DNA of 64,000 nt. Origin: Tridacna crocea (taxonomy: Eukaryota; Mollusca; Bivalvia; Cardiida; Cardiidae). This document shows, piece after piece, positions 1-64,000 of the stretch. Location: NCBI GenBank assembly GCA_943736015.1, contig OX031065.1:35664427-35728426 (forward strand), given 5' to 3'. How positions within the stretch are numbered: position 1 is the first letter of the stretch; the number at the start of each line of letters is the position of its first letter. The position numbers and the translations under genes are program-made. The notes beneath the pieces were generated by a model. That model saw only the letters and a program-made list of their open reading frames with translations, had not been told where the DNA came from and did not search any database.

Positions 1-104
1 TGAACCACACTCTGTGCAAAAAATGGCTAAAGTTGACAGCAAAGAGTATTGACGCAGGTGAGCCCACAGAGTCATCACAGGCTGAACTGGGTCAAATCTA
101 TATG

Positions 105-333
105 TTAACTCTTTACCAAACGACAAAATTTCAGACTGCTTCAAATTGAAAGTATTTGCAGATGACAAAATAAAAGTGACTGAGAATATGAAATTTGTAT
201 CGAAGAGGACAGAAAAAATTGCGGGAAAAGGAGAAAATGCTGGGTACCAGCATTTTCTCCTTTTCCCACAGTATTTTCAAAAGGCTTCTTTCTCAGAGTT
301 GTAAAAAGACGGCATTGTCTGGTAAAGGGTTAA
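105..333 (+). mobile_element. TTAA-A MITE, reference description
   Basis: TTAA at both ends (105-108, 330-333), left TIR TTAACTCTTTACCAAAC and right end GGTAAAGGGTTAA. The central palindrome has stems AGAAAATGCTGG and CCAGCATTTTCTCC, with a slightly damaged outer stem. In the family, about 80-100 bp separate the left TIR from the palindrome and about 65 bp separate the palindrome from the right TIR. No coding capacity. TTAA targets with C-starting ends fit non-autonomous piggyBac-type elements (inference). Lies in PABPN1 intron 5. Confidence 0.88.
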
Positions 334-345
334 TAGTCAATTTTC

Positions 346-568
346 TGCATGTCAAAGGATCATTTTACCTTCAATTGTTCGTCAGACTGCTACATATTGA
401 AAGCATCGGCAGACAAATATGGTGGAATTCTTTGAAAGGGAGATTATGAGAAAAGGAAGAGTGTCTGCTTGTTACCAGAATCTTCTTTTCCTACAATATT
501 TTCAAAAGCCTTTGCCATTGAGGTCGTCACAAAACAGATTTGTCTTGCAATTTAAGGGTTTGATCTTT
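346..568 (+). mobile_element. TTAA-A MITE, degenerate
   Basis: Recognisable by TTGAAAGCATCGGCAGACAA, a decayed hairpin (TGTTACCAGAATCTTCTTTT) and GTTTTCAAAAG-like spacing. Ends just 12 bp from the PABPN1 exon 5 donor. Confidence 0.45.
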
Positions 569-579
569 TTATCACTTAC

Positions 580-689
580 CCTCTTGCTCTAGGTCTTGGT
601 GAGTATAATCCTCGCATTCCACGCCTCGCCCGTCTGAATCCACGGTTTGTTGTACTTATTCCTGGTCTATTGGTTCTCTTTGGAAAAAC
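580..689 (-). CDS. PABPN1: PABPN1 coding exon 5 (end of RRM, start of Arg-rich tail)
   Basis: 110 bp from acceptor GTTAAG to donor GTAAGT. It encodes [18 protein letters not shown] then [19 protein letters not shown], the arginine-rich tail that in the family carries methylation sites and the nuclear import signal. The exon ends two bases into a codon, so at least one more coding exon follows off the left edge. Confidence 0.94.
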
Positions 690-3600
690 CTTAACAGAGC
701 ATAAAAAAAAACCACATTAATTTGTAATTTATCAAATTTTCCATCTTGCTCCAGATGTTGGATATTGTTTAAGGTTACATTGAAAATGATACCAGCTCCA
801 GATAGAGGGAGTGATTTTAATTTCATAATAGAGCTCAAGGTAGTTATTTCGATTCTTGCAGAGACAATGGTGACTTGCATAGCTTTTAAAAATAGTACAG
901 AAAAAGATTAAAACTCTCAGACTATGCCGTCTGTACTTTTATTTAACCTGATTTTTACAGTAGTCTATGATTTAGGTCATCATCATGTTGACATGGAAAT
1001 TGATTTAACAACAAAAAAGAAGTTACAATTTGTTTGAAAATTTAATCCATGGCTAGTACCATAAAAATCCTTACTAGATCCTACTGTGATATAACACTTG
1101 ACAGAAAAAATATCCATATGATATCTACACAGTGTCCAGATATACTTTGACATATTCTGCATGCAATTAAATACATACAGGTTTGTGATTTAATTTGGTC
1201 AATACCTTACGCTCTAATAATCATTGCCCATTCATAAAAATGGCTTGTAAAATGCCGACCACTGGTAAATGATTCTTTCATTCTTATTTTGCAAACAGAC
1301 CTTTTAAAAGTAGCTGTTAATATTAATCAATCTGTCGCTTGTATCCTGAACTTGTCCATAATTTGCCACTTTTGCTTACTTTACCGCAGTAACCATATTA
1401 TAATAACTATTAACTCTTTACCACACAATCCCGACTTTTAACGACCCTGGGAAAAAAAGCCTTTGAAAACATTGTGGGAAAAGGAGAAAATGCTGGTAAC
1501 CAGCATTTTCTCCTTTTCCCACAATGTTTTCTACCCTCTCCTAGTCAAATTTCAATTTCTGATTCACATTTATTGTGTCGTCTGCAAATGCTTTCAATTT
1601 GGACAAGTCCAAAATTTTGCCGTTTGGCAAAGAGTTAATACTAGTAGTTAGTAGCATACCTTAATCTTTGTCACATTCCCAATGTTTTCTATCGTTTTAG
1701 AGTCAAGTTTCACAAATTAAGTCACAATTAATTTTTTGTCTGCAACAGCTATGAAATTGAAAGAGTGCAAAAAATTGTCATTTGGTAAAGAACAGTAAAC
1801 AAATTACTAAATAAAAGACTCAACAGATGGATACCCTCTTACTTTTCTTCCCAAGATCTTTTGATTTCCCATTATGTTCAGACATTTGAAATTATGAAGG
1901 TAAAATCCCTGAATTGACAAGACAACTTTTCAAGAGGACAGTTCCATGAACATTTACAATGTAAGTAGGCAGAGTTTATGGCAGGCCTCAAATTATCTCC
2001 AAGTTTTAACTTACCCTCCTTCATCAATATAATACCTAGTTGTGTTAAACTCAACAACTACAGTTATCTGAACTCAATAATTATAAATGTATGGGTTCTT
2101 CAGTGGTATTTTACCAATAAGTCTAACCATTATCATATCTTCAACTATTTTTATTATGTTCTGATAGAAATCTACAATATATAATAAGTACCTTTATTTG
2201 TCTCCCTCTAAAAAGGGATTCATCCAGGGCTAAACTCGTTGTCACAGAATCTTTATCTGCAAATTCTACATATGCAAACCTGAAATAATCAGAGAGTCAT
2301 TTATGTATTTCAAACCTTTCAAGCCAAGCCCTTGTTGCATAGTGGGTTGCTGGTTCAAATCCCCAGCTCAGATTTCTTTCCAAGGATTGATAATATGGCT
2401 TGTAACATTGGAAAAGGGGCATTCGGACATTTGCATGAAGTGTTGTCACGGATCAGCTTGTACAGTCCGCGCAGGCTAATCCAAGATGGCACTTTACGAT
2501 TGCATTAGATCTTGTGCTGCAGTACACTTGCGCAAAACAGAAAATTGCATAAAAACAGAAAGTGCAGTTTCGGATTAGCCTTTGTCATCCAACTTTCTTT
2601 CCAAGTCTCTTATACTGTTTTCCAGACATACACCTAAGGTCAAAGCGAAAAATCGCCAGAAGGGGAGTTTTCCTCAATAAGGTATCAAACCCACAACCAA
2701 CAAGTCTTGAGTCAGGTAAGGCTTAAAGCTTACCACTGAGCTATCTGGCCAAGCCTTTCAATTGAAAAATGTCTGACTTTTTTACTGGTAAACCTTTGGT
2801 GTATCAATTGAAATTAATTACATGTGTGTCCAGAGTTCCTTCTGCTACAACTGCATACAAGTTGGCCTCCGCAAACTCTCAAAATTTGGTGGGGGAATTA
2901 CTTCTCCCTGGGCCCGTATTCACCAACCATTCTTGAGAATATTCTTAGTCTTATTCTTCAAGGTTTTCCAAATTTGTAAGTAACGCAACTTCTGATTGGC
3001 TAAACCGAATGGTTTAGCCAATCAGAAGTTGCGTTACTTACAAATGTTTTGAGAATTGAGAAACATCATTCAAAATCGGGAGGAGTGGTCAGACTTTGAG
3101 TAGAAGTTTAGAAGGACACTAAAAAGCGGATGTGAGCAGGGTTGTAGAAGGATATAACAATATTATGACAACAGCTTGATTACATAGAAAACCTTGTAGC
3201 TCTACATTACATGAAAACAGTTTATTCTTTTTATCCTTTTAATAACATTATATACTTATTCCTATATTATGAAACTATTTAAATAACATATATTTATTGT
3301 TTTACCCTGGTCAACTTGGCTTAAAACATTATGGAAAGAAATACATGTAATAATGGAAAGATAGCATTATCATCTTAAGCAATGGTCTTTTATTTTTTCA
3401 AAATCTTCCAAGGATTTTTTTTTTCAAATTCCGGGACAGTGTCTTTGCTGAAAATCATTCTATTTACCGGGTAAGAAAAGCTACGATACATTCTTACGAA
3501 AAAGAAAGTTTGCAACATATGCATAGCTGAAAAACAAACCGCAACTGGGGGGATTCAAAACCCATGCGGACAAATTTCCTTGTTTCTATAGGTTGAAAAG

Positions 3601-6600
3601 ACAATACCATAACCACTGAGCTAAATAGATATCTGCCTGACATTAAATCGGGTCAAAGCCATGCATGAAGGAGTAGTCTCCCGTAGCAAACATACTGTCA
3701 GAAGGAGAAACAACTTACTAATTAATAAGAGTCATAATTAACTCATTACCAAACGACAATATTATAGACTTGTCCAAATTGAAAGCATTTGCGGACGACA
3801 AATTAGAAGTGACTGGAAATTTAAAAATTTTTTTTTGAAGGATAGAAAACATTGTGGGAATGGGAGAAAATGCTGGTTACCAGCATTTTCTTCCTTTCCC
3901 ACAATGTTTTCTAAAGGCTTCATTCTCAGGGGCGTCAAAAGTAGGTATTGTGCGGTAATGGGTTAACCCTTTACCAAACAATCCCTGGTTTTTATGACTG
4001 AGACTGAAGCCTTTTGAAAACATTGTGGGAATAGGAGAAAATGCTGGTTACCAGCACTTTCTCCTGTTCCCACAATATTTTCTACCCTGCTGTAAACAAA
4101 TTTCAATTTTTGAGTAACGTTTATTTTGTCGTCTGCAAATGCTTTCAATTTGGACCAGTCTAAAATTTTGTCGTTTGGGAAAGGGTTAAATTGTCGTCTG
4201 CAAACAGTTTCTGCAAGTCCGAGTGTAAAAATCTTGTCAACTGGAAAAGTTTAATCATAGACAGGATAAACACTTACCCTTTTGGATGGCCTGTAAACTT
4301 ATCACACTGTATAGTAACACGGTTTATAGACCCACATCCATGAAAATGCTGTTCCAATTCTTCTGCGGTTGATGCATAATCAACATTGCCAACATATATA
4401 GACCTTGCATCAGCCTCTATCTTTTCATCAAGGGTGGGGAATGCAGATGCTGAAACAAAGTCACAGAAATATTAACCATTTACCAAACAACGAAATTTTA
4501 GACTGGTCCAACTTGAGAGAACTTGCAGACAATAAAATAAATGTTACTCAAAAATTGAAATTTGTTTCCAGCAGGGCAGAAAACGTTGTGGGAATAAGAG
4601 AAAATGCAGGTTACCAGCATTTTCTCCTTTTCCCACAATGTTTTCGAAGTGCTTCTGTCTCAGGGTTGTAAAAACCAGGGATTGTTTGATAAAGGGTTAA
4701 GTCCAAGATGGCACAAATTTAAACCAACCTTGGGCCCACAGGGCGCACTCAATCATAAAGGTACCACTCCACAAATTAGGGTAACGGTACTTTTTATCCA
4801 TTTCTGCTTTTTTTCCCCACTTTAAAAACATAATGCCAAACTATCTAGTGAGAATTTATCAATAACCCGACTGATGTTATATAGCCAAGATAAAGCTGGT
4901 AGCCTGTTTTTACCTTGATATTGAGCCGTTTTAACTCATTACAAAACGACAATATTATAGACTTGTACAAATTGAAAGCATTTGTAGACGACAAAATAAA
5001 AGTGACTGAAAATTTGAAATTTGTTTTGTGAAGGGTAGAAAACATTGTGGGAAAAGGAGAAATTGCTGGTTACCAGCATTTTCTCCTTTTCCCACAGTGT
5101 TTTCAAAAGGCTTCTTTCTCAGGGGCGTCAAAAGTAGGGATTGTGTGGTAATGGGTTAAGGGGGTATAATTACTGTGTCTGCAGTATTTTCATTGTCAAA
5201 ATATACAGTATGTTTATTGCACGCCACATTTTGTTTCTGTATCCTTTTGTATCTAAGTTATCTCCCCTAAAACTGAGGAATTAAAATGTGTAGACAGCTG
5301 ATTTTATGTGATCCTGTGCTCTGGATGCAACAGCCTTATGCAGCAGCATTAATAGAGTACTTTTGTTTCCTTGTAGTGCACGGGTTACACAATCTATTAA
5401 TCCTAAACACCAATATTTCACTTACATAGAGTTGGAGATGACATGTTCATTTTCAGATCTACTGCATTCTGCATTTCCTTTAACTTTTCTGCCTCTTCTT
5501 CCATCTCTCTCACCCTAGCTTTGATTGCCTCAAGCTCCTGTGAAAATATAAACAAGAGTATTTCAACCCTACAACAAACAATCAATCATACATGTATGTT
5601 TCATGGCAAACAAGTCTTCTAAAAATTTTATGGTAAAGGACAAAAATTCTGGTAACAATACCGCCAAAGCTGAAAAATATAATTATGAAACTTTGAAGAA
5701 GCAGGCAAAGAAGGCCTGCTGCAGGGGTCAGTAGAGCAGACATGGCGAATGCTAAAGTTTTACTAGATACTAGGTCTTACAGGCCAGGGTTCATCCAAAT
5801 GACATTGTCTAGCAAAACATCGGATCGGGCTAGTGGAGACTGCCTCCAGGTAGCCCAAATGGTCTAGTGCAAAAATCAAGACAGTTAAGTATCAGTTTGA
5901 ATGCTCTGCATAAGTGACGAAACCCTGCTTAACATGCCCTTTGTTGAACAAGATCGCTTGCATTACTTGTGATTTTGTTAAGTAAGTGACAATTTGTTGT
6001 CAATTCCTGCAGGTACATAATTGTGCATGCATGGTAGTCAATATTTTCACTGGAAAAACCAAAGAGAACCAAAAATAGACTTTAGCAGAGTGGAGTCCAC
6101 AGACTGTTTTGTCATACTTTTTAACGTGATCGTTATCATTTTGTCAGAGTATTTGATATTTAAGCAAGTTTCTTATGTCTAGCTTTTTTGCTCGGAATAC
6201 TGTAGTTTCATTTTGACGAAAACTGAAAATAAGTTATGTAGGTACTGGAGCAGATGAGCAGTAAATATGCCAAGCTTGCATAACTTCAAAATAATGGGTC
6301 CCACGAATCACTGAAATACCACTAAAACACAGAAATACCCTATTTTTTCTATAATCAATTAAAATTACAAATGCAAATACAAAAAATCTGTCTTTTTTGT
6401 GTTTATTTAACACAAGTTATGTTTATATAAGGTGGTTACTATAAAAAATTGACAAAATAACAACATAACATTGACGTCTGTCATAAAAGATGTTCATTGA
6501 AATATCGTTACCCCTTTTCCACTGCCATACCTGCACGACGTAGTAAAATATGGCAATTCAGGGAGTTTACCTTCTTACCACAGTAGCTGTTTTACAAGGT

Positions 6601-7590
6601 TGATGTGTCCGATCTATATCCATACATATGCTCAGAAAAACAAAATATTGGTTGTCAAGTCTGAAAAGCTAACCAGAAATTGTGTCAGACTTTTTTGTTT
6701 ACACGACTCTCAACGCTGTGTTTTCATTGTCCAATAAGAGGTTAGGTAGACCTGTCAATCAAAATTGGCAGAAAGGTCAATTGTTTGGCAAATTGTTAAA
6801 TAGTAGCCTTTATGCTCATCTTTCACATGCCTTTTGTGAAACAGTTAATGCTGAAGTCTGGCTGAAGACTACTGTATTCAATATCATGAGGAAAGTGGGG
6901 GGGGGGGGGGGGGGGTCCAGCTTTCTATTTTAAGAATATTGATGTGGTCGGAATACTCAGTCTTTATTATCGTGATTAATAACTGCAGACCCCGACTTGT
7001 TTGTTCCCAAACCTTATCCTTAATTCAGCTCTCCTTTGTGTAACACAATCTATGAAAAAGTCGTCTTTTGTCTGCAGACCTACATTGGGTATAGCTCAGT
7101 AATGTTGCACTTTATAATTTTTCGGATTTCAGAATTTGGGTTCCCATAAGCAAGGAAGTTTGACCGGTTGTCTTTGTTTACTTGCAAGATACCAACAAAT
7201 TTTACTGGATCGAATCCCTGTGGCTGAAGCCAGTAAAGGCAGATAGTGCTGCATCAGAAACTTTGTATCTATAAAATATACCCTTCAATTCCTTCAAGAT
7301 TTTCAAACATAATTGTGATGTGTCATTGTATCCACATGATTTGCTAGCCTGTAAGCGACAGGACTGCCAAATCGGTTTATTCATCCCAAGTAGTAATACG
7401 AATGCTTTTGCATAAAATTAGGCTATTATACAAGTACAAAATGTCTCACCGGATCTTCGATTCCAGTTTCATGTCCTGCAGCACCAGCATCTGTTTCAGC
7501 TGCAATATCGAGGGACACTTCGGCGTCAAAATCACCAACAGTATCATCGTTCAGTGCATCGTCTTCCTGTCCATTTTCAAGATCTGCCAT
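580..7590 (-). CDS. PABPN1: PABPN1 (nuclear poly(A)-binding protein 2) gene, partial: coding exons 1-5
   Basis: Five exons join in frame (7590-7450, 5537-5426, 4449-4278, 2279-2192, 689-580) with GT-AG borders and matching phases (0, 1, 2, 0, 2), giving about 207 residues. Order: acidic N-terminus, coiled-coil helix ([20 protein letters not shown]), RRM with RNP2 IYVGNV and RNP1-like KGFAYVEF, then an Arg-rich tail opening ([18 protein letters not shown]). The family binds growing poly(A) tails in the nucleus and makes poly(A) polymerase processive, setting tail length. The short acidic N-terminus without a polyalanine run resembles the shorter invertebrate protein rather than the human one. 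The final exon, expected to carry the end of the RGG/Tyr-rich tail, was not found in 1-579 and should lie to the left. Introns 2 to 5 carry TTAA-A MITEs. Confidence 0.95.
1410..1638 (-). mobile_element. TTAA-A MITE, intact
   Basis: TTAACTCTTTACCACACAAT at left, GGCAAAGAGTTAA at right, and a perfect hairpin centred on GGTAACC near 1498. In PABPN1 intron 4. Confidence 0.93.
2192..2279 (-). CDS. PABPN1: PABPN1 coding exon 4 (second part of RRM)
   Basis: 88 bp from acceptor ATTTCAG to donor GTACTT. It completes RNP1 ([13 protein letters not shown]) and runs through [14 protein letters not shown]. Phase 0 end. Confidence 0.96.
2318..2590 (+). repeat. SINE-like / fold-back repeat
   Basis: B-box-like GGTTCAAATCC at 2353 in a tRNA-like context, followed by GATCAGCTTGTACAGTCC and GCGCAGGCTAATCC and, at the far end, the inverse GGATTAGCC. 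Probably a decayed SINE joined to a palindromic repeat. Confidence 0.45.
2641..2755 (-). repeat. tRNA-derived SINE head
   Basis: On the minus strand it reads A-box TAGCTCAGTGGTAAG and B-box GGGTTTGATACC. The spacing between the boxes is too long for a working tRNA gene. Confidence 0.6.
2924..3060. repeat. Fold-back palindrome element, GTATTCACCAA family
   Basis: Starts GGGCCCGTATTCACCAACCA. Perfect 35-bp inverted arms at 2972-3006 and 3011-3045 surround a 4-nt loop (GAAT). The outer right arm is lost. Further copies at 34100, 38665, 55627 and 55987. Confidence 0.8.
3545..3645 (-). repeat. tRNA-derived SINE head
   Basis: The minus strand shows A-box TAGCTCAGTGGTTATGG and B-box-like GGTTTTGAATCC. 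Not a plausible tRNA because of the long spacing. Confidence 0.5.
3738..3966 (+). mobile_element. TTAA-A MITE, abutting pair member 1
   Basis: TTAACTCATTACCAAACGAC to GCGGTAATGGGTTAA, hairpin centred near 3877. Its right TTAA (3963-3966) is also the left TTAA of the next copy. Confidence 0.93.
3963..4189 (-). mobile_element. TTAA-A MITE, abutting pair member 2
   Basis: TTAACCCTTTACCAAACAAT to GGGAAAGGGTTAA; the subfamily with TCCCTGGTTTTTATGA and TGCTGTAAACAAATTTC. Opposite orientation to its neighbour. Confidence 0.92.
4190..4254 (-). mobile_element. TTAA-A MITE, right-end fragment
   Basis: TTGTCGTCTGCAAACAG to AAAAGTTTAA, about 65 bp, directly against the previous copy. Ends 23 bp before PABPN1 exon 3. 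Confidence 0.5.
4278..4449 (-). CDS. PABPN1: PABPN1 coding exon 3 (first part of RRM)
   Basis: 172 bp encoding the linker [17 protein letters not shown]2 IYVGNV, then [20 protein letters not shown] and [10 protein letters not shown]. Donor GTAAGT at 4277. The acceptor is TTTGTTTCAG. Only 22 bp separate the exon from a TTAA-A MITE (4472), so the branch point must lie very near or inside the transposon. Confidence 0.97.
4472..4700 (+). mobile_element. TTAA-A MITE next to a splice acceptor
   Basis: TTAACCATTTACCAAACAAC to GATAAAGGGTTAA with an intact hairpin at about 4580-4650. Starts 22 bp upstream (in transcript terms) of PABPN1 exon 3. Confidence 0.93.
4931..5159 (+). mobile_element. TTAA-A MITE, intact
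   Basis: TTAACTCATTACAAAACGAC to GGTAATGGGTTAA. Second copy in PABPN1 intron 2, same orientation; together the two make up nearly half of this 976-bp intron. Confidence 0.93.
5426..5537 (-). CDS. PABPN1: PABPN1 coding exon 2 (coiled-coil helix)
   Basis: 112 bp from acceptor TTTTCACAG to donor GTAAGT. It encodes [20 protein letters not shown] followed by [13 protein letters not shown], the conserved helix of the family, which in the known protein is needed to stimulate poly(A) polymerase. Ends in phase 1. Confidence 0.97.
6897..6915. repeat. Poly(G) run of 19
   Basis: Nineteen consecutive G on the plus strand inside PABPN1 intron 1 (C-run in the transcript). The rest of intron 1 (5538-7449) shows no recognisable element. 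Confidence 0.95.
7450..7590 (-). CDS. PABPN1: PABPN1 coding exon 1
   Basis: 47 codons starting [11 protein letters not shown] and ending GIEDP just before the donor GTGAGA. It is rich in Asp and Glu, as expected of the N-terminus. The frame stays open upstream to a Met near 7668, but that extension is basic and hydrophobic and unlike the family, so the MADLENG start is chosen. Ends in phase 0. Confidence 0.92.
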
Positions 7591-8196
7591 GGCTAAAATG
7601 ATTGAAAAAAGTTTCAAAGGTGAAGTTCTGACTACAATTAGTTTGTGATTGCGTTTTAAACTCTTCAATTTGTCAAGATGCCGTTGGATTTTCCATTTCT
7701 CTCTTTTATCGGTTCTCAGAGTCTGTCGTACGCGTTAAGTGTGCTCAAGTGAAGTAGGCGCTTTCATCCTATCGGTGCTTCCGAGTGACACGGATTATCG
7801 AAGTACTAACAGTATTTCAAAAAGAAAGCCACGAAAGTCTTAGAAACCAATTTTTTGCCTCTTCCAAACTGAGTACTTCGACATCTGAGCACTTAGACCT
7901 GAAACTGCAGGCGAACAAGTTTACACAAACAGACATTCATGTACAATCTCGAGTTATACGACATTAACGAACAAGTCATTTGAAAACATTTTTGGCAAAA
8001 AGGAGAAAATGTTGGTGACAATGTGCATACGCATAGTATATGAATTCACATGAGCTTTCCTACCTATTTCTACATGTATGTATATCGAATAGATTATGAT
8101 GAGAGAGAGAAAAACCTGTTAAGACTCTATGCCTATCTCTCACTCTCATACTCCTTGCTCAACACTTGTTCATTTTCTTTCTTTAATCGTTCACCG
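7591..8196. other. Upstream region of PABPN1
   Basis: Presumed 5' UTR and promoter of PABPN1. No TATA box in an obvious position. The only repeat trace is a scrap of TTAA-A hairpin at 7978-8022 (GAAAACATTTTTGGCAAAAA then GGAGAAAATGTTGG). Confidence 0.4.
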
Positions 8197-8411
8197 TTCA
8201 ATCCCGACTTATTCGACACTGAAAAAAAAACAACAACATTGGAAAACATTGTGGAGAAGGTAGAAATATTCGCAACAAGCATTTCTCCTTTTTCCACAAT
8301 GTTTTCTAGCCTCCCCAAAACAAATTTCAGAGCTTGGGCCATATGTTGACTTTGTTGTCTACAAATGCTTTCAATTTGGACTAATCTAAAATTTTGTCTT
8401 TTTTGGTAAGA
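8197..8411 (-). mobile_element. TTAA-A MITE, degenerate
   Basis: Keeps TCAATCCCGACTTATTCGAC, GAAAACATTGTGGAGAAGG, TTTCCACAATGTTTTCTAGC and AATGCTTTCAATTTGGAC. TTAA ends are lost. Confidence 0.6.
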
Positions 8412-8582
8412 TTTCATTTACATTCACGCGCATTTATTTTTTGGTAGGATTCGCAAATGGTAATCAAACGAGCAATTTCACGTTGCGCTCATCCAGGTCT
8501 CAGTATTTAGCAACTTTCTAGATCTAAGTAGACCAGGCTGCACACTAGCGCGAAGACAATAAATACTGAAGGACATTCAGAG

Positions 8583-8810
8583 TTAACCCTTTCCCAACAA
8601 TCCCTGGTGTTTACGGGTCTGGAATAGTAGCCTTTTGAAAACAATGTGGGAAAAGGAGAAAATGCTGGTAACCAGCATTTTCTCCTTTTACCACAATGTT
8701 TTCTACCCTATCATAGACAGAAATAATCTTTTCAGCAAGAGTTGAATTGTCGTCTGCAAATGCTTTCAATTTGGTCTAGTCCGAAAGTTTGTCGTTTAAG
8801 AAAGGGTTAA
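8583..8810 (-). mobile_element. TTAA-A MITE, GGGTCTGGAATAG subfamily
   Basis: TTAACCCTTTCCCAACAATC to GAAAGGGTTAA. Near-identical layout to the copy at 19665-19891 (shared TACGGGTCTGGAATAGTAGC and CAGCAAGAGTTGAATTG). Confidence 0.92.
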
Positions 8811-10725
8811 ATAATATAGTAGTAAGACTGTCGATACGATTGATACACGTAGCGAACCGATTGATTTCGTCTCTTGCTTTGAAGTTGAGTTACCCGTAAA
8901 ATTGCGTGAGGAGATTATGGTTTTTGTGGTATTTCTCGAAGACACGATGAGGTCAGTATTGAATTTTGAAGACCATGTATCGTATTTTGTGCAAAGCCGA
9001 AGGAAATATACCCAATTAAACTCATTTTTTCTCAGGCAAATGATGGAAATAGCATGTTGAAATACACTACACTAGGTGAGACCATCTATCGTGGAAATAC
9101 TATAGTTTTTAATTGAAATTAGCTTCACTCGCTAAATGCCTTCTATTGGCACAATGATAGAAAGTAAGTGTACCTGTAGTAATCTCCCGCTAGATGGCAT
9201 TCTTCAAATACACATCTATCTAATTTGGGCATTCTATAGTACAGAAGCGGAGTGATTTTTCAAAACAACAACCGTAATTACTTTGAATTTCAAACTACAT
9301 GTAAATTAAACGTTTACTCAATCAAATGCTACCTGGTGCGATTCATTCGGCTATGATCAGCTAGAATGTAACCTATTATTTATTATGATTATTATTATTT
9401 CTTTTAATCCTCCATTTTCTGAGGAGTTCATGTACAATACAAACAAAATTTAGAGAAAAAAGAAAAGAGAAGTAACAATAGCAATCTTTGAATGAAGTTA
9501 GAAAGGGGTTTGAGAAAAAAAGGGGGCGAGACAGACAGCGAGAGACGGACAGACAGAAACAAAGATACAGACAGACAGACGGACTGACCGACAGGCCGAC
9601 AGACAGGGCACCGGAACAGAGGAAAGAGAAAAATAAGAAAGAGAAGAATGAGAAGATGAAGCAGATGAGCAAAAAATGACAAAGGAGAGATAGGAGGAAA
9701 AGAAGCGGATGTGTAGCACAGATGAAAAAAATAAGGGAGGGAGAAAGCACAAGGAAGAGAAAGAATGTAGGATAGTGTGAACAGAAGGGTTGTCATACAT
9801 TTACCAAAACATTTATAATTACAGAAAGGAAACAAAAAATCTTTGTACAAAATATAACACTTGATGTTCAAATATGTTGGATTATATCTACGGAGAGCTG
9901 TTCCGGCCAAATCGAAATGGAACCGCTCTAGTAGCCAAATATCTCAGTTTAAATAACCATCTTTATGTAGTTCTAACTACGTGTAGTTTGTATAAAAGGC
10001 AGTAAAAACTATTACAGTTTGGAGAAATCTGGAGTAAAAACAGGTTTATTTCTCTCCAAACGTATTGATAATAGCCATTTTCTCCATTGCTACTTTATTA
10101 ACGCGTATTGCGCAAAATAATTAATTTTGCAATGTTGGGAATTTAATCTTTACAACCAAAGATATCCCATAATCATAGTTTTCAACTAAAAACTAAATTT
10201 TATTCGATATATTTACATGGTTTCTGTCTTTATTCACCATGCATTCTACTGGCAAGGGACGTCACTCCTGACTCCTCATTATGATCAAAGAGGAACCACC
10301 AATGCACAAATAATCCTAACTTTGTCATGAGTACTCTCTCTCTCCAACCAAAAAGGTATTAATTTGCTTGGTAGGTTGATTTTCTAGCAAATAGTAGTAT
10401 TTAAATAAGTTATCTTTTAAAATTGTTAATTCCACACAATGGCTTCAGTGACAAAAATACCACCCCAGCGTTTTGAACGGTTTGATTCCTCGTGGTATGG
10501 GTTCTCTTACTTGTCCTTATGCCATTTCTCTGTTGGATTGGGTTAGTTTAAAATGGGGGTAGATCTAGATTAGTTGTGTAAACAAGATACGAACTCTGAT
10601 TGAAGTAGAACTACTTACGGAAAGATACGAGATTTTGGTTTTATGCTTTGATTTAATCTTACCGTTGACAAGAAATTTGGACGCGTCGAAACTAGATCGG
10701 ACTAATGGATTTGTCCGTTACATAT
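8811..10725. other. Intergenic region between divergent genes
   Basis: No exon or intact element recognised. Holds a purine-rich GACAGAC-type microsatellite at 9515-9660 and ordinary AT-rich sequence. Open frames on the pyrimidine-rich strand here are low-complexity Ser/Leu/Phe stretches and are not taken as genes. Confidence 0.5.
9515..9660. repeat. (GACA)n / purine-rich microsatellite
   Basis: Irregular repeats of GACAGAC and GAGA on the plus strand, about 150 bp. Confidence 0.8.
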
Positions 10726-10800
10726 TTAATCCTTATCAAACAACAAAATTTCAGGTCCGAAATAAAGCATTTGCAGAGGATAAATAAAATTTTGCACAAA
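10726..10800 (+). mobile_element. TTAA-A MITE, left-end fragment
   Basis: TTAATCCTTATCAAACAACA, then AAAGCATTTGCAGAGGATAA; no hairpin. Confidence 0.4.
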
Positions 10801-10964
10801 TATAGACACGTGCTGTCACTATACATAGACATAGCCTAAATATCAGACAAGTGAAGACTGCGTACAGGAGAGTAAGTCGGATACCGGGAGGTCTGGGTAC
10901 GATAGCCCATCGTTTCCGTTTGAATAGATTCCTTTAATTATTTCTAGTACATGCCGGTGTAAAG

Positions 10965-11094
10965 CACCGATACATGCAAGGCTACCTCCGTACTTCTGGT
11001 CAGGTAGAAAACTCAAAGTGTAGACCTCGCAAAAGCACCCTGCCAGACCGGGGATCGAACCTCAGACCTTCGAAGCACTCGGTATTCCAGCATA
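10965..11094 (-). repeat. SINE-like segment cut by a MITE
   Basis: The minus strand carries B-box-like GAGGTTCGATCCCCGG. The expected A-box side is interrupted by the TTAA of the following MITE at 11095. Confidence 0.45.
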
Positions 11095-11310
11095 TTAACC
11101 CTTTACCTGACGGGAAAAAAAAAAAAAAAAAAAATACCCTTGTCCAAATTGAAACCATTCGCAGAAGACAATTTCCATGTAGCTAAAATGGTTCAAGTTT
11201 TCCTTGATAGGGTAGAAACATTGCGGGAAAAAGAGAAAATGTTGGTTACCAATGTTTTCAAAAGGCTTCTTTCACAAGAGTGTTAAATGTCGGGACTGTG
11301 TGGTTAAGGG
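11095..11310 (+). mobile_element. TTAA-A MITE with one hairpin arm deleted
   Basis: TTAACCCTTTACCTGACGGG, a poly(A) expansion, then GAGAAAATGTTGGTTACCAA running straight into TGTTTTCAAAAGGC: the right stem is missing. Confidence 0.7.
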
Positions 11311-11545
11311 TCATTTACAAGGCTACCTCTCCACCCTATGAAATGACTGACTTCATACCGCAGTTTCCCCTCTAAGATTTGTGTAATTCAAACCAGAGAA
11401 TCAGAAAAGAAATACGCCTTTCTCACCATGAGGATATGTTCAGAGTTTCGTGACTTAACAAGGGAGAGAATATCGGTCTAATCTGGGACAAGTCGACACA
11501 GTACTTTCCCTTCTGATTTTGGTATTGTTTACGCGCACCTGTTTG

Positions 11546-11556
11546 TGATGTCATCA
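11546..11556. promoter_or_regulatory. CRE/ATF-like site upstream of GNAS
   Basis: TGATGTCATCA lies about 300 bp upstream of the GNAS start codon, in likely promoter DNA. It is one base from the CRE core TGACGTCA. This is a motif match only. Confidence 0.25.
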
Positions 11557-11851
11557 ATAACTGCTATCTAATTTGCTGTATGTGTTCCCATCATGCCCTC
11601 GTAACCCCACCCAGCGCTGTCAGGTTGATGTTCGGCGCATTGAAATGTCGGAACCTGGTGATTTTGTGCTAATTTCATGACACCTTTTAATTCGTTTGTG
11701 CTCCCCCGTGGATTTAACTCCCTGTAGCCCGGGGAGGGCGTGTTCACAAAAGCAAGGAATAGTGATCGTGCGAGAAGGGCTTCGGAACGTATTTTTGTAT
11801 GGTGTGTTCTGTCAAATTATTAGGCAAAATTTCGTCCATTTTGTCCACAAC

Positions 11852-11981
11852 ATGGGGTGTTTTAAGAGAACGTCAGGCGACGAGGAAGAGAAATTAAGAA
11901 GAGAAACTAATAAAAAAATCGAAAAACAGCTGCAGAAGGATAAGCAGACGTACAGAGCTACACACAGACTGCTGCTATTAG
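11852..11981 (+). CDS. GNAS: GNAS coding exon 1
   Basis: 43 codons plus one base. [14 protein letters not shown] is followed by the conserved [20 protein letters not shown] helix, and the donor is GTAAGT. The frame is open upstream to a Met at 11696, but lipidation needs MGC at the N-terminus, so that stretch is taken as 5' UTR. Confidence 0.95.
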
Positions 11982-14900
11982 GTAAGTAAGGTCGATTTTG
12001 TGACTTACCGGTAGTCTCTTACAGTTGACTTTTACCGTTAATTTGGAATTTCCCCTCACTGAACCTCTCATATTTTCTTTTACTTAGGTGCCGGGGAATC
12101 TGGAAAGTCGACGATTGTAAAGCAGATGAGGATTCTTCACGTCAATGGATTTAGTCCGGAGTGAGTAATTTTGATTAATTTCATTACTAGCCCTCTCGTA
12201 ATTCATATTTGATACCCTTCCAAACCAGGCAATCAGAACTATTATTATGTATGCATAGAATTTTACTTGGGGGTTGGGTCAAACGGTTTCAAAATCATAT
12301 CCTTTCATAAACAGCTTCTTTCTTATTACAGTGACAGGCCTGCATCCTGTTAATCCAGTACAGCAAGTCCTGAGTTTTAACAATCCTTGGAGAAAAGTCT
12401 TCTCAGGAAACATTCTGAAAACATAGGAAAAACAGAAAAGCTGGAGCAAGTATTTTCTCCACTTTCTACAATATTTTCTGTTATATCAAGAATGGTTCCA
12501 TTGAGCACAATTTCAAAGAATGGCTCCATCCATTGAGCTTTTAAGTAGCATCTGCATATTATGTTCTAAATTTGGTACAGTATAATTTTCAGTCATAGTA
12601 ATAAGTTGAACCTTTATGGAACAATCCTTGGTTGTGACGACTCGGAGGAAAAAGCCCTCTTTCATTGTTGAAGAAGCAGAAAATGCTGGAAATTAGCTTT
12701 TTCTCCTGTTCCCACAGTGTTTTCTACTTACTAAAATCAACTTTCAATTTCTGAGTCCCCTTCATTTTGCTGTCTGCTAAATACTTCCAATTTGGACAAG
12801 TCTAAAATTTTGTTGTTTAGTAAAGAGTTTATCTTTGGATATGTATTTGTGTATTCACAACTTTCCTTAATATTTCAGTGAAAGGAAACAGAAAATAGAT
12901 GATATTAAAAGGAATATCAAAGATGCCATTCTGGTATGTACATTTACATTTTTAAAAGACCATGACAACGCATGGTCAACCTCAATAATGGACACTTGCA
13001 GCATTTCTTTTCATATTTGGACATTGACTGTGGACTGCGCGGTCTCATGTCAATTATGAGATTATGATGGCAAACCTATGCACTGGACTTACTTCCAGTT
13101 TCATCAGAGCTCCAGATAGAGGGTGTGATTTTGATTTCAAAATTGAAAATATTTTACCTCTACTAAACCCTATGTTATGGGTACTCATTAGAATCGTCTC
13201 ATTGAGACAATTCTAATGAGTACCCACAACACAGGGTTTGGAAGAGAAATAATGGAGTTTGAATACCATCGCTCTGTCCTATCTTTTGCTCTGGTTTCAT
13301 TGGTTTATATCGTTATTGTAGCGAAATGCAAATAGTTGTAGAGACACACATGACCAAGGACACAAATTATTGTGTAAATATTTTGTAACCTTAAGTGCTT
13401 GTAGAAGGTGATTATAAAAATGTATCTAGAAAAAATAAAGAAAAGCAATTTATCATGTTTGGCGGCCATTTTGTGTGTACTTCGGGAAGTGTAAACATGT
13501 TGAGTGACAGATGAATCAAAGATGTTTTCTTATGTCAAGCGTTTAGAATTAAAATAGTTGTTTTTGAAACAAAGGTTTATTGAGTTTGTGAGCAGCATTA
13601 TTCTTCAAATTTCGCATTTGTTGTCAGTTTGTGAACATATAAGAGTTTAAGCATGCGCACAAAATCTGTGCAGTTTTCAATCAATTTCTAATTTCATTGA
13701 TCATCTTGGTATCCATAGGCGACCAGTCAAAAATTAAAATAGCCTCTCCAAAACATTTATGTACACTTACACTTGGCCTAAAAAAAATTATGTGTTTAGG
13801 GTTTCCTTACCCTACCTAGAAAATGCTGCCGACCCTAAACTTTGTACCCCATGGTTGAAAAAAATGTTTTTTTTGTGTGCAGGGGTGGGCAATTCCTGAA
13901 AGAGAAGCCTTTTGAAAACTTAGTGGGAAAAGGAGAAAATGCTGGTAGCCAGCATTTTCTCCTTTTCCCACAATGTTTTCTTCTCTGCTGGAAACAAATT
14001 TTGCTTTTTGAGTAACATTGATTTTATTGTCTGCAAGTGCTTTCAATTTGGACCAGTCTAAAATTTTGTCGTTTGGGAGTTAAGCCCTCTTTTGCCAGAG
14101 CACTTCTCAAATATTTTTTTACCAAACAATAAAATTTTAGACATGTCCAAGATTGAAAGAACTTGCAGAGAAGAAATTCATTTTCCCTCTGATCAGATTT
14201 ATCGTTGCAATGTAGAAAGCATTGTGTTAAAAAAAAAAAATAGAGAAAATACTTGTTACTAGCTTTTTTTTCTTTTTTCCATTTTGCTGGTAAAGCCTTC
14301 TATCCTTGGGTTGTTAAAGCAGTATTTTTTCACAAACTTTTATGTTTCACGTTTCAATTTTTCAACCAACAAATAGTTTGTGAAACTGATCTCTTATGAT
14401 AAACTTGGAAGAAGCTTCTAGTCTACTGCATATATACAATTTACTCTTTGCTACACAAACCAACTTTTGACGACCCCAAGAAAGAAGCATATATAGAAAA
14501 CATTGATGGAAAAGGAGAAAATGCTGCGAACAAGAAAATCCTAAAATTGAGAAATTATCATATTACCAAGATTTAATTTGTTGTCTGTAGATGCTCTGAA
14601 TTTGGTCCAATCCAGTCCAAAACTTTGTTGTTTGGTAAATAGTTAAGTGAGCTACTGCAGTTATAAGACTAAAATTATTGTGAAAGTAGCCTTGACTCTT
14701 TACCGCACTATTAAAATATACACTTGTCCAAATTGAAAGCATTTGCAGACAACAATTTTAATGTGACTCAATTAATGTTATTTGTCTTTGATGGGTTTGA
14801 AAACATTAAGGGAAAAGGAGAAAATGCTGGTTACCAGCATTTTCTCCTTTTCCCTTAATGTTTTCAAAAGGCTTCTTCCTCAGGGGTTGTTAAAACTCGA

Positions 14901-17900
14901 GATTGTGCGACAAAGAGTTAAACACCATTTAAATCTCTACCAGATAATAAAAGATAGGCATTCTTACTTGAAATAGACTGCAGATGACAAAAAAAAATTT
15001 GGCTGGTGGTAACCGTCATTTTCTCCATTCCACAATGTTTTCTACCCTGCTGGACACAAATTTGACTTTTTGAATCAGGTATATTTTGTCATCTGCCTGT
15101 CCAAAATTTTGTCGTTTGGTAAAGAGTTAAATGGCTTGTAACAGGCAATCACATCCTTTCTATCAGAACAAAAGTTTCTATCAGAACGAAAGTTTTTAGA
15201 ACCTGTTTTCAAAAGCATTCTTCTTCAGGGTCAGTCGAACACAGGTCAAGGGTTAAGCCTGGTCAAAATTGAAAGCATTTGCAGATGACAAATTGAATTT
15301 GACTAATTAAAGAAATAAAATTTGCGTTAGCCTTTTTGGAAGGGAAGAAAATATTGTGGGAAAAAGAAAATGCTGGTTACCAGCAGCATTTTCTTCTTTT
15401 CGCACAATGTTTTCAAAAAGCTTCTTTCACACGGTTATTAAAAGTCAGTAACCCTTTACCAACAATCCCTGGTTTTTACAACCCTGAGATAAAAGCCTTT
15501 TGAAAACATTGTGGGAAAAGGAGAAAAGGTAACCAGCCATTTCTCCTATTACAACAATGTTTTCTACCCTGCTGGAAACAAACTTTCAATTTTTGAGTTA
15601 CGTTAATTTGTGGTCTGCAAGTGCTTTCAGTTTGGACCAGTCCAAAATTTTGTCGTTTGGGAAAGAGTTAAAAGCAAAACACATTTAAATTCTTGCTGAA
15701 AACGGTCCTTGTTGCTCATTTTCTTTGAAAGAAAAGCGCTCTCACGTAAATAAGTTGTGCTTAACCTGCGAAGAGACTCTTCTATTAACATTGATCGTTG
15801 GTGGAATAAATGCGGTTTAACCTGATATACATTCCTTCATTAGGTTCAAAAGAAGATATTGAAAGCTAGTTACCCTTTCCAATCTTGAAAACACTACGTC
15901 TTGCTTCTTTGCCATTCTTGGAAGAAATCTATTGAAAATACATACATGTGGGAAGTTTCTGTTTAAAAAATAATTGCTTTTGTCATAATGTCGTTTGTTC
16001 TTTGTTTTATGTACATCAACATATAATTTCTGTTTGTACATTCTATTTGTTCATGATAATTACATTGATTTCAGTTGTCAGGTTTTTAATAGAAGAAAAA
16101 ATAAGTAGCAAATGATAGAACAGATTTATTAAAGATCTCTAAAAATATTTTACCCTTGACCAAACAATCCTGAAAGGCTTTTGAGAACATAGTGAGAAAA
16201 AAAGATGCTGATAACTGGCATTTTTCTCCTTTTTCCACAATGTTTTCTGTCCTTTCAAAACATTTATTTCATCTTTTGGACCACAGTTAACTTGATGTCT
16301 GTCGATGTCAGTCTTACATTTTGGTGTCTGATTTTTGAAAACATTGTGGGAAAAGGAGAAAATGCACAAACACAAACATACTCCACAGAGAATGGAAGCG
16401 CATTTCATTTACGAACAAAGTACCTAAATTCAGCATTTCGTGATCTATCAGTTATAATGAGCGTGTTGTCTTTGACCAGCTTTTTCTGCTTTTTCCACTG
16501 TGTTTAGTGACCGTCAGGGTGAACTGCAGTTCAATATACATCTATGTATATTGATATTTGATTTATTGTCAGCAGATGTGGAATTTAGACAAGTGTACAA
16601 ATTTTAAGCAGGATAACATGGTTACCCGATTCAAAATGGTGGCCAGTTTTCTAGATACATGTAGGCCAACATTGATTTTAATTTCATTATCATGAAAGAA
16701 CAAGATTTTTCTGAGCTTTTGCATGGATAGATCAGACACATCAACCTTGAATAACTCATTGTAACCAAACAACAATATTGTAGACTGGTCGAAATTGAAA
16801 GTATTTCCAGACGATAAAATAAAAGGTACTGAAAATTTGAAATTTGTTTTGTGAAGGGCAATAAAATATTGTGGGAAAAGGAGAAAATGCTAGTGACCAG
16901 CATTTTCTCCTTTTCCCACAATGTTTTCTAAAGGATTCTTTCTCAGGGGCGTCAAAAGTAGGGATTGTGTGGTAATGGGATAACAGCTAACTGTAGTAAC
17001 AACATAAACTCACTGAATCAACATATTTTACGTTATGACCGTTCCAAATTGAAAGCACTTGCAGATGACAAAATAAATCCTAAATGTAACTAAAAAATTG
17101 AAATTTGTTTCCAGCAGGGTAGAAAACATTGTGGGAAAAGGAGAAAATGCTGGCTACCTGCATTTTCTCCTTTTTCCCCACAATGTTTTCAAAGGTTTTT
17201 ATCTCGGGGTCGTAAAAACCAGGGATTGTTTAGTAAAGGGTTAACCAATTATATTTCAATTATATTTTATTTTAAAGAAAAAAATGGAGAATTTCAGTGT
17301 TTCGGTGGTATTTCGATGATTCATTAGACCCAAAGTCGTCATTGTGTGGTATAGAGTTAAAGCTGTCACTTGCATGCCAAGATTTTTAAGATTGTTTTTG
17401 GGGGTATACTGGAATCAGCCTGTCTATCTGTGTGTCTGTCTGTCCATCCGTGTGTGTCCGTCTGTATGGTAAAGGGTTTAAAATCCTGCCCATGTTTCCT
17501 TGTTTGGTTTATTTATTTCAGTGTGACAGTTTCAAAATCCATTTTTTGTCTTCACCAATACTACTAGAAAGAAGTGCTATTTGTTTCAGAGCACCAGAAG
17601 TACATGTATTACCATTTAATATGTGCAAAAAAATACATAGGTGTACTTATAATTCAATATCCACTACAAAAAATTACATTAGGTGTACTAATAACTCAAT
17701 ATCCAAGACAAAAAATATGCGCCGTAAGATGCACAGAAACATTAATTTTGTTCATATACATTGTAAATGTTAAAACTCGATGTGAAAATTCTTTGCCAGA
17801 CACAGATTAACTTCTGCTGTGTAGTTGATGGCTTTTACTTTTGTTGTTTAATGGTGACTGGTCTATTGAGAAATGATCAAACTGCACAGTTTTCATACCG

Positions 17901-20900
17901 TCTTTAAATTTATATATTGATAGTGATCTACACCCAAAATGTTTTCATGGAAAATTTGACTTGAACAGACTTGCAAGTACTGATATAATAAGTCTTGTCT
18001 TGTGCTACTGACTGAACCTGTGAATTATTTTGGAACCATAGTTACATTTGAAGCTAGTGTTGATCAAGATCATAAAGGATGAATTATGCAGTAATTAAGA
18101 TTTTTGAATCTCCACTGCCTGCTTTGCAGATATATTCTGGACAGGCATGGAACAGAGAACATCCAGGCGATTCATCAGACAGACAAACAGCGCACCTTGG
18201 CCTAGTTTTGATTTATTCAATCGAAAACTTTGATTGGCTGATTATCGCGTTCGAACGAGATATTATCTTGTTCAAACAACATAATGAATGACTTTGATTG
18301 GCTGATTGTGTCATTTGATCAAGATTATAATTATTATTTTGTTCAAACTACAATATTTCTTTTTTTTTTCAAAATTGTTTATTGAAAAAAAAAATCGAGA
18401 AAATGAATTTTGCTTTTTTGCATTTATTTTTTTTATAAAAAAAACTTGAGAAAACAAATTACTGTCTCTTGAGAATGAGATGAATTGAAAAAAATGCACA
18501 TTTCACTGAAGTGCCACCATACAAGTTGGAGCGGTCTAAAATTTTGTCATTTGGTATTATAGTTGATTTAACTCTTTACCACACAATCCCGACTTTTAAC
18601 GACCCTGAGATAGAATCCTTTTGAAAACATTGTGGAAAAAGGAGAAAATGCTGGTAACCAGCATTTTCTCCTTTTTCCACAGGGTTTTCTACCCATCCAA
18701 AAACAAACTTTAATTTTCCAGCCACATTTATTTTCTCATCTGCAAATGCTTTCGATTTGGACAAGTCTACAATTTTGTCGCATGGTAAAGTGTTATCTGG
18801 CACTCTGGGGTCTGAGATGAGCTGAGCATACAAACTTGTTATTCAGGCAAATACCCAATTTATGAAGACGTATTGATAGACTCAAAGATCAATATATGTG
18901 TTAGGCAGTGAAAAAAACGGATTAATCCTTGCTTTCTCTCTCATACAGATCTTTCACCTGATCTCTTTACCAAACAATAGAAAATTTAGACTTGTCCAAA
19001 TTTAGATTATTTTCAGACAGCCAATGAAACGCTACTTAAGTGATGGAATTTTTCTCAAAAAGGGTAAAAATTATTAAGGAAAAAGAAGTAAATGCTGGTA
19101 ACCAGAAGTTGCCCAATTTCCAACAATTTTTCCAAAGGTTTCTCTTTTTAGGGTTGGTAAAACTGGCCAATGTGTGGTAAAGTGTTAACTCTTTAACTCA
19201 TTAATGCAAATTTTCCATGTCTTAACAACCCTAGAAAATTGAATTTTTGAAAACACTGTGGGAAAAGGAGAAAATACTGGTAATCAAGGCTTTCTCCTTT
19301 TCCTATATTGTTTTTCCATTCTTTTTGGTACAAGTACCACCACTTTTGCAACATTTAATTTGTCGTCTGCAAAGGCTTTCAATTTGGGCAAGCCCGAGAT
19401 TTTGTATTTTGATAAAGAATTAACAAACAACAAAATGAAGGCTCATGTCTTTTTTCTGATCCAAATTAACCCATTACCACACAATCCCATTTTTTGATGA
19501 CCCTGAGAAAGAAGCCTTTAGAAAACATTATGGGAAAAGGAGAAATGCTGGTAATCAGCATGTTCTAATTTTCCCACAATGGTTTCTACCCCTCACACAA
19601 CAAATTTCAAATTTTCAGTCTCTTTTATTTTGTCGTCTGCAAATGCTTTCGATATGGACAAACCTTAACCCTTTCCCAAACAATCCCTGGTTTTTACGGG
19701 TCTGGAATAGTAGCCTTTTGAAAACATTGTGGGAAAAGGAGAAAATGCTGATAACCAGCATTTTCTCCTTTTCCCACAATGTCTTCTACCCTATCATTGA
19801 CAGAAATTATATTTTCAGCAAGAGTTGAATTGTTGTCTGCAAATGCTTTCAATTTGGTCCAGTCTAAAAGTGTCGTTTGGGAAAAGGTTAAGTTATGTAG
19901 TTTGGGAATGAGTTAAAGCCTTCACAAACAGAAAATTCAAACTTGGGTAGACCCAAATCGTTAGATTTTTCTTTGGAGAATGGAAAACATTAAAAAAAAA
20001 AACGATATGCCATCATTTTACTCATTTAATACATGACATTGTACCACTCAGCAAAATTCTAGAAATTACAGATTTGAAAATATTGTGGGAAAAGGAGAAA
20101 ATGCTGGCTTCCAGCATTTTTTCCCTTTTTACAAGAGGTTTTCTAGCCTTTCACATACAAATTGGATCATTTTAGTCGTTTTCAATTTTTTGTTTGCCAT
20201 TAGTTTCGATAGGGTTAGGTCTGAAGTTTTGACATTTGCAAAAAAATATTATTCCACCATTATGGACTGTGGATGGGTCCAAAGTATTGTTTTCTGTTAA
20301 CTCATTACCACACAATCCCGACTTTTAACGACCCTGAGAAAGAAGCCTTTTGAAAACATTTTGGGAAAAGGAGAAAATGCTGGTAACCAGCATTTTCTCC
20401 TTTTCCCAAAATGTTTACTTCCCATCCCAAAACAAATTTCAATTTTTGAGCCAAATTTATTTTGTCGTCTGCAAATGCTTTCAATTTGGACAAGTCTACA
20501 AAATTGTCATTTGGTAAAGAGTTAACCCATTACCACACAATTCCTACTTTTGACACCCCTGGGAAAGAAGCCTTTAGAAAACATTGTGAGAAAAGGAGAA
20601 AATGCTGGTAACCAGCATTTTCTCCTTTTCCCACAATGTTTTCTACCCTTCACAAAACAAATTTCAAAATTCCATTCACTTATATTTTGTCGTCTGCAAA
20701 TACTTTCAATTTGGACTTTGAGTCTAAAATATTATTGTTTGGTAATGGGTTAAATAATTAACCTTTTTTCTTTATCACACAATTCCTGAATTTTAACGAA
20801 CATAAACAAGCCATTTGAAAACATTGGCAACCCACATTTTCCCTTTTTCCCACAAAGTTTCCTGCCCTATCAACAGCAAATTTTATAATTTGAGCCACCT

Positions 20901-23900
20901 AGGCTATAATTTGCCCTGTGCAAATGCTTGATAACTTTGACAAGTCTATATTTTTGTTGTGTGGTAAAGAATTAAAGCGACTATCTTGGCTTCTAAGATT
21001 CCATTGTGGCCAGCATAGATCAAGATCAGACTGCATTAAACAAGCAATCTGATCTGTTAGATGTATCTAAGTTACCTGCTTTGTTGAGACTATTACATGT
21101 ATTACAAAAGCAACTTTGGAATTTGCTCTTTGTGGGATAGATTTGTAAATGTAGATGTCTGTCAGGTTTAACCCATTACCACACAATGACGACTTTAAGG
21201 ACCCTGGGGAAGAAGTCTTTTAAAAACATTGTGGGAAAAGGAGAAAATGCTGCTGATCAGCATTTTCTCCTTTTTTCACAAAGTTTTCTACCATATCAAA
21301 GAAAAATTGCGCAGTTTGAGCTACTATGAAATTGTCGTCTGCAGATGCTTTCAATTTGGATAGGTCTCAAATTTTGCCATGTGTTAAAGGATCAGTTATT
21401 TGACACTCGGAGGGTTAAAGTCACACTCTGTGATTTAACTCTTTTCCACACAATCCTGACTTTTTAAACGACCTGGAGAAAGAGATCTTTTGAAAACATT
21501 GTTGGAGGTGGAGAAAATGCTGATAACCGGCGTTTTATCCTTTTCCCGCTATGTTTTCTACCCTTCACAAAACAAATTCAAAATTTTCTGTCACTTTTAT
21601 TGTGTTATCTGCAAGTGCTTTCAATTTGGGACCTGTCCAACTTTCTGGCGTTTAGCAAAGATTTACCCTTTGCCAAGCAATCCCTGGTTTTTATGACCCC
21701 AAGATAGAAGTCTTTTGAAAACATTGTGGGAAAAGGAGAAAATGCTGGTAACCAGCATTTTCTCCTTTTCCCACAATGTTTTCTACCCTGCTGGAAATAA
21801 ATATCGATTTTTGAATAACGTCTATTTTGTCGTCTGCAAGTGCTTTCAATTTGGATCAGTCCAAAACTTAGTCGTTTGGTAAAGAGTTAAAGTATTGTGA
21901 AATCAACATGGAATGTTGACCTTGTGCAGAACAGGAACGGCTATCTGCCCATTGGCATAATTCAGGAAATAAACCTTTTACAATTATAACCCAAAGTTGT
22001 AATGACCCTAAGAAAAGAGCCTTATGCTGATGAACAGCATTTTCTGCGTTTACCACATTGTTTTATACCCTTTAAAAGACATTATAGAATCAAGTGAGTC
22101 ATATTCAATTTGCTGTCTACAAAAGCCTTCATTTTGAAGGAGTGTAAAGTTTCAACTACTAATGGGGTTTTCCAGTAATGGCACAGATTTTTAAATTATT
22201 TCAAAATACATATAGAAATTAAGTACCAACTATTTGAACAGAAATATTTCTTTTTCCTAACAGGATAGAAAACTTTATTGGAAAGATTTTTTTTGCAAAT
22301 TTTCATTTAAACTTTTTGAAAGTAGCTAGTATTTCTAATGCTTTAACCCATAATACACACAATCCCTACTTTTGACGCCCCTGAGAAAGAAACCTTTTGA
22401 AAACACTGTGGGAAAAGGAGAAAATGCTGGTAACCAGCATTTTTCTCCTTTTCCCACAGTGTTTTCTACCCTTCCCAGAACAAATTTCAATTTTTCAGTC
22501 ATCTTTATTTTGTCGTCTGCAGTCATCTTTATTTTGTCGTCTGCAAATGCTTTCAATTTGAACCAGTCTAAAGTTTTCTCGTGTGGTAAAGAGTTAACCC
22601 CTTTACCAAACGACAAAATTTTAGACTGGTCAAAATGGAAGGCGTTTGCAGACGACAAAATTTTAGACTGGTCAAAATGGAAGGCATTTGCAGACGACAA
22701 AATAAATGTGACTGAAAAATTAAAATATGTTTTTGGAAGGGCAGAAAACATTGTTGGAGAAGGAGAAAACGCTGGTTACCACCATTTTTCCCCTTTTCCC
22801 ACAATGTTTTCAATAAGCTTCTTATTCAGGGTTGTAAAAACCAGGGATTGTTTGGTAAAGGGTTAAATGATTTCAAATTACATAAAGAATAAGTCCCAAC
22901 TATTTGAATAGAAATATTTTTTTCCTAACATGATAGAAATCTTTATCGGAAAGATTTCTTTTGAAAATTTTCATGTATACGTTTTGAAAGTAGCTAGTAT
23001 TTCTAATGCTTTAACCCTTTACACCATAGATACTCATTTCAAAGCATTGCTTGTAGGAGCCTTTGGAAAACATTGTGGCAAAAGGTGAAATTGCTCGTGA
23101 CGAGCAATTTCACCTTTTGCCACAATGTTTTCTACACTATCAAAAGGTGTCATAATACACATAAGAAACGGCTTCATCCTTGATGTTATCAGGTCAATTA
23201 AAGATACCATAGAATTTGAAATGCCTTATGGAGTAAAGGGTTAACACAGGCGCTGTAGATCAAGACAATACTGCTGAACATGCTCTCAAATTTTGAGCAT
23301 TTGAATCTGAAGTCAATCTTTCACAGGCTTTGCAGTAGAGTTGCCTTTTGACTGTAGTGAGACCTTGAAAAGGAATGTCATCACTTAGGTCTAACCAAAA
23401 AATATTTGTATTTCTTGTCCAAAAAATGTTTTCGTACAGAACATCAACAGAACAACAGTAAAAGCAAATACAAGCTACATTTGATAGATCTCTATCCCTA
23501 ACTAAATAATGCTAGTTAGGGAGTCCGAGATACTGTACGCAGGGATTTTTTTTTTACCCAAAAACTTTTTACGTGGAAAATGCAATAAAGTTTAGGGTAG
23601 CCAGCATTTTCTAGGTATGGTAGAGAAATTTATTTTGTCTTCTGCAACTGCTTTCAACTTGGACTAATCCAAAATTTTGTTGTTTAGTAAAGAGTTAATT
23701 AATGAGAAAGTCCAGGGAAAATGCTAGCTGTAAAAAGATAACTGAAAGCTTTTTTTACCTGAAGAAAGCCAAGCAGAAATTTTTTATTTGCTTTTGCAGA
23801 CAGTTATATCAAAGTCAGACTGGACAAAAAATGTTATCCAATCTTTGATCTTTAACAGTCTGATATTTGATAGGAGATTTTGGCTACAAATTAATCAAAC

Positions 23901-26900
23901 AATAAAAAGTTTTGGTTTGTTTTTCCCAGCAGTTTCATTTAAAAATTTTTCCAATAATAAATTTTGGACTATTCAGAAATAAAAGCATTTGCAGATAACA
24001 AATTAAATTAGATTTGCATCATGGGATGTGGCTGTTGAAGGGTAGAAAACATTGCTGAAAAAGGAGAAAATCCTGTTTACTAGCATTTACTCCTTTTTGC
24101 CATGAGGTTTTTGAAGGCATCTTTCTCTCAGATCGGCTGGTAAAGGGTTGATTTTGGACCCTTAAAACTACTTCAGGTCAAATATTGAAGTTGATTACCG
24201 TGTGTATGAAATGTGCCAACTGATTATTTTAGCAAAGAAAAATATGAAATTTGTGTTACCAATTTTATGGGTGTTTTGACTAGAAGGAACAGTGAAAGAA
24301 ACTGCCAGAAAGTGAAAGGGTTAAAAAATGCCAGAAAGTGTGGATAGGTGAGCAGGCCTTAGTATGAATATTGAATAATTATGTCTTTATGAGAGAACAG
24401 TTTTAGAGTAGTTCTATTTCGAAAGCATTTACACAGATGAAAAATATTGCTGAAATGATGGGATTTGTTTGGCTTGATTACAAAAGATGGTGAGGGAAAA
24501 AAAAAAGGAAAAATAATTAGGTTGATTGATAATATTTACTACTTTTTCCAAAGCGTTTTTCTGAAGTCGAATGACAGGATCTCGAAAGCTTTGGAACATT
24601 TGGTAAAGGGATAGAAAGAAAGCTGTCTTGGTGCCAATGTAAAGACTAATCACAATCTCCATTCAATCAATATATTCCATCTTCCATGAGACATACAGAG
24701 AACATGTCTGCAAGGGGAACTTGGCTGTATAAGCGTGGCCTCATCACAAATTGATCGGTTTTTGTACAAAGATTGGGTCAAAGGTCACATTGACCTGTCA
24801 ACTTTCTAAAGAGGTTTCTTTTTTATCCATATATGTATACCTGTTTGAGGAAATTTCACTTTGGTTTTGAGTGTAGGAATTTGTTTAATTTTGAGATATG
24901 CTTTTGTGTGTAAACTTTAATGTCCTTACACTTTAGCTTTTGAGAAAATTTTGGACTTTTCCGAATTGAAAACATTTGCAGACGACCGAATAAATTTGAA
25001 TCAAAAATTGAAATTTGATTCAGAAAGGGTAGAAAACATTGTGAGAAAAGGAGAAAATGCTGGTTACCAGCATTTTCTCCTTTTCCCACAATGTTTTCAA
25101 AAGGCGTCTTTCTCAGGGTCATCAGAAATTGGAATTGTGTGGGAAAGAGTTATCCTTCTTTGTCCTGTCATTAAACCTTTACTCTTCAGTCATTTTGTCA
25201 CTTGGTAAAAGGTTAAGGACCCAGTGGAAGCCAAAGATTAACAAGTTGGGGGTTTGAATGTGTTAAGATGTAAATCATACCATTTGAAAGTATGTAAATT
25301 CTTGTGAAGATGACAGTCTGTCATAAAGTCCGTTCAATTGTCAGTTGCACTGGCCAAAAATAAATTTTGAAAACAGATCAAAATTGCCAGCTAGCTCTAT
25401 CTTTTTTAGTATATATTCGATTTTAAAGTCCTCTTTTTCTGCCAGCTACTATTTCCAAGATTCAGGTAACTGTTAAATGAAAGGCAAATAATTATACTTG
25501 TTGAAAAAAAATATACTCATTCTGTTCTTAAAATTGCGTAAACAAAATGCTTTGGAATTAATTCTGGCATAATACAACCAAGGAAGTGTATACCTAGGTG
25601 TATATTTTATTCCCTATGCAATAAATGTGTTTATTCTTCACAAGTTCAGCAATTGCAAACCAGATGTTAACAAGAATAAGACTGAGAAATTCTTTAGTCT
25701 TTTTATAAACTGTAGTGGTCTTTAACTCTTTACCAAACAAAAATTTTGAAGTCATCCAAATTGAAAACTCCTGCAGATGACCCTGGTTTTTATGACCCCG
25801 AGATAGAAGCCTTTTGAAAACATTGTGGGAAAAGGAGAAAATGCTGGTAACCAGCATTTTCTCCTTTTCCCACAATGTTTTCTACCCTGCTGGAAATAAA
25901 TCTTTATTAGCTCCACTGGCCGAAGGCCAGCGGGCTTATGTCATGGCCCGGTGTCCGTCGTGCGTCCGTCCGTCTGTGCGTGCGTGCGTCCGTGCGTGCG
26001 TTAACTTTTATTTCAAACATCTTCTTCTCTGAAACTACCCATCCAATTTTGATGAAACTTCACAGAAATGATCCTGCCATAGTCCTCTTCAGAATTCCTT
26101 GAAAGAATTTTATTCCTTCAAAAACTCTGGTTGCCATGGCAACAAAACTGAAAAATATTGAATTTTTTAAAAAATCTTCTTCTCTGAAACCATAAGGCCT
26201 AGGGCTACCAAATTTGGCATGTAGCTTTATCTAGTGGACCTCTACCAAGTTCCTTCAAATATTAGCCCTGGGGTCAAAATTGGCCCCACCCCGGGGATCA
26301 CAAGTTTTATATGGGCTTATATAGGGAAAACTTTAAAATCCTTCTGGTACCTAGCCATAGTGCCTAGAGCTTCCAAATTTGGCATGTAGCTTTATCTAGT
26401 AGACCTCTACCCAGAGTGCCCAAATGATAGCCCAGAGGTCAAATTTGGCCCGGCCCCGGGGGTCACAAGTTTTATATGGGCTTATATAGTGAAAACTTTA
26501 AAAATCTTTTCGTCCCAAGCCATAAGGCCTAGGGCTACTCAATTTTGCATCTAGCTTTATCAAGTGGTTGTCTACCAAAGGTGCCCAAATTGTAGCCCTG
26601 GGGTCAAATTTGGCCCTGTCCTGGGGGTCACAAGTTTTACACAAGCTCATATTGGGAATTTTTAAAAAATCTACTTGTACCTAGCTATAAGGCCTAGGGC
26701 TACCAAATTTTGCATGTAGATTTATCTAGTGGGCCTCTACCAGGAGAGCCCAAATTATAGCCTTAGGGTCAAGTTTGTCCCCATACCAGAGGTAACAAGT
26801 TTTACATGGGCTTTTGTGATGAAGACTTTCTAAGTCACCTTGTTACTAACTATAATAAAGACTAGGACCACTAAATTTAGCCCTGTCTCACAGATTTTAT

Positions 26901-29900
26901 GTTTTACAGGGCCTTTTATTGAGAAAACTTTGAAAATCTTCTTGTTTATAACAGCACATTCTAGACCTGTATTATTTGGTATGGGGCTTTATGTTGTAGA
27001 CCTCCACCAGGATTCAAGTAATTATAGCTTTGTGGTCAAAACTGGATTTGCCCAGGGGTCACAACTTTTTTGTTGGTTTTTATGGAAAAAAATTGTATGC
27101 CCTCAAGTTTGAAACCAGTTGGCCAAATAATGTAATGTTTGGCTTGTAGTGTTTTTACGAACTAGCCAGTGGAGCGATACAGGGCCATCATGGCCCTCTT
27201 GTTTTTGAATAACGTCTATTTTGTTGTCTGCAAGTGCTTTCAATTTGGATCAATCTAAAACTTTGTCGTTTGGTAAAGAGTTAAAGTATTGTGAAATCAA
27301 CATGGACTGTTGACCTTTTGCAGAACAGGAACGGCTATCTGCCCATTGGCATAATTTAGGAAATAAACCTTTTACAATTATAACCCAAAGTTGTAATGAC
27401 CCTAAGAAAAGAGCCTTATGCTGGTGAACAGCATTTTCTCCCTTTACCACATTGTTTTATACCCCTTTAAAAGAAAGTCTGGCTGGAATGATAAGGATTA
27501 ACTTATAAAGAATAGAAAACATTGTGGGTAAAAGACAAATGCTGGTTATCAGCATTTATCCTTTTTATACGCCCGAAGGCTTGTATTATGTTATACCCCC
27601 GTTCGTCAGGCCATCCGTCCGTCTGTCAGCAATTTCTTGTGTGTGCAAGACTCCTCCCACAGTTTCCATCGGAATTATTTGAAACTTGCCACAATGAATC
27701 TCCATGATGTCTAGTTGTGCACCAGGGTCTTAGAATTTGGATCACTGTTTGCGTTTTAAAATTATCTGCCCCTGATTTCTGAAATAATCAACTTTTCACT
27801 TTGAATTTTTGTCCAGGCCGTAACTTCCATACTATAAAAGGTATCAACTTGAAACTACATACACTGATAGAAAACATTATGGAGAAGTGCAGTGCACATG
27901 AACCATATCTCTGCCACAGTTATTTTTTGAGTTACTGCCCTTTGTTAATTTTTAGTTCAAATTTTTGTCAAGGCCATAACTTCTAAGCTATAAAAGCTAA
28001 TAACTTGGAACTTTATACACTGATAGAACCCATTATGGAGAAGTGCATTTTACATGAACCATAACTCTGCCACCTTTATTTTTTGAGTTATTGCCCTTTG
28101 TTAATTTTCAGTTTGAATTTTTGTCTAGGCCATAACTTCCAAACTATAAAAGCTATTAACTTGAAACTTCATACACTGATAGAAGCCATTATGGAGAAGT
28201 GCTTTGCACATGAATCATAACTCTGCCACCTTTATTTTTTGAGTTATTGCCCTTTGTTAATTTTCAGTTTGAATTTTTGTCCAGGCCATAACTTCCAAAC
28301 TATAAAAGTTATTAACTTGGAACCTCACACGCTGATAGAACACATTATTGAGAAGTGCACTGCACATGAACCATAACTCTGCCACCTTTATTTTTTGAGT
28401 TATTGCCATTTGTTAATTTTCATTTTGAAATTTTGTAAAGACCATAACTTCCAAACTTCAAAATCCATCATCTTGAAACTTCAAAGACTAATAGAATACA
28501 TTATGAAGAAGTGCATTGCACAAGAACCATAACTCTGCAATCCTTCTTTTTGAGTTATTGCCTTTGTTAAGTTTCCTCTTTGAATTTTCGTCTGGGCCAT
28601 AATCTATAAAATATAAAAGATATGATCTTGGACCTTCAAAGACTGATAGAATACCTTGTGGATAAGAGCAATCACAAAATTTGTAACTTTGCCACCCTTA
28701 TTTTTTTAGTTATTGCCCTTTAGTATTTTTTTCACGTATCATGGAGAGTAACTACTCTTCATTCATGGCCCATCCGTCAATGCAACTCATTTCACTGACA
28801 AGCCCCTTTGGGCGTATATGCGCCGCTGTGCGAAGCTCTTGTTCCATAATGTTTTCAAAAGAAATTTTATCAAGGTCTTTAAACCCAGAATTTTGTTGCA
28901 GTGTGATTGTGTTGGACAAACGCTTTACCACACAATCCCAACTTTTGATGAACCTATGGGAAGAAGTTTTCGAAAACATTGTGGAAAAGGGAGAAAATGC
29001 TGGTAACTTATTATGTTTTTCTATCATATCAAATACTTATTCTATCAATTTGGCCTCATTTAAGTTGTCGTCTGCAATTAACCCATTAACACAATCTCTA
29101 CTTTTGACGATCCTAAGAAAGAGGTCTTTAGAAAACATTGTGGGAAAAGGAGAAAATGCTGGTAACCAGCATTTTTTGCTGTTCCCACAATGTTTTCTAC
29201 CCTTCACAAAACAAATTTCAAATTTTCTGTCACTTTAATTTTGTCGTCTGCAAATGCTTTCGATTTGGACAAACCTAAAATATTGTTGTGTGGTAATGAG
29301 TTAACTCTTTACCACACAAGAAAATTTAAGACTGGTCCAAATTGCAGGGTTTTAGTCTGACAGTTCCTTTTGGGGGTCCTTGGGACTCGACTTCTATGAT
29401 TATGGGAGTCCTGACTTAAAAATTGCAAGTCCCTTAGTTGTACAAATTTAATACCAATACCAATTATTTTTCCATATATTTTAATTTCCAAACAAGTTAA
29501 ATAAAAGAGAAATATTTCAAGCATCTGCAGACGACAACTCCCGTCTGCTATGGAATAATACTCCTATATTTTCATTTCATAAAGCATTTTTTTTCACTCA
29601 TGAATGGAAATATAGCTTCCATTTATTGCTTTATAGAGATTTGTGTAAATTCACTGTTTAAATTCATTATTACAGATGAGAAGATAGTTTTAAGTCTCCC
29701 TGATAGGACGATGCCACGCTGCTCATTGTAGTGTCATGGATTTTCACGCTTTTTTAGCGATCTATTTTTTCGTGACAATTCAGTTTTGGAGAAGTATTAC
29801 TACATGAGCTAACATCGGTTAGTCAGTTTAAATAGCAAGTAACTTAAAAATCTGTCACTTTACATTAGATAAGAGGAATAATACCTTTGTTACTCTGTCA

Positions 29901-32900
29901 TACATGACTCGCAAACTTCATTATCATCCGCGAGTCCTTCGCATTTTATACTTATTTTGTTTGGCCCATATTTCTGCCGGATGCGCGCAAGCTAGGTGAT
30001 ATGAAGCAATAGACGATAATTTCATGTGTCATATTGACATTTAGGCAGATTTTTTCATTGTCAAAGACAGGTCATTTCAAAATTCAAAGTGTCAAAACCC
30101 GGGCTTAGGGATCAAATAAGAAGCATGCCGAGTTGTCAAGTTTTGTAAAGACATCCACGGAAAATTATTTCTTTCTCATTTTTCCTTCCAATGTTTGTTA
30201 TCCACTAGTCTATGTTTAATTGAAGATTGTGATTAATCGTAGTCACAAAACCAAGAATTCAAGTTTAGACACCAACCGAGTTCAAGAACCGACTACAGTC
30301 GATTCCGGGATTTCTCAATCGATTATCGGAAGCCAAAACCAACTGACTTTCGACTATAGTCGATCATCGGCCCACTACTAGTTTGCAGACGCTATTTGCT
30401 GCGTCAGCACAAACAACCTTTAGGGGCTCGGTCAAAATCACAGATAACGAGCCGGCCACTTTCGTAGATTATGAAGGTCAAAATTAATGATAATTTTCGG
30501 CGGACGCTATACGTTTATTTTTCTAACAATATTTCTTTACTTTTGTAAAGAACTACCGTGAAGAACATTTTTTGTTGAACTATTTTCGATCAGCTTGTCG
30601 AGAATGCTGGGTTTTTACACCGTACCGCACTTACGGTCCGAAAAGCTGAGGTACGTTTTGGGTACTATTGTTCACGCTTGACAAATTTTATCTTTTGGTA
30701 TCAGTTACTTCTTAGGGTTCTCAATCGTCAAATCTATACCCAATGACAACAAAATTAGAATTGCGTCCCAGGGACGCAGTAGCATAAATTTTGGGAGTCC
30801 TGCTTCCCTATTTCTGTGTGCGAGACGCAGAAAATGTGCGTCCGTTAAAACCCTGAAATTGGAAGCATTAAATTTTGCAGACGACAAAATAAAAGTGATT
30901 GAAATTTTAAAATTTGTTTTGTAAAGGATAGAAAACATTGTGGGAAAAGGAGAAAATGCTGGTTACCAGCATTTTCTCCTTTTCCCACTATGTTTTCTAA
31001 AGGCTTCTTTCTCAGAGGTGTGAAAAGTAGGGATTGTGTGGTAATTGGTTAAGGTGTCAGTTTGGATATGGTTACATTTTTGTCGTTTGATTTCTGTGCC
31101 CTATTAGAGGTCTACAGCTCCTCAACTTCATTATTTGAGAAAATTATCATCCATGTTGGTTACCTAGTTGATTTGCCTAACCCTTTACCCTACGACAAAA
31201 GTTTACACTGTTGCAAGTTGAAAGCAGTAACTGTTGCAGACAACAAAATAAACTTGAATCAAAAATTGAAATTTATTGTCAGCAGGGTAGAAAATCTTGT
31301 GGGAAAAGGAGAAAATGCTGGTTACCAGCATTTTCTCCTTTTCCCACAATGTTTTCTAAAGGCTTCTATCTTAGGGTTGTTAAAACCAGGGATTGTTTGG
31401 TAAAGGGTTAATTTTTTGTAAGGTTTGTTTTTCATGTCATTGTCTTCTCTAGATTAAAAATCTTGAAGCTCATTTTCATTACATCCGTTATCCTGAACTT
31501 TGGGGTCTAAAGTCAGACCTGGGGTAGGTTGACGGGAAAGTGGAATTAGGGGTTGAACTGGCGGAGGGTTTCAGCATAATTTCCTAATTTTTGAAAAAGA
31601 TCAAGAATTCTAGAAATTGACTGCATTCTTTTGGTTTTTTTAGCTCACCTGAGCACAACGTGCTCAAGGGGAGCTTTTAGGATCACCCGGTGTCCGTCGT
31701 CCGTCGTCCGTCGTGCGTCGTGCGTCGTCCGTCGTCCGTCGTGCGTCGTCAACAATTCTTTAAACATCAACTCCTCCTAAACCGCTGGGCGGATTTGGAC
31801 CAAACTTGGCAGGAATGTTCCTTGGGAGGTCCTCTTCAAAAATTGTTCACAGAATTTGATTCCATCAAAAACTCTGGTTGCCATGGCAACCAAATGGAAT
31901 TTTTTAGCAAATTCTTTAAAAATCTTCTCCTCTGAAACCGCTGGTTGGATTTTAAAATAATTTCACAGATATGTTCCTTGGGTGACCCTTTTCAAAAATT
32001 GTTCGTGAAATTTTGATTCGTCAAAAAATGTGGCTCTGGTGAATGGGGGCTTCTTGCACTATACAGAAATGAAGGAATTCTTTAAAAATCTTCTCCTCTG
32101 AAACCGCTGGTCGGATTTTGAAATAATTTCACAGATATGTTCCTTGGGTGACCCTTTTCAAAAATTGTTCGTGAAATTTTGATTGGTCAAAAAATGTGGC
32201 TCTGGTGAATGGGGGCTTCTTGCACTGTACAGCAATGAAGGAATTCTTAAAAAATCTTCTTCTCTGAAACCGCTGGTCAGATTTTGAAATAATTTCACAG
32301 AGATGTTCATTGGGTGACCCTTTTCAAAAATTGTTCGCGAAATTTTGATTGGTCGAGAAACATGGCTCTGGTGAATGGGGGCTACTTGCACTATACAGAA
32401 ATGAAGAAATTCTTAAAAATTCTTCTTCTCTGAAACCGCTGGCCAGATTTTAAAATAATTTCACACAGATGTTCCTTGGGTGACCCTTTTCAAAAATTGT
32501 TCGCGAAATTTTGATCTGTCAAGAAACATGGCTCTGGTGAATGGGGGCTTCTTGCACTATACAGAAATGAAGAAATTCTTAAAAATTCTTCTTCTCTGAA
32601 ACCGCTGGCCAGATTTTGGTATAATATCACAGAGATATTCCTTGGGTGACCCTTTTCTAAAACTGTTCGCGAAATTTTGATTGGCCAAGAAACATGGCTC
32701 TAGTGAATGGGGGCTACTTGCACTAGATGGAAATGAAGAAATTCTTGAAAATTCTTCTTCTCTGAAACCCGTGGTCAGATTTTAAAATAATCTGACAGAG
32801 ATGTTCCTTTGGTGACCCTTTCCAAAAGCTGTACATATAATTTTGATCCGTCAAGAAACATGGCTCTTGTGAATGGGGGCTACTTGCACTATACGGACAT

Positions 32901-35900
32901 GATGAAATTCTTTAAAATTTTCTTTCTCTGAAACCCCTGGTCAGATTTTGAAATGATTTCAGAGAGATGTTCCTTGGGTGACCCTTTTCAAAACTTGTTC
33001 GTAAATTTTGATCCATCAAGAAACATGGCTCTCGTGGATGGGGGTTACTTGCTCTTATACAGAAATGAAGAATTCTTAAAAATTCTTCTTTTTGAAACTG
33101 ATGGTCAGATTTCGAAATGACTTTTACAGGTGACCTTTTGAAAATTGCTTGGCAAAATTATAAATTTGGTTCCAATGTTTCAACGCTAAAAAAGAAAAAA
33201 AAAAAAAAAAATAGACTATGGTCATCTCAAAAATTCAGGTGAGCGATCCAGGGCCATCTTGGCCCTCTTGTTGTGGTTGATTTACACCACTAAATATCAA
33301 TGTGGTCAGTCAACCAAACAAAAACTATCTAACTTTCGTTGTAAAATTAAGTTTTCGCAAAAGTGCTAGCTGTCAGAAATGCTGTTTCTTTGGTACGAAA
33401 AACATTTCATAACATATAATTGTCAAGATTTTGTACAAGTTCTCAATATTGTACAATCACTGATTCTTTCTTACCAACTTTTTAGATCACGGCTTTTTGC
33501 TGTCTAATGCTGAAAAGGCTGTGTCAATGCTAACTACATGCAGAGTAGTACATGTATTATTATAATAGTGCAAAGAAATTTCTCTTGATCTGATTGGTTA
33601 ACATGCCGTGAAGATGTAATCATGTTCCCTGGCAAAAACCATGTAAAACCAGTTTTTCCCTTTTGAGTCCCCCGTAAACATCACTACATGTGCAACATAA
33701 CATCCAAAATGGCAGCGTAGATCAATCACCAGACTGCACATTTATGCTCCAAACTACACGTTTTAGTGACGTCAGTTTCCAGTGACGTCAGTTTTCATTG
33801 AATTGGGGCACACAGAAGGGAATTTCTATTTCGTTAGCATACTCGATTTGTGAAATTATAAAACAAGAAACTTTTGCTTAACAAGCTTTGAAAGGGTAAA
33901 ACTTTGCAGTATAATAAATTTGTTGTATGGCCAGGTGGCAGGGGACTTGGAAACTTGTTCACGGCTGTGGTGAATCATGTCGCCACCTTATGCCTTGGGC
34001 TCGGGGCAAACATGATTAACCACAGCCTTGAACAAGTTTCCAAGTCCCCTGCCACCTGACCATACAACTAATACTGTTTCTTTTGCACCTGAAATAACTG
34101 GGCCCATATTCACCAATCATTCTTAAGAATATTCTTAGTCTTATTCGCCAAGATTTTCTAAATTTGAAAGTAACACAACTTCTGATTGGCTAAACCAAAT
34201 GGTTTCAAATTTATAAAAATTCTGGAGACCGAGAATGTTCTGAACCCTTTCCCAAACAACAAATTTTGGACTCTTCCCAAACCAAAAGTTTTTGCAGACA
34301 ACAATTTTAGATTTTGAGAAAATGGCAGAAAGTTCTAAAAAAGGGTACTGTTTTCAAAAATCTCAAGGGCAGAAATCAGTTTTGAGGTACTGATCTGCAC
34401 TTGATTTTTCCTGAAAATGTGCCATTACTCTTATATAAGCAGGAATGCCTTGTTTCCATTGGTCAAGGTTGTACAGGTTTCCAGTCATTTTGCACATGTG
34501 GTGCACTTGTGTCCTTTTCCCATAATGTTTTCAAAAGTCTACATACTCCTTTAGCAGGGTCATTTAAACATAGAATTTTGGGGGGAAAGAGTTAAGCTAA
34601 CTTTGCATCACTAGGTGTGTCCTAATTTGTATAATGCACTGCTGCAATCATAATTGAATGCACATCATTGCAGTATGACTGGTTCAAGATTGAGTATGTC
34701 TGCATCCCAAGTTCACATGGAAGATTCCAGATTTATCTCAGCCTTTCAAGCGCCTTTATCCTTTATCGAAAGACAAAGTTTTACACAATTTACTCTCTTG
34801 ATATATCGGCTTTTGTCCATATCAAGAAATTATAGACTTGAAATTGATGCCTTCTCCTTTTTTTGACTTTTATATAAAAACTTCATACAAGTTGTTTGCT
34901 AAGAAAATGAACTTGTGTGACACCATCATGGTACATGTATCATTCAAAATGGGTATATTAAGTTCTTTGAATTATAATGATGTATAGATTGATATATAAA
35001 ATGGGACAAAAACACCCAAAAAAAATTTACTGAAGTTTTCTGTTAAAATTCCATCATTTATTCCTGCAGTATGTCAAAAACAAAAACCACATTATTTTCC
35101 ATTTTGAACATGAAAGTGTTTTTAACAGGCGTACTTTACAATAATGCATAATGTGTGGATAGATTGAATTATAAAAAAAAATAGAATGATAGTATAAGTG
35201 TAGATTGTCCAGGAAACTCGATCAAGCTATGTAGACCCATAATATTTATAATGCAGTCTTGGCTAATGCTTAGGTCACAAATAAAATGAGGGCCGGACAA
35301 TTTCTTCCATCGTCACCGATTCAAAAATTTGAAAAAAGTCCAGGTGCCATATGATTATAAGACATTTTGCTCAAGCAGTCACAAATCAAAGGGGCACCTG
35401 AGGGCAGTTTCTTCAGAAAAGCTGTGCGTGCACTTTTACGTTTAGAAGGGCATCGGAAAATGATTTAACAGGCCTTCCGATGGCCAAAAAATTGTCCAGT
35501 GACTGTCCAATTATAATTTTGTTTTAAACCTCAAACGGACGCCAGACGCTGCGTCTCAAAATTAAACTGCAGCTGTTCAAATTGAACTGCCACTGGACGG
35601 TCTCTGTGCGGTCCCTGGACGATTGTGTCAAAATCGCCTGAAAAACTAGCCGTCCGGCGGCAGTTCGTTACTTGTGACTGGGGCATTAATCTATCAGTAC
35701 ACTTGGAAAAGCATTTAATATCCCCATCTGTGTTAAAATTGGTAATAAATAAGTATTGGAGTTATGCCAAAGGGTTTTTACCTGCCATTGAGACTGCCAT
35801 ATTTAACCTTTTAGGTGATGAATAAATTCAGTCTGAAAAGAAAAACATGAATGAAGCATAAATAAAATATTTTAAACCAAATATTTTAACCAAATGTTTC

Positions 35901-38900
35901 TGCCAGTCAGCAGTGGCATTTCAAAAGGTAAAAGCCTTTTGAAAAAATTGTGGGAAAAGGAGAAAATGCTGGTAACTAGCATTTTCTCCTTTCCCCACAA
36001 TGTTTTTGACCCTTCCCATTGCAAATTTTAACTTATAAAACTAGGAATTATTTATTTAATCTTTACCAAAATACAAAATTTTAGACTTGTCTAAATTGAA
36101 AGCCTTTGCAGATATCAAAGCATTTGAAGAACATAATATTAAAAAATCTTATTTGACAGGGTAGAAAACATGTAGAGAAAAGAAGAAAGTTCTGGGTAGC
36201 AGTGTTTTCTCTTTTTCCCGCAAACTTTTGAATTCCATCTTCCTTGAGGGGATCATCAAAACTCAGGTTTGTTTGGTAAAGAGTTATAGAGTTAACCTTG
36301 ATGGAAGAAAAAACTCTGCAACTTTTGAAATTCTGTAATAGCATCTTTTTACAAACTCACTGTCATTGTTTGTAACTGACATAGTTGATAAATTTTGGAA
36401 GGGTATGCAGCTACAGTACCTACTGATAACCATCAAGCAACACATGAATACATGTACTTCTTGCCCAGTAAAATTGTGGCAGAAATGATGGTAAAAATGG
36501 CAGACTAGGGCAGAGGCTATGTATCACATAGCGTTTCATCATGGTCCATAGGAAGTTTGTTGAGAATAGACATTTTTCTCAGGCATACACTAGGTGCATT
36601 GTGTGTGAAGCATCTCTTCATAATAATATAGCACATAGGGAAAATGATATTTTTAAAAAATATACACGATGAAGTAAGTTGGGGAAGTAAGTAATGTGTT
36701 TCAGTGGTTTTCATAGGGATGCTTAAATGCTTTAAAGCTGCAGTCATGGCCAAAAGAAAGCACTTAAACAATGCAGGTGTGGAAATGCATTTTAATTTTA
36801 AAATTTGTCCAAGTATTAAATGCTGGCAGAGAAATGAATATCAAAACTAGGTCTAAAATTGCTAATTGTTTTTTTTTTGTTGATATTAATTATATTTCTT
36901 CTGTCAGTGCATTTTCTCCTTTTTGTGGATGTTTTCAGTTCTTTATCAAAATGTTTTACATGTTGAAGGAGGTCATTAAATCCAAGGATTGTGTGGTAAA
37001 AGGTTAACTCACTACCAAATAATTTGTATTATCAGTGACCACAAAGAAAATAGCAGCCAACAACAATGTTGGAAAAAGAGAAAATGTTGGATAACAGTAT
37101 TTTCCCCTTTTCTCACCAAGATTTCTACCATTTAACCCATTACCACACAATCCCTTCTTTGACAACCCTGAACAAGAAGCCTTTAGAAAACATCATGTGA
37201 AAAGGAGAAAATGCTGGTATCCAGCAGTTTCTCCTTTTCCCACAATGTTTTCTGCTCATCACAAAACAAATTTCAAAATTTCAGTCACTTTTATTTTGTT
37301 GTCTGCAAATGCTTTGGATTTTGACAAGCCGAAAATATTGTCGTTTGGTAATGAGTTAACTCTTTATCACACAATCCTGAATGACCCTGAGAGAGAAGCC
37401 TTTTGAAAAAATTGTGGGAAATGGAGAAAATGATGCTAACCAGCACTTTCTCCTTTTCTCACAATGTTTTCTACCCCTCCTAAAAGGCATTTTAATTTTT
37501 TGGTCTTATTCATGTTGTTGTCTGCAAGTGCTTTCAATTAGGACTGGTCTTTAATTTGTGAGAAATCCAGATAAGAGATATTGAGTAAGATATGGTACAC
37601 TCCTATATATGGAAATATTATGACAAAAGTAGAAACTTTTTATGAGCTTCTTTTCCTCGTTTGACGAGGTTTTCAAAAGGGACCTAGCTGTTTGGCTTTA
37701 AAACCTCTTGGCAGACAGAAGAGCTGTAATTGAATTCATTGTGCAGAACATCAATGCTGCCAAAAAATGATTTTGAAAGCTATTAGAAAAAAATAAAATT
37801 ACATGTAAAATAAAATATTATGATAAATTGCAGTATTATGTAAGAACATGATATTAAAAATACAAATTATAAAAGCGTGATAAATTCATGTTTAGAGTGT
37901 ATTGTAAATGCATGACTAAATGGAATGCCAAGCATTCTGTTAGCTCTATCTATACCATAGACAACACTGAAGACAGAAGCTTTTGTGGACCGTGTGGATC
38001 AAGAACAAACCACACAAAATATGCAGTCTGATCTCTGACCTACACTGTCCATTGCTTTGTTTTAGATATGACCAAACTGTTTCTTGATCTTGCTGCAGAC
38101 ACATATTTGTAGCCTTTGAGGAAAAGCAATTAATTTATGCAGTACTGAAGGAGTTAGAGGACCAAACTTACCCCTTATGGATGTGCTTATAAGCACATTA
38201 CCACACAGAGCGGACTTGTAATGACCCTGGGAAAGAAGCCTCTTAACCAGCATTTTCTCCCTTTCTCAAGATATTTTCCGTACTTCCTAAATTTCAGTAT
38301 TTGAGTCACATTTCTTTGTCCTCTGCAAATGCTTTTCAATTTGAATTAGTCTAATTTTTTTTCGTTTGGTAAAGAGTTAAACACAGAAGCTGAAGTTGCT
38401 TTTCAAATGCTGCAAGATCAGTTTGCAGAAACCATTCAGTCTCATTTAAGACAAAATAAAGGTGGCTTAGAAATTGAAATTGTTTTGGGAAAGGTATAAA
38501 ACACTGTGGGAAAAGGAGAAAATGCTGCTCCTTTTCCTACAATGTTTTCAAAAGGCTTCCTTCTCAGGGTCGTTAAAAGTGAGGATTGTGTGGCAAAGAG
38601 TTAATGTCAACTGTAAAATGCTTTTGATGAGTCTGAATTCCAATTTTCTGGGAACAGGTGCATGTACTGACCAACTACATGTATTCTTAATGCATTCTTA
38701 GCCTTCTTCTAGATATAAAAGATAATGCAACTTCTGATGGGCTAATGAAAAATTGTGTTACTTTAGACAATTCTTGATAATAAGACTAATAGAATGTTTT
38801 TTTTAGAATAATTAATGAATACAGGGTGAATACAGACTCAGTGGTTTAACTCTCTACCAAACGACAAAATTTTAGAGTGGTCCAAATTGAAAGCACTTGC

Positions 38901-41900
38901 AGATGAAAAAATATATGTAACTCAAAAATTGAAATTTGTTTCCAGAAGGGTTGTAAAAATTGTGGGAAGAGGAGAAAATGCTGGTGACAAGCATTTTCTC
39001 CTTGTCCCACAATGTTTTCATAAGGCTTCTTTCTCAGGGTCGGTAAAAGTCGGGATTGTGTGGTAAAGAGTTAGATATATTTTGTATTGCTTTGAAGATA
39101 TAACAATAAAGCAATACAAAGTATTATTGAACACAGTTCCTTATAATCTTTTACTTTTCATATTATCATTTTATTTTCAGACTATCACGGGTGCCATGTC
39201 AGTCATCAATCCACCAGTAGAACTTGAAAATCCAGAAAATCAGTTTCGGGTCAAATATATTCAAAATGAGACCCTGGACCCAGACTTTTCCTATCCTACA
39301 GTAAGTACAATCTTTGTAGAAATTGTGAACATCATTATCTTGGACCATCTACGCAAGCTAAGGTCGACGATCCACTATGCTACTCTACCCTTGGCGAATC
39401 GAGCTTCATTTCGATATTCCCCCGATATGCATTTTCATTGGTTGCAGCTAGCTCTAAATGCACGAATCAAATCGCTCGTAGCATTCCATCTTTGATAAAA
39501 ATAGAATAAGTTTGCATATTTCGGTTAAAAATAGAAGGTAAACAATTGAATACCTTTATGCATGTGTGCAGGATCTGTAATGATTTATTGCCGAAAAAAA
39601 CATAGACAAACAAACGGTATCTAGTGAAAGTTTCAGTGTGACCAATTAATTATCAGACATTTAGGCTATATCCCAGCACCTGACCAAAGTGACCATGGAA
39701 TGTTGAAGTATGTCTGTGATTATTGCTTCATACTGAATTATTGTATTTGTTAACAGTTGGTAAAACAATGTTTCATTGCCTATAAGAAATATGATGTAAA
39801 GGAGATAATAAGCAGCATCCAATAAGGGGCGTATTGCGAAAATCTAGAAATCGGGCTCGATCGGCCAAGGTAAGATCCACGTAGTGATTGTAACCTTGGC
39901 TCGTGAAGATGACATACCAAGTTTCCACAACATACTGGGTATCATCCTAGTAACAAACGATCCCACATTTTAACGACTCCAGTGGTGAAAGCTTTTGAAA
40001 GCAATGTGGAGAAAATGCTGGTAATAAACCTGGTGATCAGGAAGCAGTGTTCTGCCAGGGACATTAAAAAGTAAAGACAAATGTTTCACTCATCCAGAAG
40101 AGTTAGATATTTTTGAAAATTCGGGGATAAAATTTAGCATGGATAAAATCGGTTCAAAAATAAGAAATTGAAATGAGTTTCCCAATATCCATACTTGTTA
40201 ATTTGCTATGTTCTCTTTCACTTGCCAAATTGTGGATTTAAATGCAACTAACATGGCTGATTATTTCTCATTGAAATTTCCCCTACTGTACAGTTTTCCT
40301 AAAATCCCCCTAATGAGACTCGGGGCCATGAGGGCTAATCTATGATAGATGTTCTCTGCATATCGTACATGTTTGTGCTGAAGTTTTTTTTTTTTCGGTC
40401 CGTAAATGCATTCTTTTTGTTTTATATTAACACGTTTTACAACCCACATGCATGATATTGCAGAAGATACCACATCATGAAAGTAAAGTACAAGATCAAT
40501 ACTTGGTTGATGTTTTCAGTCTGTGTCCAATCAAATTTCATTTTGCATACACGCACCTGTAGTGCCCATAGAATTTACTAAATTGTAAAAGTTAATGTTG
40601 CTGATTCCGCAACTTTCGATATGCAACAAAAATCACCTTTTACCAATTTTTTCTGCAACATTTCGAATTTTCTAGCGAAACAATTGCAAATATGTGGCCT
40701 AGGCAGAACTCTGGGAAGATTCAATCGTAAATTAACAGTATGGTAAAGTGCATTCCACCTTTTATCATCATGTTGTACATTTTAACCTTGCACCATATTA
40801 CAAAATTTTAGACTTGTCCAATCAGGAAGCATTTGCAGACGACAAATGATTATTAGTTAAAAACAAGAATTTGTTTATGAAAGAGAAGAAAAAGTTATGA
40901 GGAAACACGCTGTTTTCAAATGTCTTCCCAGTATCTGTTACATGGTTTCTAAACATCAATTATAGCCTTGTCCAAATTGAAAGTGTTTGCAGATAACAAA
41001 TTAGATATTGACCATAACTTGAAATTTGTCTTTTAACCCATTACCACACAATTGACCCTAACTTGAAATTTATCTTTTAAAGGGTAGGAAAATGTGGGAA
41101 GAGTAAAAATGTTGGTAACCAGCATTTAGTTTTTTTTCCTATAATATTTTCAAAAGACTTTCTTCAGTTCAATTTAAAACATGGCATTGCTTTGTAAAAT
41201 TTTATCAGAGAACTTTGTTGTATAGGGTTAAATTACATTTTTTACCTTTAACAATCATTCTTGTGCTAAATATAGGAAAGTTGTTTCATTTTGGTTCATT
41301 CTTAAAATTGATTATCATTAATAATTTTATTTTGTTTCATTCTTTAACTTAATGGTTGGTTAACAGTGTGGATTCAGTACGAAATAGTCATAACTCAGCC
41401 TTCTCCTGAATTTTGTGTAGAATTGATGGAAAAAGTCTAGCTCTTCCCGTACCAATTTTGTAATTATTAACTTGTACTAAGCATAGCAGCAGGCACATAT
41501 TAAATTTTTAGATAGATTTTTTTTTTTTCTTAATCATTTTGGTATTTATTTTGCAAAGTCAAACTAGCATTTTCTCTTTTTTCCACTATGCTTTCTCCCC
41601 CTATTAAAGATAAGTTTGTCAATTGAACCACATTGACTTTATTGCCTACAAGCACTTAAAATACATGAATCTAAAATTTTGTCTTTTAACTCATTACCAG
41701 ACGACAAAATTTTAGACTGGTTCAAATTGAAAGCATTTGCAGACAACAAAATAAATGTGACAGAAAAATTGAAATTTAGTCAAGGAAGGGTAGAAAACAC
41801 TGTGGGAAAAGGAGAAAATGCTAGTTACCAGCATTTTCTCCTTTTCCTACAGTGTTTTCAAAAGGCTTCTTTCTCAGGGGCGTCAAAAGTAGGGATTGTG

Positions 41901-44900
41901 TGGCAATGGGTTAACTCATCAACAAATCACAAAGCTACAGATCAGCCCAAATTGAAAGAATTTGCAGAAGAAAAAATGAATATGTCTGAAAAATCAAAAT
42001 CTGTGATAGGAAGGGTAGAAATTATGTGGGAAAAGGAGAAAATGCTGATTACCAGCATTTTCTCCTTTTCCCACAATGCTTTCAAAAGACTTTTCTCAGG
42101 GTAGTTTAAAAGCGGTAAAAGGGTTAAATTACTAAGTTGCTTTGTCAGGTCTTTTTAACAAACATATTTCTAACATTCGACATGCATGATTATTTTCGCC
42201 TTTTGGGCTTTCACTTGCTGAATTTATAGATTTTGAAAACTGGAGTGAAAATCATCAGACCATTCTTTCAACCAATTATCAATTAACCCATTACCACACA
42301 ATCCCTACTTTTACAACCTGAGAAAGAAGACTTTTGAAAACATTGTGGGAAAAGGAGAAAATGCTGGTTACAAAAAGGCCACCGGAGGGTCGTAAAATCC
42401 AGGGATTGTTTGGTAAAGGATTAATGTATGGTAGCATAACTGCAAGTCAATCTATCAATCTGAAAATGAATAACTAAAATGGCAATAAGTGTTTGCATTG
42501 CGTTATTTTGTCCTCGATTTTGAAAAACGGTACTGCAGTACTAACAAAATTTTGCAAGCTTTTTTTAGCTCACCTGAGCACAACGTGCTCAAGGGGAGCT
42601 TTTAGGGTCACTGGGTGTCCGTCATGCGTCGTCTGTCGTGCGTCATCAACAATTCTTTAAACATCAACTCCTCCTAAACCACTGGGCCAATTTGGACCAA
42701 ACTTGGCAGGAATGTTCCTTGGGAGGTCCTCTTTAAAAATTGTTCACAGAATTTGATTCCGTCAAAAACTCTGGTTGCCATGGCAACGAAATGGAATTTT
42801 TTAGCAAATTCTTTAAAAATCTTCTCCTCTGAAACCGCTGGTCGGATTTTGAAATAATTTCACAGATATGTTCCTTAGATGACCCTTTTCAAAAATTGTT
42901 CGTGAAATTTTGATCCGTCAAAAATTGTGGCTCTGGTGAATGGGGGCTACTTGCACTATACAGAAATGAAGGAATTCTGAAAAAATCTTCTCCTCTGAAA
43001 CCGCAGGTTGGATTTTGAAATAATTTCACAGATATGTTCCTTGGGTGACCCTTTTCAAAAATTGTTCGCGAAATTTTGATCCGTCAAAAAATGTGGCTCT
43101 GGTGAACGGGGGCATCTTGCACTATACAGAAATGAAGGAATTCTTAAAAAATCTTCTCCGAAACTGCTGGTCAGATTTTGAAATAATTTCACAGAGATGT
43201 TCCTTGGGTGACCCTTTTCAAAAATTGTTCGCGAAATTTTGATCCATCAAGAAACATGGCTCTTGTAAATGGGGGCTTCTTGCACTATTGGGAAATGAGG
43301 AAATTCTTAAAATTTTTTCTTCTCTGAAACCTCTGGTCAGATTTTGAAATAATTTCTCTGGGATATTCCTTGGGTGACCCTTTTCAAAAATTGTTCACAA
43401 AATTTTAATCCGTCAAGAAACATGGCTCTGGTGAATGGGGGCTACTTGCACTATAGGGAAATGAAGAAATTTTTAAAAATTCTTCTTCTCTGAAACGGCT
43501 GGACAGATTTTAAAATGATTTCACAGTGATGATCCTTGGGTGACCCTTTTCAAAAACTGTTCACAAAATTTTGATCCATGAAGAAACATGGCTCTGGTGA
43601 ATGGGGGCTACTTGCACTATATGGAAATGAAGAAATTCTTGAAAATTCTTTTTCTCTGAAACCCCTAGTCAGATTTTAAAACAATTTGACAGAGATGTTC
43701 CTTGGGTGATCCTTGCTCTTGTCAATGGGAGCTACTTGCACTATATGGACATGATGATATTCTTGAAAATTCTCTTTCTCTGAAACCCCTGGTCAGATTT
43801 TAAAAGAAATTTTCCGAAATGTTCCTCGGGTGACCCTTTTCAAAACTTGTTTGTAAATTTTGATCCATCAAGAAACATGGCTCTCTTGGATGGGGGATAC
43901 TTGCTCTTATACAGAAATGAAGAATTCTTAAAAATTCTTCTTTTTGAAACTGATGGTCAGATTTGGAAATGAATTTTACAGGTGACCTTTTGAAAAATGC
44001 TTAGCAAAATTATAAATTTGGTTCCAATGTTTCAATACCTCAAAAAACAAAATAGGGTATGGTCATCTCAAAACTCAGGTGAGCGATCCAGGGCCGTCTT
44101 GGCCCTCTTGTTTTTTTCTGAGTTATAGGCCAGAAAATACCAGCTCAAATTTGAAGTATCGGGTAGGATTGACAGGATCTGATTCACTAGTCTCAATAAT
44201 GAGACGCTCCGGTGATCTTTTTCATATTTAGAAATTTACTGTACACCGTACCGTCTCAAGTCCATCGTAAAATTTTCCGGTAGCAAATATAAAGCGCTAT
44301 ACTGACCTTTTGTTTAGTCGGTTTTATCTGTATTGCAGCGAAATGCAATTAACTTTTAGTACTATAAACATGACCAAAAACAAATTGTTAAACCATTCAT
44401 GACATAAAAAGCTTGTAGAAGTCGTTTACAACATGTTTATCTTGGAAAAATCACAGACGAAATTTATCATGTGTGGCGGCCATTTTGTATGTTTTCGGGA
44501 ACGTAAACAACTCTAGTAAGTGATAAAATGCACGTTTTTTTCTCACGATCAGCGTTTAAATTGAAAATATTTGTATTTCAAACGAAGGAATATTGAATAC
44601 ACAAGCAACAGGTATGTTTAAATCCTAGTTTTATGCTGTATTTGCAAAATTATAAGAGTTCAAACTTGCGCACAAAATCTGTGCGGAACTTTCAACTGAT
44701 TTTGTCCGGATTGTCTCTGTACCCAGAGGCGTCAAAAAGTAACATCGCCTTTGGGGACATTTATCTGTACTACTGATTCACATCCTTTGATTTAACTCAT
44801 TACCAAAACGACAAAATTTTAGACTGGTTCAAATTGAAAGCATTTACAGACAACAAAATAAAAGTTACTAAAAATTTGAAATTTGTTTTGTGAAGGGAAG

Positions 44901-47900
44901 AAAACATTGTGGGAAAAGGAGAAAACGCTGGTTACCAGCATTTTCTCCTTTTCCCACAATGTTTTCTAAAGGTTTCATTCTGAGGGGCGTCAAAAGTAGG
45001 GATTGTGTGGTAATTGGTTAAGTCTTTAGCAGACAACAAAAATGTTGTAGCGAAATTAGTCTAAATTGAAAGCATTCTTGGCTAACAATTTCAGGTTGGG
45101 CTGGATTCAATACGTGCCTGGGGTGTGAAATGGTGGAAAATATTAGGTGAAAAGGAGAAAATGCTGGTTACCAGCACTTTCTTCTTTTCCCACAATGTAA
45201 CATTTTTAAATGGCTTCTTCCTCAAGGTTGTTAAAACCCTGGATTATGTGGTAAAGGGTTAACTCTTTGCCCAACAAATTATAAGATTTTTTCGAAACTG
45301 AAAGCATTTTGCAGACGACAAAATGAATGTTAATTAGAAATTGAAATTTTTCTTTCTGAAAGGTAGAAAACACAGGAGGACGAAGAGAAAATGCTGGTTA
45401 CCAGTATTTTCTCCTTTTCCCACAATGTTTTCAGAAGCCTTTTTCTTCAGGGTCATCAAAACTCAGAATTTTGTGGTAAAGGTTAACTCTTTACCAAACG
45501 ACAAAATTTTGGACTAGTCCAAATTGAAAGCATTAGCAGACGATAAAAGAAATGCGACTTAAGAACTGAAATTTGTTTTAGGAAGGGAAGAAAACATTGT
45601 GAGTAAAGGAGAAAATGCTGGTTTCCAGTATTTTCTCCTTTTCCCACAATGTTTTCAAAAGGCTTCTTTCACAGGGGTGTTAAAAGTCGGGATTGTATGG
45701 TAAAGGGTTAACTGGGTCAGGAAGATTTCTTTTTTGATGACAAGATTATACTTGAAACCCTAGTACATGTGATAACACCTTACTTTACCTTTCTTACTAG
45801 TGATAAACTATAATTCTTTACCATAAACAAGGTCCTTTTTCTTGCAGAGACGGGCTGTTTCGAATCCGATATTTGCCAAAAGAGGAAAATTGATATTTGT
45901 ACTCCGTATGATGATTATATATAATATTAATGTTTAATATATAATATTAATGTTTTAATAATGTACTTTTGAGGCTGTTATTGCCAGAATGGCTTACAGT
46001 AGTGTATGTGCAACATCAGAGTATAAATTGTAAGATGTAATCTGAAATAAAGACTGTCCCCAAAGCGCCTATTGAGTTGACATTTTTTGAGGCTTATTTT
46101 CTACTTCTATTGATTATGAAGCATTGAAAAGATTTGTGGATGTTTATGAAAAGCAAGAGGATGCTTATGTTTACATAATTAATGTGTGGAAGACAGGGAG
46201 TCAAGGGATAAGTGGAGGGAGTTTCAAGTCTGTTCACATATCTCTCTGTGTGTTAGATTGTCTAAGTATATTCACAGTTTAAAAATAGACATGTGTTACC
46301 AAAAATAGCCCCAAAACTATTTCAACCTTCATGATTTTGAATAATGAGTAGCTTCAAATGTCACAGCAGCCTTTCTCATCTTGATAATAGATCATGTGAT
46401 ATTTGAAAGAACATCAATTAGGTAGGAGCAATAAGGCATTAAACATTTACATTCTTGTCAAATAGATAGTCTTGTTTGGTCCTATGCCTACAGGGCAGTA
46501 TAATTACAGTTATGTAAATTACAGTTAAGTTTTTTTGTTGTTGAAGATGTAACTTTTTTACCCTTTTGCCACACAATCCTAAGTTTTAACAGCCCTGCCA
46601 GTGAAGGTCTACAGGAAAGAAAAACCTTTATTTTCTAAATATGCCTTCTGCTCTTTCAAAGCCAAAGTCTAATTATTAGAGTCACATTTAACTCTTTACC
46701 ACACGAGAAAATTTTGGACTGGTCCAAATTGAAAGCATTTACAGACGACAAAATAAAGGTGACTGAAAAATAGAAATTTGTTCTGGGAAGGGTAGAAAAC
46801 ACTGTGGGAAAAGGAGAAAATGCTGGTTACCAGCATTTTCTCCTTTTCCCACAGTGTTTTCAAAAGGCTTCTTTCTCAGGGGCGTCAAAAGTAGGGATTG
46901 AGTGGTAATGGGTTAACTCTTTACCAAACGACAATACTTTAGACTGGTCCAAATTGAAAGCATTTGCAGACAACAAAAATAAAAGTGCCCCAAAATTCGA
47001 ATTTTGTTTTGTGAAAAGTCGAAAACATTGTGAGAAAAGGAGAAAATGCTGGTTACCAAATTTTTCTCCTTTTCCTAGAGTGTTTTCAAAAGGCTTCTTT
47101 CTCAGGGCGGTCAAAAGTAGGGATTGTTTGGTAATGGGTTAATTTGTCATCTGCAATTTCAATTTAGACAAGTCTATATCATTACCAAACGACAATATTT
47201 TAGCCTTGGACAAATCAAAAGCATTTGCAGATGACAAAATAAAAGTGACTGAAAATTTGATTTTTTTCTGACAGATAGAAAATATCGTGGGAATAGAAGA
47301 AAATGCTGGTTACCCAGCATTTTCTTCATTTTACACAATGTTTTCTAAATGTTTCTTTTTCAGGGTCGTCAAAAGTAGGGATTGTGTGGTAATGGGTTAA
47401 AAAATGTCATCTGTAAAAGAGGTAACCATTTACTACATTATCCTGACTTTTTAATGATCTTGAGAAAGAAAGCTTTTGAAAACATTGTGGGTAAAGGAGA
47501 AATGCTCGTAACCAGCATTTTCTCCCTTTCCAAGAAGTAATTTTACCCAATTGAAGACAGAAATCATCCTATTAGCAATATTTAACCCTTTACCAAACGA
47601 CAAAAATTTAGACTCATCCAATTTGAAAGCACTTGCACACGACTATATAAATGTAACTCAAAAACTGAAACTTGTTTCCGGCAGGGTAGAAAACATTGTG
47701 GGATAAGGAGAAAATGCTGGTTACCAGCATTTTCTCCTTTTCCTACAATGTTTTCAAAAGGCCTTTATCTGAGTGTCGTAAAAACCAGGGCTTGTTTGGT
47801 AAAGAGTTAAATATGTTGTCTGCAATTGTTTTGAGTTTGGACTAGTCTAGAATGATATTGTCTGATAGAGGGTCAACTGCATGGCCATGAGGCTTTGAAG

Positions 47901-50900
47901 TATCTCATATTGAAAAATGACCTGACTCTTTACCCTGGCTACAAACTTTCTGTACTTAACTCTTTACCACACGACAGAATTTTGGACTAGTCCAAACCGA
48001 AAGTATTAGCAGACAACAAAATTAATATAAATCAAAAATTGAAATTAATTTGGAAAGGGTTGAAAACATTGTGGGAAAAGGAGAAAATGCTGGTTACCAG
48101 CATTTTCTCCTTTTCCCACAATGTTTTCAAAGGCTTTCTTTCTCAGGGTTGTTAAAAGTAGGGATTGTGTGGTAATGAGTTAACTTTTTACTGAACAGTC
48201 CTAGGTTTTACCCTCTTTACTAACTGACACAAATGTAGCGTCCGAATTCCAAGTGTTTGCAGGAGCAAATTTCAGCATGGCTTAACTCTTTATCAAACAG
48301 CTAAATCTTAGACTGGTCCAAACTGCAAGCATTTGCAGACAACAAAATAAAAGAGGCTGAAAACTTGAAATGTTTTGGGAAGGGAAGAAAACATTGTAGG
48401 AAAAGGAGAAAATGCTGGTTTACCAGCATTTTCTCTTTTTCCCACAAGTTGTTCAGAAGGCTTCTTTCTCAGGGTCGTGAAAGGTCGCAATTGCGTGGTA
48501 AAGAGTGAAATTATAGGTGCAGCAGCAGTTTTTCTATGACCGTAAAAAAAATTGTGCGAAAAGGAGAAAATGCTGGTTACCAGCATTTTCTCCTTTTCCC
48601 ACAATGTTTTCAAAGGTCATTGTCATCAGGGTCGTTAAAAGTAGAGATTGGATTTCATGGCAAAGAATTAACATAAATAAGCCCTTTAACAGTGACAAAT
48701 GAGATAGGACAGAATTTTGTAGACAACAAACAATGCACAACCTTTGGAAATCACAAACTAAAAAGGGTTCGTAAAACAGTTTGAAAAAAGACAGTTCTAA
48801 ATCTGCAGACCACAAGCTTAAAATTTATTATAGAATTTCATAAGGGATGAAAAGGTTAACCCTTTACCAAACAATCCCTCGTTTTTATGACCCTGAGAGA
48901 GAAACCTTTTGAAAACATTGTGTGAAAAGGAGAAAATGCTGGTAACCAGCATTTTCTCCTTTCCCTACAATGTTTTCTACCCAGCTGGAAATAATTTCAA
49001 CTTTTCGGTTATGTTTGTTTCGTTGTCTGTAAGTGCTTTTAATATGGACAAGTCGAAAATTTTGTCGTTTGGTAAATTAGGGTTAAATCCTTACTGCAAA
49101 TTGGAGTATTAACTGAACTTAAAATCAGCAAAGTTCCTATTTAAACCTTTCCCAAATGATAAATTTTGGACCCTTCCAAACCGAAAGAGTTTGCAGACAA
49201 CAATGTCAGATTTGGAGAAAATGGCAGAAAGTTCTCAAAAAGGGTAGAAAACACTGTGGGGAAAGGAGAAATTGATCTTTACGAGCAATTTCTCCTTTTC
49301 CCACAGTGTTTTCAAAAAACTTTTACTGCAGACACGTAAAAATCAGGGCTTGTTTGGGAAAGGGTTAAACCTTTACTGAACAATCCCTGGTTTTTCCGAC
49401 CCTGAGATAGACACCTTTTCAAAACATTGTGGGAAAAGGAGAAAATGCTGATAACCAGCTTTTTCTCCTTTTCCCACAATGATTTCTGTAACCTGCTGGA
49501 AACGATCTTAAATTTTGAATTACATGTACATTTATTTTGTCGTCTGCAAGTGCTTGCTGTAATTGGACCATCCTAAAATTTTGCTGTTTTGTAAAGAGAT
49601 AATTAGATTTTACATCACATGGTATTAGATCCAAGATCAGATTACCTTTTGTGCAGTCTGATCTTGATCTGTGTCACACAGTTATCTCCTATGGTTTTTG
49701 AAGTGCAGTGGACATGCATTTTACAATGATTCACCAGATCCACTGTACAACTTTGGTTGTTAATAACTTCGATCTACAATCAGACTGTGGATTCAGGGCA
49801 GTCTGATCTCTGATCTTCATCTCTACACTACACACCTATCAGCAACAGCAGTGAAAGCTGTATAGAACACTCAAAGGGTTAGGAACTAAACAAATATTGT
49901 GTTTTGAGCTATTCCACAAAACCTGGTTGTAAACCGCCTTCTATATCAATTATATATGGCACATAGCAATTATCCAAGATCTAAAAATAGACTGTGAACT
50001 TCGTCTGGGGTAATATTATGAAAAAAAAGATCGATAGTATTATAGAATGCATTGTGGGGAGGCAGAGAGAGCACAAGCAAACCATATTGAGCTTTGTGAA
50101 GAAGGATGGGGGATGCATTATTGTCTTGTCTCTATTAACTCTTTACCACACAAGAAAGTTAATAGACTGGTCCAAATTGAAAGCATTTGCAGACGACAAA
50201 ATAAAGGTGACTGAAAAATTAAAATTTGTTCTGGGAAGGGTAGAAAACACTGTGGGAAAAGGAGAAAATGCTTGAAACCAGCATTTTCTCCTTTTCCCAC
50301 AGTGTTTTCAAAGGGCTTCTTTCTCAGGGGCATCAAAAGTAGGGATTGTGTGGTAATGGGTTAATCCTTTCCCAAGCAATCCCTGGTTTTTCACGACCCT
50401 GAGAAATATTTAGCCTTCTGAAAACATTGTGAGGAAAGGAGAAAATGCTTGAAACCAGCATTTTCTCCTTTTCCCACAATATTTTCTACCCCCCCAGATT
50501 AAAATTTCAATAAATGAGTCCCATTAATTTTGTCTTCTGCAAATGCTCTCAATTTGGACCAGTGTAAAATTTTGTCATTTGGTGAAAAGTTAAGCTCATT
50601 ACCTCCTGCAGTCAAAACCACCACAAACCTTGGCAAACCTCCTTTCATGCCTCCCCAAGCAACTATCTTTGAACCTTCAAAATTCAAAGCAGCCACACAA
50701 TATAACTTTGAATAATTATTGTACAAGAAAACTTAAGTAATTCTTAAACCTGGTAGAGAAAATTGTGTTAAAAGAGGAACTTGTTAGTGGTTCAAAAGCT
50801 CTTACTCAGTTTTATTAAGGGTTATAGACCTTTTGGGAAAATTCCCTTTTTAAAAATAGTTGACCTTGCCATGATTGACCTGTAACCCAAGGACACATTG

Positions 50901-53900
50901 GGATTTATGTGTTTGACAACTCTGCCAAGTGATACAGAAATTCATTTACAGTAAAAATTTGGCAGCTGGGACATGAAAGCTACTTGGGGAAAAAAAAAGG
51001 TTTCACCTTATTGTGACCTTGACCTTTGACCTTTGGCCTAAAGGCATGAGACTTGCTCATGTGTTACAACCAGGATGCCCAATCACACAAGTCTTGATGA
51101 CTACACCTACAACTGTGCATTTCCTGATTTTTGTAGAGTTAAATCATTCCTTTTGAAAGTTTTTAAATCATTACAAAGATGACTATCTGTCATTGCATGG
51201 TCAGTCCTTGTAGAAAAATGAAATGTAAATATAGGTTAAAAGTTGACAGGTTACCTCATCTTTTGTTAACTGTTTATCGGATTTAAAATTCATTTGCTGC
51301 CAGCAACTAATGCCTAGGTCACCAATAAAACTGGCGTTGGATGATTTCTTCCAACTTTGTGGATTCAAAGATTTGAGACATCGTCAGGGTGCCGTACAGT
51401 TTTAAGATGTTTTGCTCAAGCAGTCACAAATCAAACCGGCATCAGACGGCAGTTTCTTTGGAAATGCCATGCATGCATTTTTCAGTCTAGAAAGGCATAA
51501 GGCGGCAACCAAACGGTTATCGGGAATCTAAAATCAGTGCCGCACTGCAATCTGACGGTCTCTGGACAGTGTCCGTGCAAATATTCATAATCAGGTGGTA
51601 GTCCTGTCCAGGCTCCATCCGGCACCTGGATGCCAGACAGTTTGGAGATAAATGTTTACATAAAAATCGCCCGTGTGGTCAACGCTGGAGCCGCTGTGGG
51701 GTCCCGGGACGATTGTGTTAAAATCTCCCGAACAACTTGCCATCCGGCAGCAGTTGGTTATTTGTGACTGGGGCATAACATGACTGTGGTCACAACCATG
51801 ATTATAATTACAGTTTTTATCTTCACAATAATTTCTATACTTTTGAATTGCATGTTATAAATTCAAGTGCATCTTACAAATTACTGACCTTTTGTTTACT
51901 TCTTGAAGCCATAAGGCCTTTAAGCCATAGGGAAAAAAAATTATTCTCCAGTCACATCACTGATAGACTCCTTGATAGACGCACTAAGAGATAGACAAGG
52001 GTACTAAACAAAACTATATACCTCCAGACAGCGGCTTGAAAATAGTGTTTTCAAGAGACTTGTGATTGATTGAGTGGGTTGTAGTAACATTATAAAAGCA
52101 TGTATGAATTTCTCAAAAATAATTTTGTTGGTATTCTTTAATGTTGTCTCAAAAACAAATGCCAATCTAGAGTCACATTTATTTGTGTCATTAGGAAATG
52201 CTTTTAATTTGGACCTGTCAAAAATTTTGTTGATTTGCAGAGTTATCACAGGTTTTAACCCTTTACCACACAACAAAAATCTGGACTGGTCCAATTCTAA
52301 AGCACTTGCAGACCACAAATAAGATGCAGCTCAAATTATGATTTCTGCCTTTGATAGGGTAGAAAACATTGTGGGAAAAGGAGAAAATGCTGGTTACCAG
52401 CATTTTCTCCTTTTCCCACAAAGTTTTCCAAACCCGGCTCTTTCAGAGTCGTCAAAAGTCGGGATTGTGTGATAAAGGGTTAACTCAGTACCAAACGTCC
52501 AAAGTTAGACTTACTCATATTGAAAAGATTTGCAGACAACAATTTAAATGTAACTTAAATGATGGAATTTACCTTTGATAGGTTGGTTACCAGCATTTTC
52601 TTCTGTTTCCACAATGTTTTCTAAAGGTATCTTCATTGGGTGGTAAAAAGGCCAAGACTTTGCAGCAAAGACTTCATTAACATTACTTCTTGAACCTGAA
52701 AAAGATTTGCCTTGAAACGCCTTTTCTCAATTTTGGCCAAGGTAGATGAAGATCAGACACAGTCAACACTGAGATATAAGTCTTATTTGTTTTTTTTGAA
52801 AATTGCTTTTGGAGTTTATTTTTGGTACTTTAACTCATTACCAAACAACAAAATTTTAGATTTGTACAAATCCAAAGCATTTGCACACGATAAAATAAAA
52901 GGGACTGAAAATTGGAAATTTGTTCTGTGAAGGGAAGAAAACATTATGGGAAAAGGAGAAAATGCTGGTTACCAGCATTTTCTCCTTTTCCCACAATGTT
53001 TTCTAAAGGTTTCTTTCTTAGGGTCGTCAAAAGTAGGGATTGTGTGGTAATGGGTTAAGTGCTAATATGAATCTGTGAAGTAATCATAGTTTGAACTCTG
53101 AACAGCCCAGTTTATAATCATGGTTTATTTGTGGCTGCGACACCTACCATAGAGAGCTGATGATGATTAATTTTCACCACTTTGTTGGGAGGTGTCAGGG
53201 ATGCCAACCGCAAAGCACTAAATCCTAAAGAACCTGGATATAGATACTAATGTGGAAAATGTACATTGCTATCATTGAATCTGTAACATTATTCACATTT
53301 TTTTTTATTGCAAAGCATTATTACCAAAACTGATTGCATATTTATCTTCTGATTGGGAATGTTCTTGTTCTGGTAAAGTAAACTGGAAAGATATCATTTA
53401 GCGCGTCAACAAACAGCAAAATTTTAGACTGAGGGTCGTTAAAAATCGGGATTGTGTGGTAAAGGGTTAACCCTTTACCACACAGTCCCGACTTTTGACA
53501 ACCCTGAGAAAGAAGCCCTTAGAAAATGTTGTGGGAGAAAGGAGAAAATTCTGGTAACTAGCATTTTCTCCTTTTCCCACAGTACCCTTCACAAAACAAA
53601 TTTTCAGTCACTTTTATCTTGTCGTCTGCAAATGCTTTCGATTTGGACAAACCTAACATTTTGTCATTTGATAATGAGTTAATGCATTTAATTCTACTGC
53701 AGCTAGCCATGGACAGTTAAACAATCATACTTACATCATTCTGCTTGCTAAAAATGTTGTTAAGTAATAGAAAAACATGATTGTTCTGGCATTATGATGA
53801 TTGGTATAGTGGTCTTCAGTGATGGCTGATATACCCACAAAAACAGCAGTGCATGGATGATCTGACAAAAATGGTTGTCAAAATTGTTGCACTATGCTTG

Positions 53901-55097
53901 ATGAAACTGCACTCATAGTCATGAATATTGTTCAGATGTGAGGTAGTGCCATGCCTTTGTCAATTGTGTTGGTTTTCCTTCCAATTTTCTGAGTTCCCTA
54001 AGTAGCATCATTGAAAGTTCAGCTGTAAGCAAGGAATTAACTCTGTGGCAGTGGCAATCATTTATCTGGTCTCCTCAGAAGGACAATAAGCCACTATTCT
54101 GCATCAAACATTTTGAAACATGGTCAGAAAATTAGCTTCATAATATTACACACATTGACTAACTGAAGTCAGCCAGGATAGAAAATTAGGTCATTAGGTC
54201 AAAATGTAAAAGCTTTGTTATTATTCCAGAGGGTATATTTGTAGATGGGTCACTGTGTATGTCTTTTTAATATCTCAAAGAAGGAATACAAGTCAACCTG
54301 AATTCATCTTCGCAAGCCAAGGGTGACGATCCACTACGCTACTCTACCCTTGGTGGATCGAGCTTGATTTTTACATTCCCTCGATACGCATTTTCATTGG
54401 TTGCAGCTAGCTCTAACTGCAACGAAACAAATCAGTCATAGCTTTTCATCTTTTACAAAAATATAACAAGGTTGTGACCTTTCGAATAAAGATAGAAGAT
54501 GAACACATGGATGTGGGCAAGATCTGTAATGATTTATAACTGAAAAAACATTGACAAACAATAATTACAGAAAATTTCAGAGTGACCAGTCAGTTATCGG
54601 AGGTTTTAGGCTATATTCCAGCACGTGAAGTTGGAATGTCGAAGTATGTTTCTGGTGATTGCTTCATGTTGAATTATTGTATTCGTAAGGGGTTTGTAAA
54701 ACGATATTTCATTGGCTTTGAGAAATGTGATGTAAAGGGGGATAATAACCAGCATCCAATAGAGGGCGTATCGCGGGAATCTCGAAATTGGGCTCGATCC
54801 GCCAAAGTAAGATCCACGAAGTGATTGTAACCTTGGCTCGTGAAGATGACCTGGATTTTAAAATCTAGGTGACTTGATATCAATTTCTCCTTTTTCTGTG
54901 AAAGTTTCCAAAAGCATGCTTTCATTTTGTGAAAAACACGGGCTGTATAGGTTAAAGATAATTTCAGGTTGTGATGCTTTTCTTCTTGTTTATTTCCAGG
55001 AATTTTATGAACACACAGAGATTCTATGGAAAGATCAAGGTGTTCAAAGGTGCTTTGAACGATCCAATGAATACCAGCTTATAGACTGTGCCCAATA
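11852..55097 (+). CDS. GNAS: GNAS (G-protein alpha-s subunit) gene, partial: coding exons 1-5
   Basis: Exons 11852-11981, 12088-12160, 12879-12933, 39181-39300 and 55000-55097 join in frame through GT-AG introns and give about 158 residues: [32 protein letters not shown]-loop [63 protein letters not shown] and [13 protein letters not shown]. This is the Gs class, which passes signals from receptors to adenylyl cyclase at the plasma membrane. Gly2 and Cys3 are the expected lipidation site. Present are the N-terminal helix, the P-loop and the start of the helical domain. Switch I with its regulatory Arg, the switch II DVGGQ region, NKQD and the C-terminus are missing and must lie right of the window. 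Introns 3 and 4 are 26.2 and 15.7 kb and mostly transposon-derived. Confidence 0.96.
12088..12160 (+). CDS. GNAS: GNAS coding exon 2 (P-loop)
   Basis: 73 bp from acceptor TTTACTTAG to donor GTGAGT. It completes [20 protein letters not shown] and GFSP. The Lys and Ser of GKS contact nucleotide phosphates and Mg in this family. Confidence 0.97.
12348..12600 (-). mobile_element. Probable TTAA-A MITE, heavily decayed
   Basis: GNAS intron 2. TTTTAACAATCCTTGGAG, then a weak hairpin (AAAACATAGGAAAAACAG and TTTTCTCCACTTTCTACAAT). Confidence 0.35.
12605..12831 (-). mobile_element. TTAA-A MITE, degenerate
   Basis: ACAATCCTTGGTTGTGACGA, TTTTTCTCCTGTTCCCACAG and TTGTTGTTTAGTAAAGAGTT. Ends 47 bp before GNAS exon 3. 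Confidence 0.65.
12879..12933 (+). CDS. GNAS: GNAS coding exon 3
   Basis: 55 bp from acceptor ATATTTCAG to donor GTATGT. It completes an Asp and then encodes [18 protein letters not shown], closely matching the Gs linker into the helical domain. It joins exon 2 directly; no counterpart of the optional 15-codon mammalian exon was seen in the 718 bp between them. Confidence 0.95.
13110..13300. repeat. Imperfect fold-back repeat
   Basis: GGGTACTCATTAGAATCGTC and its inverse GACAATTCTAATGAGTACCC flank an ATTGA centre. Weaker pairing continues outwards through AAACCCTATGTT and AACACAGGGTTT. The outer segment AGCTCCAGATAGAGGG also occurs at about 796. Confidence 0.65.
13297..13780 (+). repeat. Dispersed repeat, copy 1 of 2
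   Basis: Shares order and wording with 44325-44770: GCGAAATGCAA, TTTATCATGTTTGGCGGCC, ATTTTGTGTGTACTTCGGGA, AAATCTGTGCAG. No termini recognised. Confidence 0.6.
13888..14083 (-). mobile_element. TTAA-A MITE, left end truncated
   Basis: Begins at CAATTCCTGAAAGAGAAGCC, intact hairpin with GGTAGCC centre, right end GTCGTTTGGGAGTTAA. Confidence 0.78.
14112..14330 (+). mobile_element. TTAA-A MITE, degenerate
   Basis: ACCAAACAATAAAATTTTAG and GTCCAAGATTGAAAGAAC are clear; the hairpin is replaced by A- and T-rich tracts. Confidence 0.5.
14441..14646 (-). mobile_element. TTAA-A MITE with right hairpin arm deleted
   Basis: TTACTCTTTGCTACACAAAC, AAAACATTGATGGAAAAGG then AGAAAATGCTGCG; the right arm is gone. 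Ends GGTAAATAGTTAA. Confidence 0.68.
14692..14921 (+). mobile_element. TTAA-A MITE with matched changes in both hairpin arms
   Basis: The stem reads AACATTAAGGGAAAAGG on the left and CCTTTTCCCTTAATGTT on the right, so the usual GTGGG has changed in both arms. Right end CAAAGAGTTAA. Confidence 0.9.
15000..15130 (-). mobile_element. TTAA-A MITE, right half only
   Basis: TGGTAACCGTCATTTTCTCC, TTCTACCCTGCTGGACAC, then GTTTGGTAAAGAGTTAA. Confidence 0.68.
15196..15448 (+). mobile_element. Composite of two broken TTAA-A copies
   Basis: A right-end piece (CTGTTTTCAAAAGC to CAAGGGTTAA, about 15200-15255) followed by a left-truncated copy (GGTCAAAATTGAAAGCATTT to TTAAAAGTCAG) with a hairpin near 15375 whose loop is expanded (GGTTACCAGCAGC). 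Confidence 0.55.
15448..15671 (-). mobile_element. TTAA-A MITE
   Basis: GTAACCCTTTACCAACAATC to GGGAAAGAGTTAA. The hairpin is partly eroded at its centre (GGAGAAAAGGTAACCAGCC). Confidence 0.88.
16150..16335 (-). mobile_element. TTAA-A MITE, degenerate
   Basis: ACCAAACAATCCTGAAAGGC, GATGCTGATAACTGGC, TTTCTCCTTTTTCCACAAT. No TTAA ends. Confidence 0.5.
16336..16512. mobile_element. TTAA-A hairpin split by about 115 bp
   Basis: The left stem GAAAACATTGTGGGAAAAGG runs to AGAAAATGC. The right stem resumes at AGCTTTTTCTGCTTTTTCCA near 16478 and ends TGACCGTCAGGG. The insert is not recognised. Confidence 0.45.
16752..16983 (+). mobile_element. TTAA-A MITE
   Basis: ATAACTCATTGTAACCAAAC to GGTAATGGGATAA; strong hairpin with GTGACC centre near 16898. 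Confidence 0.87.
17039..17244 (+). mobile_element. TTAA-A MITE, left TIR lost
   Basis: Starts inside the left arm (CCAAATTGAAAGCACTTGC), hairpin near 17150, right end TAGTAAAGGGTTAA. Confidence 0.82.
17245..18567. other. GNAS intron 3 segment with simple duplications
   Basis: A MITE tail at 17327-17358 (GTGTGGTATAGAGTTAA), a TG/TCCGTCTG microsatellite at 17420-17465, two roughly 46-bp tandem units at 17638-17722 (GGTGTACT..AATATCCA), and two roughly 70-bp units at 18226-18352 sharing ACTTTGATTGGCTGATT. Otherwise AT-rich with no gene seen. Confidence 0.55.
18568..18796 (-). mobile_element. TTAA-A MITE
   Basis: TTAACTCTTTACCACACAAT to CATGGTAAAGTGTTAT. Left stem GTGGAAAAAGG and right stem CCTTTTTCCAC both carry the extra A/T. 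Confidence 0.9.
18962..19188 (+). mobile_element. TTAA-A MITE, degenerate, abutting the next copy
   Basis: TCTCTTTACCAAACAATAGA, a decayed hairpin (GTAAATGCTGGTAACCAG), right end GGTAAAGTGTTAA at 19185-19188. Confidence 0.68.
19185..19423 (-). mobile_element. TTAA-A MITE, degenerate
   Basis: TTAACTCTTTAACTCATTAA, hairpin GGGAAAAGGAGAAAATACTG, TTGTCGTCTGCAAAGGC, end GATAAAGAATTAA. Confidence 0.68.
19466..19916 (-). mobile_element. TTAA-A MITE interrupted by another copy (outer)
   Basis: Outer copy runs 19466-19668 and resumes at 19888-19916 (GTTATGTAGTTTGGGAATG then AGTTAA). Removing the inner copy and one TTAA restores a right end of the length expected for the family. Confidence 0.9.
19665..19891 (-). 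mobile_element. TTAA-A MITE nested in another (inner)
   Basis: TTAACCCTTTCCCAAACAAT to GGGAAAAGGTTAA, GGGTCTGGAATAG subfamily. TTAA flanks at 19665-19668 and 19888-19891 are the target duplication in the host copy. Confidence 0.94.
20024..20256 (-). mobile_element. TTAA-A MITE, degenerate
   Basis: AAATATTGTGGGAAAAGG and AGAAAATGCTGG with a centre reading CTTCCAGC; the right side keeps only vague TTTGCCATTAGTTTCGAT similarity. Confidence 0.52.
20297..20525 (-). mobile_element. TTAA-A MITE, intact, with matched stem change
   Basis: TTAACTCATTACCACACAAT to GGTAAAGAGTTAA. Stem AACATTTTGGGAAAAGG pairs with CCTTTTCCCAAAATGTT: the G-to-T change is matched on the other arm. Shares its right TTAA with the next copy. 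Confidence 0.95.
20522..20753 (-). mobile_element. TTAA-A MITE, abutting
   Basis: TTAACCCATTACCACACAAT to GGTAATGGGTTAA; full hairpin near 20610. Confidence 0.94.
20758..20975 (-). mobile_element. TTAA-A MITE with left hairpin arm deleted
   Basis: TTAACCTTTTTTCTTTATCA, GAAAACATTGGCAACCCAC: the left arm is collapsed. End GGTAAAGAATTAA. Confidence 0.68.
21168..21387 (-). mobile_element. TTAA-A MITE, GCAGTTTGAGC subfamily
   Basis: TTAACCCATTACCACACAAT to CATGTGTTAA. Right arm (CATATCAAAGAAAAATTGC, GAAATTGTCGTCTGC) matches the copy at 59657. Confidence 0.85.
21435..21664 (-). mobile_element. TTAA-A MITE
   Basis: TTAACTCTTTTCCACACAAT to TTTAGCAAAGATTTA; hairpin partly eroded (GATAACCGGCGTTTTATCC). 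Confidence 0.82.
21662..21890 (-). mobile_element. TTAA-A MITE inside a local duplication, copy 1
   Basis: TTTACCCTTTGCCAAGCAAT to GGTAAAGAGTTAA. Its body and the following 180 bp recur at 25785-27474. Confidence 0.9.
21891..22070. repeat. Duplicated flank, copy 1
   Basis: AGTATTGTGAAATCAACATG, AACAGGAACGGCTATCTGCC and CCAAAGTTGTAATGACCCTA all recur in order at 27286-27474. The second half (about 21974-22155) resembles a decayed TTAA-A copy. Confidence 0.85.
22195..22346. repeat. Duplicated 145-bp segment, copy 1
   Basis: ACCAACTATTTGAACAGAAA to GAAAGTAGCTAGTATTTCTA and ATGCTTTAACCC. Matches 22868-23014, and each copy ends at a TTAA carrying a MITE. Confidence 0.85.
22343..22597 (-). mobile_element. 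TTAA-A MITE with internal tandem duplication
   Basis: AGTCATCTTTATTTTGTCGT plus CTGC is present twice in tandem in the right arm. Hairpin uses the CACTGTGGG/CCCACAGTG stem variant. Shares TTAA with the next copy. Confidence 0.93.
22594..22866 (+). mobile_element. TTAA-A MITE with internal tandem duplication
   Basis: GACAAAATTTTAGACTGGTC with AAAATGGAAGGC..TTTGCA is present twice in tandem in the left arm. End GGTAAAGGGTTAA. Confidence 0.93.
22868..23014. repeat. Duplicated 145-bp segment, copy 2
   Basis: CCCAACTATTTGAATAGAAA to GAAAGTAGCTAGTATTTCTA and ATGCTTTAACCC, then a TTAA-B element at the TTAA. Confidence 0.85.
23011..23244 (+). mobile_element. TTAA-B MITE, reference description
   Basis: TTAACCCTTTACACCATAGA to GGAGTAAAGGGTTAA. 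The hairpin is distinct but built like family A: AACATTGTGGCAAAAGGTG and AAATTGCTCG pair with their inverse around a GTGAC centre. Four copies in the window (also 58461, 62924, 63481). Confidence 0.93.
23594..23698 (-). mobile_element. TTAA-A MITE, right-end fragment
   Basis: GCCAGCATTTTCTAGG, TTTTGTCTTCTGCAACTGC, TTTAGTAAAGAGTTAA. Confidence 0.55.
23960..24152 (+). mobile_element. TTAA-A MITE, degenerate
   Basis: AAAGCATTTGCAGATAACAA, GGGTAGAAAACATTGCTG, TTACTAGCATTTACTCC, GGTAAAGGGTTGA. Confidence 0.58.
24412..24612 (+). mobile_element. TTAA-A MITE, heavily decayed
   Basis: CGAAAGCATTTACACAGATG at left and GGAACATTTGGTAAAGGGAT at right; the hairpin is almost gone. Confidence 0.4.
24940..25151 (+). 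mobile_element. TTAA-A MITE, left TIR lost
   Basis: AAATTTTGGACTTTTCCG, strong hairpin near 25060, right end GTGGGAAAGAGTTA. A loose family tail (CACTTGGTAAAAGGTTAA) sits at 25199-25216. Confidence 0.78.
25722..27284 (-). mobile_element. TTAA-A MITE interrupted by a Helentron-like element
   Basis: Host copy runs 25722 to about 25908 and resumes at about 27202-27284 (GAATAACGTCTATTTTGTTG to GGTAAAGAGTTAA). Its first 60 bp are a + arm (CCAAATTGAAAACTCCTGC) joined to a - copy (CCTGGTTTTTATGACCCCG), so it was rearranged or nested before. Confidence 0.85.
25909..27201 (+). mobile_element. Helentron-like non-autonomous element, CCACTGG head
   Basis: Starts AGCTCCACTGGCCGAAGGCC (an internal hairpin CTGGCCGAAGGCCAG), then a GTCCGTCGTGCGTCC block. 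About five tandem units of about 165 bp follow (each near CATAAGGCCTAGGGCTAC, then TTTATCTAGTGG). The end is CCAGTGGAGCGATACAGGGC with the hairpin GGGCCATCATGGCCC and CTTG. GCTCCACTGG and CCAGTGGAGC form subterminal inverted repeats. Inserted in a T-rich site with no clear target duplication. Confidence 0.75.
27286..27474. repeat. Duplicated flank, copy 2
   Basis: Counterpart of 21891-22070 (AGTATTGTGAAATCAACATG, GGCTATCTGCCCATTGGC, GAGCCTTATGCTGGTGAAC). It separates from copy 1 after TTTAAAAGA. Confidence 0.85.
27497..28880 (+). mobile_element. TTAA-A MITE split within its hairpin by a Helentron-like element
   Basis: Left part ends ATCAGCATTTATCCTTTTT. Right part resumes CCATAATGTTTTCAAAAG at 28844. 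The left arm and outer TIRs are missing. Confidence 0.65.
27566..28841 (+). mobile_element. Helentron-like non-autonomous element, TACGCCC head
   Basis: Starts TATACGCCCGAAGGCTTG, with a CCGTCCGTCTGTC block. Six tandem units of about 157 bp follow (near 27812, 27967, 28128, 28284, 28438, 28594; each GGCCATAACTTCC then TATAAAAG, and AACTCTGCCACC with TTTTTTGAGTTATTGCC). It ends GGGCGTATATGCGCCGCTG and GCTCTTG. TACGCCC and GGGCGTA are inverted. Confidence 0.75.
28920..29081 (-). mobile_element. TTAA-A MITE, truncated
   Basis: CGCTTTACCACACAATCCC, left stem GAAAACATTGTGGAAAAGGG to ATGCTGGTAAC, then lost. A TTGTCGTCTGCA scrap runs into the next copy. Confidence 0.65.
29078..29304 (-). mobile_element. 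TTAA-A MITE
   Basis: TTAACCCATTAACACAATCT to GGTAATGAGTTAA; hairpin near 29165. Shares its right TTAA with the next copy. Confidence 0.92.
29301..31052 (+). mobile_element. TTAA-A MITE interrupted by a 1.5-kb hAT-like element
   Basis: Host runs 29301-29344 and resumes at 30856-31052 (AAATTGGAAGCATTAAATTT to GTAATTGGTTAA). Excising the insert with one AAATTG restores a normal copy with an intact hairpin. Confidence 0.92.
29345..30855 (+). mobile_element. hAT-like non-autonomous DNA transposon
   Basis: 1511 bp. Ends CAGGGTTTTAG and TTAAAACCCTG (10-11 bp TIR), flanked by AAATTG on both sides (29339-29344, 30856-30861). The CAGGG end is typical of hAT elements; the 6-bp duplication is shorter than the usual 8, so the superfamily is an inference. 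No transposase frame. Contains a near-palindrome at 30280-30375 (GACTACAGTCGATTCC and GACTATAGTCGATCATCGG). An internal piece occurs inverted at 61590-61865. Confidence 0.82.
31177..31411 (+). mobile_element. TTAA-A MITE
   Basis: CTAACCCTTTACCCTACGAC to GGTAAAGGGTTAA; intact hairpin near 31320; left arm has a short insert (GCAGTAACTGTTGCAG). Confidence 0.9.
31642..33272 (+). mobile_element. Helentron-like non-autonomous element, CACCTGAG head, copy 1
   Basis: Starts AGCTCACCTGAGCACAACGT (hairpin GAGCACAACGTGCTC), then a long GTCCGTCGTCC block. About eight tandem units of about 166 bp follow (CTTCTCCTCTGAAACCGCTG, GGTGACCCTTTTCAAAAA, GTGAATGGGGGCT). The end is CTCAGGTGAGCGATCCAGGG with the hairpin GGGCCATCTTGGCCC and CTTG. 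Flanked by T-runs. In GNAS intron 3. Confidence 0.8.
33922..34068. repeat. Long fold-back palindrome
   Basis: 58-bp arms (33922-33979 and 34011-34068) with three mismatches around a loop of about 31 nt. Outer ends GTTGTATGG and CCATACAAC; arm core GGTGGCAGGGGACTTGG. Single copy seen. Confidence 0.88.
34100..34242. repeat. GTATTCACCAA fold-back element, right arm decayed
   Basis: GGGCCCATATTCACCAATCA, TTCTGATTGGCTAAACC; only the left arm is well kept. Confidence 0.7.
34240..34595 (+). mobile_element. TTAA-C MITE, interrupted
   Basis: Left arm AACCCTTTCCCAAACAAC, TTTTGGACTCTTCCCAAACC, AAAATGGCAGAAAGTTCT matches 49141-49368. The right part resumes at TTTTCCCATAATGTTTTC near 34507 and ends GGAAAGAGTTAA. 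About 160 bp of unrecognised DNA replaces the hairpin. Confidence 0.6.
35266..35686 (+). mobile_element. TA-flanked TIR element, copy 1
   Basis: Ends ATGCTTAGGTCACAAATAA and TTACTTGTGACTGGGGCAT, imperfect inverted repeats, with TA on both outer sides. Shares TTTTGCTCAAGCAGTCACAA and GACGATTGTGT with 51310-51776. TA duplication would fit Tc1/mariner-type mobilisation (inference). Confidence 0.75.
35920..36050 (-). mobile_element. TTAA-A MITE, partial
   Basis: AAAGCCTTTTGAAAAAATTG into a full hairpin (GGTAACTAGC centre), then TTTTTGACCCTTCCC; both TIRs are lost. Confidence 0.68.
36056..36286 (+). mobile_element. TTAA-A MITE, degenerate
   Basis: TTTAATCTTTACCAAAATAC, GACTTGTCTAAATTGAAAGC, decayed hairpin, GTTTGGTAAAGAGTTA. 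Confidence 0.65.
36904..37007 (+). mobile_element. TTAA-A MITE, right half
   Basis: TGTCAGTGCATTTTCTCC, ATGTTTTCAGTTC, ATTGTGTGGTAAAAGGTTAA. Confidence 0.55.
37004..37135. mobile_element. TTAA-A MITE, short rearranged copy
   Basis: TTAACTCACTACCAAATAAT at left, hairpin AACAATGTTGGAAAAAGAG with TTTTCCCCTTTTCTCACC, TTTCTACCATTTAA at right; the right arm is shortened to a few bases. Confidence 0.55.
37132..37359 (-). mobile_element. TTAA-A MITE
   Basis: TTAACCCATTACCACACAAT to GGTAATGAGTTAA; GGTATCC centre. Abuts copies on both sides. Confidence 0.92.
37356..37560 (-). mobile_element. TTAA-A MITE, right TIR lost
   Basis: TTAACTCTTTATCACACAAT, hairpin with AATGATGCTAACC, TTGTTGTCTGCAAGTGC, ends near GGTCTTTAATTTGTGAG. 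Confidence 0.8.
37925..38060. repeat. GATCAAGATCAGACTGC palindromic repeat
   Basis: GTGTGGATCAAGAACAAACC and ATGCAGTCTGATCTCTGACC with TACACTGTCCATTGC; the same inverted pattern recurs at 20996, 49627, 56388, 58070 and 58722. Confidence 0.5.
38195..38380 (-). mobile_element. TTAA-A MITE with left hairpin arm deleted
   Basis: CATTACCACACAGAGCGGAC, AAGAAGCCTCTTAACCAGC (left stem lost), CATTTTCTCCCTTTCTC, GGTAAAGAGTTAA. Confidence 0.75.
38377..38604 (+). mobile_element. TTAA-A MITE, collapsed hairpin
   Basis: GGAGAAAATGCTGCTCC runs straight into TTTTCCTACAATGTTTTC: 15-20 bp at the hairpin centre are gone. Left arm decayed, right end GGCAAAGAGTTAA. Confidence 0.75.
38665..38825. repeat. GTATTCACCAA fold-back element, decayed
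   Basis: AATGCAACTTCTGATGGGCT with AAAATTGTGTTACTTTAG and AATTAATGAATACAGGGTG. Confidence 0.5.
38846..39074 (+). mobile_element. TTAA-A MITE upstream of GNAS exon 4
   Basis: TTAACTCTCTACCAAACGAC to GGTAAAGAGTTAG; hairpin near 38990 with a few mismatches. Ends 106 bp before the exon. Confidence 0.92.
39181..39300 (+). CDS. GNAS: GNAS coding exon 4 (helical domain)
   Basis: 40 codons in phase 0 at both ends, acceptor TTATTTTCAG and donor GTAAGT. Contains [20 protein letters not shown] and [25 protein letters not shown] ends 106 bp upstream and a 567 bp TIR element starts 45 bp downstream, so the exon sits on a small island of non-repeat DNA. Confidence 0.96.
39346..39912 (+). mobile_element. 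Long-TIR element, copy 1 (5' end of GNAS intron 4)
   Basis: Left CATCTACGCAAGCTAAGG, right CCTTGGCTCGTGAAGATGA. Inverted similarity extends inward about 100 bp (GATCGAGCTT..GATACGCA type). Shares TTTTCATTGGTTGCAGCTAG and GATCTGTAATGATTTAT with 54305-54849. Confidence 0.82.
39951..40036 (-). mobile_element. TTAA-A MITE, fragment
   Basis: AACAAACGATCCCACATTTT, ACGACTCCAGTGG, AATGTGGAGAAAATGCTGG then lost. Confidence 0.5.
40781..40960 (+). mobile_element. TTAA-A MITE, decayed
   Basis: TTTAACCTTGCACCATATTA, AAAATTTTAGACTTGTCC, AAGCATTTGCAGACGACAAA; no hairpin. Confidence 0.5.
40961..41235 (+). mobile_element. TTAA-A MITE, rearranged
   Basis: TTGTCCAAATTGAAAGTGTT at left. A - arm start (AACCCATTACCACACAATTG) sits between two copies of TAACTTGAAATTTRTCTTTT. 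Hairpin TTGGTAACCAGCATTTAG near 41115. Confidence 0.5.
41563..41689 (-). mobile_element. TTAA-A MITE, right half
   Basis: ACTAGCATTTTCTCTTTTTT, TTTATTGCCTACAAGCAC, AAATTTTGTCTTTTAA. Confidence 0.6.
41686..41914 (+). mobile_element. TTAA-A MITE, intact
   Basis: TTAACTCATTACCAGACGAC to GGCAATGGGTTAA; stem variant CACTGTGGG with CCTACAGTG. Shares its TTAA with the next copy. Confidence 0.94.
41911..42127 (+). mobile_element. TTAA-A MITE, abutting
   Basis: TTAACTCATCAACAAATCAC to GGTAAAAGGGTTAA; hairpin with GATTACC centre near 42048. Confidence 0.88.
42283..42424. mobile_element. TTAA-A hybrid with two identical end types
   Basis: Left is a - arm start (TTAACCCATTACCACACAAT). After the left stem and GGTTAC it joins a + arm end (AGGGATTGTTTGGTAAAGG then ATTAA). 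Both outer ends are therefore the CACACAATCC type; 142 bp. Confidence 0.82.
42567..44112 (+). mobile_element. Helentron-like non-autonomous element, CACCTGAG head, copy 2
   Basis: Same architecture as 31642-33272, in the same orientation: AGCTCACCTGAGCACAACGT, a shorter GTCCGTC block, about eight tandem units, ACTCAGGTGAGCGATCCAGG with the hairpin GGGCCGTCTTGGCCC and CTTG. Flanked by T-runs. In GNAS intron 4. Confidence 0.8.
44325..44770 (+). repeat. Dispersed repeat, copy 2 of 2
   Basis: Counterpart of 13297-13780 (GCGAAATGCAATTAAC, TTTATCATGTGTGGCGGCC, GCGCACAAAATCTGTGCGG). Confidence 0.6.
44793..45021 (+). mobile_element. TTAA-A MITE, array member 1
   Basis: TTAACTCATTACCAAAACGA to GTAATTGGTTAA; full hairpin near 44930. 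Confidence 0.94.
45018..45262 (+). mobile_element. TTAA-A MITE, array member 2, degenerate left arm
   Basis: TTAAGTCTTTAGCAGACAAC at left, hairpin GGAGAAAATGCTGGTTACC, CACAATGTAACATTTTTAAA, end GGTAAAGGGTTAA. Confidence 0.8.
45259..45486 (+). mobile_element. TTAA-A MITE, array member 3
   Basis: TTAACTCTTTGCCCAACAAA to GGTAAAGGTTAA; left outer stem decayed (CACAGGAGGACGAAGAG), right stem normal. Confidence 0.88.
45483..45711 (+). mobile_element. TTAA-A MITE, array member 4
   Basis: TTAACTCTTTACCAAACGAC to GGTAAAGGGTTAA. Last of four head-to-tail copies with a single TTAA at each junction. Confidence 0.94.
45848..45937 (+). other. Candidate alternative terminal exon of GNAS
   Basis: A good acceptor (GTCCTTTTTCTTGCAG) is followed, in the phase left by exon 4, by 29 open codons ([17 protein letters not shown]...) and a TAA at 45935. 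AATAAA lies at 46046. The stretch is repeat-free. No protein similarity recognised; a signal-level prediction only. Confidence 0.2.
46558..46691 (-). mobile_element. TTAA-A MITE, hairpin lost
   Basis: TTTACCCTTTTGCCACACAA, TCCTAAGTTTTAACAGCC, then GAGTCACATTTAA; about 130 bp. Confidence 0.6.
46688..46916 (+). mobile_element. TTAA-A MITE
   Basis: TTAACTCTTTACCACACGAG to GGTAATGGGTTAA; perfect CACTGTGGG/CCCACAGTG stem variant. Confidence 0.94.
46913..47142 (+). mobile_element. TTAA-A MITE, abutting
   Basis: TTAACTCTTTACCAAACGAC to GGTAATGGGTTAA; right inner stem damaged (GGTTACCAAATTTTTCTCC). Confidence 0.93.
47176..47400 (+). mobile_element. TTAA-A MITE, left TIR partly lost
   Basis: ATCATTACCAAACGACAATA to GGTAATGGGTTAA. 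A - arm scrap (TTGTCATCTGCAATTTC) sits between it and the previous copy. Confidence 0.87.
47423..47585 (-). mobile_element. TTAA-A MITE, right arm lost
   Basis: GTAACCATTTACTACATTAT, GAAAACATTGTGGGTAAAGG, CAGCATTTTCTCCCTTTCC, then ATCATCCTATTAGCAATATT. Confidence 0.7.
47582..47810 (+). mobile_element. TTAA-A MITE
   Basis: TTAACCCTTTACCAAACGAC to GGTAAAGAGTTAA. A tail scrap of another copy (TTGTCTGCAATTGTTTTGAG) follows at 47816-47876. Confidence 0.93.
47956..48183 (+). mobile_element. TTAA-A MITE
   Basis: TTAACTCTTTACCACACGAC to GGTAATGAGTTAA; perfect hairpin near 48095. Confidence 0.94.
48282..48509 (+). mobile_element. TTAA-A MITE
   Basis: TTAACTCTTTATCAAACAGC to GGTAAAGAGTGAA; centre GGTTTACC. 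Confidence 0.9.
48540..48672 (+). mobile_element. TTAA-A MITE, left arm lost
   Basis: Starts at the left stem (AAATTGTGCGAAAAGG), perfect inner hairpin, end GGCAAAGAATTAA. Confidence 0.8.
48856..49086 (-). mobile_element. TTAA-A MITE
   Basis: TTAACCCTTTACCAAACAAT to GGTAAATTAGGGTTAA; hairpin near 48945. Confidence 0.93.
49141..49368 (+). mobile_element. TTAA-C MITE, reference copy
   Basis: TTAAACCTTTCCCAAATGAT to GGGAAAGGGTTAA. Hairpin: outer stem AACACTGTGGGGAAAGGAG as in family A; inner stem AAATTGATC..ACGAGCAATTT resembles family B. Shares its right TTAA with the next copy. Confidence 0.88.
49365..49602 (-). mobile_element. TTAA-A MITE
   Basis: TTAAACCTTTACTGAACAAT to TTTGTAAAGAGATAA; hairpin with GATAACC centre. 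Confidence 0.85.
49627..49830. repeat. GATCAAGATCAGACTGC palindromic repeat, two units
   Basis: TTAGATCCAAGATCAGATTA with GTGCAGTCTGATCTTGATCT, and again GATCTACAATCAGACTGTGG with GGGCAGTCTGATCTCTGATC. Confidence 0.6.
50135..50364 (+). mobile_element. TTAA-A MITE with altered hairpin centre
   Basis: TTAACTCTTTACCACACAAG to GGTAATGGGTTAA. The hairpin centre reads GCTTGAAACCAGC instead of GCTGGTTACCAGC. Confidence 0.93.
50361..50593 (-). mobile_element. TTAA-A MITE with the same altered centre
   Basis: TTAATCCTTTCCCAAGCAAT to GGTGAAAAGTTAA. Opposite orientation to its neighbour but the identical GCTTGAAACCAGC centre. Confidence 0.92.
51310..51776 (+). mobile_element. TA-flanked TIR element, copy 2
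   Basis: ATGCCTAGGTCACCAATAA to TTTGTGACTGGGGCAT, 467 bp. Carries an extra internal stretch relative to copy 1 around AATATTCATAATCAGGTGG. Confidence 0.75.
52144..52245 (-). mobile_element. TTAA-A MITE, right-end fragment
   Basis: AAAAACAAATGCCAATC, GAGTCACATTTATTTGTGTC, GCTTTTAATTTGGACC. Confidence 0.55.
52255..52483 (+). mobile_element. TTAA-A MITE
   Basis: TTAACCCTTTACCACACAAC to GATAAAGGGTTAA; perfect inner hairpin near 52395. Shares its TTAA with the next copy. Confidence 0.92.
52480..52680 (+). mobile_element. TTAA-A MITE with left hairpin arm deleted
   Basis: TTAACTCAGTACCAAACGTC, TTTGATAGGTTGGTTACCAG (left stem gone), CATTTTCTTCTGTTTCCAC, end CAAAGACTTCATTAA. Confidence 0.78.
52830..53058 (+). 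mobile_element. TTAA-A MITE
   Basis: TTAACTCATTACCAAACAAC to GGTAATGGGTTAA; full hairpin near 52970. Confidence 0.94.
53404..53470 (+). mobile_element. TTAA-A mini copy, hairpin deleted
   Basis: CGTCAACAAACAGCAAAATT then TTAGACTGAGGGTCG joins the left arm directly to the right arm; end GGTAAAGGGTTAA. About 67 bp. Confidence 0.75.
53467..53682 (-). mobile_element. TTAA-A MITE
   Basis: TTAACCCTTTACCACACAGT to GATAATGAGTTAA; right stem shortened (CCCACAGTACCC). Confidence 0.9.
53683..54304. other. GNAS intron 4 segment, nothing recognised
   Basis: AT-rich intronic sequence with no gene, MITE or obvious repeat seen. Confidence 0.5.
54305..54849 (+). mobile_element. Long-TIR element, copy 2 (3' end of GNAS intron 4)
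   Basis: TCATCTTCGCAAGCCAAGG to CCTTGGCTCGTGAAGATGA with about 100-bp imperfect inverted ends (GGATCGAGCTTGATTTTTAC and the inverse near 54790). Same orientation as copy 1. Ends 150 bp before exon 5. Confidence 0.85.
55000..55097 (+). CDS. GNAS: GNAS coding exon 5 (helical domain)
   Basis: 98 bp from acceptor TTTATTTCCAG to donor GTAAGT. Encodes [32 protein letters not shown] and two bases of the next Tyr codon. The next exon (family pattern YFLD..) was not found in the remaining 8.9 kb. Confidence 0.96.
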
Positions 55098-55626
55098 GTA
55101 AGTACCCATTGTAACATAACATCTTCACCTTCAAGTACCAAGTTACAAAATTTCAGAATTGTCCATAACTAGAGAAAAAGAAAAAAAAAAACGAAGCAGT
55201 TTTTGCCTCTTCCATGTTTTCAAAAACCTCTTTTGGCAATGGTGTTCACTAACTAGGTGTACAAGTGCAATGGTATCCACAAGTAAGTGTAGAGGTGCAA
55301 TGGTGTCAACTAAGTAAGTTTAAAGGTGCAATGGTGTCTATACTCCGGCCAGTGTATCTGTGAAAGAGAGGTCAGTATTACTGACAGAGTGATCTTTCCA
55401 GTCACTGGAATGTTCACTTTGTCAACAATATTGACCCTTTGGCAGAAGCACAATACTTGAGAACGATTGAGATCCAGGGACTCGAGTCCAAACTGAAATC
55501 TGTTCATTTTTGAAGCACATTATTCCTAGTCAAAACAAAGTTGGGATATGAAAATAACAAGATATTTTATGGGTTACACTACATAGAACGAATATTTGCA
55601 CAGGTTGGGGACAAAAAGGATGAGAT

Positions 55627-55682
55627 ACCAGGGTTTGTATTCATCAACCATCGTTAAGAATGTTCTGTAAGTCTTACTATCC
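55627..55682. repeat. GTATTCACCAA fold-back element, left end
   Basis: GTATTCATCAACCATCGTTA to GTAAGTCTTACTATCC, cut off by the SINE that follows. Confidence 0.6.
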
Positions 55683-55945
55683 AGAGCCGGGCTGGGTAGC
55701 TTAATGGTTATTGTATCCAACTCCTAACCTGATGGTTGTGAGTTCGATACACAGTTGAGACAAACTTCCTTTCCGGCAATTTTTTAATCTCTCACCTCTG
55801 ATGCACGTTGGAAAAGTAGCCAGTGACTTGGACAGAAAGATGTGTCAACTCAGGTGAGAAAGCCAGGAAACACATACATAGATGTACTGACAGCCGTGAT
55901 ATGACCTTAGCTGTTTAAAATGGGTTGAACTCCCAATACAATCGA
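55683..55945 (+). mobile_element. tRNA-derived SINE
   Basis: A-box TAGCTTAATGG, B-box GTTCGATAC, then a body shared with 58092-58349 (GAGAAAGCCAGGAAACACA, GATATGACCTTAGCTG). Ends near CCCAATACAATCGA. Confidence 0.8.
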
Positions 55946-55986
55946 TCTTTGGAAACATGACAGCTACGAATGGTGTAGACAATCAG

Positions 55987-56183
55987 GGTCCGTATACACC
56001 AATCATTCTTAGGAGTGTTCTTTGTCTTATTCTCCAGAATTTTCAACATTTGTAAGTAACACAACTGATGATTGGCTAAACCATTCGGTTTAGCCAATCA
56101 GAAGTTATGTTACCTACAAATTTAGAAAATGTTGGAGAATAAGACAAGGAATATTCTCAAGAATGGTTGGTGAATACAAGCCC
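55987..56183. repeat. GTATTCACCAA fold-back element, full length
   Basis: GGTCCGTATACACCAATC to GGTTGGTGAATACAAGCC. Near-complete inverted arms of about 95 bp meet at AAACCATTCGGTTT. Confidence 0.88.
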
Positions 56184-56387
56184 AGGAGTTGTATTGCTTC
56201 CAATTTTAGAAAATCTTTGGTGAATACGAGACCCTGGCTTATCCCTGTCCATGGTATCAGATAGTTGACAAATAGATTACATTACTTCCTTTTCAAAGCC
56301 ATGATGGCCTTCATTCTGCTAAATGTCAGAAAAATCTAATGATCTTTTCCTTGCCTTGCAGTGCCTTTCACGACTAAAATTATCCTT

Positions 56388-56460
56388 GCAGCCAATGTGG
56401 ATCAAGATCAAGCTGAAAAAAATGTGCAGCCTGATTTTGATCTACACCGGTTGCTGGTCA
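56388..56460. repeat. GATCAAGATCAGACTGC palindromic repeat
   Basis: GTGGATCAAGATCAAGCTG and CAGCCTGATTTTGATCTACA. Confidence 0.6.
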
Positions 56461-56850
56461 CACTGTAGTTAAACCATGAAATTGCTATTATTTGGATTGT
56501 TTTTATGGGGTAAAATTGTCTGACAAGTTTACTCGGCACTCTAAGGGTTAACACAACGACATGGGAAAACTATCTCGGTTGAAGTCAACTATTTTGATGA
56601 TTGGTCAATATCAGCCAATGAAAAAAAAGCTTGCATGCAAATTAGTTATTGAACCTCAATTATTACTAACCGGATACTGCAAATATTTCAAGTAGAAATT
56701 AGAAATCAATCCAGGAGGTAGTTCTCACTGTGTCTATTTGCATTTGCAAGGCCTACCTTGTCCTTCTTGTTGAGCAAAATAAATTGAGCTTCATTTTTTG
56801 CACAAAATAGTCACTGACATGAACCCTAGATTTTGACACAATTTTCTAAT

Positions 56851-57086
56851 TTAACTTTTTACCAAATGACAAAATTGTAGACTTGTCCAAATTGAAAGCA
56901 TTTGCTCATTGCTGACAACAAAATAATTGTGGCCCAAAAATTGAAATTTGTATTGGGATGGATAAAAAACATTGTGGGAAAAGGAGAAAATGTTGGTTAC
57001 CAGCATTTTCTCCTTTTCCCACAATGTTTTCAAAAGGCTTCTTTCTCAGGGTCGTTCAAAGTTGGGATTGTGTGGTAAAGAGCTAA
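56851..57086 (+). mobile_element. TTAA-A MITE
   Basis: TTAACTTTTTACCAAATGAC to GGTAAAGAGCTAA; short insert in the left arm (GCTCATTGCTGAC); full hairpin near 57000. Confidence 0.92.
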
Positions 57087-57316
57087 ACGGGGAAGAATTG
57101 TCTTCCCTTGACCATAGGTATTGTAATAGGGTAGTTTATAGCAGGTCAGACCATTCCCTCTCTGCAGTTGAAACATTATGATAAAATTAGTTAAATCGGT
57201 TACGAGCGAGTTTATTTTAGCCAGAATTCTCACACAAGAGAAATTATTATGAAATCGCCATTCTTTTGTCAGTAGGTAATGTGGATTGGTCAATCCATCT
57301 GATGGTCATCAAGTTA

Positions 57317-57383
57317 GCCCTTTCCCAGTCAACAAAATTTTGAGTCTTACGTAAATGAAAGCATTTTGTAGACAGCAATTTAA
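57317..57383 (+). mobile_element. TTAA-A MITE, left-end fragment
   Basis: AGCCCTTTCCCAGTCAAC, AAATGAAAGCATTTTGTAG, ACAGCAATTTAA; the next copy starts at its TTAA. Confidence 0.6.
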
Positions 57384-57612
57384 CCCATTACTACACAATC
57401 CCTATGTTTGATGACCCTGAGAAAGAATTCCTTAGAAAACCTAGGAAAAGGAGAAAATGCTGGTAACCAGTATTTTCTCCTTTTCCCACAATTTTTTCTA
57501 CCGTTCCCAAAACAAATTTCAAATTTTCAGTCTCTTTTATCTTTTATTTTGTTGTCTGCAAATGCTTTCAGTTTGTACCAGTCTAAAATTTTGCCGTTTG
57601 GTAATGAGTTAA
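57380..57612 (-). mobile_element. TTAA-A MITE
   Basis: TTAACCCATTACTACACAAT to GGTAATGAGTTAA; outer left stem shortened (GAAAACCTAGGAAAAGG). Confidence 0.91.
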
Positions 57613-57960
57613 ATGGTGAGTATGTGAGTCTACGGCCTCTAAAACTATCATACTTTCATTTCAAAAGATGGAAGCAGTTGAGATTGGCGGAATGGCTTTT
57701 ACAAAAACATCAATATTTACCGATGAGTTAGGGGGGGCCATAGAACTTAAGAGCAACTTCTCCATTTGTCCAGATGTTGTGTATAGTGATATGCTTCAAA
57801 TGAAAAGTTTTCAGCTAGTGTGAACATGTTAACTGTAAACTCTCCAATAACTGGATTGGTTCAGTGACCTAGTTTCTAAACACCTTTCTTGTCTGCAAGA
57901 CACATTCAAATATTTATAGAATAATTAGAAATATGTGTAATCAATAATGTATCAATAGCT

Positions 57961-57971
57961 CCCCCCCCCCC
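57961..57971. repeat. Poly(C) run of 11
   Basis: Eleven C followed by a pyrimidine stretch. Confidence 0.9.
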
Positions 57972-58069
57972 TTTCTTTGGTCAGGTTACTTTATTTATAA
58001 ATAAGTGTTTGATCTCTTGCTCTGTAAGATCTCCTATACTACCCGTGGTATTTTGTATGGCTTTAATAG

Positions 58070-58405
58070 ACATGGTAGATCAAGATTAGAGTCATCCGGG
58101 TGGCTCAGTGGTGAGCCTGTTGTACTCATGTGACTTGGTGGTTGCGTGTTCAATACCAAACTTTCTTTCCGGCGTATTTTTGCCTCACACCTCTGCTAAA
58201 GCATGTGAGAAAAGTAGTTTGTGGCTTTGGAAAGAAAGTTGTGTTAGTACTGGTATGAGAAAGCCAGGAAACACATGTGCATCACTGACCGCCAATTGAT
58301 ATGACCTTAGCTGATAAAGTGGCATTAAACCCCAACACAACCGACCATCATCAAGATTAGAGAGCAGACACCAAGCAGTCTGATCTTGGATCTACACCTT
58401 ACACG
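58070..58405. repeat. GATCAAGATCAGACTGC palindromic repeat interrupted by a SINE
   Basis: GGTAGATCAAGATTAGAG on the left and AGCAGTCTGATCTTGGATCT on the right of the SINE. Confidence 0.65.
58092..58349 (+). mobile_element. tRNA-derived SINE with 13-bp target duplication
   Basis: A-box TGGCTCAGTGG, B-box GTTCAATAC, body GAGAAAGCCAGGAAACACA and GATATGACCTTAGCTG, end CACAACCGACC. ATCAAGATTAGAG occurs on both sides (58079-58091, 58350-58362). Confidence 0.88.
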
Positions 58406-58460
58406 ATGTGATGCTGAATTTTGACCAAAAAAACTATCCTCAACTGCAGTGGCAGCGTAC

Positions 58461-58688
58461 TTAACCCTTTACTCCATAAGGCACTTCTATGGTATCTCTA
58501 ATTGTCCCCATATAACAGCAAGGATGAAGTGGTTTCTTATGTGTATATGACACCTTTTGATAGCATAGAAAACATTGTGGCAAAAGGTGAAATTGCTCAT
58601 CATGAGCAATTTCACCTTTTGCCGCAATGTTTTCCAAAGGCGCCTACAAGCAATGCATAGAAATGAGTATCTATGAATTAAAGGGTTA
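58461..58688 (-). mobile_element. TTAA-B MITE
   Basis: TTAACCCTTTACTCCATAAG to GAATTAAAGGGTTAA; hairpin GTGGCAAAAGGTGAAATTGC with a TCATCATGA centre. Confidence 0.93.
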
Positions 58689-58721
58689 AGGACATGGAAA
58701 AAGTTTTAAAGCTATTACTGT

Positions 58722-58775
58722 CAATCAAGATCAGACTACAGAATGATGTTGTGTGATCCAAGCTGTACCTTGCAG
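58722..58775. repeat. GATCAAGATCAGACTGC repeat, partial
   Basis: GTCAATCAAGATCAGACTAC and TGTGATCCAAGCTGTACC. Confidence 0.4.
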
Positions 58776-59353
58776 AATATTTTGTTAGATATTCTGGCCA
58801 GAAGGAAGAAAGCAACATGAAAAGGGGAGAAAATGTTGGTTACCCACCTGTATTGTTTCCCTTTCTCACATTGTTTTCACAAGCCCTCATCAGTTCTATG
58901 ATTCATAATCAGTGGAGTGGTTTTAGGATAAGATAGCTGGTGTGATTGTCTGACTTTCCAATAAACCATGAATTTGCATATTTACCACTTTATTTATCAA
59001 AAAGTGAATTCTCAGTTCTTCAGATGTGGCGGCTTTTTGGGCTTGTGTATCAGTTTGAGTAATGTGGAAGATGTTGCTCATGAAAATAGTATGACAAGAG
59101 CAGAAAATGATTATAAGAATGGATTGAAATATTTGGGGTAATGTTGACAAATAGAAAGTAGGTTTGTAGGGCATGGAGGAGAGTTTTAACACATTACCCC
59201 ACCAGCCATATTACGCATACAGACACTCAGTGCAGCTGATTCAAAGATGAATTTAATGCAGGAAAGGAACATATTGTTGCCTTTGAATGATGTTGAAAAG
59301 ATAACGGTAGAAAGAGGAATTGCTTGTAACAAATCTCCTTCCCTCACTTTGTT

Positions 59354-59582
59354 TTTACTCTCTACCACACATAAAGATTTAGACTTGACCATATTCAAAA
59401 GCATTTGCTGACGACTATATGAATGTAAGTGAAAAATTAAAATTTGCTTTGGGAAGAGTTGAAAACATTGTTGGAAAAGGAGAAAATGCTGGTTACCAGC
59501 ATTTTCTCCTTTTCCCGCAATGTTTTCTAGAGGCTTCTTTCTCAGGGTCGTCAAAAGTAGGGATTGTGTTGTAATGAGTTAA
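59354..59582 (+). mobile_element. TTAA-A MITE
   Basis: TTTTACTCTCTACCACACAT to TGTAATGAGTTAA; inner hairpin perfect near 59495. Confidence 0.9.
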
Positions 59583-59656
59583 TTAGCTGGCAAATGCAGG
59601 AATGTGAAAATATTCCTTTGTGAGAGATGGGTGAACAGACTCAGACTGATTTTCAG

Positions 59657-59887
59657 TTAACCTTTTACCACACAATGACAACTTTTAACGACCCTCAGAG
59701 GAGGAGGCCTTTTGAAAACTTCATGGGAAAAGGAGAAAATGCTGGTAACCAGCATTTTCTCCTTTTCCCACAAAGTTTTCTATTCTGTCAAAGAAAAATT
59801 GCATCATTTGAGCCACTTTGAAATTATTGTCTGCAAATGCTTTCGAGTTGGATAGGTCTAAAATTCTGCTGTGTGGAAAAGGGTTAA
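59657..59887 (-). mobile_element. TTAA-A MITE, GCATCATTTGAGC subfamily
   Basis: TTAACCTTTTACCACACAAT to GGAAAAGGGTTAA; right arm like 21168-21387 (CAAAGAAAAATTGC). Confidence 0.92.
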
Positions 59888-60055
59888 ACCTGTCTGTAGG
59901 TTTATGTGCCAAAAATTAATATTCTTTCTCTAACCTGTTGTTTTCATGGAAATATGCATTTCACAGAAAAGTGAATTTTGAACCTGATGAATTGAGAAAA
60001 ACGTGGAGACAATGAGAGAAACGGTCCATGATCAACCCTAGCAGATAATAAAGAT

Positions 60056-60274
60056 CAACTCATTACCACACGAAAAGATTTTGGACTGGTCCAAATTGAA
60101 AGCATTTGCAGACGACAAAATAAGGGTGATTGAAAAATAGAAATTTGTTCTGGGAAGGGTAGAAAACACTGTGGGAAAAGGAGAAAATGTTGGTTACCAG
60201 CATTTTCTCCTTTTCCTACAGTGTTTTCAAAAGGCTTCTTTCTCAAAAATAGGGATTGTGTGGTGATTGGTTAA
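60056..60274 (+). mobile_element. TTAA-A MITE
   Basis: TCAACTCATTACCACACGAA to GTGATTGGTTAA; CACTGTGGG stem; a deletion after TTTCTC removes about 12 bp. Shares its TTAA with the next copy. Confidence 0.91.
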
Positions 60275-60498
60275 CTCATTACCAAACGACAAATTTTAGA
60301 CTGGCCGAAATCGAAAGCATTTGCAGACGACAAAATAAAAGTGACTGAAAATTTGAAATTTGTTTTGTGAAGGGTAGGAAACATTGTGGGAAAAGGAGAA
60401 AATGCTGGTTACCAGCATTTTCTCCTTTTCCCATAATGTTTTCTAAAGGCTTCTTTCTCAAGGGCGTCAAAAGTAGGGATTGTGTGGTAATGGGTTAA
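60271..60498 (+). mobile_element. TTAA-A MITE, abutting
   Basis: TTAACTCATTACCAAACGAC to GGTAATGGGTTAA; hairpin near 60410. Confidence 0.94.
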
Positions 60499-60575
60499 GC
60501 CAAGCCAAGTGGCTCAGTCAGTAGCATGTGGGAACATGAACCTAGAGGTTACTAGTTTGATTCTAGAGCTCGACC
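60499..60575 (+). repeat. tRNA-like SINE head
   Basis: A-box-like TGGCTCAGTCAGTAG and B-box-like GTTTGATTC, directly against the preceding MITE. Confidence 0.45.
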
Positions 60576-60582
60576 AACTTCT

Positions 60583-60767
60583 TTAACTCTTTACCACACG
60601 ACAAAATTTTAGACTTGTACAAATTGAAAGCATTTGCAGACAACAAAACAAACGTGGCTCAAAATTTAAAATTTGGTTTGAAAAGAGTAGAAAACATTGT
60701 GGGAAAAGGAGAAAATGTTGGTTACCAGCAGGGTCGTTAAAAGTCGGATTGTGTGGTAATGAGTTAA
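60583..60767 (+). mobile_element. TTAA-A MITE with right hairpin arm deleted
   Basis: TTAACTCTTTACCACACGAC, left stem complete to GGTTACCAGC, then straight to AGGGTCGTTAAAAGTCGG; end GGTAATGAGTTAA. 185 bp. Confidence 0.9.
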
Positions 60768-60795
60768 GAGGATTGATGATACTCATGCAACAGGA

Positions 60796-61018
60796 TTAAC
60801 TCTTTACCACATGACAAAATTTTAGACTGGTTCAAATTGAAAGCATTTGCAGATGACAAAATAAAAGTGACTGAAAATTTGAAATTTGTTCTGGGAAGGG
60901 TAGAAAACACTGTAGGAAAAGGAGAAAATGCTGGTTACCAGCATTTTCTCCTTTTCCTACAGTGTTTTTAAAAGGCTTCTTTCTTAAGGGCGTCAAAAGT
61001 AGGGATTGTGTGGTAATG
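60796..61018 (+). mobile_element. TTAA-A MITE with matched stem changes
   Basis: TTAACTCTTTACCACATGAC; stem AACACTGTAGGAAAAGG pairs with CCTTTTCCTACAGTGTT, two changes matched in both arms. Right TTAA lost. Confidence 0.92.
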
Positions 61019-62567
61019 TTTTCCCATTCACACAAATTCTTGGGTAAATCACGTTACAGAATTGAAATTTACGTAAGGTAACAAATATTTGTTACATGCA
61101 AGACCTCGCATGACAACATGACCGCTGTGCACTTATCTCGGGTAAAAATGAGAGGTAAAAGTTCCTTATTATTCTTCTTGACAGATTTATATCCAATCAT
61201 GCTGAAATACTCATCCAGATTTTGCCAGGTATGAAAAATCATACGGAACAAAAACCACGGAAACCCATGACACAACAAAATCTGTCTTAGACATAGTCAG
61301 ATCAGTCACTTCTGACAGCTGTTCAGCTTTTTTATGACTTTAGGCAGAAAATTTACATAGATGTCTTATTATAGCAGACTATTTTTACTGTAAATCATCA
61401 TTATGGATTGCTTTACCTCAGGTTGAGAACCATTTTTGTCATACCCTCTAATATGAAATTTTACGTCAGATTTTCAGGCCAGGGGGTCAAGTGTACCCTT
61501 GAAACAAAAAGCTAGTGGAAACACTGCTCTGACTGATGAACACTGTTTTGTTGAGGATCATGTTGTAAAGCAGATAGTGGCTATCAGGGTTCCTCAGGGT
61601 TGAAAGTGGTGGGCCGATGATCAACCATAGTCGAAAGTCAGTTGGTTTTGGCTTCCGATTCCGATAATCAATTGAGAAATCCTGGGATCAATTATTGTAG
61701 TCGGTTCCTATACTGGCTTGGTGCCAAAGGGACGTCAAACTATCTTCTTATCTTTAATAATGAATTTTAAAAGTGAATTTACACAAATCTCTGAATAAAG
61801 CAATAAGTGGGAGCTAAAATTCTGTTCATTAGTAAAAAAGAATGTTTTATGAAATCAAAATAAAGATGACAGGGGTGGGGGAATAGGGGAAGAGGGGTTG
61901 TCTGCAAATGCTTGAAATATGTCTGATTCTTTTTAACTTGTTTTGAATTAATATGTAAGGAACAAAATGAATGATAATGATTAAAGCAGAAAATTTAATT
62001 GTAATTCATTTCAATTGACTAAAGTGCAGAACCCAATGTCTTCATAAACTTAATATCATGTAGACAATATTGTCATAGTATTCAAAGCAAAAAGGCATTC
62101 TCAGTTAAATGGAGCCTAAACCAATTGTACTGTCGATAGCTAGTTGGTTTGCTCTTCCAATTACAAAGCGATACTGGATTGAGATTTTAAACCGATTGCC
62201 AACACTATTGAAAATTAGGATGCTGTGATAAAGGGTTAAAAAAGCTAGAAAATATTCAGTCAGCAAAAATCCCAGTAACCAGGATATAGAAATTTCAAGG
62301 CTTGTTGTGTTGGGCAGAATGTTGCAAAACAGCAGAATGATGGTGAAGTTTGAGAATCAGACTGTTTATTCTTTGTACTACAAAGATCAGTCTTTCATGC
62401 ATTGTAGGGATCAAAGTAATAAAATTTGAGTTTAAAGTCAAATTTTTATACATCTATGTCATTAATTTATGTATAACAGGTATGCACATTGTGTTAACCT
62501 ATTTTCTTGTACCATAATACTTTCTATGTAGAGTGAAAATTTCTGGCTTTTAGACTCGGGCTAAAAG
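61019..62567. other. GNAS intron 5 segment
   Basis: Apart from the hAT fragment and a TTAA-A tail scrap near 62215-62240 (GTGATAAAGGGTTAA), no gene or element was recognised here. Confidence 0.45.
61590..61865 (-). mobile_element. hAT-like element, internal fragment
   Basis: Inverted partial copy of 29345-30855: GGGCCGATGATCAACCATAG and AAGTCAGTTGGTTTTGGC, then AATGAATTTTAAAAGTGAAT and AATGTTTTATGAAATCAAAA, with about 540 bp of the longer copy absent between. Confidence 0.75.
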
Positions 62568-62680
62568 GAATTGTTGGAAAGGAGAAAGTGCTAGCTACCA
62601 GCATTTTCTCCTTTTTCCACAACTTTTTCAAAAGCCTTCTCCTGGGTTATTAAAACCCTAGTTTCTGTGATAAAGACATG
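62568..62680 (+). mobile_element. TTAA-A MITE, hairpin and right arm
   Basis: TTGTTGGAAAGGAGAAAGTG, CTAGCTACCAGCATTTTC, TTTCAAAAGCCTTCTCC, GTGATAAAGACA. Confidence 0.6.
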
Positions 62681-62775
62681 AAGAGTTGAGCCTTGATTTA
62701 GAATGATTATCAATTTTTTCAAGGTCCTGACTACTACCACTCGCAGACAACGGACATCTTTAATTACAAACACTA

Positions 62776-62927
62776 GTCTTGCAGACCACTGAAGGAATGT
62801 GGCTAAACAGATGTCATTTACCTTTGAAAGGGTAGAAAACATTGTGGGATCAAGAAATAATGTGGGTTGGCAGCAATTTCTCCTTCATTACACAATATAT
62901 TTGAAAGATTTATTCCCAGGATGATTA
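62776..62927 (+). mobile_element. TTAA-A MITE, degenerate
   Basis: CTTGCAGACCACTGAAGG, AGGGTAGAAAACATTGTGGG, GGCAGCAATTTCTCC, end GATGATTAA; abuts the TTAA-B copy. Confidence 0.6.
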
Positions 62928-63153
62928 ACCCTTTACTCCATAGATACTCATTTCTACACATTGCTTGTACTAGCCTTTGGAAACCATTGTGGCCAAAGTT
63001 GAAATTGCTCGTCATGAGCAATTTCACCTTTTGCCACAATGTTTTCTACACTATCAAAAGGTGTCATTTACACATAAGAAATGGCTTTATCCTTGATCTT
63101 ATTTAGGGTCGATTAGAGATACCATAGAAATGCTTCATGGGGTAATGGGTTAA
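62924..63153 (+). mobile_element. TTAA-B MITE
   Basis: TTAACCCTTTACTCCATAGA to GGGTAATGGGTTAA; hairpin with CGTCATGAGC centre near 63015. Confidence 0.93.
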
Positions 63154-63180
63154 ATAGGATTCTTTGATGAGGGGCTAATT

Positions 63181-63484
63181 TTAAGGTAAGACCTGTGCAA
63201 TGCACTTCCGGTGAACATGGGGCAAAAATTCTAATTGGTGGATAAGTAAGGATTTATGCAGAAATTTGATTTTTGCACTTTTCTAATGGATCAGAAATTC
63301 TTAGGTAATTGTTATCTCTTTTTAAATTGAGAATATAGTTGTTTATGATTCAAAGAAGGAAAAAATGGAAAAAAAAATGAATCGGTGAAAGTAGTTCAAT
63401 AATACTCATTTTAATTATAGCTAATTTTGCAGGATGATATTTTAGTGGAAATAGCTGTTTTCCATTACACAGGTCTTACCTTAA
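63181..63484. mobile_element. TTAA-D MITE
   Basis: 304 bp with TTAA at both ends and a perfect 17-bp inverted repeat: TTAAGGTAAGACCTGTG (63181-63197) and CACAGGTCTTACCTTAA (63468-63484). No central hairpin. Shares its right TTAA with the next TTAA-B copy. Confidence 0.85.
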
Positions 63485-63711
63485 CTCTTTACTCCTCAGA
63501 TACTCATTTCTACACATTGGTTGTAGGAGCCTATGGAAAACGTTGTGGCAAAAGATGAAATTGCTCGTGATGAGCAATTTCACCTTTTGCCACAACGTTT
63601 TCTATGCTATCAAAAGGTGTCTCATATACACATAAGAAACAGCTTCATCCTTGATGTTATTTAGATTCATTTAGAGGTACCATAGAAATGCCTTATGGGG
63701 TAAAGGGTTAA
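63481..63711 (+). mobile_element. TTAA-B MITE
   Basis: TTAACTCTTTACTCCTCAGA to GGGTAAAGGGTTAA. Stem AACGTTGTGGC with GCCACAACGTT: the A-to-G change is matched in both arms. Confidence 0.94.
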
Positions 63712-63903
63712 GACACAGAATACCAGTTTCAAGATACAGAAAACTAATGCAAATAGGGGGGATTTTGTTTTGGAAAAAGGGTAGGGAATTTTTCATATTA
63801 CTCATTTTGCTGACCCTTAATCAAAGCACCATGATATTTTAAAGTCCTGACGAAGAAGGAAAAATTATGGGAAAATTAGTTCCCATATTTCTCCCATGAA
63901 GTT

Positions 63904-64000
63904 TCAACTCTTTACCAAACAACAAAATTTTAGACTGGTCCTAATTAGAAGCATTTGCAGACGACAAAAATGAATGTAACTAAAGAATTGAAATTCGCTT
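63904..64000 (+). mobile_element. TTAA-A MITE, cut by window end
   Basis: TTTCAACTCTTTACCAAAC, AAAATTTTAGACTGGTCC, AAGCATTTGCAGACGACAAA; hairpin expected just beyond the edge. Confidence 0.85.

Follow-up and report, generated by a model that had tools for sequence, protein, structure and literature searches.

A single MITE family of about 230 nt appears to account for roughly one fifth of the host genome, and the two arms of its central palindrome change together more often than expected by chance. The best explanation overall, which we consider probable, is an abundant and long-lived TTAA piggyBac MITE that would be moved in trans and whose palindrome would act in cis by pairing with itself.

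The window, i.e. the whole 64,000-nt stretch of Tridacna crocea DNA that was analysed, was searched with an iterated profile of 225 positions. The first-pass annotation had described about 103 copies of a 230-bp element covering about 30% of the window. The profile bears this out, giving 122 non-overlapping segments (61 full length) that cover 33.0%, and the family A consensus measures 228–229 bp with both TTAA counted. The elements are short, non-coding (judged from their length and the ORF list of the window), have inverted termini and reach high copy number, as expected of MITEs. An Rfam search of the window gave no match, and Pfam on seven window ORFs gave just one Ninjurin match, below cut-off. 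The main family A features, all placed by the profile, are:

1..64000, no strand: MITE family A and relatives, the 122 segments described above
106..331, plus: full copy, TTAA at both ends
1412..1637, minus: full copy, 240.3 bits (window maximum), perfect 33-bp palindrome arms at 1465-1531
3739..3964, plus: full copy; among 124 MITE right ends, its right end is closest to the left end of the 7.2-kb element discussed below (34/39 nt)
3965..4188, minus: full copy, tail to tail with the 3739..3964 copy, single common TTAA
4473..4698, plus: full copy between PABPN1 exons (profile and 3ucg match)
4932..5157, plus: full copy between PABPN1 exons
8585..8809, minus: full copy
14695..14919, plus: copy with a perfect 36-bp-armed palindrome at 14796-14868, arm positions 23 and 24 with paired changes in both arms
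20299..20524, minus: full copy, head-to-tail with the 20524..20752 copy
20524..20752, minus: full copy, single TTAA common with the 20299..20524 copy
29080..29303, minus: full copy
41687..41912, plus: full copy, T-A pair replaced by C-G at arm position 26
44793..45709, plus: four head-to-tail copies, single TTAA at each of three junctions
46689..46914, plus: full copy, 240.2 bits, head-to-tail with 46914-47140

Copies had been placed in the introns of two essential genes, and this stands for one of them, PABPN1. Exons at 2.2 and 5.4 kb are presumably neighbours of the PABPN1 exon at about 4.3-4.4 kb, and family A copies sit between PABPN1 exons. The exon at 4.3-4.4 kb matches PDB 3ucg (E 3.5e-25).

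Both termini of the MITE carry the tip CYCWTTACC, so that its ends read TTAA-CYCWTTACC. Where the alignment reaches the end, the outer T of TTAA is present in 59 of 64 copies on the left and the outer A in 67 of 75 on the right, and the base immediately outside TTAA is mixed among window copies. The terminal motif of the piggyBac superfamily is given as CC[C/T]T within 12–19 bp TIRs (PMC2872659). The majority right end reads CCCT, as do both ends of the family B consensus; the left end of family A is mostly CTCT, its second base being mostly T (48/64), which departs from the motif.

The TTAA of the MITE is derived from the target. Empty sites of the full family A copy L028:1611-1839 keep a single TTAA in seven of ten aligned paralogue rows (L002, L008, L018, L043, L016:6342, and the two copies L046 and L049 of a single element). 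A further paralogue, in the window, lacks the family B insertion of L028:9329-9557:

27086..27205, minus: paralogue without that insertion, 88.7% identical over 124 nt across the junction; its TTAA is incomplete

Two findings had been named in advance as evidence against TTAA insertion, namely a lack of empty sites and copies running past TTAA as part of a satellite. At the level of paralogues neither is the case: empty sites that keep a single TTAA are present among them, and the copies end at TTAA. Head-to-tail arrays at 20296-20716, 44792-45713 and 46688-47142 could be taken for a dispersed satellite, amplified via slippage or unequal exchange, in which TTAA is incidental. We regard this as highly improbable: junctions between abutting copies show all four orientations (7 ++, 5 +-, 3 --, 2 -+), abutting copies have a single TTAA between them, the flanking sequence switches just beyond TTAA, and empty sites are present. 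Moreover, 17 abutting pairs were observed against 23.0 +/- 3.5 simulated for random TTAA insertion. The abutting rate thus fits random insertion, so the family is no satellite, and by the same counts preferred insertion beside existing copies is rejected.

Genome-wide, a 31-nt core of the family has 183,553 exact matches in the 1.05-Gb host genome; with any centre base, it is absent from viral contigs. The family covers 19% (bootstrap 14-24%) of 20 arbitrary 10-kb places, from which about 0.5 million full copies are extrapolated. Mean identity to the consensus is 85% and median nearest-neighbour identity 88% (161 sampled copies, including some from L001-L008 that were fetched by exact core, which biases the sample to intact palindromes; the comparisons below of MITE right ends, of families A and B and of arm changes within the sample draw on such copies too). 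Because of these values, the copies point to many source lineages that would have been active over a long time; the wording of a single 'explosive burst' finds no support in them.

The first-pass annotation had proposed a piggyBac-type TTAA MITE mobilised in trans, with a full-length element sharing its TIRs and encoding a DDE transposase as the expected source. Such a candidate is found in the same genome: a 7.2-kb element that contains an open reading frame for a piggyBac transposase and has the tips TTAA-CYCATTACC (CCCA and CTCA). The predicted transposase matches piggyBat 9c0f (9.3e-40) and piggyBac 6x67 (3.3e-36), and its Cys/His-rich C-terminus aligns with that of piggyBat. The right tip, TTAACTCATTACCACTCAGA, has five exact genome matches, all lying about 1.84 kb away from a PF13843 match; the remaining 27 of 32 matches carry one mismatch and are located elsewhere. 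All six matches of the left tip are exact and lie 4.1-4.4 kb from a PF13843 match. Four two-ended copies measure 7202, 7203, 7217 and 7351 bp, the left boundary being set by the tip pattern and the matching lengths. Copies on C5 and C15 are 99.9% identical over 6.26 kb, and the identity ends exactly at TTAA on the right, with unrelated DNA beyond. The candidate autonomous partner thus still has near-identical copies.

Only the tips and some 26 nt at one end are similar between the MITE and this element. More specifically, the left end of the element matches the MITE right-end consensus at 30 of 39 nt, ungapped, and single MITE right ends at a median of 27.5 of 39 (n=124). In the inner 26 nt of that alignment 18 agree, and shuffles reach at most 16 in 20,000. 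The common tips and subterminal sequence support mobilisation in trans, and the 7.2-kb element is likely the driver of the MITE family. It is important to note that 17 loci were examined of 118 transposase matches, and another piggyBac element could fit better. Among the 17, L031, L042 and L045 are members of the partner family, and L032, L034, L035, L039 and L043 are without resolved ends. The others were rejected as partners by their tips: L029, L038 and L044 by CCCTTTATATAC, L030 and L041 by CCCTWGTCATGC, L033 by CCCTTTCAGTGC and L036 by CCCATTTATGCC; L037 and L040 each have a near-identical counterpart in these rejected groups.

Kolobok elements also make TTAA duplications, and one Kolobok lineage is described as rich in bivalves, so membership in that superfamily has to be weighed. 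We consider it scarcely credible. Kolobok termini are reported as 5'-RR..YY-3' (PMC9587614); copies of the MITE begin CY, not RR, and a piggyBac transposase is encoded by the element with which they share tips and subterminal sequence. Given the TTAA target and a piggyBac element with the same ends, the MITE would be a non-autonomous member of the piggyBac superfamily.

The palindrome had been described as 65 nt long, centred on GGTNACC and perfect in each intact copy. The centre is confirmed, the consensus palindrome measures 67 nt (two 33-bp arms and one centre base), and 'perfect' is too strong, as mismatches between the arms occur often. Folded as single-stranded DNA, it has an energy of -37.2 kcal/mol, compared with a shuffle mean of -6.6. 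It is the best-conserved part of the MITE. In 179 near-full copies, a sample that shares the bias to intact palindromes mentioned above, divergence from the consensus is 0.077 in the palindrome, 0.197 and 0.206 in the flanks, and 0.13 and 0.12 in the TIR regions. For copies found by the left flank alone, drawn from outside L001-L008, the values are 0.088 in the palindrome and 0.192 in the flank (n=189). The palindrome is also a module common to MITE families with different left flanks. In a consensus comparison drawn in part from outside L001-L008, families A and B are identical at 58 of 67 palindrome positions, at 51 of 98 in the left flank (shuffle level), at 24 of 41 in the short right flank (slightly over shuffles) and at 13/17 and 14/17 in the 17-nt ends. 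The arms differ between A and B at four positions, and every one is a paired transversion. Copies of the other families in the window are:

49142..49366, plus: family C-type copy whose tip is CCTTTCCCAAA and whose palindrome arms have states between those of A and B
23013..23145, minus: family B copy, palindrome and right part; on the left the element continues for about another 95 bp
58555..58687, plus: family B copy, palindrome and right part; element start about 95 bp upstream
62927..63059, minus: family B copy, palindrome and right part
63483..63616, minus: family B copy, palindrome and right part

Coupling of the arms was counted genome-wide at arm pair 14, the sole pair so counted, which concerns transitions and was picked for its excess in the sample. 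It is intact in 183,553 cases, changed in one arm in 5,334, in the other in 8,308 and in both in 2,330, compared with 241 double changes expected under independence (odds ratio 9.7). In the family A sample there are 86 paired changes against 51.1 in divergence-matched shuffles (max 75), a moderate excess; without one subfamily position it is 69 against 45.6 (max 64). Copies descended from one source enter both the genome-wide and the sample counts as non-independent events. Transversion pairs number 25 against 14.5, a value that shuffles reach (max 26). Wobble and non-wobble transition mismatches (349 to 283) do not discriminate RNA from DNA. These results suggest that the palindrome is kept symmetrical by evolution and is therefore of some use to the element.

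Symmetry could also arise without function, as a neutral outcome of arm-to-arm templated repair or replication (quasipalindrome correction), and 62 of 95 paired-change cells do show neither the pair nor its half in the five nearest copies. This process predicts symmetry but not slow evolution, whereas divergence in the palindrome is about 2.6-fold lower than in the flanks, and the palindrome is the best-conserved stretch between families A and B; we hold it to be unlikely.

Conservation of the palindrome might instead reflect protein contact. It would then be a dyad to which a dimeric protein binds, in the simplest case a piggyBac transposase dimer through its cysteine-rich C-terminal domains (CRDs). 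According to the piggyBat study, two CRDs of the dimer bind to a palindrome that is imperfect, and identical 19-bp palindromes occur in piggyBac ends (PMC11707139). CRD binding of these palindromes, the piggyBat-like C-terminus of the candidate partner and the position of the palindrome as the most conserved MITE part all speak for such a site. Against it, the 33-bp arms are far longer than the piggyBac and piggyBat sites, the site is not obviously carried by the 7.2-kb element, and neither the paired A-B transversions nor the 9.7-fold coupling is expected of a fixed contact sequence. We judge protein contact possible but rather doubtful.

Our preferred reading is self-pairing. In its behaviour the palindrome resembles a conserved cis module that would be constrained to self-complementarity. 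The 228-229 bp MITE would insert into TTAA and be moved in trans by the transposase of the 7.2-kb element or of a close relative. The palindrome would improve amplification in cis, and self-pairing (as DNA hairpin, cruciform or transcript) may matter more for this than a fixed binding sequence, since a base change is accepted if its partner changes as well. In the 7.2-kb element itself no hairpin separable from nested MITE copies was found, so the palindrome is not explained as inherited from this partner. More tentatively, and with well under an even chance in our estimation, the palindrome may be a portable, structure-dependent amplification hairpin, acquired by several TTAA MITE families whose ends differ and allowing them amplification far above ordinary cut-and-paste. 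Excised or replicating copies might then be steered through a hairpin step. If this is true, such a module accounts for one family reaching about one fifth of the genome.

The family is a new form of piggyBac MITE. What is newly recognised is a palindrome module common to MITE families with different left flanks and under a pairing-like constraint. In bivalve genomes MITEs take a considerable share and are left unclassified (PMC10294476); this family is not named in the accessible part of that source nor of the Manila clam paper (PMC11592408). Searches of the open-licence literature gave no description of the family, which is not proof of its absence from print, and no comparable case; it may rank among the most abundant single MITE families described. 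Since one genome holds hundreds of thousands of natural palindrome variants, the long-standing question of what internal MITE sequence contributes to amplification becomes directly testable.

Among known systems, BogoMITE of Blepharisma (PMC9942856) is also the top repeat of its genome and a MITE with an identified autonomous partner, but it belongs to the Pogo family, targets TAA and has 8,000 copies in a ciliate germline genome. T2-MITE of Xenopus (PMC6004289) resembles our case as abundant, long-lived TTAA MITE families of an animal genome; it differs in its terminal AGGRR motif and presumed Kolobok transposase. PiggyBac and piggyBat (PMC11707139) share the TTAA target, a DDE transposase with a cysteine-rich C-terminus and repeated motifs inside one end. 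Their palindromes are short, located in the ends and CRD-bound, whereas here the palindrome is long, central, in the MITE and apparently missing from the partner. The nearest precedent is the CMITEs of Acropora corals (PMC2872659), with TTAA, CCCTTT-type TIRs, tandem arrangements and a piggyBac partner (AmiPB1) that has a common TIR and weak adjacent similarity. Several CMITE families have a common internal region more conserved than the TIRs; likewise, the palindrome is more conserved between our families A and B than the rest of the element. CMITEs are about 100 bp long with about 1,600 copies estimated in A. millepora, compared with 228-229 bp and an extrapolated half a million full copies here. 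The accessible part of that source describes no large palindrome for CMITEs, in contrast to the 67-nt palindrome with coupled arm changes found here, and in our case random TTAA insertion accounts for the abutting copies.

An iterated profile search places 122 non-overlapping segments of the main TTAA-flanked MITE (family A) and its relatives in the 64-kb window, of which they cover 33.0%; 61 are full length, with a mean identity of 85% to their own consensus (range 64–95%). The MITE is 228–229 bp long, TTAA at each end counted in, and its tips read TTAA-C(T/C)C(T/A)TTACC. Its centre is a 67-nt palindrome with 33-bp arms flanking one base (GGTNACC). The outermost T is kept in 59 of 64 left ends and the outermost A in 67 of 75 right ends, but one base further out the sequence varies; the copies are therefore bounded by a 4-bp TTAA, not by TA or a 3-bp site. 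Other repeats were also seen:

Window 31909-33118 and 42806-43714: two arrays, about 10 kb apart, of one 166-bp tandem unit type
Window 27793-28721 and 26190-26813: further, distinct tandem arrays, with unit lengths of 156 bp and 165 bp
Window 2972-3045 and ~56082, L013 ~4522, L026 ~7875: another palindromic repeat, also interspersed, built on the core GGTTTAGCCAATCAGA or near variants of it; the arms of the window copy at 2972 are perfect over 35 bp
Window 13101-13253, L013 ~5664, flanks of L025:6668-6890: a further palindromic repeat, based on the core TCTAATGAGTACCC or near variants of it; in L025 a family A MITE appears to lie inside it

A satellite origin of the MITE is rejected. Seventeen pairs of copies abut with a single TTAA in common, in all four orientations, and 100 simulated random insertions at TTAA sites give 23.0 ± 3.5 such pairs (95% range 16–30), so the pairs need no special mechanism. 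To find empty sites, the joined flanks of 94 full copies (TTAA on both sides, usable flanks; some loci overlapping or duplicate) were compared with the sequence collected; among the matches listed, most were the MITE family itself. Three copies with non-MITE flanks were examined. The clearest case, L028:1611-1839, is inserted within another interspersed repeat, and seven of its ten aligned paralogue rows have a single TTAA at the exact insertion point, counting both L046 and L049, which are copies of one element:

Single-TTAA paralogue rows of L028:1611-1839: L002, L008, L018, L043, L016:6342, L046, L049

The single TTAA is not kept in the remaining three rows (L014, L016:7497 and L025). Paralogues of L028:9329-9557, a family B element, have no complete TTAA at the insertion point, and L025:6668-6890, with strongly diverged paralogues, offers a weak comparison.

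The exact 31-nt core has 91,619 + 91,934 matches in the 1.049-Gb genome, and the reversed control has none. Twenty 10-kb places chosen arbitrarily across 16 contigs (L009-L028; round coordinates picked by hand, not a random draw) yielded 227 segments (228 with a smaller search set), including 101 full copies. MITE copies are present in 19 of these places and mean coverage is 19.0% (bootstrap 14.1–24.3%). Extrapolation to the whole genome gives about 1.2 million segments, some 0.53 million of them full copies; the window is denser than the average place. When each of 161 sampled copies is compared with its nearest neighbour, identity is 88% at the median and reaches 97% at most. Prolonged activity of many source lineages fits these values better than the single explosive burst proposed in the first-pass annotation.

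That annotation also supposed a piggyBac-like transposase acting in trans, and a full-length candidate was found: a 7.2-kb piggyBac element (the partner) with MITE-like tips, common subterminal sequence and an open piggyBac frame. Of 118 genome matches to PF13843 (piggyBac transposase), 26 are almost full length and free of internal stops; 17 PF13843 loci were read as sequence. In the partner family, an open stretch of 492 codons occurs at five places. At two of the host-genome places, C5 and C15, the block is 99.9% identical over 6.26 kb and stops exactly at ...GTGGTAATGAGTTAA, beyond which the DNA is unrelated; judging by this identity, the partner has moved recently. Its tip TTAACTCATTACCACTCAGA has five exact matches (C3, C5, C10, C15, C18), and in each case a PF13843 match lies about 1.84 kb away; 27 more tip matches, with one mismatch apiece, lie elsewhere. 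All six matches of the opposite tip TTAACCCATTACCGTTCAATAACGCCTTTT are exact (C3, C5, C9, C15, C17, C18) and lie 4.1–4.4 kb from a PF13843 match, which at C17 has internal stops. The tip-bearing places read as sequence were C5, C15 and C18; the four two-ended copies measure 7202, 7203, 7217 and 7351 bp. Both C5:7864466-7871668 and the C15 copy contain nested MITE copies, one abutting pair among them, as well as a direct repeat of about 240 bp internal to the element (80% identity).

The partner left end and the MITE right-end consensus (the latter read inward) agree, ungapped, at 30 of 39 positions (single MITE copies: median 27.5, best 34, n=124). Within the inner 26 nt 18 positions agree, as against a mean of 7.3 and a maximum of 16 in 20,000 shuffles. 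At the partner's other end, similarity to the MITE was seen in the tip only. Motif TTTTGACGCCCCT (at most 2 mismatches) occurs four times in the partner left end, spaced 35 bp apart. Along most of its length, including the cysteine-rich end, the translated frame matches piggyBat (9c0f, 9.3e-40) and piggyBac (6x67, 3.3e-36), and the aspartate positions of the catalytic triad look intact in this alignment. Several other piggyBac elements among the loci read were rejected as partners, having differing tips. Such elements of about 2.6–2.9 kb with open transposase frames (L029, L038, L044; L040, L041) are in some cases at least 99% identical between places, and several piggyBac families look to have been recently active simultaneously.

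The palindrome diverges more slowly than the rest of the MITE. Measured against the consensus over 179 near-full family A copies, the palindrome diverges by 0.077, compared with 0.197 and 0.206 for the inner flanks and 0.13 and 0.12 for the two TIR regions. This sample combines the window and L009-L028 with L001-L008, from which L002, L005 and some of L006 were excluded for overlap; it is biased toward intact palindromes by L001-L008, obtained through the exact core. A search by left flank alone in the window and in L009-L028, which avoids both kinds of ascertainment bias, gives 0.192 for the flank and 0.088 for the palindrome (189 copies; palindrome mostly missing in 12). Neutral arm-to-arm copying would keep the arms symmetrical but would not slow divergence. 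A second, weaker conserved block lies in the left flank at model positions 46-60 (AAGCATTTGCAGACG), with divergence 0.12 against 0.18–0.23 in adjacent bins.

Relatives of the MITE have the palindrome in common. Family B (229 bp, tips CCCTTTACYCCAT) has 14,735 exact core matches genome-wide and accounts for 17 of the 276 palindrome-bearing loci in the window and the 20 arbitrary places (229 family A, 30 unclear). A and B agree at 58 of 67 palindrome positions. In the left flank their agreement is no better than that of shuffles (51 of 98), and in the short right flank it is slightly better (24 of 41). Of the nine palindrome positions at which they differ, one is the centre base and the others form four arm pairs, both sides being changed in every pair. 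Type C, seen in two copies, has an intermediate palindrome.

Coupled arm changes also occur within family A. Among 93 window copies there are 45 paired double changes versus 13.2 after shuffling (maximum 23 in 1000), an excess inflated by subfamilies. In 252 copies (19 B-like rows and 5 with too little flank removed) the excess is real but moderate: 86 versus 51.1 (maximum 75 in 500 shuffles inside divergence classes), 69 versus 45.6 (maximum 64) without one subfamily position, and 25 versus 14.5 (maximum 26) for transversion pairs alone. Stronger evidence comes from arm pair 14, the sole pair counted genome-wide and a biased choice, picked for its sample excess (6 versus 2.0). Separating the arms by centre base A or T, and leaving out centre C or G, we counted 183,553 intact copies, 8,308 with one arm changed, 5,334 with the opposite arm changed and 2,330 with both, versus 241 under independence (odds ratio 9.7). 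Age heterogeneity (E[r2]/E[r]2 = 1.18) is unable to produce this excess. Shared ancestry can multiply the double count, in which case some source lineage must have carried the paired state.

Conservation and paired change point to a module whose self-complementarity matters. The main rival explanation, drawing on PMC11707139, is that transposase CRDs bind the palindrome; paired transversions would not survive at a site of fixed protein contact. Because such a site excludes these changes and neutral copying excludes slowed divergence, we favour a structure-dependent function, by which the palindrome would act in cis during amplification of the MITE. The closest precedent is the coral CMITEs, where a conserved internal region is common to several piggyBac MITE families; unlike the Tridacna MITE with its 67-nt palindrome, the portion of that report considered here (PMC2872659) describes no large palindrome.
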